The notes under the pieces were generated by a model. It was not told where the DNA came from. It saw nothing but the letters and a program-made list of their open reading frames with translations, and did no database searches. Below, piece by piece: positions 1 to 64,000 of a stretch of DNA of 64,000 nucleotides. The stretch comes from Pseudoclavibacter sp. AY1F1. GTDB taxonomy: Bacteria > Actinomycetota > Actinomycetes > Actinomycetales > Microbacteriaceae. Position numbers and translations under genes: made by a program. The first letter of the stretch is position 1, and every line of letters begins with the position of its first letter. The stretch covers positions 186,001 to 250,000 of the forward strand of contig NZ_PSTQ01000003.1 in NCBI RefSeq assembly GCF_002931075.1, in the 5' to 3' direction.

Positions 1-58
1 ACTTCTGAACCCAACATGCTGCACTCGCAAGGGCGGGGCTGCGTCCTAAGGAGGACAT

Positions 59-346
59 ATGGCAGACAAGACTGTGAACAAGACCGAACTCGTTGCCGCG
101 ATCGCGACTGAGACCGGCCAGAGCCAGGCTGTTGTTGGAAGCGTCCTCGACGCACTCTTCAGCGAGCTCGCCTCGAACGTTGCCAAGGGCACCAAGGTCA
201 CGATCCCGGGCTGGCTCTCCGTTGAGCAGACCGCTCGTGCCGCGCGCACCGGCCGCAACCCTCAGACGGGTGAAGCCATCCAGATCGCCGCCTCGAAGGG
301 CGTCAAGATCTCGGCTGGCTCGAAGCTCAAGGCCGCAGCTAAGTAG
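59..346 (+). CDS. hup: HU family DNA-binding protein
   Basis: Small basic nucleoid protein of 95 residues that bends and compacts DNA as a dimer. The family signature GRNPQTGE is at about residues 63-70 and the C-terminus is lysine- and alanine-rich. The length matches the short bacterial HU type; it lacks the long Lys/Ala/Pro tail of mycobacterial HupB. The start is set by a near-perfect ribosome binding site (AAGGAGG, about 49-55) a few bases before ATG. A strong hairpin follows directly, so it looks like a single-gene transcript. The upstream 58 bases are too short to show a whole promoter. Confidence 0.96.
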   Translation: MADKTVNKTELVAAIATETGQSQAVVGSVLDALFSELASNVAKGTKVTIPGWLSVEQTARAARTGRNPQTGEAIQIAASKGVKISAGSKLKAAAK

Positions 347-364
347 TCTTCGCGCCTGAATGCA

Positions 365-400
365 CGCGGGGTCGCTTCCATCTGGAAGCGGCCCCGCGTT
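365..400 (+). terminator. Terminator hairpin of the HU gene
   Basis: Two 15-base arms (365-379 and 384-398) around the loop ATCT pair with one G-T wobble. The hairpin begins about 18 bases after the HU stop codon. The T-tract is short, as is usual in high-GC actinobacteria. Confidence 0.8.
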
Positions 401-526
401 CGTGTGTGCACTCGAGGCGGCCGTCTGACCGGTGCGGCAGGTGGCGGGGGTGCGGGGCGCACAGCTGACCGCGTCCGCCTGTGGATGAGGAGCCCGCCCG
501 TCGTCGACGATCTACACTTGATGATC

Positions 527-2701
527 ATGCCTACGCCCCTCGTCTCCGGTTCCACAGACGAGGCGGCGGCAGCCGAGGCGGGCAAGCCCGCCAGCAAGGC
601 TGAGCGCAACCGCGCGAGTGCCGACTCCTGGTCGCTGCACACGAAACGGATGATCGTGCTCGGCCCGGCGTTCTTCCTCCTGGCTGCCCTCGCGGCGGTC
701 ATCTGGGGTCTCGCGTACGGCGGGGGCGCGACGCCGCTCATCGTCTCCGACCCTGGGCCCGTCGTCATGTGGGGCGTGCCCATCGCGCGCCTGGCGCTGA
801 ACCTCTCTGCGTCGGTCACGATCGGCGCGCTGGTGCTCGCAGCGTGGGCGGCGAGCCGGAAGCAGCCCGAGTTCGAGCGTGCCATGACGATCGCGTCGTC
901 GGGTGCCGCCGCTTGGGTGATCTCGACTGCGGCTGCCGCGTTCCTCACCTATCTGCAGATATCCAACGCGGCGTTCTCGTTCGATGCCGCCTTCGGGCAG
1001 GGTCTGCTCTTCTTCTTCACGTCACTCGAGCTCGGCCAGGCCTGGGTGCTGGCAATCGGCATGGTCCTGCTGCTGTCGGTTGTCGTGTTCGCGAGTCGCA
1101 GCCCGTGGATGATCGGGCTCTCCGCGGCATTCTCGCTGTTCTGCCTGTGGCCGCTCGGCGCGCAAGGGCACGCAGCGGGCGCCGCGAACCACGAGACGGT
1201 CGTCGGTGGCATCACGCTGCACTACATGGGAGCGGCGCTGTGGCTCGGCGGCCTGCTTGTCGTCGCGATCCTCGCTCCGCGCATGCCAGACGTCCGCCGC
1301 CTCGCCGTGCTTGAGCGCTACTCGACGCTCGCGCTCGTCGCTTTCATCGTCGTTGCGGCGTCCGGAGTCGTCGCGAGCGTCGCCAACATCGGCTCGTTCG
1401 CCGAGCTCGCGACGCCGTACGGCGTCATCGTCATCGTCAAGGCCGTTGTGCTCCTCCTGCTCGGCTTCATCGGCTGGGCCCAGCGGCGGGGTCTCATCAA
1501 CCGGATGCGCACCGCGGTCGAGCAGGGAGCATCCACTCGCAAGCCCCTGGTGTGGCTCATCTCACTCGAGCTGGCCTTCATGGGGATCGCGTCTGGTGCC
1601 GCGGCGGCGCTCGGTCGCACGCCATCGCCGGTCACCGAGCTGACGGCCGACCAGCTCGCGTCGCCGACACCAGCGCAGCTGCTCACGGGAGACCCGCTGC
1701 CGCCGGAGTTCGAGCCGTTCCGCCTGCTCACCGAGTGGCGTCTCGACCCCATGTGGACAACCCTGTGCCTCTTCGGCCTGTTCTTCTACATCGCAGGGGT
1801 CATGCGCCTCCGCCGTCGCGGCGACGAGTGGCCGCTCGGTCGCACGATCTCGTTTGTCCTCGGCGTGCTGATCCTGCTGTACCTCGTCAACGGCTCGCTC
1901 ATCGTCTACGGCAAGTTCGTCTTCAGCTTCCACATGACCCAGCACATGTTCCTCACCATGCTGGTGCCGATCATGTTTGTGCTGTCCGCGCCCATGACGC
2001 TGCTGCTGCGCGCCGTGCACGCGCGTCACGACGGCAGCCTCGGCACTCGCGAGTGGGCGTTGAAGTTCGTGCATTCGAGGTGGGCGAAGTTCTTCTCGCA
2101 CCCCATCGTGTCCGCCGTGGTGTTCGCGGGGTCGCTGCTCGTCTTCTACTACACGCCGCTGTTCCGTTGGGCGGTGACCGACCACGTCGGGCACATGTGG
2201 ATGATCGCCGACTTCCTCATCGTCGGCTACCTCTTCGCGAACGCGCTCATCGGCATCGACCCCATCGGCACCCGCGCGCCATACCCGATGCGGCTCATCG
2301 CGCTCGTGCTTGTCATGACGTTCCACGCGTTCTTCGGGCTCAGCATCATGAGTGGCACCGGCCTGCTGCTCGCCGACTGGTACGGGGCTATGGGCAGGCC
2401 GTGGGGCGCGGATGCGATCACCGACCAGCAGATCGGCGGCGCTATAGCGTGGGGCGTCGGCGAGGTGCCGACGGTCATCCTCGCGATGCTCGTCGCGTTC
2501 TCGTGGTCCCGCTCCGACGACCGGGAGGCGAAGCGACGCGACCGCAAGGCCGACCGCGACGGCGACGCGGAGTTGGAGGCGTACAACGCGCAGCTCAAGG
2601 CCATGGCCGAGCGCACAGAGGCCATCGAGAAGCGCAAGCAGGAGCGGCACGAGCACCAGGCTCAACGTGAGCGCGATCAGGAGCAGGGGGCGAAGCAGTG
2701 A
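527..2701 (+). CDS. CopD / cytochrome c oxidase assembly (CtaG) fusion membrane protein
   Basis: Polytopic membrane protein of about 724 residues joining two copper-related domains. The N-terminal half is a CopD-like domain (motif HYMGAALWLGGL from about residue 232). From about residue 406 a CtaG/caa3-type oxidase assembly domain follows, with the motif HMTQHMF at about 469 whose histidines are likely copper ligands. The C-terminal 60 residues are charged and probably cytoplasmic. This fusion is common in actinobacteria and is thought to deliver copper to the aa3 oxidase. I prefer ATG 527 (or ATG 521): TACACT at 513-518 looks like a -10 box for a leaderless mRNA, and the sequence from 404 to 520 does not look like protein. 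The stop overlaps the next start by four bases, so the helicase gene is translationally coupled. Confidence 0.9.
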   Translation: MPTPLVSGSTDEAAAAEAGKPASKAERNRASADSWSLHTKRMIVLGPAFFLLAALAAVIWGLAYGGGATPLIVSDPGPVVMWGVPIARLALNLSASVTIGALVLAAWAASRKQPEFERAMTIASSGAAAWVISTAAAAFLTYLQISNAAFSFDAAFGQGLLFFFTSLELGQAWVLAIGMVLLLSVVVFASRSPWMIGLSAAFSLFCLWPLGAQGHAAGAANHETVVGGITLHYMGAALWLGGLLVVAILAPRMPDVRRLAVLERYSTLALVAFIVVAASGVVASVANIGSFAELATPYGVIVIVKAVVLLLLGFIGWAQRRGLINRMRTAVEQGASTRKPLVWLISLELAFMGIASGAAAALGRTPSPVTELTADQLASPTPAQLLTGDPLPPEFEPFRLLTEWRLDPMWTTLCLFGLFFYIAGVMRLRRRGDEWPLGRTISFVLGVLILLYLVNGSLIVYGKFVFSFHMTQHMFLTMLVPIMFVLSAPMTLLLRAVHARHDGSLGTREWALKFVHSRWAKFFSHPIVSAVVFAGSLLVFYYTPLFRWAVTDHVGHMWMIADFLIVGYLFANALIGIDPIGTRAPYPMRLIALVLVMTFHAFFGLSIMSGTGLLLADWYGAMGRPWGADAITDQQIGGAIAWGVGEVPTVILAMLVAFSWSRSDDREAKRRDRKADRDGDAELEAYNAQLKAMAERTEAIEKRKQERHEHQAQRERDQEQGAKQ

Positions 2702-3990
2702 CGATCGTCCTCACCCCCGAGCAGCAGGGCGTCTTCGACGCCATCGAGCACACGCGCGACCACCTCTTCGTGACGGGCCGCGCCGGAACCGGCAAGTCGA
2801 CGCTGCTCAACCATCTCGCGTGGCACACGTCGAAGCAGCTCGTCATCGCGGCGCCGACGGGCGTCGCCGCCCTCAACGTGGGCGGGCAGACCATCCACTC
2901 GCTGTTCAAGCTGCCGATCGGCGTCATCGGGGATGCGCCCATCGAGCAGAACGGCGACGTGCGCAAGCTGCTCAACAAGATCGACACGCTGGTCATCGAC
3001 GAGGTGTCGATGGTGAGCGCCGACCTCATGGACGCCATCGACCGCTCGCTGCGGCAGGCGCGGCAGCGCAAGAACGAGGCGTTCGGCGGCGTGCAGCTCG
3101 TCATGTTCGGCGACCCGTTCCAGCTTGCCCCCGTGCCGCCTTCCGACCCGGACGAGCGCGCCTACTTCCGCGACCACTACCGCTCGCTGTGGTTCTTCGA
3201 CGCGAAGGTGTGGCAGGAAGCGGAGCTACGCATCCACGCCCTCCGCGAGATCCACCGGCAGCACGAGGACGAGTTCAAGAGCATCCTCACGGCCGTGCGG
3301 TACGGGCAGGTCACCGCCGACATGGCGAACCGCCTCAACACGGTCGGCGCACGCCCGGCCCCGCTCGACGGCACCATCACGCTCGCGTCGCGCAACGCGC
3401 AGGTGTCGCGCATCAACGCGCAGAACCTCGAGCGACTGCCTGGCGCGTCGATGACTGCCAACGCCGACATCTCCGGCGAGTTCGGCGGCCGCAACTTCCC
3501 GGCAGACGAGCGCCTCGACCTGAAGGTCGGCGCGCAGGTCATGTTCCTCCGCAACGACTCCGACGGGCGCTGGGTCAACGGCTCCATCGGTGAGGTCACG
3601 CGCATCGACAAGACGGTGTACGTCGAGATCGACGGCGACGAGCACGAGGTCGAGCCGCTCGTGTGGGAGAAGCTGAAGTACTCGTACTCGCCGGATACGC
3701 GCGAGCTGTCGAGAGACGTGGTCGGGGAGTTCACGCAGTTCCCGCTACGCCTCGCGTGGGCCGTCACGATCCACAAGTCGCAGGGGAAGACCTACGACCG
3801 CGCGGTTGTCGACCTCGGCGCGAGGGCCTTCTCGCCTGGCCAGACCTACGTGGCACTCTCGCGCATCCGCGCCCTCGAGGGGCTGCACCTGTCTCGGCCC
3901 CTGCAGCCGAACGACATCTTCGTCGACGACAACGTGCTGCGCTTCATGAAGTCGGTCAGCGACGCCGCGAAGCAGCAGCAGCAGGCTTAA
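2698..3990 (+). CDS. PIF1/RecD2-like ATP-dependent DNA helicase
   Basis: Superfamily 1B helicase of 430 residues. Walker A is GRAGTGKST (27-35), Walker B is DEVSM (101-105), motif III is GDPFQLAPV (about 138), and the C-terminal UvrD-C-like motif HKSQGKTY is near 359. Together these identify the PIF1 group, which unwinds 5'-3' and acts on replication and recombination intermediates. The GTG start overlaps the end of the CopD/CtaG gene. There is no functional link to copper; co-transcription is probably incidental. The protein is compact, without extra nuclease or accessory domains. Confidence 0.9.
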   Translation: MTIVLTPEQQGVFDAIEHTRDHLFVTGRAGTGKSTLLNHLAWHTSKQLVIAAPTGVAALNVGGQTIHSLFKLPIGVIGDAPIEQNGDVRKLLNKIDTLVIDEVSMVSADLMDAIDRSLRQARQRKNEAFGGVQLVMFGDPFQLAPVPPSDPDERAYFRDHYRSLWFFDAKVWQEAELRIHALREIHRQHEDEFKSILTAVRYGQVTADMANRLNTVGARPAPLDGTITLASRNAQVSRINAQNLERLPGASMTANADISGEFGGRNFPADERLDLKVGAQVMFLRNDSDGRWVNGSIGEVTRIDKTVYVEIDGDEHEVEPLVWEKLKYSYSPDTRELSRDVVGEFTQFPLRLAWAVTIHKSQGKTYDRAVVDLGARAFSPGQTYVALSRIRALEGLHLSRPLQPNDIFVDDNVLRFMKSVSDAAKQQQQA

Positions 3991-4156
3991 TTCCTGCCGG
4001 CGGTCGGTGGGCCCGTCGACCAGTTTCCCGAAGATTTTCCTTCTCGTCGGAATACCGTCACATTTCCATGCGTTTGAATAACTTGTATCCGCAACAATGT
4101 GTTACGTTGTCCAGGACTTGACCGAGACAACACCCCACGAGCCTTCAGGAGAAGAC

Positions 4157-4714
4157 ATGAGCATCAGCGCAGCAGACATCAACGGCTGGACCGCCGGCAC
4201 CTGGAACATCGACCCCACGCACACGGAGGTCGGCTTCGTCGTCCGCCACCTCGCGATCAGCAAGGTCCGTGGCGGCTTCGAGACCTTCTCGGGCGTCATC
4301 ACGACCGGTGAGACGATCGAGGAGTCCACGGTCAACGCCGTGGTCGAGGTCGCATCCGTCAACACCAAGCAGCCGGCGCGCGACCAGCACCTCGCGACCT
4401 CCGACTTCTTCCTCGCCGAAGAGTTCCCCACCTTCACCTTCGCCTCCTCCGCAACGCGCGTCGAGGGCGACTCGGTCAAGGTCGACGGCGAGCTCACGCT
4501 GCGCGGCGTCACCAAGCCCGTCACGTTCGACGTCGAGTTCGGTGGCATCACCACCGACGGCTACGGCCAGAAGAAGCTCGGCTTCGAGGCTGTCACGAAG
4601 ATCAACCGCAAGGACTTCGGCGTCAACTGGAACGCACCGACCGAGGCCGGTGGCCTCACGCTCGGCGACACCGTCACGATCAACCTCGACGTGCAGGCAA
4701 CGCTCGCTCAGTAA
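4157..4714 (+). CDS. YceI family lipocalin-like protein
   Basis: Protein of 185 residues matching the YceI family, a beta-barrel that binds isoprenoid or other lipid chains. Typical motifs are WNIDPTHTEVGFVVRH near the N-terminus, the middle segment RDQHLATSDFF, and GVTKPVTFDVEF. No signal peptide is visible, so it is likely cytoplasmic as in most actinobacterial homologues, which are often stress-induced. The start is ATG 4157 with TCAGGAG (about 4146-4152) in front. The 166 bases upstream are AT-richer than the surroundings, and TTGAAT at 4074 could be a -35 element. Confidence 0.92.
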   Translation: MSISAADINGWTAGTWNIDPTHTEVGFVVRHLAISKVRGGFETFSGVITTGETIEESTVNAVVEVASVNTKQPARDQHLATSDFFLAEEFPTFTFASSATRVEGDSVKVDGELTLRGVTKPVTFDVEFGGITTDGYGQKKLGFEAVTKINRKDFGVNWNAPTEAGGLTLGDTVTINLDVQATLAQ

Positions 4715-4737
4715 GTTCCTTCGGGACAGGCAGAACC

Positions 4738-4834
4738 TGGTCGCTTCGGCGACCAAGGCACGATTTCCCCCGATCGTGTCGCGTATTTCCAGTAAATGCG
4801 CACGAGAAGGCCGGACGCCACGTGTCCGGCCTTC
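4738..4834 (+). terminator. Double hairpin terminator of the YceI gene
   Basis: Two hairpins lie behind the YceI stop: a TTCG tetraloop stem at 4738-4755 (arms TGGTCGC/GCGACCA) and an 11-base-pair stem at 4806-4834 (arms GAAGGCCGGAC/GTCCGGCCTTC) followed by TTCG. The second resembles an intrinsic terminator. Confidence 0.7.
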
Positions 4835-4894
4835 TTCGCGTGTGGACTCAGTCGCGCCGCTCGCCGCCGTCACCACTGGGTTACCTGCTGCTCT

Positions 4895-4992
4895 TGCCAA
4901 TTCGAGGGCGAAGTGCGCGCTTTGTCCGCCGTCGCCCCTGCAACGGCGCGGCGAGAAGCGTGGCCGAGAGGCACTTCGCCCTCGAATTGGCA
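4895..4992. repeat. 98-bp long-arm inverted repeat
   Basis: Perfect 22-base arms (4895-4916 and 4971-4992, beginning TGCCAATTCG) separated by 54 bases. It lies between the YceI terminator and the VanZ-RDD gene. It carries no reading frame. It resembles the 62- and 72-bp hairpins elsewhere in the window in placement and design but differs in size and sequence. The remaining bases of this 399-base gap hold no other recognisable feature. Confidence 0.8.
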
Positions 4993-5113
4993 GGCGCGAG
5001 GGAATCACGGGTGACGTGTCGGGGATTGCCTGGGGTGTGCATCCAGCGGATGACGCGTGGTGGGTCTGCCGGGTGACGCGCCAATCGCGCCACCAGCGGA
5101 GACTTGCTGAGTC

Positions 5114-6208
5114 ATGAACATCGCCTTCTCCACCGCACTGGCTCTCGGCTCCGGCCTGCTGCTGAACTTCCTTGCCCTCGTGCCGCTCATCGTCCTGAGC
5201 TACCGCCGCAGCGGCGGCTTCTCGCGTGCGCGCTTCTTTGGCTGGGCCGCCGCCGGCTTCTTCTTCGTCGCGATCTGGGCGTACACGCTGTTCCCACTGC
5301 CCGACGGTGCGTACAGCTGCCACGCGCCGATCTGGAACCCGCTGGACTCGGTAGCGGATGTCATCCGCTTGCAGGGGGAGGGCTCGTCGCTGCTCGCGAA
5401 CCGGGCGTTCTTGCAGCTCGCCCTCAATGTTGTGCTGTTCCTCCCGCTCGGGTTCCTGATGCGGGCGCTCCTCGGCCTCGGCGTGCTTGCCGCGACAGCG
5501 GTCGGGTTCTCGCTCTCGCTGCTCATCGAGGTGACCCAGCTCACGGGCGCCTTCGGTGTGTTCCCGTGCGCGTACCGTTTCTTCGATACCGGGGACCTCG
5601 TCACGAATACGACGGGCGCCCTGCTCGGCGCGATCGTGGGCCTGCTGGTCATGCGCCGGGTGCATCGTGGCGCGGCGGACCGATTGCCGGGCGACATGGT
5701 CGAAGTCCCTGTCGGGATGACACTCGGCCGCCGCCTCTTCGCGATGGTCGCCGACCTGACGATCCTCGGGCTCCTGCTGATCGGTGCTGGTCTTGTGACG
5801 CTCGTGCTGCGGGGCGTCTTCGATGTCCATGTGACAGCGCCCTTGGCGTGGATCCCACCGACGATCGTCGCCTTCCTACTGCAGGCGATCTCGGTCTATG
5901 CGGGCGGGGTGACGCTCGGCGAGCGGGCCGTGCTCATCCGGGTCCGCGAAGCGGATGCAGTCGCCGCGGGAGCCCGCTTCGCCCGCCGCACTGCGCGCCT
6001 GCTGTTCGGGATCGGCGGGTTCATGCTCCTCGGGCTGTGGCAGTTCGGCCCGATCCTGCAATTCCTGCTCGGCGTTGCCGCCCTGGTGTTCGCTTTCCGC
6101 AGCGAAGAGCACCGTGGACTCGGGCAGTGGATGGCCGGTTCGCGGCCGGTCGCCGTCGAGCGGGAGGAGCGCGCCGCGCAGGTGTTCGTGCCACCGCAGC
6201 GTGGGTGA
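5114..6208 (+). CDS. VanZ-RDD membrane protein
   Basis: Membrane protein of 364 residues. The N-terminal part (about 1-185) has the hydrophobic pattern of VanZ-like proteins, including YTLFPLPD near residue 57. A second set of membrane segments from about residue 205 matches the RDD family (LFAMVADLTILGLLL). The VanZ-RDD fusion occurs widely in actinobacteria. VanZ gives low-level teicoplanin resistance in enterococci, but the role of this fusion is not known, and I infer only an envelope function. The ATG at 5114 agrees with the first hydrophobic segment. It is a single gene, convergent with the lipoprotein gene that follows. Confidence 0.85.
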   Translation: MNIAFSTALALGSGLLLNFLALVPLIVLSYRRSGGFSRARFFGWAAAGFFFVAIWAYTLFPLPDGAYSCHAPIWNPLDSVADVIRLQGEGSSLLANRAFLQLALNVVLFLPLGFLMRALLGLGVLAATAVGFSLSLLIEVTQLTGAFGVFPCAYRFFDTGDLVTNTTGALLGAIVGLLVMRRVHRGAADRLPGDMVEVPVGMTLGRRLFAMVADLTILGLLLIGAGLVTLVLRGVFDVHVTAPLAWIPPTIVAFLLQAISVYAGGVTLGERAVLIRVREADAVAAGARFARRTARLLFGIGGFMLLGLWQFGPILQFLLGVAALVFAFRSEEHRGLGQWMAGSRPVAVEREERAAQVFVPPQRG

Positions 6209-6279
6209 GCGCGGCCGCTTCGCAGACGTCGCCTTTCATCGTTTCGGTCGCTGCACCAGGGGTGCGGGCGAATCGGCTT

Positions 6280-6828
6280 CTACACCGTGCCGTCCTGGCC
6301 CATCTCGTGCTCCGCGAAGCCCGTGCATCCGTGCTGCGTCCAGTCATACGGCGCTGGTGCCGCGGTCTCTGACGTCGAGGGCTCGCCGTAGAGGGCGAGC
6401 AGCTCGGCCTCGCCGTACTGCTCGTTCGCTTCGCTTTTGTCCTCGGGATGCAGCTGCCAGGGCAGTCGGAAGCGGTAATCGATGCCTTGCTCGCGCATGC
6501 ATTGCGAGATGAGGAACTTCTCCTCGACGTACAGCTCCTGGTCGGCGACGGTCATCCCCAGCGCGCCTTCTTGGTACGTGACCGCGCCCCGGTCTGACTC
6601 AGAATCCCAGAACCGCACCCCGTAGGCGTCTGTTTCGACACTCGCCTCGGGCGTCGCGATCATCGTCGCGGCGGCTGAAGGCGTGGCCGTGAGCGGTGCC
6701 GTCGGCGCGGCGGCGGGTCCCGCACGAGCTGTATCGGCGGGGGTCGCCGGAGCGCAACCCGTGAGCAGGAGAGCGACGGCCGTCGTCGTGAGACTGAGAG
6801 TGAGCTTCAGGCTCGAGAGTTCGCGCAA
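6280..6828 (-). CDS. Hypothetical lipoprotein
   Basis: Protein of 182 residues with a lipoprotein signal: a short charged start, a hydrophobic stretch, and the lipobox LLTGC with Cys25 as the lipidation site. An Ala/Pro/Thr linker follows, then an acidic domain of about 130 residues containing the motif SQCMREQGIDYRF and a second Cys near the C-terminus, which could form a disulfide outside the cell. I do not recognise a family. It stands alone, divergent from the gene at 7003. Confidence 0.8.
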   Translation of the reverse strand: MRELSSLKLTLSLTTTAVALLLTGCAPATPADTARAGPAAAPTAPLTATPSAAATMIATPEASVETDAYGVRFWDSESDRGAVTYQEGALGMTVADQELYVEEKFLISQCMREQGIDYRFRLPWQLHPEDKSEANEQYGEAELLALYGEPSTSETAAPAPYDWTQHGCTGFAEHEMGQDGTV

Positions 6829-7002
6829 TGCAGGGTTCCTTCCGAAAGTCGAGTCTGAACCCTATGTGACGCGTCATGCCCTCAGACGACCCTCCGGATA
6901 ACGGTTCAGTGCACGTGCGGCCCCGCCAGGTCACGCTTTTGTCACGCCGACGATGCTGCTCGCTGTCTGCGTGTCTGGCCCCCTCACCCGTAGGCTCTGC
7001 GC

Positions 7003-7413
7003 ATGGGGACGACGAATTACACCAGCACGTTCATCCAGATCGCCGACGACTGCCCGGTCGACGAGGCTGAGGCGCCACCGGAGTCGGCGAAGGGGCCGAC
7101 GATCGCGAGCCTCCAGCACAAGCTCATCAGCGAGCATCCCTACGAGTACACGTCAGACGATGTGCTCTTCGAGACGTACGCCGCACGCAACGCGATCCCT
7201 GACGGGGAGCGGGAAGCAGCCCGGGCAGCGTTCTTCGCCAAAGACCAGGCGTGCCTGCGAGCGTCGCCGCTCGGCAAACGCTGGGGCTGGGGAATCCACT
7301 CCGACGAGGAGTCGCGCATCGCGCTTGTCCCGCTTGGCACTGACGAGTACGAGGAGAAAGCGGGCGACGAGTCGCTCAAGCAGCTCAAGGCGATGCGCTC
7401 GAAGCGCGCATGA
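7003..7413 (+). CDS. DUF6157-like small protein
   Basis: Soluble protein of 136 residues. The N-terminal pattern NYTSTFIQIADDCPVD and the middle pattern HPYEYTSDDVLFETYA resemble the uncharacterised DUF6157 family; I give that name from memory of the pattern. The C-terminus is charged and has no membrane segment. TAGGCT at 6991-6996 ends six bases before ATG, which suggests a leaderless mRNA. Its stop overlaps the ribokinase start (ATGA), so the two genes form an operon. Its role beside a sugar kinase is unknown. Confidence 0.75.
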   Translation: MGTTNYTSTFIQIADDCPVDEAEAPPESAKGPTIASLQHKLISEHPYEYTSDDVLFETYAARNAIPDGEREAARAAFFAKDQACLRASPLGKRWGWGIHSDEESRIALVPLGTDEYEEKAGDESLKQLKAMRSKRA

Positions 7414-8339
7414 CGACCAGCTCTCGCACCGGGGTCCTCGTCGTCGGCAGCGTCTCCGCCGACCTCACCGCGTTCTCATCGCGTGCTCCCGAACCCGGCG
7501 AGACGCTGCGCGGAGAGAGCTTCAGCCTCGCGCTCGGCGGTAAGGGCGCGAACCAGGCCGTCGCAGCTGCCCGGGCTGGCGCCCCCACCGCATTCATCGC
7601 GTGTGTCGGCGATGACACGTTCGGGGCCATGGTCGTGGGCGAGCTGACAGCCGCCGGGGTCAAGGTCGAGGGTGTACGAACCGTGGCGGGAGAGACCGGG
7701 ATCGCGCACATCCGCGTGGATTCAACGGGCGAGAATTCCATCGTCATCGTTCCGGGCGCCAATGACGCCCTCGACGAGGCCGTGGTGCTGCAGGGTATCC
7801 GCGACGCGGCAGCTTCGAGTTCCGTGCTGCTCACCCAGCTCGAGACTCCTGCGCGGCTGACCGCGAGCATCCTGCGCACTGCACGCGATGCCGGGCTCAC
7901 GACGATCCTCGACCCGGCTCCCGCCGCGGCCCTCAACGATGAGGTCTGGTCGCTGGTCGACGTGGTCACCCCAAACGAGACCGAGGCGCGCATGCTCACG
8001 GGCACCGTCGTCGATTCCGAGGAGAGCGCGGTCGATGCTGCCCGGTGGTTCCTCGAGCGTGGGGTCGGCGCCGTCCTCATTACGCGCGGCGGGGCCGGGA
8101 CGACGCTCGTGACCGCCGAGCGCGTGGAGACCTTCCCCGTGCTCGAGGTCGAGGCCGTCGACACGACCGCGGCCGGGGATGCCTTTGCGGGTGCGCTCGG
8201 GGCGGCACTCGCCGGAGGACGTTCGCTCGAGTCGGCGATCCGCTACGGAGCCGCAGCCGGCGCACTCGCCGTCTCGAAGCGCGGCGCCTCGCCGAGCATC
8301 CCGACCGCCGCCGAGATCGAGGAGCTCCTCGCGCGCTGA
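7410..8339 (+). CDS. rbsK: Ribokinase (PfkB family)
   Basis: Sugar kinase of 309 residues that phosphorylates ribose, or a close relative, at O5 with ATP. The glycine-rich signature GGKGANQ is at 43-49, and the PfkB signature 2 contains TTAAGDAF with the catalytic base Asp257. DPAPA and the TPNE-type motif (TPNETEA) are also typical of ribokinase. There is no ribose transporter or rbsD alongside, so the pentose may be salvaged from nucleosides. Two 72-bp inverted repeats follow its stop codon, in the gap to the convergent dehydrogenase gene. Confidence 0.9.
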   Translation: MTTSSRTGVLVVGSVSADLTAFSSRAPEPGETLRGESFSLALGGKGANQAVAAARAGAPTAFIACVGDDTFGAMVVGELTAAGVKVEGVRTVAGETGIAHIRVDSTGENSIVIVPGANDALDEAVVLQGIRDAAASSSVLLTQLETPARLTASILRTARDAGLTTILDPAPAAALNDEVWSLVDVVTPNETEARMLTGTVVDSEESAVDAARWFLERGVGAVLITRGGAGTTLVTAERVETFPVLEVEAVDTTAAGDAFAGALGAALAGGRSLESAIRYGAAAGALAVSKRGASPSIPTAAEIEELLAR

Positions 8340-8344
8340 CGCGA

Positions 8345-8416
8345 CCAACTTGCGTGATGAATCGGCCGTTGCAGCGTGGATCGCGGCGCCCGGGGCTCAC
8401 TCATCACGGAAGCTGG
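8345..8416. repeat. 72-bp inverted repeat, copy 1
   Basis: Begins CCAACTTGCGTGATGA and ends TCATCACGGAAGCTGG, so the outer 16 bases pair with two mismatches. The length is exactly 72 bp like the copies at 8462, 44710 and 61794. It lies six bases after the rbsK stop, on the 3' side of two convergent genes, and may also serve as a transcription terminator. Confidence 0.8.
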
Positions 8417-8461
8417 CCACCGGTCGGGGCGCGCGGCGGTGACTTGCTGCGAAGGCGCTGC

Positions 8462-8533
8462 CCAACTTCAGTGCAATATCGAGGCCAGTGGCGCCCAAAC
8501 GGCCCTTTCGGGCCAATATTGCACTGAAGTTGG
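8462..8533. repeat. 72-bp inverted repeat, copy 2
   Basis: Arms CCAACTTCAGTGCAATAT and ATATTGCACTGAAGTTGG pair perfectly over 18 bases; a second small hairpin (GGCCC-TTTC-GGGCC) sits inside. It is followed by ACAGGC, which is also found after the copy at 44710. It is 45 bases from copy 1 and 17 bases from the stop of the convergent dehydrogenase gene. Confidence 0.85.
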
Positions 8534-8550
8534 ACAGGCAACCCGGCTGA

Positions 8551-9789
8551 CTAGTTCGCCAGCTCCGCGCTGCGGTCCTGCACATGCCACGGAGAGCCGT
8601 AGCCGGCCGGTTCGGCCGAGCCGAGCAGCTCGAGGAACGGCCTCGCGTCGAACGCCTCAGGCGCGAGCACTCCCGCGCCAGACCAGACGCCCGTCGCGAG
8701 CAGTTCGAGCGCGATGACGGGGTTGATGGCGGTCTGCCAGACGACGGCCTGCGAGTTGTCCTTCGCCATCGTCTCCTCGTTGTCGGCGACGTGGTACAGG
8801 TACACCTGCTTGGGCTCGCCGTCCTTGCCCTTGCCGGTGACGAGGAGGCCGGCGCACGTCTTGCCGCGCATCCGGTCGCCGAGCTTCGCCGGATCCGGGA
8901 GGACCGCGGCGACGACGTCGCGTGGCGACACCATCTGACCCTTGACGCTGACAGGCTCGGTGCTGTCGAGGCCAAGCGTGTGCAGCGTCTTGAGCACGTC
9001 GATGAACTCCTGGCCGAGCCCGTACTTGAAGGTGACGCGCTTCGCGTTGGTCCATCGCGGCATGAGGAGCACCTCCTCGTGTTCGACGTTCACGCATTCG
9101 ACGGGGCCGATGCCCTCGGGGAAGTCGAACACCTCGGCCTCACTGAACGGCGGTGTCGTGTACCAGCCGCGCTCGCGCTCGTAGATGACGGGCGGGTTGA
9201 GGCATTCCTCGATGGTCGTCCAGATCGAGAACGAAGGGGCGAAGTCGTAGCCCTCGACGGTCAGGTTCGCGCCGTCGCGCACGCCGAGCTCGTCGATCTC
9301 GGAGAAGAGCTCGTCTTCCGCGTAGCGGGCGAACACGTCGGAGAGGCCGGGTTCGACGCCGATGCCGCAGAGGGCGAGCACGCCGCGCTCTTTGAGGGCG
9401 GCGTCGTGCTCGAACTGCTCGTCGCCGAGCTTTACGCCGGTTTGCTCGTGCGGATGCTCGGGGTGCGGCTTCGAGAGGCTCATCGCCATGTCGAGGTAGG
9501 TGGCCCCGGCTGCGGTGACGCCCGTGAAGATGGGCATCACGAAGCGAGGGTCGACGGCGTTGAGCACGTGCGTGATGCTGTTGTCACGGACGAGGGCTTC
9601 GACGGCCGCCGGGTCGGACGCATCCACCTGTGCCGCTCGGAATCGGGGGTCGCCAAGCTCGGCGACGAGGTCTGCGGGGCGGGAAGGGTCGTAGTCAGCG
9701 ATGAGGCAGGAGCCGAAGAAGCTGCGTCGCTTCGCGATGCGGGCTGCAGCTGCGCCGACGCCTCCGGCACCGATGATGAGGATGTGCAC
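8551..9789 (-). CDS. Saccharopine dehydrogenase family protein
   Basis: NAD(P)-dependent enzyme of 412 residues. It opens with a Rossmann motif (ILIIGAGGVGAAAA) and contains VEPGLSD near residue 145, as in saccharopine, carboxynorspermidine and lysine 6-dehydrogenases. These enzymes make or break C-N bonds between amino acids and keto acids. The exact substrate cannot be read. The start is a GTG. The upstream neighbour on the same strand is an amino-acid permease, although a terminator separates them. An amine or lysine catabolic role fits the locus. Confidence 0.85.
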   Translation of the reverse strand: MHILIIGAGGVGAAAARIAKRRSFFGSCLIADYDPSRPADLVAELGDPRFRAAQVDASDPAAVEALVRDNSITHVLNAVDPRFVMPIFTGVTAAGATYLDMAMSLSKPHPEHPHEQTGVKLGDEQFEHDAALKERGVLALCGIGVEPGLSDVFARYAEDELFSEIDELGVRDGANLTVEGYDFAPSFSIWTTIEECLNPPVIYERERGWYTTPPFSEAEVFDFPEGIGPVECVNVEHEEVLLMPRWTNAKRVTFKYGLGQEFIDVLKTLHTLGLDSTEPVSVKGQMVSPRDVVAAVLPDPAKLGDRMRGKTCAGLLVTGKGKDGEPKQVYLYHVADNEETMAKDNSQAVVWQTAINPVIALELLATGVWSGAGVLAPEAFDARPFLELLGSAEPAGYGSPWHVQDRSAELAN

Positions 9790-9883
9790 GAATGGCCTTT
9801 CGTTGATTACGTGCTGGTGGATGTTGTGCTCGGCTCACGGGGGTGAACCGTGCGGTTGGTAGGTCACGGGGTGAAAAGAAGTT

Positions 9884-9905
9884 CGCCCCGCACGGAGGCG
9901 GGGCG
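9884..9905 (-). terminator. Terminator of the APC permease gene
   Basis: Eight-base-pair GC stem (9884-9891 with 9898-9905). Read on the minus strand it is followed by AACTTCTTTTC, a T-rich tract. It ends the permease transcript before the dehydrogenase gene. Confidence 0.75.
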
Positions 9906-9918
9906 AGCATCCGGCGGA

Positions 9919-11442
9919 TCAGTCTTCCGGGGCGAGGAGTGCCGAGTGGCGGTTGATGGTGCGCTTCTCGAAGTAGTCCTTCGAGCCGGGCATCGCGGCC
10001 CAGATGAACATGAGGATGAAGCCGATGACAAACGAGCCGATGCCGATCACGAACGCGCTGCCGAGACCGAAGAACGTCGTGTAGCCGTACTCGGGGTTCG
10101 CCATGTCGATCGCCGACTGGATGAACGCCCACACCATGAAGATGCCGCCGAGCAGCGGGAACAGGAACCTGTAGAAGAAGTTCCGCGCCGAGGAGAAGAG
10201 GCTCGTCCGGAAGTACCAGATGCAGGCGAAGCTCGCGATGCCGTAGAAGAACGCGATGGCGAGGCCGATGGAGAGGATCGAGTCCTGCAGCACGCTGTTG
10301 GACACGAAGCTCATGCCGACGTAGTAGACGATGGCGACGATGCCCATGAGGAGTGTCGAGAATGTCGGGGTCTTCGACTTCTCGCTGACGACGGCGAAGC
10401 GCGCAGGCAGGGCCTTGTAGACGCCCATCGCGAAAGTGCCGCGGGCAGTGGGAAGGATCGTCGTCTGCGAGGACGAGAGTGACGAGACGGCGACGGCGAG
10501 CACGAGGAACCAGCCCCATGGGCCCATCGCCAGGTCGGTGAGCACGGAGAAGACGTCGTCGGCGTTCTCCTCGTTGGCGAGTCCGGTGCCGGAGTCGCCG
10601 AGGCCGGCGTACATCATGACGACGATCGTGATGCCGACGTACGTGACGAGGAGCAGCACCGTGGAGAGCACGGCCGCGCGGCCCGGGGTCTTCTTCGGGT
10701 CCTTGGTCTCCTCGGTCAGGGCGAGGCAGGTGTCCCAGCCCCAGTAGATGAAGAGGGCGAGGATGATGGCCTGCACCATGCCGTGCCCGTCGGCGAGCAG
10801 CGGGTTGAACCAGTCGATGCTGACGGGAGTCGGGTCAGGGGCCGTGCCGTTGGCGTAGCCGACGAGGCAGCCGACGACGAACGCGGCCATGGCGGCGTAC
10901 TGGATGATGAGCAGCACGACCTGCATCTTCTCGCCGAGCTCGATGCCGCGCATCGAGATCCACGTCATGACGGCGATGATGACGGCGCCGAAGAGGGTGA
11001 CCACGACGCGGTTCTCGGCGAGCGAGCCGTCGCCGATGAGCAGCAGGATGTAGACGGAGGCGATCTCGGCGAGGTTCGCCATGACCAGGATTCCGGCGAC
11101 CGCGAGGGCCCAGCCGGACATCCACCCGGTGCGAGGGCCGAAGGCCTTGGCCGCCCACGTGAAGACGGTGCCGCAGTCGTTGAGTTCGTTGTTGAGCTCG
11201 CGGTACGCGAAGGCGGTGAACATCATCGGGATGAACGCGAGGATGAACGCGATCGGTGCCTGCTCGCCGACGGCGATGACCACGAAGCCGAGGGTCGCGG
11301 CGAGCGAGAAGAGGGGGGCGGTCGAGGCGAGGCCGATGACGGTCGATCCCCAGATCCCGAGTCGCGCGGGGGCGAGCCCCTTGCCGATCGGTGTCTGGGT
11401 GGCGAGGGCCTCGGTAATGGGGCCGGGTTGTGCGTTGGTCAT
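9919..11442 (-). CDS. APC family amino acid/amine permease
   Basis: Membrane transporter of about 507 residues with about 12 hydrophobic segments. The segment ASTAPLFSLAATLGFV near the start and the conserved FTWAAKAFGPRTGWMSGWA identify the amino acid-polyamine-organocation superfamily. I choose ATG 11442 because GGGAGA stands about five bases upstream; a longer frame exists to 11460. A partly palindromic sequence at 11492-11509 could bind the TetR regulator encoded just upstream. Substrate unknown; an amino acid, N-methyl amino acid or polyamine is likely given the flanking oxidase and dehydrogenase. Confidence 0.9.
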   Translation of the reverse strand: MTNAQPGPITEALATQTPIGKGLAPARLGIWGSTVIGLASTAPLFSLAATLGFVVIAVGEQAPIAFILAFIPMMFTAFAYRELNNELNDCGTVFTWAAKAFGPRTGWMSGWALAVAGILVMANLAEIASVYILLLIGDGSLAENRVVVTLFGAVIIAVMTWISMRGIELGEKMQVVLLIIQYAAMAAFVVGCLVGYANGTAPDPTPVSIDWFNPLLADGHGMVQAIILALFIYWGWDTCLALTEETKDPKKTPGRAAVLSTVLLLVTYVGITIVVMMYAGLGDSGTGLANEENADDVFSVLTDLAMGPWGWFLVLAVAVSSLSSSQTTILPTARGTFAMGVYKALPARFAVVSEKSKTPTFSTLLMGIVAIVYYVGMSFVSNSVLQDSILSIGLAIAFFYGIASFACIWYFRTSLFSSARNFFYRFLFPLLGGIFMVWAFIQSAIDMANPEYGYTTFFGLGSAFVIGIGSFVIGFILMFIWAAMPGSKDYFEKRTINRHSALLAPED

Positions 11443-11491
11443 CGTTGTCTCCCGCATCAAAGGGCCTGCCGCGTTCGCGGAGTGAGCATGA

Positions 11492-11509
11492 ACTTACCAT
11501 TTGGTCGGT
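11492..11509. promoter_or_regulatory. Candidate TetR operator upstream of the permease
   Basis: ACTTACCATTTGGTCGGT is an imperfect palindrome around ACCA-TT-TGGT. The 7-mer TACCATT recurs in the gap between tetR and the oxidase gene (minus strand, about 12155-12161). Position and shared core suggest one regulator for both sides; this is inference. Confidence 0.35.
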
Positions 11510-11606
11510 GACTCGCCGAGTGTTTTCCGGCATCCCGCCGTAACGGTTGTGTTTCCGGACTCGAGCGGATGCGCGGAGACGGGCCCCGCGACGACAAGAC
11601 AGCCAG

Positions 11607-12149
11607 CTACGCGCGGAGCTGCTCGATCGCGCTCATGATCTCGGCGGTCGACTCCGCATTGATGAACTTCTCGCTGCCAGCCGACACGCTCAGGAGGGCG
11701 TTGTGGTTCATGCCGTCACCGACGAACAGCACGAGGCGGGCGACGGCGGCATTGCCGATAGCCCGCACGAGCGCGTCGTACCAGCCTTCGCGGCACTGAC
11801 GGAGCACGTCGAGCGCGTCCCTGTCGCCGGTTTGCGCGAGACGGTAGACGGCTTCGACGAGGCGCTCGAGGAGACTGTCGCGATCCTGCGAGGAGACGAT
11901 GTAGTACGAGACGGCGTTGTCGAGGTCGGCGAGCATGTTGTCGGCATCGACACGCGCCTGCGCCTGGAGTTCGGTGAGGAGCGCCTCGCCGAGCGCCTGC
12001 TTCGACGCGAAGTGGTGCAGGACGCCGGCCTTCGAGAGCTTGCAGGTCGTGCCCACGGCTTCGAGGGTCGTCCCGCGCACGCCGGAGTCGACGAGCAGGT
12101 TCATGTACGCGGTGAGAATCTTCTCCCGCTGACCGGAGACGGTGAGCAT
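11607..12149 (-). CDS. TetR family transcriptional regulator
   Basis: Regulator of 180 residues with an N-terminal helix-turn-helix (about 8-55), including LEAVGTTCKLSKAGVLHHFASKQAL, whose HHFASK part is typical of TetR proteins. The C-terminal ligand domain is not classifiable by eye. ATG 12149 gives the usual short N-terminus; an upstream in-frame extension is antisense to the oxidase gene and is rejected. It is divergent from the oxidase (52-base gap) and precedes the permease on the same strand, so it probably controls both. Confidence 0.9.
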   Translation of the reverse strand: MLTVSGQREKILTAYMNLLVDSGVRGTTLEAVGTTCKLSKAGVLHHFASKQALGEALLTELQAQARVDADNMLADLDNAVSYYIVSSQDRDSLLERLVEAVYRLAQTGDRDALDVLRQCREGWYDALVRAIGNAAVARLVLFVGDGMNHNALLSVSAGSEKFINAESTAEIMSAIEQLRA

Positions 12150-12201
12150 TCCGCAATGGTACCGATGAAGTGACCCGGGTGAGTGCGAGTAGCGTGAGGT
12201 C

Positions 12202-13377
12202 ATGACTGACGTTGACGTGCTCATCATCGGCGGCGGAGCGATGGGGCTGTCAACCGCGTGGCAGCTCGCACGGCGCGGCAGGCGAGTGCGGCTCCTCGAG
12301 CAGTTCCAGCCCGGCCACCACATGGGGGCATCCCACGGGGCCACCCGCAACTTCAACACCTCGTACACGCAGCCCGATCTTGTGGCGATGCTCCACGAGT
12401 CGCGTTCCCTCTGGAACGAGCTCGAGCTCGACTCCGGCAGGCAGATCCTCGACCTCGTCGGACTCGTGAACCACGGGACGGGCGCCGCGAGCCCCGACGT
12501 GCACGCCGCAATCTCCGCAGGCGGCGAGTCCGCCGAGCTGCTCTCGACGAAGGATGCGGGCGAACGGTGGCCCGGCATCCGCTTCGACACCGAGGTGCTG
12601 CACCTGCCGAGGGCCGGGCGGGTGCGGGCGGCGGATGCGCTCACGAGCATGGCCGAGCTGGCCGCGGCGAGCGGGGCCGAGCTGAGCTGGGGCAGACGTG
12701 CCGTGAGCGTTTCGGAGCACGACGACCGTGTTGTTGTCGAGGCGCACTCCTGGGGTGAAGCGCCTGAGCACCGTGGCCACGCCCGCGAGACGATCACGGC
12801 GAAGGTTGTCGTCTCGGCGGTCAACGCGTGGACCCGGACGCTGCTCGGAAGCGCCGTCGGGCTGCCGCGCATGCGTGTCACCCAAGAAGCTCCGGTGCAC
12901 TTCCGCGAGTTCAACGGCTACGTCGACTGGCCCAGCTTCAACCACCTGCCCGCGCTCGGCCGCCCCGGTTACGAGGGCTGGCTGTCCCCTGTCTACGGGA
13001 TGCTCACGCCCGGTGAGGGCATCAAGGCCGGCTGGCACGGGGTCGGTCCTGTCGTCGATCCGGATGCGCGCGACTTCCTGCCCGTGCGCGCGCAGCTCGA
13101 CGCGATCATCCAGTACGCGCGCGACTGGCTGCCGGGTGTCGACGCCGAAAGTGCGGAGCCCATCAGCTGCACCTACACGACCACCGATGACGCCAGGTTC
13201 GTGATCGACAGGGTGGGCCGAATCGTCGTGCTCGCCGGGTTCGCCGGGGAGGGGTTCAAGTTCGTGCCCTCGATCGGCCGTCTTGGTGCCGACCTTGCCG
13301 AGAACGGCCCCGGCGTCGCGCCAGAGCTCTTCTCAATCAGTCGCCCGAGGTCGATCGCCGGCGAGCCCCTGCGGTAG
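12202..13377 (+). CDS. Sarcosine oxidase / N-methyl-amino-acid oxidase-like flavoprotein
   Basis: FAD-dependent amine oxidase of 391 residues (DAO superfamily, monomeric sarcosine oxidase group). The dinucleotide motif is at 5-24 (LIIGGGAMGLSTAWQLARRG). The C-terminal pattern SCTYTTTDDARFVID places Cys323 where monomeric sarcosine oxidases bind FAD covalently, and GFAGEGFKFVPSIG follows. It likely oxidises an N-methyl amino acid, forming hydrogen peroxide and formaldehyde. TAGCGT at 12190-12195 lies seven bases before ATG, suggesting a leaderless transcript. A formaldehyde dehydrogenase is encoded at 14647, which could detoxify the product, although it is not in the same operon. Confidence 0.85.
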   Translation: MTDVDVLIIGGGAMGLSTAWQLARRGRRVRLLEQFQPGHHMGASHGATRNFNTSYTQPDLVAMLHESRSLWNELELDSGRQILDLVGLVNHGTGAASPDVHAAISAGGESAELLSTKDAGERWPGIRFDTEVLHLPRAGRVRAADALTSMAELAAASGAELSWGRRAVSVSEHDDRVVVEAHSWGEAPEHRGHARETITAKVVVSAVNAWTRTLLGSAVGLPRMRVTQEAPVHFREFNGYVDWPSFNHLPALGRPGYEGWLSPVYGMLTPGEGIKAGWHGVGPVVDPDARDFLPVRAQLDAIIQYARDWLPGVDAESAEPISCTYTTTDDARFVIDRVGRIVVLAGFAGEGFKFVPSIGRLGADLAENGPGVAPELFSISRPRSIAGEPLR

Positions 13378-13450
13378 CGCCTGCGCGACTCGGGCGTCCG
13401 CCGCCGGCCTGCGCGCATCCGCCACCGCCCGCCCTGGAAAGTGGCAGGTT

Positions 13451-13515
<65 letters not shown>

Positions 13516-13529
13516 CTCGCGCGGGGCGC

Positions 13530-14387
13530 CTACGCGGTCAGGGTGCGCAGCGTCTCCGCGAGCGGGGTCGTCGGGCGGCCCGACACGCGGGAGAGGTCAC
13601 CGGTCGTGAGTGAGAGGGCTCCGTCGCGGATGTTCGCGTCGAGGCCCGTGATGAAGCCGATCGTGCCTTCGTCGAGGCCGTTCGAGGTGAGCGCTGCCGC
13701 GTGCTCTTGCGTGGTCAGGGCGCGGTACTCGACGTCGCGTCCGATGGCCTCGGCGAGGGCTGCGGCGAACTCGTCGAAGTCCCAGGCTTTGTCGCCGGAG
13801 AACTCGTAGACCTTGCCTTCGTGGCCGTCTTCGAGGGCGATCGCCGCGAGGCCCGCTGCGTAGTCGGAGCGGGAGGCGCTCGCGACGCGTCCCTTGCCTG
13901 CGCTGTTCGCGATGACGCCCGTCGTCTCGCCCTGGGCGATGTCGGCGACGTAGTTCTCCGTGTACCAGCCGTTGCGCGCGATGGTGGCGGGCAGGCCGGA
14001 CTCGCGGATGAGGGACTCGGTCGCGACGTGTTCGGGGGCCAGGATGAGCGCATCCGGGTCGCCGCCGAGCACACTCGTGTAGACGATGCGGGCTGCACCG
14101 GCATCCTTGGCGGCGTTGATGACGGTCTCGTGCTGGGCGACGCGCGTTCCGACTTCGCTGCCGGAGATGAGGACAACGGTGTCGCCTGCGTTGATCGCCG
14201 CTGCCGCCGTCTCCGGCCGTGAGTAGTCGATGGTGGCGGTGCGCACGCCCTTCGCTGCGAGCAGCTCGAGGCGTTCGGCGTTTCGGCCGCCGGCCACGAT
14301 CTCGGTAGGAGCGGCGCCGCGCTCGATGAGGCTGTCGATGACGAGGGTTCCGAGCTGTCCGGTTGCTCCGGTGATGACGATTGCCAT
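13530..14387 (-). CDS. NAD(P)H:quinone oxidoreductase type 2-like (QorB/NmrA family)
   Basis: Atypical short-chain reductase of 285 residues. The start AIVITGATGQLGTLV is a nucleotide-binding motif, GGRNAER and the stretch SGSEVGTRVAQHETVI match the YtfG/QorB subgroup, and NGWYTENY (about residue 150) is a hallmark of it. QorB uses NADPH to reduce quinones and related electrophiles in the cytoplasm. The catalytic Tyr-x-x-x-Lys of classical SDRs is absent, as expected for NmrA-like proteins. It is divergent from the formaldehyde dehydrogenase, separated by 259 bases with no clear operator. Confidence 0.85.
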   Translation of the reverse strand: MAIVITGATGQLGTLVIDSLIERGAAPTEIVAGGRNAERLELLAAKGVRTATIDYSRPETAAAAINAGDTVVLISGSEVGTRVAQHETVINAAKDAGAARIVYTSVLGGDPDALILAPEHVATESLIRESGLPATIARNGWYTENYVADIAQGETTGVIANSAGKGRVASASRSDYAAGLAAIALEDGHEGKVYEFSGDKAWDFDEFAAALAEAIGRDVEYRALTTQEHAAALTSNGLDEGTIGFITGLDANIRDGALSLTTGDLSRVSGRPTTPLAETLRTLTA

Positions 14388-14646
14388 GCTGTGCTGTCCT
14401 TCCGAGAGTGGATGCTTGCAGCTACAACAACCCGGGGTCTGCTCGGGCTATTCCTGCTAAGCGTGCCGGACGAAACATGCCGTATCACCCGGGCCCCAGT
14501 CTGTGCATCCACTGGTCATCTGCTCCGAATCCTGGTGCGCCAGGTGGGCGCCCAATAGCCTCGAAATACTGCGTAACAGAGACGTTCGCAGGGGTGGGCG
14601 CGCGAGCGCACCACACGCACTACCCGCTCAACTCAAAGGAGAGATC

Positions 14647-15861
14647 ATGGCGAGTAACAGAGCCGTCGCGTACAAGGGGCCGAACGAGGTCGAGGTCATC
14701 GACATCCCGTACCCCGAGTTCGAGCTGAAGGATGGGCCGGGCGTGAACCCGGCGAACGTGGGGCGGCAGGTGCGGCACGGCGCGATTCTGCGCACGGTGA
14801 CGACGAACATCTGCGGTTCCGACCAGCACATGGTGCGAGGCCGCACCACGGCCCCGGTCGACCTCGTGCTCGGTCACGAGATCACGGGTGAGGTCATCGA
14901 GGTCGGGCCAGATGTCGAGTTCATTAAAGTCGGTGACATCGTGTCGGTGCCGTTCAACATCGCCTGCGGCCGCTGCCGTAACTGCAAGGCGGGCAAGACG
15001 GGCATCTGCCTGAACGTCAACCCGGACCGTCCCGGCAGTGCCTACGGGTACGTCGACATGGGCGGATGGGTCGGCGGGCAGGCCGAGTACGTGCTTGTGC
15101 CCTACGCCGACTGGAACCTCCTCAAGTTCCCGGACCGCGACCAGGCGCTCGAGAAGATCCTCGACCTGACGATGCTCTCTGACATCTTCCCGACGGGGTT
15201 CCACGGGGCTTACACGGCGGGCGTCGGCCCGGGGTCGACGGTCTACATCGCCGGCGCGGGCCCTGTTGGCCTTGCTGCGGCCGTGAGCGCACAACTTCTC
15301 GGTGCCGCGTGCGTCATCGTCGGAGATCTCAACGAGGAGCGCCTCGCGCAGGCCAGGTCGTTCGGGTGCGAGACGGTCGACGTCTCGAAGGGTGACCCGG
15401 GAGAGCAGATCGAGCAGATCCTCGGCGTGCCAGAGGTCGAGTGCGGTGTGGATGCTGTGGGCTTCGAGGCCCGCGGGCACGGCTCGGACGCGGGGCACGA
15501 GGCGCCGGCCACCGTGCTCAACTCGCTCATGACGGTGACGGAAGCCGGTGGAGCGCTCGGCATTCCGGGGCTGTACGTGACGGGCGACCCGGGTGGAGTC
15601 GACGACGCCGCCAAGGTCGGCTCGCTGTCGATCCGCCTCGGCCTCGGCTGGGCGAAGTCGCTCTCGTTCACGACCGGCCAGTGCCCCGTCATGAAGTACA
15701 ACCGCCAGCTCATGCAGGCGATCCTCTTCGACAAGGTGAAGATCGCCGACGCCGTGCAGGCGACGGCCATCACCCTCGACGAGGCGCCGAAGGGCTACGC
15801 CGACTTCGACGCGGGAGCGCCGAAGAAGTACGTGCTCAACCCGAACGGCTACGTGAAGTAG
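14647..15861 (+). CDS. fdhA: Glutathione-independent formaldehyde dehydrogenase
   Basis: Zinc-dependent, NAD-linked medium-chain dehydrogenase of 404 residues. The catalytic zinc site includes Cys56 (NICGSDQHM) and His77-Glu78 (GHE). The structural zinc cysteines are in ACGRCRNCKAGKTGIC, the Rossmann motif is AGAGPVGLAAA, and the insertion and C-terminal pattern match Pseudomonas-type FdhA, which oxidises formaldehyde without added glutathione. ATG 14647 has AAAGGAGAG just before it, so the longer frame to 14503 is rejected. It could oxidise formaldehyde made by the sarcosine-oxidase-like enzyme upstream. A 45-bp perfect hairpin follows the gene. Confidence 0.92.
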   Translation: MASNRAVAYKGPNEVEVIDIPYPEFELKDGPGVNPANVGRQVRHGAILRTVTTNICGSDQHMVRGRTTAPVDLVLGHEITGEVIEVGPDVEFIKVGDIVSVPFNIACGRCRNCKAGKTGICLNVNPDRPGSAYGYVDMGGWVGGQAEYVLVPYADWNLLKFPDRDQALEKILDLTMLSDIFPTGFHGAYTAGVGPGSTVYIAGAGPVGLAAAVSAQLLGAACVIVGDLNEERLAQARSFGCETVDVSKGDPGEQIEQILGVPEVECGVDAVGFEARGHGSDAGHEAPATVLNSLMTVTEAGGALGIPGLYVTGDPGGVDDAAKVGSLSIRLGLGWAKSLSFTTGQCPVMKYNRQLMQAILFDKVKIADAVQATAITLDEAPKGYADFDAGAPKKYVLNPNGYVK

Positions 15862-15924
15862 CTTTTCGCGCGCCCCTCCGGGGCTCGGTCGGGAGGCGAT
15901 AAACCGCGACAGAGCGTGGACGGA

Positions 15925-15969
15925 GTCGAGCCTCGCAGTGCAGGGATGGACTGCACTGCGAGGCTCGAC
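15925..15969. repeat. 45-bp perfect inverted repeat behind fdhA
   Basis: 19-base arms (15925-15943 and 15951-15969, beginning GTCGAGCCTCG) pair without mismatch around a 7-base loop. There is no T-tract. It may stop transcription between fdhA and the hydrolase gene, or be a further member of the dispersed hairpins. Confidence 0.8.
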
Positions 15970-16104
15970 ATTGATGTGACGCGTTTTGTCGTTCGTCGGG
16001 TCCGGCGTCGCTCGATGGGCGCAATGTCGGACGTCGGGTGCAGACTGTCCTCGTATTCGAGTGCGGCATCGGCGCCGGCGCTCGTTGGCACTAGGGGAGT
16101 AGAC

Positions 16105-16929
16105 ATGGTTGAAACAGCTGGGCAGGATGACTTCGGCGGCGCGCGAGTCGACCGCGAGGTGGTGACCTCCGCCGACGGGACGCGCATCGCCTACGGGATC
16201 CGCGGTGCGGGACCGGTGGTGGTCATCGTCAACGGAGCGTTCTCGACGGCGCGCGACGTCACGGAGTTCGCGATGGCCTTGGTCAGGGTCGGTTTCGCGG
16301 CTGTGGCGTACGACCGACGCGCTCGCGGAGATAGTGGTGACACGAAGCCGTCGGCGCCGGAGCGCGAGGCGGAAGATCTGGCGGCCGTCATCGGCGCGGT
16401 CGGGGGTGGGGTGAGTGTCGTCGGGCACTCGTCCGGTGCGGTGCTGGCGCTCTTCGCGGCATCGATTGGTGTCCCGATAGGTCACCTGTTCCTGTCGGAG
16501 CCTCCTTTCCGCTTCGGCCAGCACGAGCCAGCCGCAGACCTCGCCGAGCGGCTGCAGCAGCTCGTCGACGAGGGTGACGAGGCGACGGCGGTCTCGACCT
16601 TCCAACTTGAGGGCGTTGGGCTCGACCCGGCCCTTGTCGAGCAGATCCGGCAGAGCCCGATCTTCCCCGGCCTCCTCCCGCTCGCCCAGTCGACTGTCTA
16701 CGACGCGCAGCTTGTGCGACAGGTGTCGACGCCGACGGAGGCGATGATCGGCGTCCGGGCGCCCGTGACGATCGTCGTCGGCGGCGACACGTTCCCGTTT
16801 CTCGCAAGCGCAGCGAAACGCCTTGCCGAGACCATCCCGGGGTCTGAGCTCGTCGAGGTCGCTGAGTCGGTCGGCCACCGCGTGCATCCGGAGGCCACGG
16901 CCAAGGTGCTGGCGGAGCGGCTTCTGTGA
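16105..16929 (+). CDS. Alpha/beta hydrolase
   Basis: Hydrolase of 274 residues. The nucleophile elbow GHSSGA places the catalytic serine at 109. The late motif VGHRVHPE supplies the likely catalytic histidine, and the acid is expected in the GGDTFPFLAS region. Substrate unknown; esterase or C-C hydrolase activity is possible. ATG 16105 follows GGGGAGT. The stop overlaps the start of the DUF3253 gene (GTGA), so they are co-translated. Confidence 0.85.
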   Translation: MVETAGQDDFGGARVDREVVTSADGTRIAYGIRGAGPVVVIVNGAFSTARDVTEFAMALVRVGFAAVAYDRRARGDSGDTKPSAPEREAEDLAAVIGAVGGGVSVVGHSSGAVLALFAASIGVPIGHLFLSEPPFRFGQHEPAADLAERLQQLVDEGDEATAVSTFQLEGVGLDPALVEQIRQSPIFPGLLPLAQSTVYDAQLVRQVSTPTEAMIGVRAPVTIVVGGDTFPFLASAAKRLAETIPGSELVEVAESVGHRVHPEATAKVLAERLL

Positions 16930-17204
16930 GCGCGGCGGGCGAGCCTGAGGGTGGCCGCGATCACGCAGGCGGGAAGTTCGAGCGCGTGATTCTCGAACTT
17001 TTGGACAAGCGTGCCGAGGGGGCAACAATCTGCCCGTCCGAGGCGGCGCGTGCCGTCGGCGGCGACGAGTGGCGAGGTGAGATGGATGCCGCGAGGGCGG
17101 CCGCGCTGCGACTCGTCGAAGTTGGCGAGGTCGACATCACGCAGGGCGGTGAGGTCGTTGACGGCGCGGAGGCCAAAGGCCCAATCCGCATCCGTCGACG
17201 TTGA
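16926..17204 (+). CDS. DUF3253 domain protein
   Basis: Small protein of 92 residues. ILELLDKRAEG, ICPSEAARAVGG, and the final stretch ITQGGEVVDGAEAKGPIRIRR match DUF3253, a winged-helix-like domain of unknown function found across bacteria. Its GTG start overlaps the hydrolase stop by four bases. The last codons run into a hexanucleotide repeat (GACGTT, 17196-17230). Confidence 0.9.
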   Translation: MSAAGEPEGGRDHAGGKFERVILELLDKRAEGATICPSEAARAVGGDEWRGEMDAARAAALRLVEVGEVDITQGGEVVDGAEAKGPIRIRRR

Positions 17205-17230
17205 CGTTGACGTTGGCGCTGACGTTGGCG
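17196..17230. repeat. GACGTT hexanucleotide repeat
   Basis: Five imperfect copies of GACGTT/GACGTTGGC starting within the last codons of the DUF3253 gene and continuing past its stop. It appears to be slippage-derived. Confidence 0.7.
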
Positions 17231-17344
17231 TGGCTGGGCCGAGAGGGCGGCCGTTGAGGGCTCCCCGCCCGGTAGCCGCCCCGTCTCAGAACCGGGCCTC
17301 TCGGGTCAGGGCGGTTCGCCCTGGCATCAGCCCCGGCCCTGGCA

Positions 17345-17596
17345 TCAATCCCAGTGGGTGACCGTGCGGTAGACGATCATCATCTCGCCTGCCGGGTCGG
17401 CCGAGATGAAGAGCGTCGGGAACGCCCAGGAATGGGCCTCGAGCGGCTCCACGTCAACGCGAGTGCACGCGTACGTGTCGTCGATCGCGGCGAAGGTGTC
17501 GCTCAGCGTCCGCGGCGGTGAAGAACGTCTCGGCGGCACTCGTGGCACCGTCGATCGAGCCGTCGGGGTCGAAAACGTCGGTGTCGGAGGAGTCAT
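17345..17596 (-). pseudogene. Small gene behind fdhF, probably frameshifted
   Basis: The last 50 codons read as natural protein (LSDTFAAIDDTYACTRVDVE to IVYRTVTHWD). Before about 17510 the same frame becomes Pro/Ser/Arg-rich with mixed third bases. The frame shifted by one base instead reads TDVFDPDGSIDGATSAAETFF with high third-base GC. A one-base indel near 17505-17515 would join them into one acidic protein of about 85 residues. The good frame has no obvious start codon, so a second lesion or a sequencing error is possible. No family is recognised. It begins about 10 bases after the fdhF stop, so it is probably its operon partner. Confidence 0.5.
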
Positions 17597-17605
17597 CAGA
17601 GACGC

Positions 17606-19966
17606 CTACGAGTCGAGCTTCTCCAGGCGCACGACGATCGACTTCGAGGTTGGTGTGTTGCTCACGTCTGCCGTGGAATCCAACGGTACGAGCACGTTCG
17701 TCTCGGGGTAGTACGCGGCGACGCAGCCTCGCGGCGTCGAGTAGTAGACGATGCGGTGGCGCTCGCTCCGGCGCTCCTCGAGCGATCCGTCGCGGCCGGG
17801 CCATTCCGAGACGATGTCGACGTGGTCGCCGTCCGCGAGGCCTCGGTCGCGCGCATCCGCTTCGTTGACGAACACGACCCGCCTGGCGCTCTTCACACCT
17901 CGGTACCGGTCGTCTTTGCCGTAGATGGTCGTGTTGAACTGGTCGTGCGAGCGCAGCGTCTGCAACAGGAGGCGCCCCTCCGGCACCTTCGGGTACTCAA
18001 GCTCGTTTGCCGTGAACTTCGCCGTGCCGCCGATGTTCGAGAAGTCGCGGCCGTCGCGCGGACCGTTCGGCAGGATGAACCCGCCCGGCTCGTCGATCTT
18101 CGCCTCGAAGTCCTCGAACCCGGGGATGACGCGGGAGATGGATGCGCGCACGTTCGCGTAGTCGGCGCGCAGCTCTGCCCAGTTCACCTGCGGGACGTTC
18201 GGTCGTGAGCGGGTGAGGACCCGCTCGGCGAGCCTCGTGACGATCGCGACCTCGCTCATCAGCTCATCGCTCGCGGGCTCAAGTCGGCCGCGCGAGGCGT
18301 GGACCGCGCTCATCGAGTCCTCGACGGTCACGCGCTGCGTGCCGCCTGCCTGCCGGTCGCGCTCGGTGCGTCCGAGGGTGGGAAGGATGAGAGCGCGGCG
18401 GCCCGTCGCCACGTGTGAGCGGTTGAGCTTCGTCGATACCTGCACGGTGAGGGCAAGCGACTCCATGGCCGCCTCGGTCACTGCCGTGTCGGGGGTCGCG
18501 CGGGAGAAGTTGCCGCCCATGGCCATGAAGACGCGGGCCTTGCCGTCGCGCATGGCGCGGATCGCCTCGACGGTGTCGTAGCCGTGCTTGCGGGGAGAAG
18601 CGAAGGAAAACTCGGCGTCGAGCTTGTCGTGGAACGACTCCGGCATGCGTTCGAAGATGCCCATAGTGCGGTCGCCCTGCACGTTGGAGTGTCCGCGCAC
18701 AGGGCAGACGCCCGCGCCCGGCTTGCCAACGTTGCCCTGGAGGAGCAGCAGGTTGACGCAGTCGCGGAGGGTCGGCACCGAGTGCTTGTGCTGCGTAAGG
18801 CCCATGGCCCAGCAGACGATCGTCGACTTCGACGCGAGCAGCATGTCGCCGGCCTCGCGGATCTCCGCCTCGGTGAGGCCCGTCGCCGTCTCGATCTCCG
18901 GCCAATCGAGCTGCCGGAGCGACTCGAGGTACGCATCCACGCCCGTTGTCTTGGCGGCGATGAATTCGGCGTCAAACACTGTGCCGGGGTTCGCGTCCTC
19001 GGCGTCGAGCAGGATGCGCCCGAGCGCCTGGAAGAGTGCCTGGTCGCCGCCGAGCTTGATCTGCAGGAACAGGTCGTTCAGCGCGGTGCCGCCGAGCACC
19101 ATGCCCCGCACGGTCTGCGGGTTCTCGTAGCGCATGAGCGCCGCCTCTGGCAGCGGGTTCACGGCGATGATCTTGCCGCCGTTGATCTTCGCCTTCTCGA
19201 GCGCCGTGAGCATGCGGGGGTGGTTGGTGCCGGGGTTCTGTCCGGCGATGATGATGAGGTCGGCCTCGTGGATGTCCTCGAGGCTCACCGATCCCTTGCC
19301 GATGCCGAGGGTCTCGCCGAGGGCCGAGCCGCTCGACTCGTGGCACATGTTCGAGCAGTCGGGAAGGTTGTTGGTGCCGAGTCCGCGCACGAACAGCTGA
19401 TAGACGAACGCGGCCTCGTTGGAGGTGCGGCCCGAGGTGTAAAAGATCGCCTCGTCGGGGCTCGACATCTGCGCGAACTCGTCGGCGATGATCTCGAACG
19501 CCTCGTCCCAGCTGACGGCGCGGTAGTGGGTGCCGCCCTCGTCGAGGAGCATGGGGTGTGTGAGGCGGCCCTGCTGGCCAAGCGAGTAGTCGTCCCACGT
19601 GCGCAGCTCATCGACGGAATGCTCGGCGAAGAAGCTCGGCGGGATGCGCCGCTTCGTGGCCTCCTCGGCGACGGCTTTCGCTCCGTTCTCGCAGAACTCG
19701 GCGGGGCTGCGGTGCTTGCCCTCCGGCCAGGCGCATCCGGGGCAGTCGAAGCCGTCCTTCTGGTTGATGCGCAGCAGGGTGCGGGCCGTGCGGGTCGGGC
19801 CCATCTGCTCGGTGGTCACCTTGAGCGAGTTGAGGACTGCGGGGATGCCGACGGCTGTGATCTTCGGCTCGGAGAACATCGCGGCGGTCTCATCGATGTT
19901 CTGTACGATGCGCGTCACGCCGTCGACCGGCTTCGCGTGCTTCTCTGGATGCTTCGGTTCGGGCAT
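17606..19966 (-). CDS. FdhF/YdeP family molybdopterin oxidoreductase
   Basis: Molybdopterin-guanine-dinucleotide enzyme of 786 residues, related to formate dehydrogenase alpha chains. The N-terminus has the YdeP-type motif DCPGCAWPEG. A Cys in SNMCHESSGSALGE is at the expected metal-ligand region, with no selenocysteine. GAGVCPVRGHSNVQGDRTMG is the characteristic cofactor-binding segment, and the C-terminal fold (FNTTIYGKDDRYRG) is a molydopterin dinucleotide-binding domain. Physiological substrate uncertain; YdeP is linked to acid resistance in E. coli. GGGAGGAG precedes ATG. It is divergent from marR, whose operator lies in the 100-base gap, so MarR may also control it. No fdhD or cofactor genes are in the window. 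Confidence 0.9.
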   Translation of the reverse strand: MPEPKHPEKHAKPVDGVTRIVQNIDETAAMFSEPKITAVGIPAVLNSLKVTTEQMGPTRTARTLLRINQKDGFDCPGCAWPEGKHRSPAEFCENGAKAVAEEATKRRIPPSFFAEHSVDELRTWDDYSLGQQGRLTHPMLLDEGGTHYRAVSWDEAFEIIADEFAQMSSPDEAIFYTSGRTSNEAAFVYQLFVRGLGTNNLPDCSNMCHESSGSALGETLGIGKGSVSLEDIHEADLIIIAGQNPGTNHPRMLTALEKAKINGGKIIAVNPLPEAALMRYENPQTVRGMVLGGTALNDLFLQIKLGGDQALFQALGRILLDAEDANPGTVFDAEFIAAKTTGVDAYLESLRQLDWPEIETATGLTEAEIREAGDMLLASKSTIVCWAMGLTQHKHSVPTLRDCVNLLLLQGNVGKPGAGVCPVRGHSNVQGDRTMGIFERMPESFHDKLDAEFSFASPRKHGYDTVEAIRAMRDGKARVFMAMGGNFSRATPDTAVTEAAMESLALTVQVSTKLNRSHVATGRRALILPTLGRTERDRQAGGTQRVTVEDSMSAVHASRGRLEPASDELMSEVAIVTRLAERVLTRSRPNVPQVNWAELRADYANVRASISRVIPGFEDFEAKIDEPGGFILPNGPRDGRDFSNIGGTAKFTANELEYPKVPEGRLLLQTLRSHDQFNTTIYGKDDRYRGVKSARRVVFVNEADARDRGLADGDHVDIVSEWPGRDGSLEERRSERHRIVYYSTPRGCVAAYYPETNVLVPLDSTADVSNTPTSKSIVVRLEKLDS

Positions 19967-20030
19967 CGTTGCTCCTCCCGGGGAATCCGTTCAGTCTACG
20001 CGTGAGGTGTGCGCTGGATGCTGATCCGCG

Positions 20031-20066
20031 TTGACAGTTAGATCTCTAACTGTCATAGTTCTAACT
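20031..20066 (+). promoter_or_regulatory. marR promoter with perfect palindromic operator
   Basis: TTGACA at 20031-20036 is a consensus -35 box; 17 bases later CATAGT at 20054-20059 serves as -10. The predicted transcript starts at about 20066-20067, at the ATG itself, so the mRNA is leaderless. A palindrome with 11-base arms (TGACAGTTAGA and TCTAACTGTCA, 20032-20055) covers the -35 box and the spacer, and a third half-like site (TTCTAACTA, 20059-20067) follows. Bound MarR would block RNA polymerase. Confidence 0.8.
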
Positions 20067-20525
20067 ATGTCGGAATCAGCACCAGCCCCTCGCACGCCCC
20101 TCGAGTTCGTTCGGTGGATCAGCTGGGCCCAGATGAAGGCCGGGGAAGACTGGACCCGCGAGCGCGAGCTCACCCGGCCGCAGAGCTTCGTGCTCGGCTA
20201 CCTCGTGCAGAGCCCAGGGGCCAGCCAGTCGGAACTCGCGCGCATGAGTCGCACGACGCCCGCCAGCGTCTCGAGCCTGCTCCGCGGCCTCGAAGGGCGA
20301 GGTCTCATCGAGCGCCGTACCGAAGGCGGCGACGAGCGCACCAAGCGCGTCTACGCCACGCCAGCCGGAGCCGAGCTCATCGCGGGCTTTGAGGACGCCA
20401 TGATCGCCGCAGACGAGACGATCCTCGCGCCGCTCGACGCTGAGGAGCGGGCAGGGCTCCAGGCGCTGCTCGCCAAGATCACGGCGCAGCTTCCGCAGCC
20501 AGTGCGCGACTCACCCCGCGACTAG
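20067..20525 (+). CDS. MarR family transcriptional regulator
   Basis: Winged-helix regulator of 152 residues. SQSELARMSRTTPASVSSLLRGLEGRGLIER is the DNA-recognition helix region and RRTEGGDERTKRVYATPAG is the wing, both typical of MarR. ATG 20067 is chosen because the promoter ends directly before it; the longer frame to 20031 would translate the operator. It lies 90 bases before the MATE transporter gene, probably one transcript, and it likely represses itself and the pump until a toxic ligand binds. Confidence 0.92.
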   Translation: MSESAPAPRTPLEFVRWISWAQMKAGEDWTRERELTRPQSFVLGYLVQSPGASQSELARMSRTTPASVSSLLRGLEGRGLIERRTEGGDERTKRVYATPAGAELIAGFEDAMIAADETILAPLDAEERAGLQALLAKITAQLPQPVRDSPRD

Positions 20526-20615
20526 TCCCGACGCGGCGAGGCCGCGCATCCACCTCACTTCACGTGCCGGCGTTGGTCGGCGCGCGCTCCGTCCTGCCCA
20601 GAAAGAAGTCAACGC

Positions 20616-22088
20616 ATGAGCACATCACCCCAAACCGAAACCAAGGCCGAGCTGTCCTCAGGTCCTGGATCTCCAGCGGATGCGGCACGCACGAACCGCT
20701 GGTACCTCTCGTCGGCGCCGATCGTCAGTGCGCTCCTGCACCTCTGCATGCCGATGGCGGCGGCCATGATCGTCGGGGCGATCTACAACCTCATCAATGC
20801 CGGGTTCATCGGCTCGCTCGGCAACACGGCGCTCCTCGCCGCGGTCACCCTGGGCTCGCCGATCCTCGTCCTCGTCATGGGCGTCGGCAATGTCTTCGGA
20901 GTTGGTGGAGGCGCGCTCGTCTCGCGCCTCCTCGGCGGGGCGGAGCGCGACCCGTCGCAGGCGGCGACCATCAAGCGGGTCGCTTCCTACTCGCTCTGGG
21001 GCTCGGTGGTCGTGGGGGCTGTTGTCGGCGTCATCGGGCTCGTGTTCCTGTCGCCGCTCGTCTCGCTGCTGGGCGCGGATACGTCTGTCGCCGCACCGAC
21101 GAGCGCGTTCGTCGGCGTGCTGCTCGGCTTTGTGCCTGTGCTTGCGGCGGCGGTCTGCCTCGAGCAGCTTGTCCGGGCGGAGGGGGCGGCGAAGCAGGTC
21201 ATGGTCGCGCTCATCCTTTCCGCCGTCGCGAACCTGGCCCTCGACGCCCTGTTCATCCTGGTGCTCAACTGGGGAGTGGCGGGGGCCGCACTGGCCACCG
21301 GCCTCGCGAACCTCGTCGTCGTCACGTACTTCGTGGTCTGGCTGACGCGCAACAGTGAGCACGTGAGCCTCTCGCCCCGCTGGTTCACGCTCGCGAGCTC
21401 CGTGCAGAAGCCGGTCCTCGGCGTCGGCGTGGGCACGCTGCTGCAGTCGGCTTTCCTCATCGTCACGGCGCTTGTGCTCAACAACCTCGCCGCCGCCTGC
21501 GGTGAAGGGCCACTCGCTGCGATGGGCGTCGCCGTCCGCATCGCGCAGGTGCCGGAGTTCCTCCTCATGGGGGTCACGCTCGGCGTGCTGCCGCTGCTGG
21601 CCTACTCGTACGGCAAGGGCGACGGCGCACGCTTCGGATCCGCCCTGCGAGCATCCGCGATCACGGTCGGTGCCGTCGCCCTGCTCGCAGCCACTCTGGT
21701 GCTGTGCTTCCGCGACCAGGTGTTCACGCTCTTCGTCGCCGACGAGTCGGTGCTCGCGATCGGCGTCGTGGTGCTCGCGGCGCAACTCATCGCGATGATC
21801 GCGAACGGCTTCACGGGCCTCATCACGTCGCTGTTCCAGGCGACGGGCCGTGCTCTTCCCGCGACCATCATGTCGGCCGCTCAGGGGGTGCTGTTCATCC
21901 CGGTCGTGATCGCAGGAAGCATCTGGTTCGGCTTGGCCGGGATCATCTGGGCGCTCACGGTCACCGAGGTTGCGGTGCTCACTGTCGGAGTCGTCCTGTG
22001 CGTCGCGCTGGCCCCCGCGCTCAAGCGCGGCCTCGCGGAAGGCAGCGCCGAGCGGGCGGAGGAAGCGCTCGAGATCGCGGCGGCCTGA
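20616..22088 (+). CDS. MATE family multidrug efflux transporter
   Basis: Transporter of 490 residues with 12 predicted membrane segments in two related halves. PMAAAMIVGAIYNLINAGFIG and GVGNVFGVGGGALVSRLLG are typical MATE segments, and LLFIPVV-like stretches follow in the second half. It exports cationic or other toxic compounds driven by a sodium or proton gradient. It is encoded behind marR and ends at a 19-base-pair hairpin shared with the convergent copper ATPase gene. Confidence 0.9.
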   Translation: MSTSPQTETKAELSSGPGSPADAARTNRWYLSSAPIVSALLHLCMPMAAAMIVGAIYNLINAGFIGSLGNTALLAAVTLGSPILVLVMGVGNVFGVGGGALVSRLLGGAERDPSQAATIKRVASYSLWGSVVVGAVVGVIGLVFLSPLVSLLGADTSVAAPTSAFVGVLLGFVPVLAAAVCLEQLVRAEGAAKQVMVALILSAVANLALDALFILVLNWGVAGAALATGLANLVVVTYFVVWLTRNSEHVSLSPRWFTLASSVQKPVLGVGVGTLLQSAFLIVTALVLNNLAAACGEGPLAAMGVAVRIAQVPEFLLMGVTLGVLPLLAYSYGKGDGARFGSALRASAITVGAVALLAATLVLCFRDQVFTLFVADESVLAIGVVVLAAQLIAMIANGFTGLITSLFQATGRALPATIMSAAQGVLFIPVVIAGSIWFGLAGIIWALTVTEVAVLTVGVVLCVALAPALKRGLAEGSAERAEEALEIAAA

Positions 22089-22121
22089 ACGGAGACTGCA
22101 TGTGCCGCCGCCGGTCCGGCG

Positions 22122-22165
22122 ACACGAACGCCCTGCCGCAGAGATGTGCGGCAGGGCGTTCGTGT
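22122..22165. terminator. Bidirectional terminator hairpin between the MATE and copper ATPase genes
   Basis: Perfect 19-base arms (22122-22140 and 22147-22165) with a 6-base loop GAGATG, in the gap of two convergent genes. It has no long T-tract; the stem strength and placement support termination on both strands. Confidence 0.75.
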
Positions 22166-22172
22166 TGCGTTC

Positions 22173-22253
22173 ATACGTGCACTGCCTTCACGCGTGCACC
22201 GTCTTTACACGCGCACTGCCTTCACACGCGCACCGTCTTCACACGAGCACTGG
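22173..22253. repeat. 17-bp minisatellite overlapping the 3' end of the copper ATPase gene
   Basis: Nearly five units of 17 bases, alternating between the forms ACACGCGCACTGCCTTC and ACACGCGCACCGTCTTC. The repeat runs into the coding end: the last residues of the ATPase (ARVKTVRV) are encoded by it, so the C-terminus has been rewritten by repeat growth. Confidence 0.85.
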
Positions 22254-24354
22254 CGCCCGGTGAGAGGTCGACGCGGCGCAGCAGCTGCGCGTTGAGGGCG
22301 ACGACGATCGTCGAGAGCGACATGAGCACGGCGCCGATCGACATGGGCAGGATGAACCCGACGGGTGCGAGGATGCCAGCCGCAAGCGGCACCGAGAGCA
22401 GGTTATAGCCGGCCGCCCACCAGAGGTTCTGCTTCATCTTGCGGTAGCTCGCTCGCGACAGCTTGATGACGGAGAGCACGGAGCGGGGGTCGTCGCTCGC
22501 GAGGATCACCCCGGCGGACGCGATCGCCACGTCCGTGCCAGCGCCGATGGCGATTCCGACGTCGGCCCGGGCGAGGGCCGGGGCGTCGTTGACGCCGTCG
22601 CCCACCATCGCGACCTTCTTGCCCTCAGCCTGCAGCTCGGCGACCTTCGCCGACTTGTCCTCGGGCCGAACACCGGCGTAGATGCGGTCGACGCCGAGGT
22701 CCTCGCCGACCGCGCGAGCCACGGCTTCGGCGTCACCCGTGATCAGGACGACCTCGATGCCGAGGTGGTGGAGTGCATCCACTGCCTCGCGCGACTCTGG
22801 ACGGATCTCGTCGGCGAGCTTGAGGCCACCCACAACCGCGCCGTCCCGCACGACGTGCAGAATGATCGCCCCGTCTGCGCGCCACGCATCCGCTTCGCTG
22901 ATTTCGGATGCACCAAGCGCCTCGAGGAGGCGTGGCCCGCCAACACGCACCTCGCGACCGTCGACGGTCGCCGTGACGCCGACTGCCGGTGATGAGCTGA
23001 AGTTCGACGCCGCCGGCACGGTGAGTCCGCGCTCGGTCGCCGCGCGGACGATGGCCTTGGCAAGCGGATGCTCGCTGTCGGTTTCCGCGGCAGCCGCGGC
23101 CGCGAGTACCTCGTCGGCCGTGAGTGCGCGTGCGGGGCCGCCCGCTACGGCGATCTCGGTGAGTGTGGGTTCGCCCTTCGTGAGGGTGCCGGTCTTGTCG
23201 AAGAGGACGGCGTCGACGGTGCGAGTGCTTTCGAGCGCGAGGCGGTCCTTGATGAGGACGCCGCTGCGCGCCGCCTTCTCTGTGGCGATCGACACGACGA
23301 GCGGGATCGCGAGGCCCAGTGCGTGCGGGCAGGCGATGACGAGGACGGTGACGGTTCGCATGACGGCGGCGTCGGGGTTGCCGACGAGCGTCCAGACGAT
23401 TGCCGTGATGGCTGCGGCACCGAGGGCAAACCAGAACAGCCAAGCGGCCGCTCGGTCGGCGATCCGCTGCGCTCGCGACGTCGAGTTCTGTGCATCAGTG
23501 ACGAGCCGCTGGATGCCGGCGAGGGTTGTGTTGTCGCCCGTCGCGGTCACCTGGATGCGCAGACCGGAGTCGGTCGCGACAGTCCCGGCCGTGACCGTGT
23601 CGCCGACGCCGCGGGACACCGGGCGCGACTCGCCAGTGACCATCGCCTCGTCGATCTCGGCCCGGCCCTCCGTGATCCTGCCGTCCGCCGGCACGCTTCC
23701 GCCCGGGCGAACGACGACGACGTCGCCGACCGCCAGCTCGGCGGGGGAGACCTGCACGAGGCGACCTCCCTCGACGCGTTCGGCGCTATCCGGCAGCAGG
23801 GCCGCCAGCGAGTCGAGCGCCGACGTGGTCTGCGCGAGCGAACGCATCTCGATCCAGTGGCCGAGCAGCATGATGACGATCAGCAGCGCGAGCTCCCACC
23901 AGAACTCGAGGTCGTGGTGCAGGAGGCCGAGGCTCGCACCCCAGGAAGCTGCGAACGCGACGGTGATCGCGAGCGCGATGAGCAGCATCATGCCGGGCTT
24001 GCGTGCGCTGAGCTCACTGACCGCGCCGGTCAAGAACGGGCGACCACCCCAGACGTACATGACGGTGCCGAGGATGGGCGCGATGAAGGCGGCGCCGGGG
24101 AAGTCGGGGATCTCGTAGCCGAGGAGCATCGCGAACATGCTCGAGAAGCCGATGACGGGCACGGCGATGATGAGGTTGATCCAGAAGAGGCGCCGGAACT
24201 GGGCGACGTGATCGGCGCCGCGTCCCGCGTGGCCACCGTGGCCACCGTGCTCTCCGTGGCCACCGTGCTCGTGCTCGTGCTCGCGCTCGGAAGGCTGGCC
24301 GTGCGTGGACGCCTGGCCTGGCTCGTGGGTGTGCGCTTCGTGGTGCGTGCTCAT
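22222..24354 (-). CDS. copB: Copper-translocating P1B-type ATPase (CPH class)
   Basis: Heavy-metal P-type ATPase of 710 residues. A His/Gly/Glu-rich tail of about 50 residues opens the protein in place of CxxC metal domains. The membrane motif is Cys342-Pro-His, the phosphorylation site is DKTGTLT with Asp386, and TGES and GDGVNDAPA are present. CPH plus a His-rich tail defines the CopB-like P1B-3 group, which exports copper, mainly Cu(II). ATG 24354 starts the His-rich tail; the frame continues open upstream for 1.5 kb but crosses the promoter and the opposite-strand regulator gene. The expression signal is a CsoR-like operator inside the promoter. The C-terminal residues come from a minisatellite. 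Confidence 0.93.
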   Translation of the reverse strand: MSTHHEAHTHEPGQASTHGQPSEREHEHEHGGHGEHGGHGGHAGRGADHVAQFRRLFWINLIIAVPVIGFSSMFAMLLGYEIPDFPGAAFIAPILGTVMYVWGGRPFLTGAVSELSARKPGMMLLIALAITVAFAASWGASLGLLHHDLEFWWELALLIVIMLLGHWIEMRSLAQTTSALDSLAALLPDSAERVEGGRLVQVSPAELAVGDVVVVRPGGSVPADGRITEGRAEIDEAMVTGESRPVSRGVGDTVTAGTVATDSGLRIQVTATGDNTTLAGIQRLVTDAQNSTSRAQRIADRAAAWLFWFALGAAAITAIVWTLVGNPDAAVMRTVTVLVIACPHALGLAIPLVVSIATEKAARSGVLIKDRLALESTRTVDAVLFDKTGTLTKGEPTLTEIAVAGGPARALTADEVLAAAAAAETDSEHPLAKAIVRAATERGLTVPAASNFSSSPAVGVTATVDGREVRVGGPRLLEALGASEISEADAWRADGAIILHVVRDGAVVGGLKLADEIRPESREAVDALHHLGIEVVLITGDAEAVARAVGEDLGVDRIYAGVRPEDKSAKVAELQAEGKKVAMVGDGVNDAPALARADVGIAIGAGTDVAIASAGVILASDDPRSVLSVIKLSRASYRKMKQNLWWAAGYNLLSVPLAAGILAPVGFILPMSIGAVLMSLSTIVVALNAQLLRRVDLSPGASARVKTVRV

Positions 24355-24385
24355 GGGCTTCTCCTCGGCTTGGCGACGTGGTGTG

Positions 24386-24421
24386 GTGCCACGTATACCC
24401 CTTGGGGGTATCTGATGCAAC
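24386..24421 (-). promoter_or_regulatory. copB promoter with CsoR-like copper operator
   Basis: On the minus strand TTGCAT (24421-24416) and TATACG (24398-24393) are spaced by 17 bases. The spacer holds the palindrome ATACCCCCAAGGGGTAT (24411-24395), the form bound by CsoR-type copper sensors, which release DNA when Cu(I) binds. No csoR gene lies in this window. Confidence 0.75.
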
Positions 24422-24623
24422 CAAGCAGCGTTCCCGTGTATTCCCGCCCCTGACCTTCCCATTACGGGAGGCGGCAGGCTGAAGTCGCCGAACTGTATCG
24501 GCGCAGTGTCGATTCTGGGCTCGAACCGGGGCCCAGGGTCTGGACACGATTCCGTGAGGCCCCCGGCGGTACGGCGAGAGCCTCCAAGCAGCAGATGCTG
24601 CTCTGCTGGCCGGCCGGCGCATC

Positions 24624-24683
24624 CCGGACCTCGACGACGCGTTCCGGACCTCGACGACGCGTTCCGGACCTCGACGACGCGTT
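24624..24683. repeat. Three perfect tandem copies of a 20-bp unit
   Basis: The unit CCGGACCTCGACGACGCGTT occurs at 24624-24643, 24644-24663 and 24664-24683 without a mismatch. Two extra copies add 40 bases, which changes the reading frame of the remnant gene around it. Confidence 0.95.
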
Positions 24684-24858
24684 CCGGCGCGACGAGCGCA
24701 CTCTCGCGGATGAGCTGCCGCCGCGAACCGAGCTCGTGGTCTCGTGGCCGTCGCACGGTACCGAGCTGACCGAGGGCTCCGTGCATCCGGCCGTTGTTGC
24801 CCTCTTCGCCGTGCTCGCGGATCGCGGACTCGCCTCCCCGTCGCTGCGCACTACCCCA

Positions 24859-24920
24859 ATCGCTGCCAGCCAAATCGCCCTCTGGCGCACCTGCCAGAGG
24901 GCGATTCGACTGGCAGCGAT
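24859..24920. repeat. 62-bp inverted repeat, copy 1
   Basis: 28-base arms (24859-24886 and 24893-24920) pair with two separated lesions around a 6-base loop. It starts ATCGCTGCCAG and ends CTGGCAGCGAT. It is the best preserved of three copies (others at 30023 and 31015), all exactly 62 bp. It lies upstream of the GntR regulator gene and at the end of the remnant frame. Confidence 0.9.
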
Positions 24921-25032
24921 CGAGCCGACTGGTGCTCTCGAAGTCACTTGACGGGCAGTGAATGCCAGGCGGGCGCTTCGGTGCGGTGCGGGCGCCGTCC
25001 CGCCGACTAGCATTGCGAGTTCGGAGGTCACC

Positions 25033-25740
25033 ATGGCGAGAGCGTCGCTTGTTCAGTCGGTCAGCGACCGGCTCCTCGATGACATCATCTCGGGCGAGCT
25101 GCCCCAGGGCGCGCCGTTGCCGCGTGAGATCGACCTCGCCGAGCGGCTCGGCGTGAACCGCCTGACGCTTCGGGAGGCGCTCAAGACCCTGCAGGCGCAG
25201 GGGGTTGTGCAGCCGGTCCCCGGCACGCGCGGCCGCGTGCTGCCCATGGAGGACTGGACGGGCATCGAGCCGCTCCTCCGCGCTGCGACGTCGACCGGGG
25301 GCAAGGCGCAGGCCTCGGTGCAGCTTGTCCAGCTGCGGCGGATGATCGAAACCGGTGCGTGCGAGCTCGCGGCTCCGCTCCGAACGGACGCTGACCTCGG
25401 GCAGCTCGAGGCGTATCTCGAGGAGATGCGCGCCGCATCCGCCGCCGACGATGTGCACACGTTCGTGACGGCCGACATCGCGTTCCACGACGTGGTGCTG
25501 CGCGCCAGCGGCAACCCGTTCCTGCGTGTGCTGCTCGAGCCGCTTGGCCGCTTCCTGTACGAGCGCCGCTACGAGACCTCGGCGGTGCCGCAGGTGCAGG
25601 TCAACGCGATCCGCGAGCATGCGGGGATCCTCGAGGCGCTCCGCTCCGGCGAACCCGCCGCCGCCCGCGTCGCGATGGAATCGCACATGCAGCAGACCGC
25701 CGACGACCTCCAGCAGTACGTGCTCAAGCCTCAGGCCTGA
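25033..25740 (+). CDS. GntR/FadR family transcriptional regulator
   Basis: Regulator of 235 residues with an N-terminal winged helix (about 5-72; PLPREIDLAERLGVNRLTLRE is the recognition region) and a C-terminal all-helical FCD ligand domain. In the FCD part, the Asp and His residues of DIAFHDVVLRASGN, and later REHAGILEAL, are the usual metal-binding positions. ATG 25033 follows GGAGGT at a good distance. It is encoded just upstream of the acid-sugar operon, and two matching palindromes flank that promoter, so it is very likely the local repressor responding to a sugar acid. Confidence 0.92.
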   Translation: MARASLVQSVSDRLLDDIISGELPQGAPLPREIDLAERLGVNRLTLREALKTLQAQGVVQPVPGTRGRVLPMEDWTGIEPLLRAATSTGGKAQASVQLVQLRRMIETGACELAAPLRTDADLGQLEAYLEEMRAASAADDVHTFVTADIAFHDVVLRASGNPFLRVLLEPLGRFLYERRYETSAVPQVQVNAIREHAGILEALRSGEPAAARVAMESHMQQTADDLQQYVLKPQA

Positions 25741-25809
25741 CCCCGCGCCTGGTCCAGTGCCTGGTCCAGCGCCAGCCTCTCCTCGGGCAAGGCTGAGCCA
25801 CTTGAGGCG

Positions 25810-25866
25810 AGATATCAGATATCTCCTTGACATCACTCTTCGTCGGGCGCAGGATATCTGATATCC
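25810..25866 (+). promoter_or_regulatory. Twin GntR operators flanking the acid-sugar operon promoter
   Basis: Two 15-base perfect palindromes, AGATATCAGATATCT (25810-25824) and GGATATCTGATATCC (25852-25866), share the core GATATC-N-GATATC. Between them TTGACA (25827-25832) is a consensus -35 box; 17 bases later CAGGAT (25850-25855) can act as -10, partly inside the second palindrome. Repressor bound at both sites would enclose the promoter. Confidence 0.85.
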
Positions 25867-25886
25867 GATTACAAGGGAGTTCTCTG

Positions 25887-27392
25887 ATGGATGAAACCCG
25901 ACTGCTCGAGCAGTACCCCGCCCCAGTGCGCGTCGACGCTGCGGAAGTCGCCGACCGGGTCCGCGAGTCCGGGGCGACCCTCATCGTGCTCGACGACGAC
26001 CCGACGGGAACGCAATCGGTCGCTGACCTTCCCGTGCTCACCCGCTGGGAGCAGGACGACCTCGTCTGGGCGCTCGAGCAGGGCCGCGACGCCGTCTACG
26101 TGCTGACGAACACGCGCAGCCTCGACGCCGAGTCGGCGGCCGCGCGCAACCGCGAGATCGTCACCGCAGCCCTTGCCGCCGCCGAGCGCCTCGAGCGGCG
26201 CGTCGCCTTCGTGAGCCGCGGCGACAGCACGCTGCGTGGCCACTACCCGCTCGAGACCGACGTCATCGCGGCGACCCTCGAGGAACTCGGCGGCCCGGTT
26301 CCCGACGGCGTCCTCATCGTCCCCGCCTTCCCCGACGCGGGCAGGGTCACGATCGGGGGCATCCACTACTACCGCCAGAACGGTGAGCTCGTGCCCGTCG
26401 CCGAGACCGAGTTCGCGAAGGATGCGACCTTCGGCTTCCGCAGCTCCGCCCTGCCCGAGTGGGTCGAGGAGAAGACAAAGGGCCGCTGGGCGACCGCCGA
26501 CGTCACGGTGCTCTCGCTCGACATCATCCGCCGCGGGCCGGAGGCGGTTGCCGCCGTGCTGCAGGAGGCGCGCGGCGGCCAGCCGATCGTCGTCGACGTG
26601 GTCGTCGAGGATGACATCCGGATCGTCGCGCTCGGGCTCGAGCTCGCAGAGGCCGACGGCAAGCAGTTCCTGTACCGCGTCGGGCCGCCGTTCGTGCGGG
26701 CCCGCATCGGGCAGGAGATCGCCTCGCCCCTGGAACCCGCCGAGCTGGCCCGCGACGATACAGCCGGATCCGCCGCAGGCGGCCTCATCGTCGTCGGCTC
26801 GCACGTCGACCTCACAACCCGCCAGCTCGCTGCCTTGCACCGGGAGCACCCGGACCTCCCGACCGTCGAGCTCTCCGTCTTGGCGATCATCGACGCCGAC
26901 CGCCGCGACGCCCACCTCGACGAAGCCAAGGCGCGCGTCGTCGAGGCGCTCGCGGTCGGCGATGTCATCCTCCACACGAGCCGCGAGCTCGTGAAGACCG
27001 ACGATGCGGATGCGTCGCTCGCGATCTCGAGGGACGTCTCGGCCGCCGTCTGCGAGGTCGTCGCCCACGCACTTCGCGAGACGCCGCCGCGCTTCGTCAT
27101 CGCCAAGGGCGGCATCACCTCGAGCGACGTCGCCACCAACGGCCTCGAGATCCGCCACGCGGTTGTCCGCGGCCCCATGCTGCCGGGCATCGTCTCCCTC
27201 TGGCAGGCGGTCGGGGGACCGGCCGACGGCATCCCCTACGTCGTGTTCGCCGGCAACGTCGGCGACGAGGACTCGCTCGCGCGGGTTGTCGAGAAGTTCC
27301 ACGCGAGCGCAGCGACCGGCGTCGACGCGGTAGTACCCGACGCGGTAGCACGCGACGCCGCAGCACCCGCATCCGTTCCCGCATCCAACTGA
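25887..27392 (+). CDS. Four-carbon acid sugar kinase (DUF1537 family)
   Basis: Kinase of 501 residues. The N-terminal domain carries the DUF1537 hallmark DDDPTGTQ (36-43) and SRGDSTLRGHYPLE. The C-terminal ATP-binding domain has AKGGITSSD (406-414). Enzymes of this family (OtnK, DtnK, LtnK types) phosphorylate erythronate or threonate at C4. ATG 25887 lies behind AAGGGAG and downstream of the operator pair; an earlier in-frame start would lie in the promoter. First gene of the operon, followed by a dehydrogenase and a GntP permease. Confidence 0.9.
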   Translation: MDETRLLEQYPAPVRVDAAEVADRVRESGATLIVLDDDPTGTQSVADLPVLTRWEQDDLVWALEQGRDAVYVLTNTRSLDAESAAARNREIVTAALAAAERLERRVAFVSRGDSTLRGHYPLETDVIAATLEELGGPVPDGVLIVPAFPDAGRVTIGGIHYYRQNGELVPVAETEFAKDATFGFRSSALPEWVEEKTKGRWATADVTVLSLDIIRRGPEAVAAVLQEARGGQPIVVDVVVEDDIRIVALGLELAEADGKQFLYRVGPPFVRARIGQEIASPLEPAELARDDTAGSAAGGLIVVGSHVDLTTRQLAALHREHPDLPTVELSVLAIIDADRRDAHLDEAKARVVEALAVGDVILHTSRELVKTDDADASLAISRDVSAAVCEVVAHALRETPPRFVIAKGGITSSDVATNGLEIRHAVVRGPMLPGIVSLWQAVGGPADGIPYVVFAGNVGDEDSLARVVEKFHASAATGVDAVVPDAVARDAAAPASVPASN

Positions 27393-27455
27393 TCAGCAAC
27401 AGCGCTGAGACCCGTACACGCAGTGATTCGTACACGCACTGAGAAACGAGCAACC

Positions 27456-28361
27456 ATGACCTCCTCCTCATCCCCTTACTCCGTCGCCGTCCTCGGGCTC
27501 GGCGCCATGGGCCTGCCCATGGCGACACGCCTCAGCAGCCAGCTCACCGTCAACGGCTTCGACATCGCGCAGCCGCGCCTCGACCTCGCGGCCGCCGCCG
27601 GCATCGTGCCGCACGCCTCGGCGGCCAGCGCCGTCACGGGCGTCGACGCGGTCCTCCTCGCCGTCCGCAACGGAGAGCAGCTGCACGACGTGCTCTTCGG
27701 CGCGAACGGCATCGCCGACAAGCTCGACGAAGGCGCTGTTGTGATCCTCACGAGCACGGTCGGCACCGAGGGCATCGCCGAGGTCGTCGCGCGCCTCGAG
27801 CAGCACTCGGTCGAGCTCGTGGATGCACCCCTGTCTGGCGGCCCCGTCCGCGCGGGCGAGGGCGACCTCCTCATCGTCGTCGGCGCGACGCCGGCCGCTC
27901 GCGAGAAGGCGCAGCCGGTGCTCGAACTGCTCGCATCCACCCTCACCGTCGTCGGCGACCGCCCGGGCGACGGCCAGGCGCTCAAAACTGTCAACCAGCT
28001 GCTGTGCGGTGTGCACATCGCGGCCGCCGCGGAGGCGCTTGCCCTCGCCGAGCGCCTCGGCCTCGACCCCGAGAAGACCCTCGAGACCCTCGGGGCGGGA
28101 GCCGCCGGTTCGTTCATGCTCGCGAACCGCGGCCCACGCATCCTCGAGGCCTACGACGAGGACGGCGCCGAAGTGCTCAGTCGCCTCGATATCTTCGTGA
28201 AGGACATGGGCATCGTCGGCAAGGCGAGCCGCGCCGTCGGACTCCCCACGCCGGTCGCCGCCGCCGCCGAGCAGCTGTACCTTCTCGGCCAGGCGCAGGG
28301 CCTCGGTGCCCACGACGACTCGGCCGTGATCCTCGCTCTCGCTCCGAAGGTCACCGACTAG
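27456..28361 (+). CDS. NAD-dependent dehydrogenase of the threonate/3-hydroxyisobutyrate type
   Basis: Beta-hydroxyacid dehydrogenase of 301 residues. The Rossmann motif is GLGAMGLPMA (14-23), the substrate-binding stretch is DAPLSGGPVRAGEGDL, and the catalytic lysine is Lys177 in GQALKTVNQ. In acid-sugar operons this enzyme (LtnD type) oxidises L-threonate or D-erythronate at C2 before the kinase acts. The exact stereochemistry cannot be read. ATG 27456 is preferred; the frame is open upstream to 27423. Two near-identical copies of CGTACACGCA-TGA at about 27412-27443 separate it from the kinase gene. Confidence 0.88.
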   Translation: MTSSSSPYSVAVLGLGAMGLPMATRLSSQLTVNGFDIAQPRLDLAAAAGIVPHASAASAVTGVDAVLLAVRNGEQLHDVLFGANGIADKLDEGAVVILTSTVGTEGIAEVVARLEQHSVELVDAPLSGGPVRAGEGDLLIVVGATPAAREKAQPVLELLASTLTVVGDRPGDGQALKTVNQLLCGVHIAAAAEALALAERLGLDPEKTLETLGAGAAGSFMLANRGPRILEAYDEDGAEVLSRLDIFVKDMGIVGKASRAVGLPTPVAAAAEQLYLLGQAQGLGAHDDSAVILALAPKVTD

Positions 28362-28365
28362 GTCC

Positions 28366-28500
28366 CGGCGCCAGCCCCTCCGGCGCCAGCCCCTCGGGCG
28401 CCATCCCCTTAGGCGAGAGCCCCCGCTCCCGCCCGACCCTCGTTCACGCCCCATCATCGCTCCCGCCCCATCACGCTCTCGTCCCGTCATCGCTCTCGTC
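28366..28500. repeat. Pair of short tandem repeats between dehydrogenase and permease genes
   Basis: First, three copies of a 15-base unit (CGGCGCCAGCCCCTC) at 28366-28410; then about four imperfect copies of a CATCGCTCCCGCCC unit up to 28500. They lie within the operon, directly before the permease ribosome binding site. Confidence 0.8.
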
Positions 28501-28513
28501 AAAGGAGACGAAC

Positions 28514-29974
28514 TTGTCCACCCTGCTGCTACTCACGATCGGCGTCGGAGGAATCGCATTCCTCCTGCTGTTGATCATCAAACTCAAGGTCCATGCCTTC
28601 CTGGCCCTGCTCATCGTGAGCATCCTTGTCGGTCTCGCGACGGGGCTGCCGCTCGTCACGATCCCCGAAACCGACCTGGAACCGGCGAGGCTCGGCATCA
28701 TCGAGTCGATCATCGCCGGCATGGGCGGAGTGCTCGGATCGGTCGCCATCCTCGTCGCACTCGGCGCGATGCTCGGCAAGATCATCGAGATCTCCGGCGG
28801 GGCGTCCAGTCTGGCCGGACGATTCACGAAGATCCTGGGCCCGAAGCGCGTCGCCGGTGCGCTCACCGCGGCGGCTCTTGTCCTCGCCATTCCAGTGTTC
28901 TTCGACGTCGGCTTCATCATCCTCGTGCCGATCATCTACGGGTTCTGCAAGGCAGCAGGTGTCAACCCTGTGAAGTTCGGCCTCCCCATCGGCGGCATCA
29001 TGCTCGCCGTGCACGTGTCGGTTCCGCCGCATCCGGGAATCGTCGGCGGCTCGGGCATCCTCGGGGCTGACCTCGGCTGGGTGACCATCCTGGGCCTCGC
29101 GGTGTGCCTGCCCCTCGCAGTGGTGGCGCACTTCGTCTCGAAGTGGCTCACCCGTCGCGACATCACGATGCTGCCAAGCACTGCGGCGTCCTTCGCAGCG
29201 TTCGGGACCAACAAAGACACGGAGTCGCTCGTCGACGGATCAGGCGCAGGGACGTCGGCTGTCGGGACCTCGACGAAGACTGGAACCGTAGCGCCCCCGA
29301 GCTCGGGAATGATCATGGCGCTCATCCTGACCCCACTGGTCATGATCGCGCTCGGCACTGTCGGCGCGACGCTGCTCCCGGCGGGCGACCCCGTCCGCAA
29401 CGTGCTCGGCTTCATCGGCGCACCACTGTTCGCTCTGCTCGTGACGGTGCTGCTCGCGAGCTTCTTCCTCGGATTCCGCCGAGGATGGAGCGCAACCCAG
29501 CTGGGCGAGGTCATCGAATCGGCGCTGCCGCCCGTTGCGATCGTCATTCTCGTATCCGGAGCCGGCGGGTCGTTCGCCCGCGTGCTCACGGAGAGCGGCA
29601 TCGGAACGGCGCTCAGCGAGACGCTCCTGGCTACGGGAATGCCCCTCATGCTCCTGGCGTTCCTGATCTCGCTCGCGCTGCGAGCCGCCCAAGGATCGGC
29701 AACCGTGGCGATCCTCACGACGGCCGGGCTGCTCAGCGCGTCGGTCCTCGGTGGCGACTACTCCACGATTCAGGTGGCGCTCCTCGCACTCGCGATGTCC
29801 TTCGGCGCCCTCGGCCTGTCGCACGTCAACGACTCCGGCTTCTGGGTCGTGACCCGCTACCTCGGCCTGAGCGTCGCGGACGGCCTTCGCACGTGGACTG
29901 TCCTCACGACGGTGCTCGGCCTCGTCGGCTTCCTGCTCTGCTACGTCATCTGGCTGATCGCGGGCGTCGCGTAA
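28514..29974 (+). CDS. GntP family gluconate/acid-sugar permease
   Basis: Proton symporter of 486 residues with 12-14 hydrophobic segments. FDVGFIILVPIIYGFCKAAG and the motif AVHVSVPPHPGIVGGS are typical of GntP, as is the later RAAQGSATVAILTTAG. It imports gluconate-like acids; here a threonate or erythronate is expected from the neighbouring genes. I set the start at TTG 28514 because AAAGGAGACGAAC stands directly before it and the hydrophobic N-terminus begins there. Last gene of the GntR-controlled operon. Confidence 0.9.
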   Translation: MSTLLLLTIGVGGIAFLLLLIIKLKVHAFLALLIVSILVGLATGLPLVTIPETDLEPARLGIIESIIAGMGGVLGSVAILVALGAMLGKIIEISGGASSLAGRFTKILGPKRVAGALTAAALVLAIPVFFDVGFIILVPIIYGFCKAAGVNPVKFGLPIGGIMLAVHVSVPPHPGIVGGSGILGADLGWVTILGLAVCLPLAVVAHFVSKWLTRRDITMLPSTAASFAAFGTNKDTESLVDGSGAGTSAVGTSTKTGTVAPPSSGMIMALILTPLVMIALGTVGATLLPAGDPVRNVLGFIGAPLFALLVTVLLASFFLGFRRGWSATQLGEVIESALPPVAIVILVSGAGGSFARVLTESGIGTALSETLLATGMPLMLLAFLISLALRAAQGSATVAILTTAGLLSASVLGGDYSTIQVALLALAMSFGALGLSHVNDSGFWVVTRYLGLSVADGLRTWTVLTTVLGLVGFLLCYVIWLIAGVA

Positions 29975-30022
29975 CGGCCGTAGCCGTAGCCGTAGCCTCG
30001 GCGGAAGTCGCCAGCACCTTCA

Positions 30023-30084
30023 ATCGCTGCCAGCCGATTTGCCCTCCACGAGCGTCGTTGAAGGGCGCATCGGCTGGCGGCGAT
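30023..30084. repeat. 62-bp inverted repeat, copy 2
   Basis: Starts ATCGCTGCCAGCCGAT and ends ATCGGCTGGCGGCGAT. The outer 16 bases pair with one T-G wobble; the inner stem (CCACGA/TCGTTG) differs in sequence from copy 1. It lies between the convergent GntP and lipoprotein genes. Confidence 0.88.
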
Positions 30085-30131
30085 CTTTGTCTCGCGGTGC
30101 GTGCACGCCGCGGATTCTGGTGGGCGAACGG

Positions 30132-30653
30132 CTACGGCGCCGACGAGAAGATCAGCACCGTGCCGGCCACGCACTCCGGAGCCACGTCTTTCACGCCTTC
30201 TTCGTTCGTGTGGATCTCGCCTCCACCGCCAGATATCAATTCGCCAATCGCGACTTCGCCGACCCCTGGAATGTTGACGGATTGACCGTCGTCCGAGAGC
30301 GCTGTCCCGTGCGGGAACTGCACCGGCCGTAGTTCGGGTTCTTCAAGGAACAGCTTGCGATCCTCGTCGGACAGATTCGCGAGGGCCTCTGGTGCCAGTT
30401 CGAGCGGCACGGGCACGATGGTGAAGCACCCGGTCTCAGTCACGCCCAGCTCTCCCTCGATCAACGCCTCCATGTGGAAGCGAGGTTCGTGCGCTGGTGT
30501 CCAGAGGACGTGCCCGCCGGCGCGCTGCGTCAAGTTGTCTGGGCCTGCGGCGCAGCCCGCGACGAGTATTGCCGTCGTCACCGTCGTGATGACCGCTAGT
30601 GCGATCTTGGTTGGGTTGTGCATCCTGTGCGTCACCGTTTCAGCTGCCTTCAC
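30132..30653 (-). CDS. Hypothetical lipoprotein
   Basis: Protein of 173 residues with a signal sequence ending in the lipobox LVAGC (Cys34 from the GTG at 30653, Cys24 if ATG 30623 is used; neither has a strong ribosome binding site). The mature part is acidic, with the motif LSDEDRKLFLEEP and a near-terminal Cys (APECVAGTVL). I recognise no family. It could be an extracytoplasmic binding or envelope protein. The small membrane protein at 30685 is encoded just upstream on the same strand. Confidence 0.75.
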   Translation of the reverse strand: MKAAETVTHRMHNPTKIALAVITTVTTAILVAGCAAGPDNLTQRAGGHVLWTPAHEPRFHMEALIEGELGVTETGCFTIVPVPLELAPEALANLSDEDRKLFLEEPELRPVQFPHGTALSDDGQSVNIPGVGEVAIGELISGGGGEIHTNEEGVKDVAPECVAGTVLIFSSAP

Positions 30654-30684
30654 TGTTCTCGTTCATACCCCAGTGGCAGGCCGC

Positions 30685-30945
30685 TCAGAGTCCCGAATTG
30701 TTGCCCTGGTCGAAGCGTGTGCGGGTCGGCGGCGGGGCCGGGTTCTCGGCCCGGCGCCGGCGCTCGTCGGGGGAGAGTTCGGAGTCAAGAGGCGGGCGGG
30801 GTGCTGCGCGCAGCATCCACACAACGAGGAACGTGACCGCCGCGAAGCCGAGAACGATCACGGCGACCACCAGCATGGGGTTGTGGGCCACGGGATGCTC
30901 CGCTCGCTCGGGCGCTGTACGCGCGTCTTCCGGGGAGTCTCGCAT
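30685..30945 (-). CDS. Small single-pass membrane protein
   Basis: Predicted 86 residues: a hydrophilic start, one membrane segment (MLVVAVIVLGFAAVTFLVVW), then a charged, proline-rich cytoplasmic tail (DERRRRAENPAPPPTRTR). ATG 30945 is chosen because the frame upstream of it only translates the CCGCAT repeat and the 62-bp hairpin. It is 31 bases upstream of the lipoprotein gene, likely co-transcribed. No family recognised. Confidence 0.55.
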   Translation of the reverse strand: MRDSPEDARTAPERAEHPVAHNPMLVVAVIVLGFAAVTFLVVWMLRAAPRPPLDSELSPDERRRRAENPAPPPTRTRFDQGNNSGL

Positions 30946-30965
30946 GCCAGCCCGGGGGAGTCTCG

Positions 30966-30995
30966 CCGCATCCGCATCCGCATCCGCATCCGCAT
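30966..30995. repeat. CCGCAT microsatellite
   Basis: Five perfect head-to-tail copies of CCGCAT. A related array of CGCTCG lies at about 31078-31101 on the other side of the neighbouring 62-bp hairpin. Confidence 0.9.
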
Positions 30996-31014
30996 CCGCG
31001 CCGTCCCGGCCGCA

Positions 31015-31076
31015 ATCACTGCCAGTCGATTGGCCCTCTGGAAGGGGCCCTGGACGGCCATTTGGCTGGCAGTGAT
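31015..31076. repeat. 62-bp inverted repeat, copy 3
   Basis: Starts ATCACTGCCAG and ends CTGGCAGTGAT. Compared with copy 1, the fourth base pair changed from G-C to A-T on both arms together, so the stem is kept by a compensatory change. The centre (GGCCCTCTGG / TGGACGGCC) is less regular. It lies 45 bases beyond the stop of the MFS gene. Confidence 0.88.
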
Positions 31077-31121
31077 CGCGCTCGCGCTCGCGCTCGCGAG
31101 CGCCGGCCGCGCCGCGCACCC

Positions 31122-32318
31122 CTACGGCGCCCGCGGGCCCTTCTGCACGGGGATGATGCCGGTGCGGGCAGGCGGGTTCGGGAAGAACCAGAGGATGGCG
31201 CCGGAGAGGATCCAGATGATGGCCATGCCGGCGACGAGCCAGCCCGCGTCGAAGCCCGCGATGAGCCCCGCGACGGCTGCGCCGACGGCGGCCGCCGTGA
31301 CGCGGAGGCCCGCTCCGATGGTGAAGACCTGCGAGCGCACGTTCGGCTTGCTCTCCTTGTCTCGCAGCAGCATCATGGCGGCGTTTGCGGGCGCGGCGAA
31401 CAAGCCGGAGATGAAGACGGCGGCGAACGTGAAACCGACCGGGAGTGCTGGGACAGCGACGAGGAGGAAGGCGCCCGTCGCGACGAAGCCCATACCCATG
31501 ACCCAGACGGGGCCGCGCGTCGTCCAGGTCCTGACGGCCATGAAGAGCGCCCCGGCGAGCCCACCGATGGCGTAGGCCGTGACGATCCAGGCGGCGGATG
31601 CTTCTGAGCCGGTGCGCTCCAGGGAGATGGCGATGGCTGCGATGCCGAGCGCTCCGCCCGCTACCTGGCTGATGGTGCCCGCCGTGGTGACGATGGCGAT
31701 CGGCTTGTGCCTCACGAGGTACGTCATGCCGCGAGCGATCGTTCGGCCGAGCCCCTCGACGGCACCCTCCTTGGGGTGCATCCGGATGCCGATTCCGGCC
31801 ATCGCCCCGATGAACGCGAGTGCGGCGAGGAGCACCATGGCGAGGCGCGCGGAGCCGGCGAGCGGGATCGCGAGCGCGGCCAGCGCCGGCCCGCCGACGG
31901 ATGCGATCGTGTACGACAGTGCGTCCTGCGCATACGCCTTCCGAACGGGCGCGATGTTGTCCGGCGCGAAACTCGAGAGGCCGCCCATGTAGGCGGGGGT
32001 CACGAAGCCGGCAACCGCGAGGATGAGCGCGATGACCCCGATAGGCAGCGAGCCGAGCTGTGACGCGAAGAGGTACGCGGCGGCCGTGATCGACCCGCCG
32101 ATGATGAGGAGCAGCCTCGGGCGGCGCATCCGGTCGAGGAGCGCGCCGACAAGTGGCGCGGCGATGACGCTGGGGAACAGGGCGACGGCGACCAGGAATC
32201 CGCCGACGGCGACGTCGCCGAGCTGTTCGACGGCGAGAAGCGGCAGCGCAACGACTGCTCCGGCGTTCGCCAGTCTGAGGGGAATCGAAGTCGACTGGTA
32301 CCGCCAGATGCCGCTCAT
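31122..32318 (-). CDS. MFS transporter
   Basis: Major facilitator protein of about 398 residues with 12 hydrophobic segments. The loop GALLDRMRRPRLLLIIGG between segments 2 and 3 is the family signature. No charged residue pattern points to a particular substrate; an efflux function of the DHA/NreB-like kind is possible. ATG 32318 gives a natural N-terminus (MSGIWRYQSTSIPLRLANAG); GAGGAG lies 12 bases before it, rather far, and the frame stays open to 32354. It is a single gene. Confidence 0.85.
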   Translation of the reverse strand: MSGIWRYQSTSIPLRLANAGAVVALPLLAVEQLGDVAVGGFLVAVALFPSVIAAPLVGALLDRMRRPRLLLIIGGSITAAAYLFASQLGSLPIGVIALILAVAGFVTPAYMGGLSSFAPDNIAPVRKAYAQDALSYTIASVGGPALAALAIPLAGSARLAMVLLAALAFIGAMAGIGIRMHPKEGAVEGLGRTIARGMTYLVRHKPIAIVTTAGTISQVAGGALGIAAIAISLERTGSEASAAWIVTAYAIGGLAGALFMAVRTWTTRGPVWVMGMGFVATGAFLLVAVPALPVGFTFAAVFISGLFAAPANAAMMLLRDKESKPNVRSQVFTIGAGLRVTAAAVGAAVAGLIAGFDAGWLVAGMAIIWILSGAILWFFPNPPARTGIIPVQKGPRAP

Positions 32319-32493
32319 CCGAGAACAGAACTCCTCACCGCAAGGCCGTCGCAAGCCGCGGCAGACGCTACCGCGAATGCCAGCCTACGTCGCACGCGAA
32401 CCCGCCGGACGGCATCGAGAAACCTGCCGCAACCGGCGCAAACACGCTTGTTATGGGCAGTTCTCGCGAACCGGCCTCCCGGTTGAGCTCGGC

Positions 32494-33213
32494 TCAGTCG
32501 CCGAGCTTCTGGTCGAAGTCTTTCGGCGCGAGGGCCAGGGCCGCGGCCTCCTCGCGGCTCACGCGCTCCGCCTCGCGGCGCGACTTCCTCATGTTGAGGA
32601 GGTAGTGGATGCTCGTCGGCACGACGGTCGCGAGCACGGCGAGAATCAGGATCACGTCGATGTACTCGCGGATGAAGTCCCCGAGCACCGGGACGTAGCC
32701 GAGCAGGTAGCCGGCGAACGTGAGTCCCGAACCCCAGATGAGCGCGCCGATGAGGTTGTAGATCGTGTACTTGCGGTAATCCATCTTGCCGACGCCGGCC
32801 GCGACGGGCGCGAACGTGCGGACGATCGGCACGAAGCGGGCAACGATGACCGCGAGGCCGCCGAAGCGTTCGAAGAACGAATTGGTGCGCTCGACGTTCT
32901 TCATGCTGAAGAGCCCGCTCTCCTTGCGTTCGAAGATCCTCGGCCCCGCCTTCCGGCCGATCAGGTAGCCGACTTCGCCTCCCAGGAACGCTGCCAGGCC
33001 GATGGCGAGGCACACCCACCAGATGTCGAAGCCAATGCCCGGGTAGAAGGCGAGGAGCCCCGTGATGAGCAGCAGCGTGTCGCCCGGCAGTAGGAAGCCG
33101 ACGAGCAGGCCGGTCTCCGAGAACACGATGAGGCAGACGACGAGCAACGCCCAGGGGCCCGCACCGTGAATGATCGTTTCAGGGTCGAGCCAGGGGAAGA
33201 GTGTGGGAACCAC
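32494..33213 (-). CDS. DedA family membrane protein
   Basis: Membrane protein of 239 residues with the VTT/SNARE-associated domain. GFLLPGDTLLLITG near the N-terminus, FLGGEVGYLIGRKAG, and RFVPIVRTFAPVAAGVGKM with its conserved arginines are DedA hallmarks. DedA proteins help recycle the lipid carrier undecaprenyl phosphate or other phospholipids across the membrane. The start is GTG at 33213. The C-terminal 40 residues are charged. Confidence 0.92.
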   Translation of the reverse strand: MVPTLFPWLDPETIIHGAGPWALLVVCLIVFSETGLLVGFLLPGDTLLLITGLLAFYPGIGFDIWWVCLAIGLAAFLGGEVGYLIGRKAGPRIFERKESGLFSMKNVERTNSFFERFGGLAVIVARFVPIVRTFAPVAAGVGKMDYRKYTIYNLIGALIWGSGLTFAGYLLGYVPVLGDFIREYIDVILILAVLATVVPTSIHYLLNMRKSRREAERVSREEAAALALAPKDFDQKLGD

Positions 33214-33658
33214 GGAAGATGCATCCAGTCGCAGAATTCTTGAGGTGAACGAAGGGTATCCCCTACGGATGGGGTGAAACTCCGATCACGATCACGATCG
33301 TGAACCCTTCGGCGGAAGGCGACGCGCCGAGCTCCAAGTCGACGATGCGCAGAGCCAACACGGTGCGTGTCTCGCCACGACGGCGGGAGGCGTCGCTGGT
33401 GCGGTTGCCCGGCGCTGGAAGCCGCATCAGCGGAACCCATCGCTGACGAGCTGATTTGCAGGCGTCGACCAGGTCTGAGTTCGCGTCGGAACGAGCGCCC
33501 GTGACGTGATCATCGCGGGCATTTCGGTGGCGTTCGATGTCGTTTCCGATGGTCATCGCCCGAATGTCGGTGGCTCGGTCTAGTCTGAGAATCAGTAAGA
33601 AACTAGTACATACATACTATTCCGTGGTATGTTGAAGGCGATCTTGGGGGAGGTCAGG
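33214..33658. other. Intergenic region with the promoter of the HNH gene
   Basis: 445 bases between divergent dedA and HNH genes. The left part has a short CGATCA repeat (33285-33300). A minus-strand frame of 97 codons (33263-33556) exists but has no ribosome binding site or recognisable pattern, and I do not call it. The last 60 bases are AT-rich: TACTAT at 33616-33621 is a plausible -10 box for the HNH gene. Nothing else is visible. Confidence 0.5.
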
Positions 33659-35431
33659 ATGCAGAACGAGGCGCAGAAGCCGCGAGGCAATAAAGCCGCG
33701 CGAACCGCATTCTTCCGCGATCCTGAGCCGGCGAGTACTGAGTCGATGAGTTCTAGCTCGATGAGCTCTAGCTCGATGAGCTCTAGCTCGATGAACTCTG
33801 AGCCGATGAGCTGTGAGTCGATGAGTGCTGAGTCGATGAACTCTGAGTCGCTGAGATCTGAGTCGATGAGTGCTGACTCGGATGGCCCTCGATCGGGCTG
33901 GACGGCTCCGCCCGGGCTTCCGTCGGACGTTGCCGCGTTTACACGCGAGAGTGCAGTTGCCGCTACTCCTGAGGTCGAGGCACTTATCGATGGGCGTCGA
34001 CCCGTTGCCTCCCTGCTCGACTTGGAGTTCTTCGCCGCGTTCGAAGAGCTGGCCGCGCGCAAGCGGATGCTCGACGCGACGATTCTCGAGATGACGGCCG
34101 AGCTCCTCGGGCGGGATGAGGCGACGCCCGTCGCATTCTCCGGCTCACTCGTGCGTCGCGGCGGGTTCCGGTCTGTGCACGAGGCGGTGCAGCAGACGCT
34201 CGGGCTCAGGCGGGCCGAAGCGGGGGCCATGCGCGCGCTCGCGGAGGCGACCCGCGAGACGATAAGTATGACCGGCGAGCCGTTGCCGCCGGCGAGGGGT
34301 CACGTCGCGGTCGCAGTTGCCGAGGGGCGAGTGACGCTCTCGCAGGCCTCAGCCATCGCCAACGGGCTGCGAGAGGCCGATCGCCGGGCCGATGTTGCCG
34401 ACCTCGAGCGCGCCGAGTACGAGCTTGTGCAAGCAGCATGTGGACTCACGCCGGAAGACGACGAGCCCGCTTCGCCGGAGAGTCTCGCCAAGCAGGCGGC
34501 GGTGTGGGTCGCGTTCCTCGACCCAGACGGTGCAGAGCCGAACGCTGAGCGCCAGGCCGAGAAGCGCGGCCTCTCGTTTACTCGACGATCCGACGGCATG
34601 GTGCAGGGGCGGCTCCTCGCGACGCCCGAACAGGGGGAAGTTCTGCAGCGCGTCCTCGACGCCTACCTCTCTCCGCGTCGCGAGCAGGCCTGCGATGAAG
34701 AAGACGCCGCACTCGACGGCGTCTCGGCGGAGCCCCAGGAAGCGCCGCCGATCAGCGACGAACGCAGCACGTCCCAGCGGCGCATCGATGCCCTCGTGTC
34801 GGTCTTCGCGCAGCATGCCGAGTCTCCGGCCACGCCCCGCACGGGCGGCGAGGCTCCAACCTTGGTCGTTTCGGTCACGCGCGCCGGGCTGCACGACTCC
34901 ATCGAGAGCCTCGCGGATGTGCCTCGCTACGAGCACTCAGGCGAACCGGCGTCGATCGAGGTCGCAAGGCGCATCCTCTGCGACGGCATCATCCGGGCCG
35001 CGCTTGTCGGCACCGACGGCGAAGTCCTGAAGCTGGGCCGAAAACGCAGGCTCTTCAGCCCGGCACAACGGAGGGCGATCTTCGCGAGAGACCGAGGATG
35101 CAGAGCACCCGGATGCGACCTCGCCCTCGACACGGTCGAGATTCATCACGTCACCCCGTGGTCGATGGGTGGTCTCACCGACACCTGCAACGGCATCGCG
35201 CTGTGCACGTTCCACCACCACGAAGTCCACCTCGAGAGGCTCGTCATCGTGCCCTCAGTCGACCGAGTGTGGAAGGTGGAGCCAGCAACCGGACCAAGAA
35301 CCAGTCGTGACCCGCTCCGAGTAGCCGACGGGTCCGGGGCTTCTGGCGCGTCAGGCCGGTCTGGCGGATCGCCGAGTGCAGTGGAGTTTCGAGCGACGCG
35401 GCCAGAGCCACCGCCGACACCGCTCAGGTAG
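33659..35431 (+). CDS. DUF222 and HNH endonuclease domain protein
   Basis: Protein of 590 residues, a type multiplied in actinobacterial genomes. After an unusual low-complexity N-terminus (about 25-75) of repeated Ser-Met-Ser-Ser-Ser/Glu-Ser-Met units comes a DUF222 domain (about 95-390). A C-terminal HNH nuclease follows: CRAPGCD with Cys481 and Cys486, HH at 496-497, then NGIALCTFHHHEVHLE. The role is uncertain; such proteins may act in defence, mobile-element biology or DNA repair. ATG 33659 is set by GGGGGAGGTCAGG before it. No mobile element is adjacent, and 20-bp tandem repeats follow the gene. Confidence 0.88.
   Translation: MQNEAQKPRGNKAARTAFFRDPEPASTESMSSSSMSSSSMSSSSMNSEPMSCESMSAESMNSESLRSESMSADSDGPRSGWTAPPGLPSDVAAFTRESAVAATPEVEALIDGRRPVASLLDLEFFAAFEELAARKRMLDATILEMTAELLGRDEATPVAFSGSLVRRGGFRSVHEAVQQTLGLRRAEAGAMRALAEATRETISMTGEPLPPARGHVAVAVAEGRVTLSQASAIANGLREADRRADVADLERAEYELVQAACGLTPEDDEPASPESLAKQAAVWVAFLDPDGAEPNAERQAEKRGLSFTRRSDGMVQGRLLATPEQGEVLQRVLDAYLSPRREQACDEEDAALDGVSAEPQEAPPISDERSTSQRRIDALVSVFAQHAESPATPRTGGEAPTLVVSVTRAGLHDSIESLADVPRYEHSGEPASIEVARRILCDGIIRAALVGTDGEVLKLGRKRRLFSPAQRRAIFARDRGCRAPGCDLALDTVEIHHVTPWSMGGLTDTCNGIALCTFHHHEVHLERLVIVPSVDRVWKVEPATGPRTSRDPLRVADGSGASGASGRSGGSPSAVEFRATRPEPPPTPLR
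33737..33880 (+). repeat. 15-bp coding repeat in the HNH gene
   Basis: About nine imperfect units of 15 bases (TCGATGAGCTCTAGC type) encode SMSSS, SMNSE, SMSAE and similar pentapeptides. Since 15 is a multiple of 3, changes in copy number keep the frame and only alter linker length. Confidence 0.9.
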
Positions 35432-35435
35432 TGAG

Positions 35436-35565
35436 GTCGTTCGGGTACGGCCCAGGCAGTTGGGCACAGCGGTTCGGGCACTGCTCAGGTCGTTCGGGCA
35501 CTGCTCAGGTCGTTCGGGCACGGCTCAGGCAGTGTCGCCGTTCGCCGTTCGCCGTTCGCCGTTCA
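35436..35565. repeat. 20-bp and 7-bp tandem repeats behind the HNH gene
   Basis: About four copies of a 20-base unit (GTCGTTCGGGCACTGCTCAG, two of them at 35489-35528) are followed by four copies of a 7-base unit TTCGCCG. No spacers of equal unique sequence exist, so it is not a CRISPR array. Confidence 0.85.
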
Positions 35566-35696
35566 CCCGTCGCCTGTCGCTCTGTCACCTGTCCCTCTGG
35601 GCCCCATGGCGGCTCTCGTAATCGTTCTCGAGCGACACAGCTGACTGAGACTGACTGAGACATCTCAGCCAGATGCGTCACCGAAGGAATGCCCAG

Positions 35697-38218
<2,522 letters not shown>

Positions 38219-38252
38219 TAGTGCAGTATTGCACTATTCAAGCAAAGTGCAA
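38219..38252 (-). promoter_or_regulatory. tetR-DHA2 promoter and operator
   Basis: TAGTGCA-GTAT-TGCACTA (38219-38236) is an inverted repeat with 7-base arms directly before the GTG. TTGCAC (38252-38247, minus strand) as -35 and AATACT as -10 inside the repeat would start a leaderless transcript. A further TGCACTA lies within the first codons (38203-38209). Confidence 0.6.
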
Positions 38253-38345
38253 CCAGTTCAGAGCGTTGATTCAGAGGGTGGATGCGGGGCGGCCCCACGC
38301 GCATCCGTTGGCCTACGCTGTCCCCTAGCACCCTGAGGAGACCCG

Positions 38346-39824
38346 ATGGCCGAGATTCCGCACATCACGATCAGCGCTGGCTTCATCTTCGCGATCATCG
38401 ACCTGATCATCCGTGTCATCGCGATCATCGTCGTGCCCAGGAATCGGAAGCCGAGCGTCGGCATCGCCTGGCTCATGGCCATCTTCCTCATTCCCTACGT
38501 GGGCGTCATCGCCTTCCTGCTGCTCGGCAGCTTCCGTCTGCCCGCGAAGCGCATGGAGCGTCAGCAGGAGGTCACGACCTTCATCAACATGGCGGTCACG
38601 AGCGTCGAGGTCGAGCCGACGAAGCACAGCGACCCTGCGTGGTTCGACTCCGTCGTCGCCCTCAACCGCACCTACACGGCTATGCCCCTCATCAGTGACA
38701 ACGAGGTTGTCCTGCAGGGCAGTTACGAGGAGACGATCCTCGCGATGGCCGCAGAGATCGACTCCGCCGAGAAGTGGGTGCACATCGAGTTCTACATCCT
38801 CGCCTGCGACCACACGACCAGGCCCATCTTCGACGCCCTCGATCGGGCTGTCGCGCGCGGGGTGAGCGTGCGAATCCTGCTCGACCACATCGCATCCATT
38901 CGCGTGCCCGGCTACCGCAAGCACACGCTGTCCCGACTCAAGCACCTCGCGAACACGGGTGCCGAGTGGCACTACATGCTTCCCGTCCGGCCGTGGCGCG
39001 GCGAGTACCAGCGGCCTGACCTGCGCAACCACCGGAAGCTCCTCATCGTCGATGGGAAATCCGCCTACCTCGGCTCGCAGAACGTCGTCGACTCGACCTA
39101 CAACAAGCGGGGCAACATCCGCCGCGGCCTCCACTGGCACGACCTCATGGTGCGCCTCGAAGGGCCGGCCGTGCACGCCGTCAGCGCCGTCTTCATCACC
39201 GACTGGTATTCCGAGTCGGGCACGATCATCCCCGAAGACCTCACCGACATCGAGACCATGCCGCAGGAAGCGCGCATGGACTGCCAGATCGTGCCGAGCG
39301 GACCCGGCTACCCGAGCGAGAACAACCTCCGCCTCTTCCTCAACCTGCTCTACGTCGCGCAGAAGTCCATCATCATCACGAGCCCCTACTTCGTGCCGGA
39401 CGAGTCGATGCTCTACGCCATCACCACCGCGACGGCGCGCGGCGTCGTCGTCGAACTGTTCGTCTCCGAGATCGGCGACCAGGCGATGGTCTACCACGCG
39501 CAGCGCTCGTACTACGAGGCGCTGCTGCTCGCGGGGGTTCGGATCTGGATGTACAAGTCGCCGACGATCCTCCACGCCAAGCACTTCACGATCGACGACG
39601 AGGTCGCCGTCATCGGCTCGTCGAACATGGACATGCGCTCCTTCTCGCTGAACTTCGAGGTGTCCCTGATGGTGCGCAGCGCGGACTTCGTCGAGGACCT
39701 CCGCGAGGTCCAGCAGGACTACCGCGAGAACTCGCGGGAGCTCACCATGTTCGAGTGGCGGAAACAGCCGCTTCGCTCCACGGTGCTCGACAACCTCGCG
39801 AGGCTCACTGCTGGGCTGCAGTAG
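38346..39824 (+). CDS. cls: Cardiolipin synthase (phospholipase D type)
   Basis: Membrane enzyme of 492 residues that joins two phosphatidylglycerols, or transfers phosphatidyl groups, to make cardiolipin. Two membrane segments open the protein (about 5-60). The first HKD motif is HRKLLIVD (His229), the second is HAKHFTIDD (His410, Lys412, Asp417), each followed by GS-x-N. GAGGAG precedes the ATG. Single gene, divergent from tetR. Confidence 0.93.
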   Translation: MAEIPHITISAGFIFAIIDLIIRVIAIIVVPRNRKPSVGIAWLMAIFLIPYVGVIAFLLLGSFRLPAKRMERQQEVTTFINMAVTSVEVEPTKHSDPAWFDSVVALNRTYTAMPLISDNEVVLQGSYEETILAMAAEIDSAEKWVHIEFYILACDHTTRPIFDALDRAVARGVSVRILLDHIASIRVPGYRKHTLSRLKHLANTGAEWHYMLPVRPWRGEYQRPDLRNHRKLLIVDGKSAYLGSQNVVDSTYNKRGNIRRGLHWHDLMVRLEGPAVHAVSAVFITDWYSESGTIIPEDLTDIETMPQEARMDCQIVPSGPGYPSENNLRLFLNLLYVAQKSIIITSPYFVPDESMLYAITTATARGVVVELFVSEIGDQAMVYHAQRSYYEALLLAGVRIWMYKSPTILHAKHFTIDDEVAVIGSSNMDMRSFSLNFEVSLMVRSADFVEDLREVQQDYRENSRELTMFEWRKQPLRSTVLDNLARLTAGLQ

Positions 39825-39949
39825 CAACTGCCTGAGTGTTCGCTCCGACCAAGGCGCAAGGCACGCCGCCGATGTCGGTAGTCGAGAGTAACTTAGCGAG
39901 TGGGCTCGATCGGGCCCAGAACTATCGACGCGTGCAGGAGTAACGAGTC

Positions 39950-40867
39950 ATGCAGAAAATCATTCCGAACCTCTGGTTCAACAAGAACGCCGAAGAAGCC
40001 GGCGAGTTCTACGCTTCCATCTTCCCGAAGACGACGACGTCGGTGGACGCGCGCTATCCCGAAACCGACCTCCTCGACTTCCAGAAGGATTTCGCTGGGC
40101 TCCCGCTCGTCGTGGGCGTCGAGGTCGGCGACTACCGGTTCACTCTCATCAACGCCGGTGACCAGTTCAGGCCGAACCCGTCCATCTCATTCATGCTCAA
40201 CTTCGACCCGCGCGTCCTCGGGGGAGACGCGGTGTCCGCGCGGGAAGCGCTCGACAAGGTGTGGGCCGGGCTCAGTGACGGCGGCAAAGCGCTCATGCCG
40301 CTCCAGGAGTACCCGTTCAGCCCGCACTATGGCTGGGTGGAAGACCGCTACGGCGTGAGCTGGCAGCTCATGCTCGCCGACCCTGAGGGGCTGAGCACGG
40401 CTGACGAGGCGCGTCCGTTCATCGTGCCGAGCCTCATGTTCGGCCGGGAGGCGCAGAACCGGGCGCGCGAGGCAATCGACTTCTACGTCTCCCTGTTCCC
40501 GGATGCGCGCATCGGCACCGTCGCCGAGTATCCGGCCCAGTCAGGCCCAGCGCCCGCAGGTGCGATCATGTACGCCGACTTCCAGCTTGCCGGCCAGTGG
40601 TTCGCTGCTATGGACAACGGTGCCGACCAGCAGTTCGGCTTCGGCTGCGGCGTCTCACTTGAGGTGGCCTGCGCCGACCAGGCGGAGATCGACCACTTCT
40701 GGGATGCGATGAGCGCCGTACCCGAGGCTGAGCAGTGCGGCTGGCTCGTCGACAAGTTCGGTGTGAGCTGGCAGATCGTCCCCCAGAACATGGGAGAGCT
40801 CATGGCGAGGCCCGACGGGTATGAGCACATGATGCAGATGAAGAAGCTCGTCATCGCCGACTTCTGA
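39950..40867 (+). CDS. Two-domain VOC family protein (PhnB-like)
   Basis: Protein of 305 residues consisting of two VOC/glyoxalase-fold halves of the type often labelled 3-demethylubiquinone methyltransferase-like. Each half shows the pattern of a short N-terminal strand with FNKNAEEAGEFYASIFP or REAIDFYVSLFP, and a later GWVEDRYGVSWQ or GWLVDKFGVSWQ, so it is an internal duplication. Function unknown; members bind small ligands or metals. GCAGGAG precedes ATG. A strong terminator follows. Confidence 0.9.
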   Translation: MQKIIPNLWFNKNAEEAGEFYASIFPKTTTSVDARYPETDLLDFQKDFAGLPLVVGVEVGDYRFTLINAGDQFRPNPSISFMLNFDPRVLGGDAVSAREALDKVWAGLSDGGKALMPLQEYPFSPHYGWVEDRYGVSWQLMLADPEGLSTADEARPFIVPSLMFGREAQNRAREAIDFYVSLFPDARIGTVAEYPAQSGPAPAGAIMYADFQLAGQWFAAMDNGADQQFGFGCGVSLEVACADQAEIDHFWDAMSAVPEAEQCGWLVDKFGVSWQIVPQNMGELMARPDGYEHMMQMKKLVIADF

Positions 40868-40889
40868 GCGCAGCACGATCACACACAGG

Positions 40890-40917
40890 AAACGCCCCTC
40901 GCTGAGGGGCGTTTTTT
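40890..40917 (+). terminator. Intrinsic terminator of the VOC gene
   Basis: AAACGCCCCTC, a short loop, and GAGGGGCGTTTTTTG form a textbook Rho-independent terminator with six T residues. Confidence 0.95.
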
Positions 40918-40954
40918 GTTGGCCAGCCGGAGTGGCGTTGCCAAAGTGCTCAAC

Positions 40955-41028
40955 TGGAGCGGATGACGGGAATCGAACCCGCGCTATCAGCTTGGGAAGC
41001 TGAAGTTCTGCCATTGAACTACATCCGC
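40955..41028 (-). tRNA. tRNA-Gly (anticodon CCC)
   Basis: Read on the minus strand: acceptor stem GCGGATG with CATCCGC, a D-stem GTTC/GAAC, an anticodon stem TCAGC/GCTGA around the loop TTCCCAA, and a T-arm GCGGG-TTCGATT-CCCGT. The CCA end is encoded (40955-40957). It reads GGG codons. No integrase or att repeat adjoins it. The region 41029-41240 beyond the tRNA holds its likely promoter side and a small hairpin (CCCACA/TGTGGG, about 41171-41186). Confidence 0.95.
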
Positions 41029-41240
41029 GCATCCACTGGCGGCGCCCGTGAACTCGACCATCGTACAACGAAGCGGCCCCGGGGTCAGAAACACTCATTT
41101 CGCGGCCTCTTCCCCGGGTGCCCGTCGAACTCCCCCTAATGTTGCGGTCCAATCTCCGATCTGGGAGTGTGGACCCACATAGCTGTGGGCCAGGTCAGGG
41201 GAAATGCCGGTTCACCGCTCCGAACTTCCAGGGGGATCCA

Positions 41241-41954
41241 ATGGGCGATATTTCGTGCGCCGAAAATCAACTGCCAAGCCGTCGGGCTGTTGCATCAGCA
41301 GCTGCCTGGGTTGTACCTACGATCGCGCTTGCCGTGGCCGCGCCGGCCCAGGCTAGCTCCGGGCCCGCCCAACAGCCTCCTGGGCTGAACGGCTGGATCC
41401 AGTTCAGCTGGCCAGAACGCAACGACAGCAGAAACTACGTCGTCGACGGCCGCGCAGGCGAGTCACACCAGTACGGCGCATACGGGCTCTGGGTGACAAA
41501 CACGACCAGCTCTTCCGTGATCGAGGACATCAGAATCGTCCTGCACTATCTCCCGGCACCGAGCTCATGGTCGCCAAGCTCCTCGTCCGCGTGGAGCAAC
41601 CTCAGCCCAATCGGGACGCACACGTTCCCTGAGGGGACGCATCAGAGCTACCAGATGACCTATACCGGGCCCGTCACGCCCGCTGATGGGGTCACCAACC
41701 TCGTGAACGACCTCCGGTTCACGGGCGCTGCCCGCGTCGGCGGAAGCGCACCGTCGATCTACATCGACCGCTACGTGACTGTGGATGGAGTGGAGCTGGC
41801 GTTCCGTCGCAGGGTCGGCACGAACATCTACACGCCGCTGAACACGAACACTCCGCCGAACATGCCGAACACACCGACCGTCCCCGGTGGGCGTCGTTCG
41901 TCTTCGGCTGCGGAAGAGTTCGAAGCAGTCGGCGAGAACGCAGCGCTCGGCTGA
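41241..41954 (+). CDS. Secreted hypothetical protein with RR-type signal
   Basis: Protein of 237 residues. The N-terminus has SRRAVASAAAWVVPTIALAV and then APAQAS, an arginine pair before a long hydrophobic stretch and a signal-peptidase-like AxA site, which suggests export, possibly by the Tat route although the motif is not canonical. The mature part is rich in Ser/Asn/Thr and aromatic residues and looks like a beta-rich domain. The C-terminal 50 residues are low-complexity (Asn/Thr/Pro). No sorting motif is present. ATG 41241 follows AGGGGGA. Family unknown. Confidence 0.7.
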   Translation: MGDISCAENQLPSRRAVASAAAWVVPTIALAVAAPAQASSGPAQQPPGLNGWIQFSWPERNDSRNYVVDGRAGESHQYGAYGLWVTNTTSSSVIEDIRIVLHYLPAPSSWSPSSSSAWSNLSPIGTHTFPEGTHQSYQMTYTGPVTPADGVTNLVNDLRFTGAARVGGSAPSIYIDRYVTVDGVELAFRRRVGTNIYTPLNTNTPPNMPNTPTVPGGRRSSSAAEEFEAVGENAALG

Positions 41955-42007
41955 CATTCGACTGACCCGCAGCATCCTGGACCCGATCGGCTTCGTGCCG
42001 GTCGGGT

Positions 42008-42181
42008 TCAGTCGCGTTTGGTGACGAACGCTCGGATCACGAAGAAGACGATGACGGCGACAACCGCGACGATGCTGAGTCGGGCGACCATCCAAGCCAG
42101 GTGGAACAGCACGTCGACGAGCCACCACGCGATGACGACGGCCACGATGACGCCGATGACTGTCCACACGTTTCTGCTCAC
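42008..42181 (-). CDS. Small two-segment membrane protein (57 residues)
   Basis: A GTG-started frame of 57 codons reads VWTVIGVIVAVVIAWWLVDV, then HLAWMVARLSIVAVVAVI, ending in FVTKRD. Two hydrophobic stretches and a basic tail fit a small inner-membrane protein that is common but unnamed in actinobacteria. Codon use is GC3-rich as in the neighbouring genes. It is divergent from dcd with a 47-base gap. Confidence 0.7.
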   Translation of the reverse strand: MSRNVWTVIGVIVAVVIAWWLVDVLFHLAWMVARLSIVAVVAVIVFFVIRAFVTKRD

Positions 42182-42228
42182 GGAATCAGCCTAGCCGCGC
42201 GCATCCACCAAGCAACTAGGCTGACGAC

Positions 42229-42834
42229 GTGCTTCTCAGCGATCGGGACATCAAGCAGGGCGTCAAGTCGGGCCGCATCGGCCTCGAACCGTACGAGCCT
42301 GGACTCATTCAGCCGTCGAGCATCGACGTGCGCCTCGACAGGTACTTTCGCCTGTTCGACAACCACCGCTACCCGTTCATCGATCCCGCGGAAGAGCAAC
42401 CGGAGCTGACACGCCTCGTCACGTCGAAGCCGGACGAGCCGTTTGTGCTGCACCCAGGCGAGTTCGTGCTCGCTTCCACGTTCGAACGCGTCACCCTCGG
42501 CGATGACGTCGCCGCGCGACTCGAAGGCAAAAGCTCGCTCGGTCGACTTGGGCTCCTCACACACTCGACGGCGGGGTTCATCGACCCCGGCTTCACCGGC
42601 CACGTCACTCTCGAACTCTCGAACGTCGCGACGCTGCCGATCAAGCTGTGGCCCGGCATGAAGATCGGTCAGCTCTGCTTCTTCCAGCTGTCCAGCCCAG
42701 CTGAGCATCCGTACGGCTCGTCGATCTACAGCTCCAGGTACCTCGGTCAGCGAGGCCCGACCGCATCCCGGTCGTTCATGAACTTCACTCGCGCAGATGT
42801 CTCCGTCACCGAGGCGGGGGCGCCCGGAAACTGA
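42229..42834 (+). CDS. dcd: dCTP deaminase
   Basis: Enzyme of 201 residues in pyrimidine nucleotide synthesis: it converts dCTP to dUTP, or directly to dUMP in the bifunctional actinobacterial form. LLSDRDI opens the protein, [10 protein letters not shown] is near residue 24, [10 protein letters not shown] and [19 protein letters not shown] hold the phosphate-binding and catalytic residues, and the C-terminal arm [12 protein letters not shown] closes over the substrate. The GTG start stands six bases after TAGGCT (42217-42222), consistent with a leaderless mRNA. Confidence 0.95.
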
Positions 42835-42998
42835 GCCCTCTGCACCACGCAGGCCGGTCGGGTGCCCGCGGTGAGGTGCGCCGAACATCTGCGAGAGGTT
42901 GCGGAAACCGGGTGGCCCGCCCGTAGCGTTGAGGAAACGTTGTCAACGATGCCCGTGCTCCACCGGGCTCGAGGCATCCGCACGAAGGATGCACGGTC

Positions 42999-44117
42999 AT
43001 GCCACAGACGCCGCCCCAGGTTCCCGGAACAGGGGACCTCACTCGGGAACCGAGCCCCGGAGACATCAAGCGCTGGCGCCGCTACCTCGCAGATGAGCGC
43101 GCCGAAGGGTCCGTATACCGGGACCTCGCCGCGAAGCGTGAAGGCGAAGAGCGGGAGATTCTCCTCGGCCTCGCCAACGCGGAAGTTCGCCACGAAGAGC
43201 ACTGGTTGCGCCTCCTCGGAGCCGCCGGCGATGGCGGCGTGCGTGCCCAGCCCAGCACGCGCCTGTTCGGATGGTTCGCCCGCCGCTTCGGCTCTCTCTT
43301 CGTGCTCGCGCTCATCCAGCGAGCAGAGTCGCGTTCCCCATACGAGAGGGAAGCGGATGCGACGCCCGAGATGGCCGCGGATGAGCGCATCCACGAGGAG
43401 GTTGTCCGGGGGCTCGCGATGCGAAGCCGCTCGCGCATGTCCGGCATGTTCCGGGCCGCCGTGTTCGGCGCAAACGACGGGCTCGTCTCGAACCTCGCCC
43501 TTGTGCTCGGGATCGGCGCGACGGGCGCGCCGACCGTCATCATCCTCGCCACCGGTCTCTCCGGCCTGCTCGCCGGTGCGCTCTCGATGGCCGCAGGCGA
43601 GTACGTCTCGGTGAGGTCGCAGCGTGAGCTGCTGCAAGCCTCCACGCCGAGCCCGGATACTCCTCAGACCATCCAGAAGCTCGACGTCAACGCCAACGAG
43701 CTCGAGCTCGTGTACCGAGCCCGAGGAATGGACGAAGGCGAAGCCCGCCGGTACGCTCACCGGGTCTTCGCGCTGCAGGGCGCCGACCCAGAGTCGGGGC
43801 CCATCGCGTTGCACTCGGGCGACGACGAGCACGAGGAGCTCGGCACGGCGTGGACGGCGGCGCTCTCGAGCTTCTGCTTCTTCGCCGGCGGCGCGCTCCT
43901 GCCTGTGCTGCCCTACATCTTCGGCATGAGCGGCCTGGCCGCCGTTCTCGTCTCCGCGGTTGTCGTCGGCATTGCGCTGCTCACTACCGGGGCGATCGTC
44001 GGCGTGCTGTCCGGCGGCCCGCCCTGGCGTCGGGCCGGACGCCAGCTGCTCATCGGCTACGGGGCGGCCGCTGTCACGTACGTGCTTGGCCTCGGCTTCG
44101 GCGTTGCGATTGGATAG
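42999..44117 (+). CDS. Ferritin-like/VIT1 fusion metal transporter
   Basis: Protein of 372 residues. The N-terminal 130 residues form a rubrerythrin/ferritin-like four-helix domain; carboxylate and histidine ligands appear in DERAEGSVYRDLAAKREGEE and AEVRHEEHWLRLL. The C-terminal part (about 145-372) is a VIT1/CCC1 transporter with FRAAVFGANDGLVSNLALV. The fusion resembles MbfA-type membrane-bound ferritins, which export iron or manganese and protect against peroxide. The start ATG 42999 has only a weak ribosome binding site. Confidence 0.9.
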   Translation: MPQTPPQVPGTGDLTREPSPGDIKRWRRYLADERAEGSVYRDLAAKREGEEREILLGLANAEVRHEEHWLRLLGAAGDGGVRAQPSTRLFGWFARRFGSLFVLALIQRAESRSPYEREADATPEMAADERIHEEVVRGLAMRSRSRMSGMFRAAVFGANDGLVSNLALVLGIGATGAPTVIILATGLSGLLAGALSMAAGEYVSVRSQRELLQASTPSPDTPQTIQKLDVNANELELVYRARGMDEGEARRYAHRVFALQGADPESGPIALHSGDDEHEELGTAWTAALSSFCFFAGGALLPVLPYIFGMSGLAAVLVSAVVVGIALLTTGAIVGVLSGGPPWRRAGRQLLIGYGAAAVTYVLGLGFGVAIG

Positions 44118-44122
44118 GGCCT

Positions 44123-44653
44123 ATGCCGATTCCTGAATTCGTCGCCGACCTTCGAGCCAAGATCGGGCCCGAGCATCCGCTGTGGTTGGCGGGTTCGACG
44201 GCCGTCATCATCCGCCCGCGCGTGAGCGGCCCCGGCGATGAGGTGCTGCTGGTGCGGCGCTCCGACAACGGCGTGTGGAGCCCCGTGACGGGAATCGTCG
44301 ACCCTGGCGAGCATCCCGCGACTGCCGCTGTGCGCGAAAGTCTCGAGGAGGCGATGGTCGAGGTGCGCGTCGACCGGCTTGTGCGCCTCAGCGTCTCGCC
44401 GAAGATCGTGCACGCGACGGGTGATCGTGCCCAGTACTGCGACCTCGTGTTCCGCTGCTCGTGGGTCTCGGGCGAGGCGGCCGTCGGTGACGATGAGTCG
44501 GTAGATGTGGCCTGGTTCCCTGTGGATGCGCTGCCCGACGTGCCAGAGCACCTCGCCTCACGCGTCGCGGTCGCCGTCGCGGACAAGCCCGAGTGCGAGC
44601 TGCTGGTTGACGGGGTCGCGCTGCCGATCGTCGGGCCCGGCGGCCTCAGGTAA
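44123..44653 (+). CDS. NUDIX hydrolase
   Basis: Protein of 176 residues. The Nudix box is GIVDPGEHPATAAVRESLEE followed by AMVEV. The RESLEE core is intact while the usual glycine after EE is replaced by Met. Such enzymes cleave nucleoside diphosphates linked to another group; the substrate is not predictable. ATG 44123 is five bases after the stop of the VIT1 gene, so they are probably co-transcribed. A 72-bp inverted repeat follows 56 bases behind the stop. Confidence 0.9.
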   Translation: MPIPEFVADLRAKIGPEHPLWLAGSTAVIIRPRVSGPGDEVLLVRRSDNGVWSPVTGIVDPGEHPATAAVRESLEEAMVEVRVDRLVRLSVSPKIVHATGDRAQYCDLVFRCSWVSGEAAVGDDESVDVAWFPVDALPDVPEHLASRVAVAVADKPECELLVDGVALPIVGPGGLR

Positions 44654-44709
44654 GCAAGTCGGCCGGCCGGTTCGAGGGTTGCTGCACTGGTGATCTGCGC
44701 GACTTCTGT

Positions 44710-44781
44710 CCAACTTCAGTGCGATAACAAGCCGTGATGACCCGGGCGGGGCACTCAGAGCCAATTTTGCACTCATGTTGG
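44710..44781. repeat. 72-bp inverted repeat, copy 3
   Basis: Starts CCAACTTCAGTGCGATAA and ends TTTTGCACTCATGTTGG, followed by ACAGGC. The left arm is nearly identical to copy 2 (8462); the right arm has drifted, with three or four mispairs. It lies between the NUDIX gene and the promoter of the membrane protein gene. Confidence 0.85.
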
Positions 44782-44816
44782 ACAGGCGTTGCGAGTCGTC
44801 GAGCTTTGTTCTAAGT

Positions 44817-44836
44817 TAACGAAACGTAATTCGTTA
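44817..44836 (+). promoter_or_regulatory. Candidate YtrA-type operator
   Basis: TAACGAA-ACGTAA-TTCGTTA is an inverted repeat with perfect 7-base arms in an AT-rich stretch 30 bases before the GTG of the membrane protein gene; TTATAT (44834-44839) may be its -10 box. The GntR/YtrA regulator at the end of the same operon is the likely ligand. Confidence 0.65.
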
Positions 44837-44865
44837 TATCTCAGAGGAACAAACGAGGGGGTCCC

Positions 44866-45894
44866 GTGTCGGATTGGTCTGGAAACTACCCGTTTGAGAT
44901 TCTGGGCCTGCTCTATGCGCACGGGTGGATCGTGGCGGTGGTCATCGCTGCTGGTGTCCTGATCCTGGCAACACGGAACGCCAGTCGAGCGGCGATCGGG
45001 TCGACTTCGCCGCGGGAGCGCTCTGTGCTCGTCGTGCTCAGCGTTGGGTCCGCCGTGGTCTTTGCCGCACAGGAGATTGTTCGTGATCAAGCCGAGCTGC
45101 TGCTTGTGAGCTCGGATTGGACGACCAGATTCATCTGGTGGAAATACGTGGGGCCGGCGGCGGCCCTCGTGCTTGTCCTGATCGTTGGCGCGCTGCTGCT
45201 CCGGGGTGCGCGCCGAGACGTCGAGGTCCGAGTGCCACCCTTCGCTGCGCGTGGCTGGGCCAGCTTCACCGGCCGCGCACTGCTCGTTTGGGCCTGCGCA
45301 GGCCTGTCCCTGCTGATCCTGGTCGCACTTTTCGCGGGGGCAAATTCGTCGCAGGCGGCAGATGGACACTTCCGGCTGCTCATCCTGTCCGGCAACGCGC
45401 TGCACGGGAACTCGGTCGGATGGATGAGCGAGGGGACCGACTACTTTGGCTGGTCGTACAGCGGGCCGACCCTGGCAACAGCCGGGTTGGCAGCCCTCGC
45501 GTGTTGGTGCTTCCTCCGCGAGAATGCGTTGCGTCCGTATCGCAACCCATCGACGGTCGACGCAGAGGCCCGGCTGCGCGTTGTACTCGGTCGTTCGGTG
45601 TTGCTTCTCTTCATAGGAACCGTGCTCGTGACGACCGCGATCGTTCTCCGAGACATGGGCTACGCAGGGATTCCCCACGGAGGAATCCTCATGGAGGAAG
45701 GCTTCGTTCTGCCGATCGGGGGCGAGTTCGAGGCCCTGAGCCAAGTGCTGCTCGTCGTTTCCGCCCTCCTGCGGCCGATCGCTGTGACGCTTGTTCTGCT
45801 CGGAGGCAGCATCGGGTGGCTGCCAGAGCTGGTCGCGGGTCGGCGGCGTGCAGCACGCAGCTCCATTGAGTCGGTTGCAGGGGCCAGCAGGTGA
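44866..45894 (+). CDS. Polytopic membrane protein of unknown function
   Basis: Protein of 342 residues with about seven hydrophobic segments (around 15-35, 52-70, 94-112, 138-160, 195-212, 243-262, 290-320). No transporter, permease or enzyme motif is evident. A loop near 225 is charged. The GTG start follows GAGGGGG. Its stop overlaps the start of the YtrA-type regulator, which in other bacteria usually controls ABC transporters or membrane proteins under cell-wall stress. The gene is absent from families I can name. Confidence 0.75.
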   Translation: MSDWSGNYPFEILGLLYAHGWIVAVVIAAGVLILATRNASRAAIGSTSPRERSVLVVLSVGSAVVFAAQEIVRDQAELLLVSSDWTTRFIWWKYVGPAAALVLVLIVGALLLRGARRDVEVRVPPFAARGWASFTGRALLVWACAGLSLLILVALFAGANSSQAADGHFRLLILSGNALHGNSVGWMSEGTDYFGWSYSGPTLATAGLAALACWCFLRENALRPYRNPSTVDAEARLRVVLGRSVLLLFIGTVLVTTAIVLRDMGYAGIPHGGILMEEGFVLPIGGEFEALSQVLLVVSALLRPIAVTLVLLGGSIGWLPELVAGRRRAARSSIESVAGASR

Positions 45895-46271
45895 CCGGGA
45901 CCTCGGACCCAAAGGACTCGGCGGTGAACCCGTCCGCGGATGAGATTCGTTCGGCCGAGCAGATCTACACCTACTTCAAAGGGCTCATCGTTTCGGGCCG
46001 ACTGGGCGCAGGAGACAAGTTGCCCACGGTGCGCCAAACGGTCATCGACCTCGAGGTGGCGCTCGGGACGGCCGCGAAGGCGTACAAGCTGCTCGAGCAG
46101 GAAGGGCTCGTGGTCTCACGCGGGAGGGCGGGAACGCGAGTCGCCGAATCGGGTGCCCTGCTTCCGGGAGACGTCGCTGCGCAAGTTCGGGCGGCTGTGG
46201 CGAGTGCGAAGCGGCATGGAATTCCGCGCGAGGACGTCGCCAGTGCGCTTCGCGCATACTGGGACGCCTGA
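45891..46271 (+). CDS. GntR family regulator, YtrA subgroup
   Basis: Regulator of 126 residues with a winged helix (about 18-85; SGRLGAGDKLPTVRQTVIDL is the DNA-recognition part, then AAKAYKLLEQEGLVVSRGRAGTRV) and only a short C-terminal dimerisation region, as in the YtrA class. The GTG start overlaps the preceding gene by four bases. A palindrome of suitable kind lies at the operon promoter, suggesting autoregulation of the two-gene unit. Confidence 0.9.
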   Translation: MTGTSDPKDSAVNPSADEIRSAEQIYTYFKGLIVSGRLGAGDKLPTVRQTVIDLEVALGTAAKAYKLLEQEGLVVSRGRAGTRVAESGALLPGDVAAQVRAAVASAKRHGIPREDVASALRAYWDA

Positions 46272-46281
46272 CCAGGCCGGG

Positions 46282-47436
46282 CTACTCGGGAGCGCCGACC
46301 ACTACCTGGCCGTCTGCGGAGGAGACCGTGACGGTCACCGACTGGTCCTGTTCCGCGTAGGTGAACGTGCACTGGAACTCGGACCCCTGGTCAACCTTGA
46401 CCTGCTCGGGGCAGACGACGTCGCTCACCTCGACGAGCCCGAAGTCGTCTTGCAGCACGCGAGTGACCTCCGCCTGGAGCGGCTCCGCCGCGAGCACACT
46501 CCCATTGCTCTCGCCGATGAAGTATCCGCCGAGACCCGCGATGAGTGCCGCGGCGGGGATCGCGAGGATCAGGAGCAGACGCGAATTGCGCTTTGGTTTC
46601 CCGCCGCCGGCGCCGGCCATGCCGGGCGCCGCGCCGAACTCGGAGCCGGGAGCGCCGGGCGTGGGGTAGCCGGTCGGCTGCTGCTGGTACCCGAAGCCCT
46701 GCGTCGGCGGAACCCCGGTTGATGGAGCCCCGGTTGTTGGGCCGTATCCGGCTCCAGGTACGCCGTAGCCCGTGCTCGGAGTTGCATAGCCGGTGCTCGT
46801 CGCCGAAGGCACGCCGTAGCCGGTGTTGGTCGCCGAGGGCACGCCGTAGCCGGTCCCGGAGCCCGCGCCGGTGGGAGCGCCCGTGCCCGCACCGCCGGGA
46901 GGCGTGGCCGAAGCGCTCGAGAACCCGGGCTGTGAATACTGCTGGCCGGTTTGTGGATACTGCTGACCGGCCGGCGGATACTGCTGACCTGGCCGGCCCT
47001 GCCGGCTGTCCTCGGCGGCGTGGCCAAGCTGGCCCGGCCGCACCGCGCTGGGGGCGCCGAATTGGCCGTGCTGTCCTGGACCGTACGAGTCGTGCTGATT
47101 CTGTTGCGGCTGCTGCCCGTACTGCCCCTGCTGCTGGTTCTGACCCTGCTGTTGGTTCTGACCCTGCTGCCCGTGCTGCCCCTGCTGTGGGTTCTGACCC
47201 TGCTGTGGGTTTTGGGCGTTGGGCGCCCCGTGCCCGGTTGCGGCGTCCTGCCCGTTCGGCCGACCCTGCCGAGGCTCCTGGGCCCGAGGCTCCTGGGCGC
47301 GAGGGCCCTGTTGGTTGCTGGGGCCCTGCTGGGTGCGGGGGTCCTGCTGGGTGCGCGGGTCCTGCTGGTTCCGAGGGTCGTTCGGGTTGCGTGGGTCGTA
47401 CGGCCTCTGCGGGCCACCCTGCGGTGGGAAGGTCAT
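46282..47436 (-). CDS. DUF4333 protein with long low-complexity N-terminus
   Basis: Protein of 384 residues. Residues 1-135 are Gln/Pro/Asn/Arg-rich with repeats (DPRTQQ, QQGQN), and 135-270 are Gly/Ala/Thr/Tyr/Pro-rich with repeats of TGYGVPSA. One membrane segment (about 285-305) leads to a C-terminal DUF4333 domain (EPLQAEVTRVLQDDFG, two Cys in CPEQ and FQCTF that may form a disulfide). The disordered part is cytoplasmic and the DUF4333 domain outside. It is last in an operon with a lipoprotein and a protease. Function unknown, presumably envelope-related. Confidence 0.88.
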   Translation of the reverse strand: MTFPPQGGPQRPYDPRNPNDPRNQQDPRTQQDPRTQQGPSNQQGPRAQEPRAQEPRQGRPNGQDAATGHGAPNAQNPQQGQNPQQGQHGQQGQNQQQGQNQQQGQYGQQPQQNQHDSYGPGQHGQFGAPSAVRPGQLGHAAEDSRQGRPGQQYPPAGQQYPQTGQQYSQPGFSSASATPPGGAGTGAPTGAGSGTGYGVPSATNTGYGVPSATSTGYATPSTGYGVPGAGYGPTTGAPSTGVPPTQGFGYQQQPTGYPTPGAPGSEFGAAPGMAGAGGGKPKRNSRLLLILAIPAAALIAGLGGYFIGESNGSVLAAEPLQAEVTRVLQDDFGLVEVSDVVCPEQVKVDQGSEFQCTFTYAEQDQSVTVTVSSADGQVVVGAPE

Positions 47437-47487
47437 CGTGCTGCCTCCAGCTTGCTTGCTGCTGCGTTCATGAGCTCGGGCCGGCGC

Positions 47488-48393
47488 CTAGCCGGTCCTC
47501 GCGTTCCCGATGGCATCCCAGAACGCGCTCGCCTGGTCTGAGGTGACGTTCGTCACGTACTGCGGCGCGAGCGACGCAGGGTCGTCCGGCAGGTCGTCTG
47601 CCGTCGGCGTGCCGGTGATCTCGAAGCCGAACTGCACCTCGACATCGAGCGAGGCCGCATCCATCGTGCCGTTGACCTCGATCTTCTGGATGATGCCGTC
47701 GGTGCCAACCCACACGTGCAGGGGGAGGAGCGTGCCGAGCTCGTCCTCGGTGAGCTGCGATCGCAGGTCGTCGCCGAGCGTGTACAGGCCCGCTTCCTCG
47801 AGCGAATCGAAGGTGACGGCCGACGTGAAGTGCTTGCTGCCGTCGGCCGAGACCTCGAGCTTCTCGGGCAGCTCCTCGCCCTTCGTCTCCTTCGACAGCT
47901 TCCACGCCTCGACGAGGTTGCACATGAAGACGACCGTGCCGAGGATGCACGTGCGCTGCGGGTCGCCAGACCGGTCGAGGTCGCCCATCGGGAGTCGGGC
48001 CCACGGTGTCGAGACGACCGTCGTGTAGGCGCTGCCAAAGAGGTAGTACGTGTAGCCGCTGCCCGCCATGTGCACTTCGTCGATCGACATGCCTGGCTCG
48101 GCAGTCGACTCCTTCGTGACGTAGGAAGCGCCGACCACGGTTGTCTCGTGCTGCGTGCTCAGGGTTGCCCCGGTCGAGGCCTTGCCATGCGTGTAGGCGG
48201 TCGCCGAGAAGTTCTCCACCCCGGCGAGGCCCTCGACGAGGGAGTCGCCGAGCAGCTCCGCGCCTGTGTCTGCGTGGTACTCGAGCTTCGCCTCGTGGTT
48301 GGCGACGGCCGTCGGAGTGGTCGCCGCGCATCCCGTGAGCACAAGGCCGACGAGCAGGGCTGTCGCTCCCGCGATCAGTCGCCGAGTGCGCAT
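47488..48393 (-). CDS. Lipoprotein, LppX/LprG-like fold possible
   Basis: Protein of 301 residues with the lipobox LVLTGC (Cys22). The mature domain of about 270 residues has regular beta-strand-like periodicity, two Cys in RTCILGTVVFMC, and motifs such as DGIIQKIEVNGT, which recall the curved-sheet lipoproteins LppX/LprG that carry lipids. The resemblance is weak. The ATG shares one base with the stop of the protease gene (TGATG), so they are translationally coupled. Confidence 0.75.
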   Translation of the reverse strand: MRTRRLIAGATALLVGLVLTGCAATTPTAVANHEAKLEYHADTGAELLGDSLVEGLAGVENFSATAYTHGKASTGATLSTQHETTVVGASYVTKESTAEPGMSIDEVHMAGSGYTYYLFGSAYTTVVSTPWARLPMGDLDRSGDPQRTCILGTVVFMCNLVEAWKLSKETKGEELPEKLEVSADGSKHFTSAVTFDSLEEAGLYTLGDDLRSQLTEDELGTLLPLHVWVGTDGIIQKIEVNGTMDAASLDVEVQFGFEITGTPTADDLPDDPASLAPQYVTNVTSDQASAFWDAIGNARTG

Positions 48394-49475
48394 CAGGACC
48401 CCCCGAGCTCGTTGTACAGCGAGAGCGCGGTCTGCCCGAGCACCGAACCCTCCCATCGGAACGGCGGGTTCGCCGAAGAGAGGACCGTCGACGAGGTGGC
48501 GGCGACGTAGCCGGCGCCGACCCCCTTGTCGTAGTAGACCAGCCATGCCCCGCCCGATCCGCCTGGAGTCATGCTGCACATGTGCGTGTACCCGCCCGCG
48601 GAGCCTTCCTTCCACTGACTGGAGGCGCACATGTACTCCTCCGAGCCGTCGTACGGGCTGGCGCTCGGGTAGCCGACCTGCGTGATCGCCTTCGCAGGGA
48701 CCCCGAATGCGATGCCTTGACCGCCCGTCACATCTTGGATGCGCTGCCCGTCTTTCTCTTCCATGACGAGGAACGCGAAGTCGTTGTTCCAGCCGTCGCC
48801 GTACACGCCCTGGTCGCCGTAGTTGGCGTTGTCGAGGAAGTGCTGAGGGATGCTGTAGTCGGTCGCCGCCCAGCGCCCGTAGGGCTGTTCGGCCCCGTCT
48901 CCTCGGTCACCCGGGATGAAGACGACGTTGGTCGCGACGGCCTTATTGCTCTCAAAATCGACGAGGCAGTGCGCTGCCGTGACGACGATGTTCCGCTCGC
49001 CCGAGTTCACGACAGTGGCCGAGCAGACGGCGAGTCCACTCGCGAACGACATGTAGAGGCGGCCGAACGTGGATGCGCCGAGACCAGCCCGGTCGAACGG
49101 CACCGCCTCAGAGACGTCTCCGTACCCGTTGGCCGACTCGGCCGCAGGGACTGCGGTGGTCGGGGCGACAAACGCGCCCGTCGCGGGGTCGCCGACGCCG
49201 ACGGTGATCCCGTTGTCTGGCGAGGTGTAGTCGAAGCCCTCGGCGTTCTTGAACATGTCGGGGTCTGACCAGAAGTCGTGAGATTCCTGCGGGGAGGACT
49301 CGAACGAGTCGCGCAGGCTGACCGTGCCGCCCTCGATGGGCGCGTCGACGGCGTCGTACCCGTTGGCCGACGGGACGGCCGTCGCGCTCACCGAGCATCC
49401 GGCAAGCAGAACAACTGCGGCAAGCGCTCCGATGCTCGCGAGCAGAGCCCGCGGTCGGCGGCGGTGTCGAGTCAT
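48393..49475 (-). CDS. Trypsin-like (S1) serine protease lipoprotein
   Basis: Protein of 360 residues with a lipobox (LLAGC, Cys27). The protease domain begins near 130. The catalytic triad is His169 (VVTAAHC), Asp232 (NNDFAFLV) and Ser307 (TPGGSGGAW). About 110 Asn/Asp/Gly-rich residues separate the anchor from the protease and contain a repeated SANGYDAV/SANGYGDV motif. It is exposed on the outer face of the membrane and may process secreted or envelope proteins, perhaps the co-encoded lipoprotein. First gene of a three-gene operon. Confidence 0.9.
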   Translation of the reverse strand: MTRHRRRPRALLASIGALAAVVLLAGCSVSATAVPSANGYDAVDAPIEGGTVSLRDSFESSPQESHDFWSDPDMFKNAEGFDYTSPDNGITVGVGDPATGAFVAPTTAVPAAESANGYGDVSEAVPFDRAGLGASTFGRLYMSFASGLAVCSATVVNSGERNIVVTAAHCLVDFESNKAVATNVVFIPGDRGDGAEQPYGRWAATDYSIPQHFLDNANYGDQGVYGDGWNNDFAFLVMEEKDGQRIQDVTGGQGIAFGVPAKAITQVGYPSASPYDGSEEYMCASSQWKEGSAGGYTHMCSMTPGGSGGAWLVYYDKGVGAGYVAATSSTVLSSANPPFRWEGSVLGQTALSLYNELGGS

Positions 49476-49570
49476 GGGTTCTCCTTCGGCACGCTGGGTA
49501 TGCCGTGTGTTGTCATGCTACGCAGGGCCACCGACAGTCCAGCCGCGAACTGGCCGAAAACCCAGGTGAA

Positions 49571-49632
49571 GGGGAGTTCTCCCCTGGTCGTCGACGAGGA
49601 GGCCCCGGGAGTCCCGGGAGGCCCCGGGGCGT
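49571..49632. other. GC-rich hairpins before the LLM oxidoreductase gene
   Basis: GGGGAG-TT-CTCCCC (49571-49584) and a run built from GGCCCCGGGA/TCCCGGGAGG (about 49600-49632) can fold into nested stems. They lie between divergent genes, so they may shape a leader or simply be repeat-derived. The rest of the 224-base gap shows nothing clear. Confidence 0.5.
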
Positions 49633-49699
49633 CAAGGGACAGCCCAGGGACGGCAAGGGGCAGAGGAATAGGGATGCTCGGGTGCGCGTTGCCTCTGCC

Positions 49700-50773
49700 A
49701 TGTCAGGAACGCCCAAGCTCTCCGTGCTCGACCTCATCCCGGTCGCCGAGGGGCAATCGAGTGCCGATGCTGTCGCCGCCTCGCGACTATTGGTGCAGCG
49801 CGCAGACGAGCTCGGGTTCCACCGGTACTGGGTCGCCGAGCATCACAACACTGAGCTGGTCGCGTCGACAACACCGCCCGTGCTGCTCGCAGCGCTCGGG
49901 GCCGGGACGAAGCGCATCCGCCTCGGCTCTGGGGGCGTGATGCTCCCGAACCACGCGCCATTTGTCGTGGCCGAGCAGTTCGCGGCGCTCGAAGCCCTGT
50001 ATCCCGGGCGCATCGACCTCGGGCTCGGGCGCGCCCCGGGCACCGACCCCTTCACTTCCGCCGCGCTGCGCCGCGACCTGTCACGAGACCGCGTCGACGA
50101 GTTCCCGAACGACGTGCTCGAGCTCATGGGCTTCCTCGGCGACGTGCGTGCCGAGCACGACCGGGAGGTGCTTGCTCGCCTGCGGGCGACACCCCACGCG
50201 GCGACGCACCCGCAGATCTGGCTGCTCGGCTCGAGCCTCTACGGGGCCGAGCTCGCGGCGGCCTTCGGCCTGCCCTACACGTTTGCGCACCACTTCGCGA
50301 TGCACGCCGACCCGAAGGCCGCCGCCGACCACTACCGCGAGCACTTCGTGCCGTCTCCGGTGCTGGCAGAGCCGCACTTCATGGTGTCGGTTTCCGCGAT
50401 CTCCGCTGACACCGTCGAGGAAGCCACGCGCCTCGCGCTCCCGAGCCGCGCCGCGATGCACCAGATCCGCTTCGGGAGGCCCACGCGTGTCTTCACCCCA
50501 GACGGGGCCGCCGCGTACGCCGCGCGCATGCAGGACCGCTCGCTGTACGACGCGACAACCGGCACGCAGCTCGTTGGAACCCCTGAGATGGTGGCGGATG
50601 GCATCGACCGGCTCGTCGCGCGGACGGGCGCCGACGAGGTGCTCCTCGCCGCGACGACGCACGACGTCGAGGTGCGCGTTCGAACGATCGAGGCGCTCGC
50701 AGAGCTGCGCGACCCCGCAGCCTGGCAGCCGCGTGACACGGCGAGCCGGGAGCCGCACGACTCAGCTATCTGA
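49700..50773 (+). CDS. LLM class flavin-dependent oxidoreductase
   Basis: Luciferase-like monooxygenase of 357 residues (TIM barrel). LSVLDLIPVAEGQSSADAV at the start and YWVAEHHN near residue 40, then GSGGVMLPNHAP and IDLGLGRAPGTDP, mark the MsnO8 subgroup that uses FMN or F420. Substrate unknown. ATG 49700 is chosen; GTG 49682 in the same frame is possible. The C-terminal 25 residues are Arg/Asp/Glu-rich. Followed 42 bases later by the methyltransferase gene. Confidence 0.88.
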   Translation: MSGTPKLSVLDLIPVAEGQSSADAVAASRLLVQRADELGFHRYWVAEHHNTELVASTTPPVLLAALGAGTKRIRLGSGGVMLPNHAPFVVAEQFAALEALYPGRIDLGLGRAPGTDPFTSAALRRDLSRDRVDEFPNDVLELMGFLGDVRAEHDREVLARLRATPHAATHPQIWLLGSSLYGAELAAAFGLPYTFAHHFAMHADPKAAADHYREHFVPSPVLAEPHFMVSVSAISADTVEEATRLALPSRAAMHQIRFGRPTRVFTPDGAAAYAARMQDRSLYDATTGTQLVGTPEMVADGIDRLVARTGADEVLLAATTHDVEVRVRTIEALAELRDPAAWQPRDTASREPHDSAI

Positions 50774-50815
50774 GAGCCGCACCCGAGTGTCGGTGCGCAT
50801 CCGCATAATTGACGA

Positions 50816-52507
50816 GTGACTTCCCACGCGCGCCATGCCAGCTCCACCCCAGCAGAAAATGCCTCCGCTCCGGACGGCTTCACGTTCGACGACCCGAGCG
50901 ACGCCCCAGACAGCACCGACGAGGCGCTCCTCCGCGCGCTCGCTGTGACCTTCGCCGAGGTCGGCTTCACGGTCGACGGCGTCGAATCGCGCCTGGGTGC
51001 TGAGGCCGCGGATGCGCTGCACCGAGACCTGCTCGAGCCGGCATCGTTCGCTCTGTCGCGTGAGCCTGACGATGCCCTTGCCGCGCTCATCCGCCTGTTC
51101 GTGCTGGCCGAGCCGGTCGAGGCCGGCGACGTGCCCGCCCTCGAGGAACTGCTCGCGGCCCGGCTCGTCGAGCGCCGCCCACGTACGGCGGCGGAGGCCA
51201 CTGGCGACAGCAGGACCGAGCAGCTCGCTGACGAGCTTGTGACGGCGCTTGTCGACGTGCGCCCGTACGCAAGCGAAGGGGTGAACGGCAGCGTCGAGAT
51301 GTGGGTCGCCTCCGACCTGGGCGGCGTCCAGCTCGGGCGAGACCAGCCGCTGCGCCGCGACCACGTCGTCGGCATCGGGCCAGCGACGACCCTGCTCGCG
51401 CAACTCACGCCCCGCGAGCCCGTCGCGCGTGCCCTCGACCTCGGCGTCGGCATGGGCGTGCAAACCATGCACCTGCTCGCGCACACGCGCCACGTCGTCG
51501 CAACCGACATCTCGGAGCGCGCCCTCGCGTTCGCGAAGTTCAACCTGCTGCTCAATGCCGCGGCCCTCGGCATCGCGCCCGGCGGCCTCGATGACCGCGT
51601 GAGCCTGCGCCTCGGCAACATGCTCGAGCCGGTGGCCGGCGAGCAGTTCGACCTGTTCGTCTCCAACCCGCCGTTTGTCATCACACCCCGCCGCGAGGGT
51701 GAGGAAGGCAGCGACCAGTACACGTACCGCGACGGCGGCAAGCCAGGCGACAGCATCGTCGAAGGCCTTGTGCGCGAGCTCGGCACAGTGCTCGCCCCGG
51801 GCGGCGTCGCGTGCATGCTCGGCAACTGGGAGGTGCGCGAGGGCGACGCCAACTGGCACGCGCGCCTCGAGACGTGGCCGGCGAGCGACGTCGACCTGTG
51901 GGTCGTGCAACGCGAGGACGCGACGCCCGTCGAGTACGCCGACATGTGGTTGAAGGATGCGGCCGAGAACGCTGAGCTCTCGAGCTGGCAGCACGCGTTC
52001 CGCCGCTATCTGCAGGACTTCGCGAGCCGCGACGTCGAGCGCATCGGCATGGGCATGTTCTTCCTCCGCCGCACCCACGAGGGCGCGGTCGGCGGTCCGC
52101 TTCGCCGCTTCGAGCACCTCACGCACGCGCTCGGGCACCCGCTCGCCGAGCACATCCGCGATGGCTTCGAGGCCATCACCTGGCTGCGCGGTGTCGACGA
52201 CGCCGAGCTCTTCGACGAACCGCTTGTCGTCGCCGGCGACGTCACCGAGGAGCGCCACTCGCGCCCGGGCGACGAAGACCCGAGCATCATCATGCTCCGC
52301 CAGGGCGCCGGGTTCCGTCGCACGATGTCGATGTCGACCGAGCTCACGGGCTTCGTGTCGGTGTGCGACGGCGAGCTCGTCGGCTCTCAGATCGTCACCG
52401 CCATCGCCTCGCTCGTCGACGTCGAAGAAGAGGCGCTGCGCAAGAGCCTCGTCCCTGACGTGCGAGAGCTCGTCGCGCTCGGCTTCCTCGAGCCGCGCTG
52501 GCGGTAG
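50816..52507 (+). CDS. Class I SAM-dependent methyltransferase (HemK-like core)
   Basis: Protein of 563 residues. The middle carries a Rossmann methyltransferase core: ALDLGVGMGVQTMHLL for SAM binding, and NPPF at 284-287, the motif of N5-glutamine and N6-adenine methyltransferases. The N-terminal 170 residues and C-terminal 200 residues are specific to a large actinobacterial subgroup of unknown substrate. CATAAT (50804-50809) ends six bases before the GTG, suggesting a leaderless mRNA. The next gene begins six bases after its stop, so they share a transcript. Confidence 0.85.
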   Translation: MTSHARHASSTPAENASAPDGFTFDDPSDAPDSTDEALLRALAVTFAEVGFTVDGVESRLGAEAADALHRDLLEPASFALSREPDDALAALIRLFVLAEPVEAGDVPALEELLAARLVERRPRTAAEATGDSRTEQLADELVTALVDVRPYASEGVNGSVEMWVASDLGGVQLGRDQPLRRDHVVGIGPATTLLAQLTPREPVARALDLGVGMGVQTMHLLAHTRHVVATDISERALAFAKFNLLLNAAALGIAPGGLDDRVSLRLGNMLEPVAGEQFDLFVSNPPFVITPRREGEEGSDQYTYRDGGKPGDSIVEGLVRELGTVLAPGGVACMLGNWEVREGDANWHARLETWPASDVDLWVVQREDATPVEYADMWLKDAAENAELSSWQHAFRRYLQDFASRDVERIGMGMFFLRRTHEGAVGGPLRRFEHLTHALGHPLAEHIRDGFEAITWLRGVDDAELFDEPLVVAGDVTEERHSRPGDEDPSIIMLRQGAGFRRTMSMSTELTGFVSVCDGELVGSQIVTAIASLVDVEEEALRKSLVPDVRELVALGFLEPRWR

Positions 52508-52513
52508 GGCACC

Positions 52514-53803
52514 ATGAGTCCGGCAGGTCGAATCGCCCCGCTCGATGGGGTCCGAGTGCTTGAGCTCGGCAACTTCATCGCGGCGCCAACTGCCGGGCGG
52601 ATGCTCGCCGACTTCGGCGCTGAGGTCATCAAAGTCGAGCGACCGGGAACAGGAGACGAGCTGCGTTCCTGGCGCCTGCATCCTGGCTCGACGACGTCGA
52701 TGCTCTTCCACACGATCAACCGCAACAAGAAGTCGATCACCCTCGACCTCCGCACGGAGGAGGGGAGGGACGCGGTGCGAGCGCTCGCGGCGGACTGCGA
52801 CGTGATCCTCGAGAACTTCAGACCAGGCACGATCGAGCGCTGGGGCATCGGGCCGGACGTGCTCAACTCGATCAACCCGGAGATCGTGATCGGACGCATC
52901 TCCGCGTTCGGCCAGACGGGTCCGCTCTCGAGCAGACCGGGGTTTGCCGCCGTGGCCGAAGCGATGGGCGGATTCAGGAACCTGGTCGGTGATCCTGACC
53001 GCGCTCCCGTGCGTGTCGGCGTCTCGATCGGCGACTCCATCGCCGGCGTGTACGCCGCCTACGGCGTCATGATGGCGATGTTCCAGCGCGAGCAGCGCCG
53101 AGGTGCTGGCGTCGAGCCGTCGCCGCTCGAGGAACGAGTCATCGACGTCGCCCTCAACGAGGCCATGTTCTCGATGATGGAGTCGCTCATCCCCGACTAC
53201 CAGGCTCACGGCGTCGTGCGCGAGCGCGTCGGCGGCCGCATGGAGGGCATAGCCCCCACCAACGCGTACGTGTGCGCCAACGGGAAGAGCGTGGTGATCG
53301 CCGGCAACGCGGATGCCATCTTCCATCGGCTCATGGTCATCATCGGCCGGTCGGACCTCGCGGACGATGCGGGTCTCGCGACGAACAACCTCCGCTGGGA
53401 GCGGCGCGACGAACTCGACGCGGCGATCGGCGCGTGGACGGCGACACTCTCCGCCGACGAGGTGCTCGACGTCCTCGACGAGGCCGGAGTCCCATCCGGC
53501 CCCATCTACACGGCCGCCGACATCAGCGAGAGCCCTCAGTACGCGGCCCGCGACATGATCCAGAAGTTCGACGTCACCGACGGAGAACAGACCATCGAAG
53601 GCGTCGGCTTCCCCGGCATCGTGCCCGTACTTGGCGCCTCCTCTCTCCCGATCCGCTCGCTTGCGCCGGAGCTCGGCCAGGACACGGCCGCCGTGCTCGC
53701 CGCGTACCTCGGTCAGGCTTCCCACGCGAGTGCGTCGAGCGCCTCGAGTGCCTCGAACGCCTCCGGCGATGACAACGACGATGAAGGAGTTGGAACACGA
53801 TGA
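52514..53803 (+). CDS. CaiB/BaiF family CoA transferase
   Basis: Class III CoA transferase of 429 residues. LDGVRVLELGNFIAAPTAGRM opens the protein and Asp174 (SIGDSIAGVY) is the catalytic aspartate. The pair with a HMG-CoA-lyase-type enzyme behind it suggests that it activates a branched dicarboxylic or 3-hydroxy acid, such as 3-hydroxy-3-methylglutarate or citramalate; inference from gene order. The last 30 residues are low-complexity Ser/Ala/Asn. It overlaps the lyase start by four bases. Confidence 0.88.
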   Translation: MSPAGRIAPLDGVRVLELGNFIAAPTAGRMLADFGAEVIKVERPGTGDELRSWRLHPGSTTSMLFHTINRNKKSITLDLRTEEGRDAVRALAADCDVILENFRPGTIERWGIGPDVLNSINPEIVIGRISAFGQTGPLSSRPGFAAVAEAMGGFRNLVGDPDRAPVRVGVSIGDSIAGVYAAYGVMMAMFQREQRRGAGVEPSPLEERVIDVALNEAMFSMMESLIPDYQAHGVVRERVGGRMEGIAPTNAYVCANGKSVVIAGNADAIFHRLMVIIGRSDLADDAGLATNNLRWERRDELDAAIGAWTATLSADEVLDVLDEAGVPSGPIYTAADISESPQYAARDMIQKFDVTDGEQTIEGVGFPGIVPVLGASSLPIRSLAPELGQDTAAVLAAYLGQASHASASSASSASNASGDDNDDEGVGTR

Positions 53804-54732
53804 ACCTGGCTCCACGTGCCGCCGCGCGACTGCGCGACGTGACCCTGCGCGATGGGCTGCAGCTCACCGGGCGGATGCTCTCGACCGAGCGCAAGATCGA
53901 GCTCGCGCGTGAACTCTTCTCAGCGGGTGTCCCCGAGCTCGAGATCGGCTCCATGGCGCGGGGTGATCTCGTGCCTCCCATGGCAAACACGATCGAGGTG
54001 ATCGAGGCGCTCAGCCCGGCCGAACTGGAACGGAGCTGGGTGTGGGTCGCCACCCCGAGGCACGTCGAGAAGGCTGCCGCGGCGGGCGCCAAGAACTTCC
54101 AGTACTGCTTCTCGGCGTCCGACGCCCACAACCAGGCCAACATCGGACGCACCGCTGAGGCGAGCCTCGCGGCCATGCCTGACGCGGTCGCCCTCTCGCA
54201 GCAGGCCGGCGGGCGCATCCAGCTGTGTATCGCGACGTCGTTCACGTGCCCGTTTGACGGGCAAGTCGCCCCAGGCCGGGTCATCGAGATCGCGAACGAC
54301 CCAAGGGCAAAGGGTGCGGCGGACATCGTGATCTGCGACACCCTCGGGCAGGCGCACCCGGCTCAGGTGTCCTCGCTCATTTCGAGGGTGGTTGCGGAGA
54401 CACCGAAGCGCGAGATTGTCTTTCACGGCCACGACACCTGGGGCGCCGGCGTCTCGAACGGGCTGGCCGCGGTGCTCGCTGGCGCGAGCGTCGTCGACGG
54501 CGCCCTCGGTGGGCTCGGCGGATGCCCGTTTGCGCCGGGTGCGAGCGGGAACACGGCCACGGAGGACCTGCTCTTCGCGATGCGGCCCGACTGGCTCACC
54601 CCAGACCGGTTCGCGCGCATCGTGCGCACATCCGAGGGCCTGCTCTCCGAACTCGGCGAGCCGAACCGCTCGAAGGCCCGACAGGGAGCGAGGTCGAAGG
54701 CGCAGGCCTTCGAGTGGGTGCTCCCCGCCTAG
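53800..54732 (+). CDS. Hydroxymethylglutaryl-CoA lyase family protein
   Basis: TIM-barrel lyase of 310 residues. RDVTLRDGLQ (12-21) holds the metal- and substrate-binding residues, and GGLGGCPFAPGASGN has the reactive Cys242. It cleaves HMG-CoA to acetyl-CoA and acetoacetate, or a related 3-hydroxyacyl-CoA. The start overlaps the CoA transferase stop. The two make an activation-plus-cleavage pathway. A 7-bp minisatellite begins at its stop codon. Confidence 0.9.
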   Translation: MNLAPRAAARLRDVTLRDGLQLTGRMLSTERKIELARELFSAGVPELEIGSMARGDLVPPMANTIEVIEALSPAELERSWVWVATPRHVEKAAAAGAKNFQYCFSASDAHNQANIGRTAEASLAAMPDAVALSQQAGGRIQLCIATSFTCPFDGQVAPGRVIEIANDPRAKGAADIVICDTLGQAHPAQVSSLISRVVAETPKREIVFHGHDTWGAGVSNGLAAVLAGASVVDGALGGLGGCPFAPGASGNTATEDLLFAMRPDWLTPDRFARIVRTSEGLLSELGEPNRSKARQGARSKAQAFEWVLPA

Positions 54733-54796
54733 GCGCTGGGCGCTGGGCGCTGGGCGCTAGGCACTGGGGGCTGGGCGCTAGGCGCCTCGGCGCTGG
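54732..54796. repeat. GGCGCT minisatellite
   Basis: About eight imperfect 7-base units (GGGCGCT and variants) run from the stop of the lyase gene into the last codons of the convergent DoxX gene, which thus ends within the repeat. Confidence 0.85.
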
Positions 54797-55287
54797 AACG
54801 GCGTGAGCAGCGAGCGGCGGTCGCGCCAGGCAGCTGTCGACCAGAGCGCGAGCCCGATGAGCAGCACCTGGAACGGCAGGCGGATGAGCCGCGCCGCGTC
54901 GGTGTCCAGCCCGAACGCATCTGTTCCCGTCACGTACTGCGAGATGTTGCCGGGGAACACTGCGACGAAGAAGGCTGCGACGGTGAAGCCCACTGCAACC
55001 CGCCAGCGCCAGGCAACGATGAGGGCCAGCCCGAGCAGCACCTCCACGACCCCGGAGGCGAGCACCACGAAGTCGGCGTCGAGCGGCAGCCACGTCGGCA
55101 CCTGCGCCTGGAACTCCGCGCGGGCGAACGTCACGTGCGCGGTGCCCGCGAACAGCAGGAAGGCGCCGAGGACCACGCGTGCGATGGTCCGAGGCAGCGT
55201 GGTGCGGGGCGTGCGCGGCGCTCCGGAGGCGGAGGGATTGGCCTGCGAGCGTTCTGGTGAGTGTTCTGATGGTGTGGGGGACGGCAT
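54778..55287 (-). CDS. DoxX-like membrane protein
   Basis: Membrane protein of 169 residues with four hydrophobic segments. RVVLGAFLLFAGTAHVTFAR and the glycine-rich segment GVVEVLLGLALIV match the DoxX/DoxD-like superfamily, often linked to redox balance or thiol stress. ATG 55287 opens a Ser/Pro-rich N-terminus of about 30 residues. The C-terminal residues are encoded by the minisatellite. No ribosome binding site is obvious. Confidence 0.8.
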   Translation of the reverse strand: MPSPTPSEHSPERSQANPSASGAPRTPRTTLPRTIARVVLGAFLLFAGTAHVTFARAEFQAQVPTWLPLDADFVVLASGVVEVLLGLALIVAWRWRVAVGFTVAAFFVAVFPGNISQYVTGTDAFGLDTDAARLIRLPFQVLLIGLALWSTAAWRDRRSLLTPFQRRGA

Positions 55288-55430
55288 CCGCCAAGTCTGT
55301 GCCCTCACCCTGACCGATGAGTCCTGGCCAGGGGGCGCAGCTGTCTGCGCTGCAGGATTCCGGCCGCAAGTGTGAGCCAGCAACAGGCTCGCGAGCCGGC
55401 GAGCATGCGTCTCGCTCATTCTTGCCGGGG

Positions 55431-56417
55431 TCAGCGGCGCGAGAGCGTCTGCGCGGCGGGCTGCGGCGGCGCGAACTGCTTCGTCGCGATCAGCACGCCG
55501 ACGAAGATGAGCGGCACGATCCAGCCGGTCCAGCCGAGGATCGTCGCCTGCGTCGTGTCGACGCGCTCGCCCGCCGCCGCGAACAGCAGGTACGAGGCGG
55601 CTGCCGCGTTGAATGCGCCGTGCGCGAGCGCCGCCGGCCACACCGATGCAGAACGGATGCGAAGCCACGCGAACACCGCCCCGACCAGGATGCACATCCC
55701 CGTCATCATGGCCAGCCCGAGCCAGCCGGGCGCATCCAGGTAGTTGTAGCCGAGCAGGATCAGCGGGGCGTGCCAGAGCCCCCAGATCACACCGGAGATC
55801 AGCAGTGCGGGGACGGTGCCGAGCCGCAGAAGCTTCGGGAGAAGCCAGCCGCGCCAGCCGAGCTCCTCGCCGAGGGCGGGGATGACGTTCATGACGGCGC
55901 CAAGCGGGATGCTCGCGAGCTGCGCCAGCACGAGGAGCGCGATCGGCACGTCGATCTGGGGAATCTCCGTGCCGGTCGACGCGCTCGCTGCGGCCAGCTG
56001 CTGGTCGAGGATCGCCTGGTATCCGGAGAAGCTCACGAGGTCCATCGAGTACACGCCGAAGAGCGCGCCGATGGGGAGCGCGACGAGGACAAGCGCGACG
56101 GGGACGACAAGGGCGAGGGCGAGGTAGGAGATGAGTCTGCGCGCCGGCTTGAGCGGGACGACGCCGAGCGCGCGCCACGGCCTCGTCGGTCGCTCGACGA
56201 CGAACACCGCGACCAGCGCCGCAATGGCGGGCGTCAGCATCATCGCGATGGAGATGACCGTGAACCAGGGGTGCGCAAGGCCCTCGCCGAGCCACAGGGG
56301 CATCGTCACGAGCCACGCCAGCCCGAAGGCAAGGATGAGGAAGACGCCGACGGACAACTTCTCTCGGGTGGTCACAGAGCGGGCGGGGGATGCGGTCTGC
56401 GAGATCTGCTGCACCAC
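55431..56417 (-). CDS. CPBP family intramembrane metalloprotease
   Basis: Membrane protein of about 328 residues with eight hydrophobic segments. The conserved motifs are EELGWRGWLLPKL (EExxxR), ISGVIWGLWHAPLILLG with the second metal-binding His, and AHGAFNA with the third. CPBP proteins (Rce1/Abi type) cleave within membranes and serve in protein processing or self-immunity. I choose GTG 56417 since GAGAGG precedes it; a longer frame begins at 56450. No bacteriocin genes adjoin it. Confidence 0.88.
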   Translation of the reverse strand: MVQQISQTASPARSVTTREKLSVGVFLILAFGLAWLVTMPLWLGEGLAHPWFTVISIAMMLTPAIAALVAVFVVERPTRPWRALGVVPLKPARRLISYLALALVVPVALVLVALPIGALFGVYSMDLVSFSGYQAILDQQLAAASASTGTEIPQIDVPIALLVLAQLASIPLGAVMNVIPALGEELGWRGWLLPKLLRLGTVPALLISGVIWGLWHAPLILLGYNYLDAPGWLGLAMMTGMCILVGAVFAWLRIRSASVWPAALAHGAFNAAAASYLLFAAAGERVDTTQATILGWTGWIVPLIFVGVLIATKQFAPPQPAAQTLSRR

Positions 56418-56485
56418 GTCAGCCTCTCGTCCCAGCACGCGCGCTGTCAACGTGAGTCGGGGGTGCGGATACGCCAGAGAAACAA

Positions 56486-56517
56486 GGATGCCCCGCCCGT
56501 TTCCGAACGGGGCATCC
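56486..56517 (-). terminator. Terminator of the CNNM/CBS operon
   Basis: GGATGCCCCG (56486-56495) pairs with CGGGGCATCC (56508-56517). On the minus strand the stem is followed by TTGTTTCTCT, a T-rich tract, 23 bases after the stop of the preceding gene. Confidence 0.85.
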
Positions 56518-56539
56518 CGAGTGGGTTTCGAACGTGCGG

Positions 56540-57583
56540 TTACGCGGCTGCGGCGGTCGCGTTGACCTCTCCGACCAGCACTTCGAGGACGTCCTCGAGG
56601 AACAGGAGCCCCGTCACGTTGCCCTCGGAATCGAGGGCCTTCGCGACGTGCGCGCCGCGGTCGCGGAGCACCGCCATGGCGTCCTCGAGCTCCGCATCCC
56701 GTGACACGGAGACGAGGTTCCGCAGGCGCTTCTGCGGGATCGGGGCGGTGAACGCGTCAGCGCCCATGAGGTCCATGACGTCCTTCATGTGGATGTAGCT
56801 CGTCGGTTCGCCGCGCTCGTCGGTGACGACGTAGCGGGAGAAGCCGTGCTCGGCGACGGCCTTCTGCACGTCGATGGGCCGCGCGCCGGCCGGCAGGAGC
56901 ACCATCTCGGCGATCGGCACATCCACGTCGCTGACCTTCTTCTCCGTGAACTCGAACGCGCCCGCGAGCGTGCCGGACGTGTCGCTCAGCGTTCCCTCGC
57001 GGGTCGACTGCTCGACGATTCCGGCCACCTCCTCGAGCGTGTACGTGCTTGTCGCCTCGTCTTTCGGTTCGACCTTGAATAGGCGCAGCACGCCGTTCGC
57101 GATCGTGTTGAGGCTCCAGATGATCGGGTTGAAGATCTTGGAGACGACAACGAGGGGCGGGGCGAGGAGGAGGGATGCTCGGTCAGGTACCGAGAACGCG
57201 AGGTTCTTCGGGATCATCTCGCCGAACACCACGTGCAGGAACGTGACCAGTACAAGCGCCACGGCAAACGCGATCACGCTGATGACTTCGGCCGACAGCG
57301 CGGTGAGCCCAAGCGGAATCTCGAGGAGGTGGTGGATGGCCGGCTCTGAGACGTTCAGGATGAGCAGCGAGCAGACGGTGATGCCCAGCTGGCTGGTCGC
57401 CAGCATGAGCGTCGCGTGCTCCATCGCCCACAGGGTCGTCTTCGCGGCGCGGCTGCCCCGCTCGGCGAGGGGCTCGATCTGGGATCGCTTCGCGGAGATG
57501 ACTGCGAACTCGGCGCCGACGAAGAAGGCGTTGCCGATGAGGAGGACAAACAGCCACAGGATTCCGGGCAGGTACTCACTCAT
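56540..57583 (-). CDS. CNNM/DUF21 and CBS domain protein (hemolysin C family)
   Basis: Membrane protein of 347 residues: a CNNM/DUF21 transmembrane domain (about 1-180; FFVGAEFAVISAKRSQIEPLA) and two CBS domains (about 205-330). It lacks the C-terminal CorC/HlyC domain of its larger neighbour. The family transports or senses Mg2+ or Co2+; the old name hemolysin is misleading. The ATG overlaps the upstream stop by eight bases and the ribosome binding site GGAGGTG lies inside the upstream gene, so the pair is translated together and may form a heteromer. Confidence 0.9.
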   Translation of the reverse strand: MSEYLPGILWLFVLLIGNAFFVGAEFAVISAKRSQIEPLAERGSRAAKTTLWAMEHATLMLATSQLGITVCSLLILNVSEPAIHHLLEIPLGLTALSAEVISVIAFAVALVLVTFLHVVFGEMIPKNLAFSVPDRASLLLAPPLVVVSKIFNPIIWSLNTIANGVLRLFKVEPKDEATSTYTLEEVAGIVEQSTREGTLSDTSGTLAGAFEFTEKKVSDVDVPIAEMVLLPAGARPIDVQKAVAEHGFSRYVVTDERGEPTSYIHMKDVMDLMGADAFTAPIPQKRLRNLVSVSRDAELEDAMAVLRDRGAHVAKALDSEGNVTGLLFLEDVLEVLVGEVNATAAAA

Positions 57584-58955
57584 TGGTCATCACCTCCTTG
57601 ACTCGTTCGTGCGCTCTGTCGTGAGCGAGCTCCCGATTGCTCATGAGGCTCTGATCTCCGTCTGGCTCGTTTGGCAGGTAGCGGACCCGCACGATGCGGG
57701 TGCCGTCGATGCGCTCGACGCGCAGCGTGCCAGCCTCGATGGCGACCTCGTCGCCGAGCTCGGGCAGCCGCTCGAGGGTGTCCGTGATGAAGCCGCCGAC
57801 GGTGTCGTAGTCGCCGTCCTCCGGCACCTCGATGGCGAGGCGGTCGAGCACCTCGTCGGGGCGCCAGGACGCGTCGAACGTGACCGAGCGGCCGCGCCGG
57901 ATGAACCCGGTCTGGTGGCGATCGTGTTCGTCCTCGAGCTCCCCGACGATCTCCTCGACGAGGTCCTCGAGCGTGACGATGCCCGCCGTGCCGCCGTGTT
58001 CATCCACGACGACGGCCACCTGGTGCCGTTCGGCGCGCAGCAGGGTGAGAAGGGCGGATGCGCCCATCGACTCCGGCACGCGGAGTGCTTCGGTCTGCAG
58101 GTCGCGGGCCGTGACCTGCGTCTGCTGGTCGACGGCAACCGCGAAGGCCTGCTTGGCGTGCACGAACCCGGTGATGTTGTCGGGCGTGCCGTCGACGACC
58201 GGGAACCGGGAGTACCCCGTCTCGATGGCGAGGGCGATGATCGCCTGCGCCGTGTCGTCGACCTCGACGCTTGCCATGCGCACGCGGGGTGTCATGACGT
58301 CGGATGCGTCGTGCTCGGCGAACTTGAGGGTCCGTCGGAGCAGGGTCGCGTCGTCTTCCTCGAGGAGGCCGGAGAGCGCCGAGTGTCGGATCAGGTACGA
58401 GAGCTCGTCGGCGCTTCTGGCGCCGGAGAGCTCCTCCTTAGGTTCGATACCCATGGAGCGGATGATTGCGTTCGCCGTGTTGTTCAGGAGCAGGATCACG
58501 GGCTTGAACACCGTCGTGAAGAGCGCCTGGAACGGGATGACGACTTTCGCCGTCGCCCGGGGAAGGGCGAGCGCGAAGTTCTTGGGTACGAGCTCGCCGA
58601 TGATCATCGAGAACAGCGTCGCGAGGACGATGCCGACGATGGCTCCCACGACGGGGACGACGCCCGCGGGGATCCCGAGGCCCGTGAGGGGCTCCTCAAG
58701 GAGAGAGCTGACGGCCGGCTCGAACGTGTATCCCGTGAGCAGAGTCGTGAGCGTGATTCCGAGCTGCGCGCTGGAGAGGTGCGTCGACGTGATCTTCAGG
58801 GCCTTGATGGTGGGCCCGAGTCGCTTCTCTCCGCGGCTTTGCCGTTTTTCGAGTTCGTTTCGGTCGAGGTTGACGAGCGCGAATTCACTCGCGACGAACA
58901 ACCCGGTTCCGACAGTGAGAACGAGGCCGATGCCGAGCATCACCCATTCGTTCAT
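57576..58955 (-). CDS. CNNM/DUF21, CBS and CorC_HlyC domain protein
   Basis: Membrane protein of 459 residues. The CNNM domain (about 1-190) contains FVASEFALVNLDRNELE, two CBS domains follow (about 210-340; YSRFPVVDGTPDNITGFVH), and the C-terminal CorC_HlyC domain ends near 430. It is the full-length form of the family and probably handles Mg2+ or Co2+ export or sensing. Two paralogous CNNM genes in tandem are common in actinobacteria. Confidence 0.92.
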   Translation of the reverse strand: MNEWVMLGIGLVLTVGTGLFVASEFALVNLDRNELEKRQSRGEKRLGPTIKALKITSTHLSSAQLGITLTTLLTGYTFEPAVSSLLEEPLTGLGIPAGVVPVVGAIVGIVLATLFSMIIGELVPKNFALALPRATAKVVIPFQALFTTVFKPVILLLNNTANAIIRSMGIEPKEELSGARSADELSYLIRHSALSGLLEEDDATLLRRTLKFAEHDASDVMTPRVRMASVEVDDTAQAIIALAIETGYSRFPVVDGTPDNITGFVHAKQAFAVAVDQQTQVTARDLQTEALRVPESMGASALLTLLRAERHQVAVVVDEHGGTAGIVTLEDLVEEIVGELEDEHDRHQTGFIRRGRSVTFDASWRPDEVLDRLAIEVPEDGDYDTVGGFITDTLERLPELGDEVAIEAGTLRVERIDGTRIVRVRYLPNEPDGDQSLMSNRELAHDRAHERVKEVMTNE

Positions 58956-59131
58956 GCGTGGTGCCTCCAGACTGTGGCGGACGCGAGTGCGGCCGGAACG
59001 TCGAGAGGCTTGGGACTATGACTAGGAGGGTCTTCCATGAGGGGAGATTCTAGTTGGGCTTTGTTTGCCCGCAAGTCGGAAAGCTGGGGATCCGCCCGGC
59101 GTGACCTCTCGGTACCGCCGGGCGCAGGGCC

Positions 59132-60193
59132 TCAGGAGCTGGCGAGTGCCGCCTCTTCCCGCCCCTGCGAAGTCCAGGCCGGGTCTGCGGAGCGGTGGCC
59201 GACAACGCGTTCGGCGAGCCCGTCCAGCCGCTGCAGCTGGTCGCCGCTCAGCCCGAGGCCAACGGCGCGCAGGTTCTGCTCGACGCGCTTGGGGCTTCGG
59301 GTTCCGGGGATCGGGGAGACGCGGACGCCGAACTCGGCCGACTTCGCGTAGACCCAGGCGATGGCGACCTCGGCGACGGAGACGTGGTTGCCGTGCCGTT
59401 CGCCGAGCTCCTGCGCGACGGCCGCGACCTCACCGGCGAGTGCGCGGTTCACGAGCAGGTTCTCGGGGAAGAAGCGGGGGAAGTTGGCGCGCACGTTGGG
59501 GGCGACGGCGTCGAGCTCCGCCCACGAGTCGGTCAGCAGGCCGCGGCTGACGGGGGAGTAGGGCACGAATCCGGCCCCCACCTCGCGGATGGCGGGGATG
59601 ACGTGGTCTTCGAGGTCGCGGCTGAAGATGCTGTACTCGCTCTGGACAGCCGCGATGGGATGCACGGCTGCAGCGCGGATGATCTCGGCCCCCGTCGGCT
59701 CGCTCAGCCCGATGTGCCGCACCTTGCCCTCGGAGACGAGCTCGGAAACGAACCCGACAGTGTCCTCGATGGGCACGTTCGGGTCGACACGGTGCTGGTA
59801 GTAGAGGTCGATGTAGTCGGTGCCGAGGCGTTTGAGGGAGAGCTCGACCTGCTCACGGACGTGCTCGCGGTCGCCGCGCACGCCTCGTTTGCCGACGCCG
59901 TCGCCCTTCGTGATGCCGAACTTCGTGGCGAGCTGGATGCGCTCCCGCTGTGCCGGGAAGATCTTCGAGATGGTGCTTTCGCTGCGGCCGTCGCCGTAGA
60001 TGTTGGCCGTGTCGATGAACGTGATGCCCGCATCCACCGCATGCTGCAGCGTGCGCAACGCCTGCTCGTCGTCGATGGGGCCGTAGGCGTCGCTGAGGCT
60101 CATCGCGCCGTAGCCCTGCACAGTCGTGACGAGGCCGTCGCCGAGGAGGGTCGTGGGGAGCTGCGCTGCGGGGCCGTTCGTCTCGTGCGTCAT
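59132..60193 (-). CDS. Aldo/keto reductase
   Basis: NADPH-dependent reductase of 353 residues with a TIM barrel. The catalytic tetrad is seen in FIDTANIYG (Asp and Tyr), ATKFG (Lys) and YYQHR (His). The GYGAMSLSDAYGP start and IPGTRSPKRVEQNL near the C-terminus match the AKR13-like group that reduces aldehydes and ketones. It may share no function with neighbours. Start ATG 60193. Confidence 0.92.
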   Translation of the reverse strand: MTHETNGPAAQLPTTLLGDGLVTTVQGYGAMSLSDAYGPIDDEQALRTLQHAVDAGITFIDTANIYGDGRSESTISKIFPAQRERIQLATKFGITKGDGVGKRGVRGDREHVREQVELSLKRLGTDYIDLYYQHRVDPNVPIEDTVGFVSELVSEGKVRHIGLSEPTGAEIIRAAAVHPIAAVQSEYSIFSRDLEDHVIPAIREVGAGFVPYSPVSRGLLTDSWAELDAVAPNVRANFPRFFPENLLVNRALAGEVAAVAQELGERHGNHVSVAEVAIAWVYAKSAEFGVRVSPIPGTRSPKRVEQNLRAVGLGLSGDQLQRLDGLAERVVGHRSADPAWTSQGREEAALASS

Positions 60194-60269
60194 GCATCAA
60201 GTGTTGTGCGCACCACCGACATTCCGCCAGCGGCCACAGTCCCGGGGGTAACAGTCGCCCCAGTTCGCG

Positions 60270-61724
60270 CTACGCGCTCGCCTGCTTCACCTTGGCCGGC
60301 ACGGGGAGCATCATCAGGAAGCCGACGGCGAGCACGATGCCGATGCCGATGATGCCCATCTTCGGGTTGCCGGAGAGGAACACGAAGAGGCTGAAGAGGG
60401 CGGGGGTGATGAAGCTCGCAACCCGGTTCGTGGTCGCGTAGAGGCCGAACAGCTCGCCCTCGCGGCCGGGAGGCGTCGCTCGCGACAGATAGGAGCGGCT
60501 CGCGGCCTGCGCAGGTCCCACGAAGAGGCAGAGGGCGAGGCCGAAGATCCAGAAGACGGTCTGCTCTGAGGGCAGGAAGATGAGCACCACGGAGAACACG
60601 GTGAGCGAGACGAGCGACGCCATGATGACGAGCTTCGGCCCGAAGCGGTCGTCGAACCAGCCGGCCGCGAGGGTGCCGAGGCCCGCGACGAGATTCGCGG
60701 CGACCGCGAAGTAGATGACCTCGCTGGGCGCGAAGCCGTACACCTGCGCGGCGAGGATCGCCCCGAACGCGAAGATCGCCTGCAAGCCGTCACGGAAGAC
60801 GGCGCTCGCGGCGAGGAAGAGCAGGAGCTTCGGGTCGGTCTTCGCGAGCTTCCCGATCACCCGGAAGAGGACGCCGTAGGAAGCGAAGAAGCCCACCTTC
60901 GGTCGGTTCGTGTCCTTCGGGATCTCCGGAACCTTGAACATGACGGGCAACGCGAACACGACGTACCAGACTGCCGCGAGCACGATGGCGAAGCGGATGT
61001 CGAGCGCGCCCCCATCCATCCCGCTCGGCACCCCGAGTACGCCGTTCCGGCCCTCGGTGCCGAAGGATTGGATGAACAGCACCAGCAGGAGCACAAGCAG
61101 CACGATGCTGCCGAGGTAGCCAAGGCCCCAGCCGATGCCCGATATGCGGCCAACGTTCTTGGGTGTCGACACCTGCGAGAGCATGGCGTTGTAGTTGACG
61201 CCGCTCAGCTCGGCGAAGATCGTGCCGACCGCGAGCAGCAACGCGCCCCAGAACAGATACTCCTCGCCCGGCTGGATGAAGAACATGGCCAGCATGATGA
61301 GCACCGTGATGCCCGTGAAGATGCCGAGCCACAGCTTGCGCCTGCCAGAGCCGTCCGAGCGCTGCCCGAGCACGGGCGCGATGAGCGCGACGAGCAGGCC
61401 GGCGACGGTGCTCAGGTTCGCGATGACGTTGGTGGATGCGGCTTGCGCGGCCAGGTATTGCGGGTCGAGGGGGTTCGCGTCGCCGAGAGCTGCGACCTGC
61501 GGGTCGATGAAGAGGTCGCTTGCCAGGTAGGTCGCGAAGACGAACGTGACGACGACAGCCTGGAAGGCGGAGTTGCCGACATCCCAGAGCGCCCAGGCGG
61601 TCGCCCGCTTCTTCAGCTCCTTCGGCGTGACCGCCACACCGCCGTCGACGGTCTCGACCCGCCCGCTCGGAGTCGGGTCGCTGGGGGAGGGTGCACCGTC
61701 GTCGGCGCGGCCTGGGAGTGCCAT
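60270..61724 (-). CDS. MFS transporter, UMF1 family
   Basis: Transporter of 484 residues with 11-12 membrane segments. WALWDVGNSAFQAVVVTFVF and LSGVNYNAMLSQVSTPKNVGRISGIGWGLGYLGS are the marks of the UMF1 family, related to the yeast vacuolar amino-acid effluxer Atg22. Substrate unknown in bacteria. The hydrophilic N-terminus of about 35 residues is acidic. ATG 61724 is followed by Pro/Ser-rich sequence; an internal start is possible. Confidence 0.88.
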   Translation of the reverse strand: MALPGRADDGAPSPSDPTPSGRVETVDGGVAVTPKELKKRATAWALWDVGNSAFQAVVVTFVFATYLASDLFIDPQVAALGDANPLDPQYLAAQAASTNVIANLSTVAGLLVALIAPVLGQRSDGSGRRKLWLGIFTGITVLIMLAMFFIQPGEEYLFWGALLLAVGTIFAELSGVNYNAMLSQVSTPKNVGRISGIGWGLGYLGSIVLLVLLLVLFIQSFGTEGRNGVLGVPSGMDGGALDIRFAIVLAAVWYVVFALPVMFKVPEIPKDTNRPKVGFFASYGVLFRVIGKLAKTDPKLLLFLAASAVFRDGLQAIFAFGAILAAQVYGFAPSEVIYFAVAANLVAGLGTLAAGWFDDRFGPKLVIMASLVSLTVFSVVLIFLPSEQTVFWIFGLALCLFVGPAQAASRSYLSRATPPGREGELFGLYATTNRVASFITPALFSLFVFLSGNPKMGIIGIGIVLAVGFLMMLPVPAKVKQASA

Positions 61725-61793
61725 GCGCGGATTCTATGCGCGTGAGGCGGCGCGGAGGGGAACAGTGGTGAGGGCAGTGGTGAAGGCAGCCGA

Positions 61794-61865
61794 CGAACTT
61801 CGGTGACAACTGTGGCGCAGCGCGCTCGAAACGAGCAGAAAGGGCCGAGTTGTCACCGAAGTTTG
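61794..61865. repeat. 72-bp inverted repeat, copy 4
   Basis: Starts CGAACTTCGGTGACAACT and ends AGTTGTCACCGAAGTTTG: 18 bases pair fully, including one G-T pair, though the stem sequence differs from the other copies after AACTT. It is 17 bases from the stop of the substrate-binding protein gene and upstream of the UMF1 gene. Confidence 0.85.
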
Positions 61866-61881
61866 ACGAGGTGGGCGGCGC

Positions 61882-63507
61882 CTACCGGTCGAGCCAGGCG
61901 TCGTAGAAGTACGGGCGGCCGACGGCGTTGGTCTCGATGCCGTGCACGTCCGGCGCCGTCACGAACACCTGGTAGTTGTCGACGATCGGCACCGTGTAGG
62001 CCTCCTCGAGCACTGTCTCCTGCAGCTCGGCGAGGTTGGCGGCGCGCTCGTCGCTGCCGTTCGCGGTCTCGGAGACGCCGAGCAGCTGCTCCTCGAGCTC
62101 GCCGTTCGTCAACTGGAACTGGTTCGTGTAGTCCTGGCCCCAGTACTGGCGGAGCGTGGTCGCGTCGAGGAACGAGTTCGCGACCGGGAAGATCGGCGTG
62201 CCACCGGCGGCGAAGATATCGCTGTAGGTGCTCGCATCCGACTGGCGAATTTCGAGCTCGATGCCGACGGCCTTGAGCTGCTGCGCGGCGAGCTCGAGGA
62301 TCTGGGCCGAGCCGTTCACGAACGGCGAGGTGTAGGCGGGGATCGTGAGGCGCGTGCCGTCCTTGACGCGGTAGCCGTCGCCATCCGTCTCCGTCCAGCC
62401 GGACTCGTCGAGCAGCGTGTTCGAGAGCTCCTGGTCGAAGGCGAGGTTCTCGCTCAGGTCGACCCAGCCCGGCGTCGCGGCCTGCACCGACGAGGTGGCC
62501 GGCTTCCAGTTGGAGTTGTAGACGGTGTCGACGATCTCCTCGCGGTTCACGCCGTGCTGGATAGCCTGGCGCACCTTCACGTCGTCCGTGATCTCCGCGT
62601 TGGGGCGCAGCACGAAGTTGATGGGCGTGCCGAGGTACTCGCCGTAGATGACGTTGAAGCCCTCGTCGGTGAGGCGCTGCTCCTCGCTCGGCTGCACGAA
62701 GTGCACCGAGTCGACCTGGCCGGCCTCGAGGGCGCCCTGGCGGGCGGAGTCCTCTTCGAGCACGTTGAAGGTGATGGAGTCGAGGTAGGCGGGGCCCTCG
62801 TGGTCGAACGCCTCACTCGCCCAGTTGTAGTCGTCGCGCTTCGTGACGACGATCTCGCGCTCCGGCACCTGCGACTCGAAGACGAAGGGGCCCGTGCCGA
62901 CGACGTTCTCGAGCTTCGCCTGCTCCTCGAGCGGCAGGTCGATCGTGCTCTCGCCCAGGATGCCTGCGGCGAAGAAGCCGAGGCTCGGGATGAACCCGCG
63001 GTTGGGGGAGCTGAGGGTCACGAGCACGGTCGAGTCGTCGACGGCCTCGGCGCTCGCGAACTCGCCTGGCACGATGGGCGAGCGGGGGATGCCCTTGCTC
63101 TCGTCGCCGAGGCCGAGCACTTCGAGGTTCTTCGCGACGATGTCGGCGTTGAGCTGGGTGCCGTCTGAGAAGCTCACGTCGTCGCGCAGCTTCAGCGTGT
63201 ACTGGAGGCCGTCTTCGCTCTCCTCCCACGATTCGGCAAGCCACGGGTGCACCTCGCCGGTGCTGTCGACGTAGACGAGCGTCTCGACGAGCTGCGTCCA
63301 CACTTGGCTCTTGTGCCAGTTGTTCGACTGCTGCTGCTGCCAGCCATCGGCGATGGCGGTGACGGCGTGCACGAGGTCGCCGCCCTGCGCGGGGGTGTCT
63401 GAACCCGCGCTCGCGGTGCTCTGCCCGGTCGCGCATCCGCTGAGGAGGAGGGAGGTGAGAGTCGCGCCGATGACGGCGGCGGAGAAGGTGGAGCGGCGTC
63501 TGATCAT
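61882..63507 (-). CDS. ABC transporter substrate-binding lipoprotein (family 5)
   Basis: Peptide or opine-type binding protein of 541 residues (SBP_bac_5). The lipobox LLLSGC places the lipid at Cys25. Typical motifs include VDSTGEVHPWLAESWE, LKLRDDVSFSDGTQLNADIV, GTGPFVFES and KVRQAIQHGVNREEIVD. It captures oligopeptides, nickel or other solutes outside the membrane for an ABC importer. No permease or ATPase gene adjoins it within the window, so it is probably an orphan or relies on distant partners. ATG 63507 is preceded by AGGA; the frame upstream to 63993 is antisense to the next gene. Confidence 0.92.
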   Translation of the reverse strand: MIRRRSTFSAAVIGATLTSLLLSGCATGQSTASAGSDTPAQGGDLVHAVTAIADGWQQQQSNNWHKSQVWTQLVETLVYVDSTGEVHPWLAESWEESEDGLQYTLKLRDDVSFSDGTQLNADIVAKNLEVLGLGDESKGIPRSPIVPGEFASAEAVDDSTVLVTLSSPNRGFIPSLGFFAAGILGESTIDLPLEEQAKLENVVGTGPFVFESQVPEREIVVTKRDDYNWASEAFDHEGPAYLDSITFNVLEEDSARQGALEAGQVDSVHFVQPSEEQRLTDEGFNVIYGEYLGTPINFVLRPNAEITDDVKVRQAIQHGVNREEIVDTVYNSNWKPATSSVQAATPGWVDLSENLAFDQELSNTLLDESGWTETDGDGYRVKDGTRLTIPAYTSPFVNGSAQILELAAQQLKAVGIELEIRQSDASTYSDIFAAGGTPIFPVANSFLDATTLRQYWGQDYTNQFQLTNGELEEQLLGVSETANGSDERAANLAELQETVLEEAYTVPIVDNYQVFVTAPDVHGIETNAVGRPYFYDAWLDR

Positions 63508-63532
63508 GACGGTCCTGTCGTGAGTGGCTGCG

Positions 63533-63600
63533 TGGGGTGGATGCACTGGGGGTGGATGCATTGAGGGCTGAGGGCTGAGGGCTGGGGCTGGGGGCTGAGG
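63533..63600. repeat. GTGGATGCA and GGGCTGA minisatellite
   Basis: Two copies of GGGTGGATGCA-TG followed by about five 7-base units (GAGGGCT, GGGGCTG). It lies between divergent genes. The rest of this 298-base gap contains TTGACC (63742-63747) and the palindrome GTGGTGACCAC (63750-63760) near the DUF418 gene start, possible promoter and operator parts. Confidence 0.75.
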
Positions 63601-63805
63601 CGGCACGCTCGCAAGAGCGGGCTGGCGCGAGCGTGGCAGGAAGCCAAGGCGGCGTCCAGGAATCGTGTAACAGAGGCCTCCGGGCTGTCGCTCGGTGACG
63701 CCCTGCGCAAGAACCTGACGCGGGGTTACGGGGATTCCCGCTTGACCCTGTGGTGACCACACGGTGTCCGATGGATGCATGCAACCCGACGAAGGAGCAT
63801 CCACC

Positions 63806-64000
63806 GTGACCACCAGCATCGACAAGGGCCCCGAGCCGCGCCCGGTGTCGGCGCCCGACGGGGCCGCCACCCCGACCCCTGTCTCCGAGCGAGCGATCGC
63901 CCCTGACCTCGCGCGCGGGATGATGCTGCTGCTCATCGCGCTCGCCCACACCCCCTGGTTCCTGTTCACCTCGGAGATCGGCGTTACCCTCATGCATCCC
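63806..64000 (+). CDS. DUF418 family membrane protein (partial, cut by window end)
   Basis: The first 65 codons of a gene that continues beyond the window. After a Pro/Ala-rich start comes RAIAPDLARGMMLLLIALAH and then TPWF, the pattern of the first membrane segment in YeiB/DUF418 proteins, which are polytopic membrane proteins of unknown role. GTG 63806 has GAAGGAG nine bases before it; ATG 63779 in the same frame is an alternative. Confidence 0.75.
   Translation, partial: MTTSIDKGPEPRPVSAPDGAATPTPVSERAIAPDLARGMMLLLIALAHTPWFLFTSEIGVTLMHP

Follow-up and report, generated by a model that had tools for sequence, protein, structure and literature searches.

The window analysed here is the whole 64-kb stretch of DNA from Pseudoclavibacter sp. 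AY1F1 (G000:C23:186001-250000), whose genome comprises 4.1 Mb in 29 contigs. It holds the following four inverted repeats, the end types of which are defined below.

Element 1: 8345..8416, no strand assigned, 72 bp, type C ends (left GCGTGA, right CCGTGA), partner of element 2
Element 2: 8462..8533, no strand assigned, 72 bp, type A ends (CAGTGC), outward palindrome CTG..CAG at 8458-8537
Element 3: 44710..44781, no strand assigned, 72 bp, type A ends, CTG..CAG flanks at 44706-44785
Element 4: 61794..61865, no strand assigned, 72 bp, type G ends (CGGTGA)

A sequence-only reading of the window had proposed these repeats, and all four were found at the coordinates, with the 72-bp length and with the ends that it gave. 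Each lies close to the 3' end of a script-called gene (names from Pfam): element 1 follows the stop codon of a gene for a PfkB-family kinase by 5 bp, element 2 is 17 bp away from a gene whose product has saccharopine dehydrogenase domains, element 3 follows a NUDIX-domain gene by 56 bp, and element 4 is 16 bp away from a gene for a family 5 solute-binding protein. The closeness to gene 3' ends noted by the earlier reading was thus seen, but for four copies within 60 bp rather than three. Pairing of 16-18 bases between the arms had also been claimed; over the outer 20 positions, with G-U counted, 16, 19, 14 and 18 of 20 paired in copies 1 to 4, so that copy 3 fell short. The pair formed by elements 1 and 2 was present in all five element-bearing species, and element 4 had an ortholog in P. 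helvolus (G002:C3:134050). None of the elements matched an Rfam family above the gathering score, and the window yielded one tRNA only.

Copy number, fixed length and taxonomic range

Scanning 1,597,152 bases from five Pseudoclavibacter genomes (end matches of at least 14/20, length 68-77 bp, total with pairing at least 22) detected 91 elements, when compared to three in the reversed-sequence control. Although lengths of 68-77 bp were permitted, 82 of the 91 measured exactly 72 bp and the remaining nine 71 or 73 bp. With the length fixed at 72 bp and the pairing filter removed, 83 places in 1.6 Mb reached at least 15/20 end letters and none did in the reversed control, where the background topped out at 14/20, which ruled out chance. 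The 72-bp repeats are a real, non-random and clade-restricted dispersed family; neither the scatter of lengths nor the chance-level copy number that the earlier reading had named as grounds for dropping its proposal was seen. At least one of the 91 is probably a chance match (G002:C3:459027, within a gene and missing from the four other species), and one copy of 64 bp (locus L009) had apparent orthologs of 72 bp in P. helvolus DSM 20419 (G002) and strain AY1H1 (G007). In the AY1F1 genome, the pattern CAACTTN{40,70}AAGTTG occurred at nine places, two of which (54 and 59 letters) were outside the family, versus one for the control pattern.

The earlier reading had suggested building a covariance model and searching the genome and related Microbacteriaceae with it, and this search did recover dispersed copies. 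The model, seeded from 14 copies, found the family in five of ten Pseudoclavibacter genomes; when stricter filters were applied to 398 Microbacteriaceae genomes, the same five alone matched at 1e-6. Element 2, itself in the seed, was the top match among those listed (E 5e-16). The exact pattern CAACTTNNGTG-N48-CACNNAAGTTG was present in 35 stretches of named bacterial and archaeal genomes, 31 of which belonged to Pseudoclavibacter (helvolus 14, AY1H1 10, RFBB5 5, terrae 2). The other four came from three unrelated genera, approximately the number that chance would give, by our own arithmetic, for a pattern with 18 fixed letters across 257 billion bases. One identical element was common to genome G001 and P. 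terrae. Carriage by phages or plasmids was rejected, as element 2 gave zero matches as a query against phages and plasmids and the exact pattern was absent from viral contigs.

The copies were spread unevenly along the chromosome. In P. helvolus, 24 elements fell in 400 kb (C3:120001-520000) versus four in 800 kb (C1:1-800000, control 1; p 1.6e-8); the coding fractions were 0.847 and 0.870. In G001, the model gave at least 34 places, of which at least 14 fell within the initial 400 kb of C1, a listing known to be incomplete as the scanner found 19 in that region (G001:C1:1-400000). An extrapolation from dense regions to approximately 220 copies per genome was therefore discarded, given the four copies in 800 kb of P. 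helvolus C1 and the at least 34 places in G001. The dnaA gene of AY1F1 is located at C23:71002, approximately 115-180 kb off the window; by synteny chained across unfinished contigs, the dense part would lie very roughly 0.3-0.7 Mb to one side of dnaA.

Anatomy of the doublet and its conservation between species

The ends of the element are CTGD-CCAACWTSNGTG in inverted orientation, and the middle is free in sequence and fixed in length. Among 129 distinct 72-bp copies (including two Mediterranea matches outside the family), the arm consensus read inward was C-T-G-D-C-C-A-A-C-(T/A)-T-(C/G)-N-G-T-G-(A/C), followed by a weak AAtCGGcc. Cross-arm pairing in the 91 elements was 0.89 at letter -2, 0.75 at letter -3 and 0.38 at letter -1. 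Positions 9 and 13 defined three arm types, A (A,C), C (C,A) and G (G,A), and both ends were of the same type in 108 of the 129 copies (A 49, C 44, G 15), with 21 mixed or other. The arms came in doublets: in 2.4 Mb, full elements contained 91 of the 93 exact arms, and one of the other two was an arm left over next to an element. In the whole AY1F1 genome, the exact arm pattern had 55 matches (controls 1 and 0), 40 of them in opposite-strand pairs 62-64 bp apart; the rest consisted of eight singles in known elements and seven that were unread.

The doublet can fold into a hairpin, as a REPIN can: the mean energy of the full 80 nt was -22.7 kcal/mol versus -10.8 kcal/mol for shuffled sequences (DNA parameters, n=129). 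The arm alone (28 nt) folded no better than shuffled sequences (-1.67 vs -2.21, n=258), indicating no REP palindrome at either end. No GTAG-like tag was found at the ends, the outer consensus being CTGD, and no T-run followed the stem, where the consensus is GGHCAG.

Orthologous places were compared between species in 108 comparisons (reciprocal ones counted twice, seven deleted cases set aside), with 135 others skipped for intervals that were too long or that differed in length by more than 60 bp. The identity was 0.96 for the outer CC/GG, 0.84 for AACTT, 0.88 for NN, 0.91 for GTG and 0.79 for positions 13-20, when compared with 0.72 for the interior and 0.71 for the 30-bp flanks; in the closest pair, G001 and RFBB5 (G005), AACTT (0.87) and interior (0.85) scarcely differed. 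Where at least 58% of the element letters matched, elements had 0.059 gap openings per mismatch and flanks 0.184 across 76 far comparisons, with 0.051 and 0.077, respectively, across 30 close ones. The ends are conserved over the middle and the length is protected between species.

The earlier reading had also proposed selection for a folded form, and this is moderately supported. Double changes that kept a pair numbered 57 in register versus 21, 15 and 24 with the register slid by 1-3, in 90 ortholog pairs at least 58% identical, which are not independent and in which part of the excess consists of type changes. These compensatory changes beat the slid registers, but most arm-to-arm covariation reflected subfamily type. 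Within types, cross-arm covariation was modest in these sequences, which as relatives are not independent (z of approximately 3 to 6 at positions 6, 7, 14, 15, 17 and 18, and none at position 8). The top covarying pair within an arm, 9 with 13, can pair in just 3% of copies and marks subfamilies; as positions 9 and 13 covary inside one arm too, cross-arm covariation was rejected as strong proof of a stem.

Gene context, signs of movement and age

Of 91 elements, 44 lay between tandem, 30 between convergent and eight between divergent genes, and nine inside called genes. Compared with script-called intergenic regions of at least 90 bp (405 tandem, 140 convergent, 214 divergent), convergent gaps were enriched (30/82 vs 140/759, p 2.5e-4) and divergent ones depleted (p 1.8e-4). 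The intergenic copies kept a distance of 39 bp or more from any called 5' end. Five of the nine in-gene copies belong to a single site within a gene that we name nadB-like (for L-aspartate oxidase), where the element sits in frame in a variable linker. Four species carry a type A element there, that of P. helvolus having one off-type arm, and AY1H1 carries one of type C; the nadB homolog of the element-free genome G004 has no such insert.

One place points to movement. At G002:C3:506442, a type C element sits inside a type A-like one, and cutting out 82 bp restores an element of 72 bp with end scores of 8 and 9 of 10. None of 2600 random positions reached this sum of 17, the best being 15, and AY1H1 retains a type A left arm at the equivalent place. 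By total score two other places ranked higher, with end sums of 14, and these were taken for chance. The nested arrangement appears to be best read as an insertion. The restored host element has only 3/10 scored inner pairs, a poor inner pairing that slightly lowers confidence in a mobile reading. Another copy, G002:C3:494943, was present in one of five species, and its comparison with the other species yielded no clean empty site. Tandem duplicates were also found (e.g., L103 6150/6290, L057, L119 and G007:C24:171543-171866). An apparent preference of neighbouring copies for unlike types was dropped, as the excess was unconvincing once orthologous loci and tandem duplicates had been collapsed by eye.

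Most insertions were old. In the sampled contigs, the best interior identity within a genome outside orthologous clusters was 0.69, with a median best of 0.54 versus 0.40 for shuffled sequences; no near-identical copies were present at separate loci, and thus no recent transposition was seen there. The 91 elements showed no clear excess of direct repeats as target-site duplications. The nested case would permit a 3-bp target duplication if the host element was 71 bp.

Interpretation and comparison with known systems

The dispersed family, its doublet layout, the conservation of its ends and the protection of its length are observed directly, together with one nested case for which insertion is the best reading. 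From these sequence features, we consider it somewhat better than an even chance that the family is a REPIN-like, non-autonomous mobile hairpin, mostly old and of low mobility. Between the hairpin and the REP/MITE kind of element offered by the earlier reading, the small non-autonomous mobile element is the better supported, by the doublets, the nested insertion, the presence/absence differences and the REPIN-like layout. The accompanying suggestion of a REP-associated Y1 transposase did not hold: searches for PF01797 (RAYT) were negative in all ten Pseudoclavibacter genomes and positive in five of 14 control genomes, and a strictly RAYT-driven REPIN was accordingly set aside.

In the proposed mechanism, the elements would be miniature non-autonomous DNAs with a REPIN layout, that is, two inverted conserved ends of approximately 16-20 bp, a constant spacing between them and a middle retained just for length and folding. 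A trans-acting protein, presumably other than Y1, would recognise both hairpin ends, probably as a dimer, and move the whole unit of approximately 72-82 bp, chiefly into the space behind genes. The three end types may represent three specificities of recognition. Most copies would be old and vertically inherited, and they would also be reshaped by duplication in tandem and by swaps of arms or of entire elements.

Several findings count against the mobile-element reading: neither a Y1 transposase nor any candidate mobiliser was found, near-identical copies and target-site duplications were not seen, AACTT and interior are almost equally conserved in the closest species pair, and the strong regional clustering is unaccounted for. 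One rival holds that the elements are half sites spaced at exactly 72 bp, bound by a dimer or dimers of a chromosome-organising or topology protein and kept by the host, an explanation that we regard as unlikely. For BIMEs and gyrase, such a binding-site role has been proposed. Exact spacing, ends preserved across species while the middle drifts, enrichment between convergent genes and the regional density in P. helvolus all favour bound sites, and letters -1 and 8, without cross-arm covariation beside fixed neighbours, fit protein contacts better than a plain stem. The nesting, the presence/absence differences, the tandem duplication and the nadB copy nevertheless resemble mobile DNA, and the arms occur nearly always as doublets. 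Still less probable are structures at RNA 3' ends, in which the hairpins would end or stabilise transcripts from one or both strands. The location behind genes, the stable fold and the pair-keeping double changes would suit such a role, yet the consensus stem has no downstream T-run, an RNA stem does not need an exact total length, and some copies lie within reading frames. In the transcribed sense, G-U exceeded A-C by 55 to 39 (p 0.065), which is suggestive only. Moreover, a separate strong hairpin follows G001:C1:210244, and AY1H1, element-free there, has a strong hairpin at that place as well.

Dead, drifting MITE relics, shortened from a TG..CA-ended insertion sequence of the DDE type, seem the least probable origin. 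They could explain the long inverted ends, with the outer TG..CA paired as given above, and the lack of recent copies among those sampled. In a dead relic, however, ends and middle would be expected to decay at the same pace; here the distribution of end scores is bimodal and lacks a decayed class, and the ends are better kept than the middle, which speaks against a relic. In addition, no longer element with the same ends was found in 2.4 Mb of sequence, nor was one apparent by coordinates among the 55 exact arms of AY1F1, seven of which were unread.

Returning to the REPIN-like mobile hairpin, a narrower version is that the family represents a REPIN-like class moved by a non-RAYT enzyme, with fixed-length hairpins, matched end types A, C and G and no REP palindrome, as old as the clade of five species and clustered in a single chromosomal region. 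We put this forward tentatively, as a possibility with the odds against it. If true, the REPIN lifestyle has more than one origin, with a different enzyme in each. A dedicated transposase-like gene accounts for REPINs, and the same anatomy with no such gene found offers a clean system for asking what moves or keeps such repeats; as five genomes carry the family and five do not, a comparison of the two sets can be used to look for the gene responsible. The family also shows a fixed length being held while the intervening sequence drifts.

No earlier description of the family was found among the open-licence papers listed, and known systems resemble it in part. Integron attC sites are imperfect palindromes behind genes, with boxes RYYYAAC..GTTRRRY. 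The 72-bp repeats share this form and position and likewise have AAC..GTT close to their ends. Unlike attC, their arms are symmetric, and 62% of the arms have a purine (A or G) at letter -1, violating RYYYAAC, so that attC was rejected. MITEs are reviewed together with the in-frame palindromic elements of Rickettsia in PMC10969869. Like the Type II MITEs of that account, the family is gene-free with terminal inverted repeats and highest similarity at the ends; it differs in that no target-site duplication was seen, no related insertion sequence was found, the length is protected and the ends are kept after insertion. CGTC-tagged REPs, described in PMC3733652 as occurring without a dedicated transposase, and the Rickettsia elements (PMC10969869) are also palindromic repeats, some of them in reading frames. 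According to these sources they are monomers of 20-40 bp that may pair, or are approximately 150 bp long, whereas the present family is one 72-bp unit with no CGTC end tag.

The closest likeness is to the REPINs. In the GI REPINs of P. fluorescens SBW25, as described in PMC3116915, invariant inverted 16-mers have their first letters 71 bp apart; the length and folding of the spacer matter, compensatory changes occur, and three flavours (GI-GIII) each lie beside their own RAYT. The 72-bp family was not filed as a REPIN because no RAYT/Y1 was found in the genus, its arms carry no REP palindrome and its ends no GTAG tag. It is also limited to one actinobacterial clade. Both nevertheless have two inverted conserved ends at a near-constant distance (71 bp in GI), a less conserved, folding spacer of kept length, compensatory changes, three flavours, extragenic positions and some clusters (PMC3116915). 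The 72-bp family is most likely a REPIN-like mobile hairpin, known as a kind of element and unusual in that the known enzyme was not found.

Elements inside called genes

All five species carry the 72-bp element in frame within a gene that resembles nadB, and in one of them the element type differs:

G002:C3:396235 (P. helvolus DSM 20419), 72 bp
G005:C7:206416 (strain RFBB5), 72 bp
G001:C1:105939 (Pseudoclavibacter), 72 bp
G000:C2:6248 (source genome), 72 bp
G007:C24:33718 (strain AY1H1), 72 bp

A 73-bp element was located within a called gene at G001:C1:275653 and at G005:C7:375833; as read from the sequence, the G005 copy lies within an ABC transporter protein that has two ATPase domains.

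A second family of 62 bp

The window also holds a distinct inverted-repeat family of three copies, each exactly 62 bp, with the ends ATCRCTGCCAG..CTGGCNGYGAT:

24859-24920
30023-30084
31015-31076

On the contigs examined, copies of 61-62 bp with an end score of at least 19/22 were detected in G001, G005 and G002, for example at G001:C1:332691 and G005:C7:292209. Separately, a 108-bp inverted repeat in the window (4890-4997; 27-bp arms, 93% complementary) contains the letters TTGCCA and GAGGGCGA, similar to the 62-bp family.

Matches to the DnaA model and the strict pattern

The DnaA model search found no full dnaA in the P. helvolus assembly and gave four matches, all weak, which we guess are perhaps IS21-type helper ATPases:

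G002:C1:586372
G002:C1:787368
G002:C1:943175
G002:C1:1403990

The strict pattern of the 72-bp family (two fixed ends, 48 letters apart) also matched palindromic arrays with AACTTNCGTGTT ends (Mediterranea MAG):

L087 3903-3996
L106 5595-5687 (Mediterranea MAG)

These arrays look like a different repeat family from the 72-bp elements.
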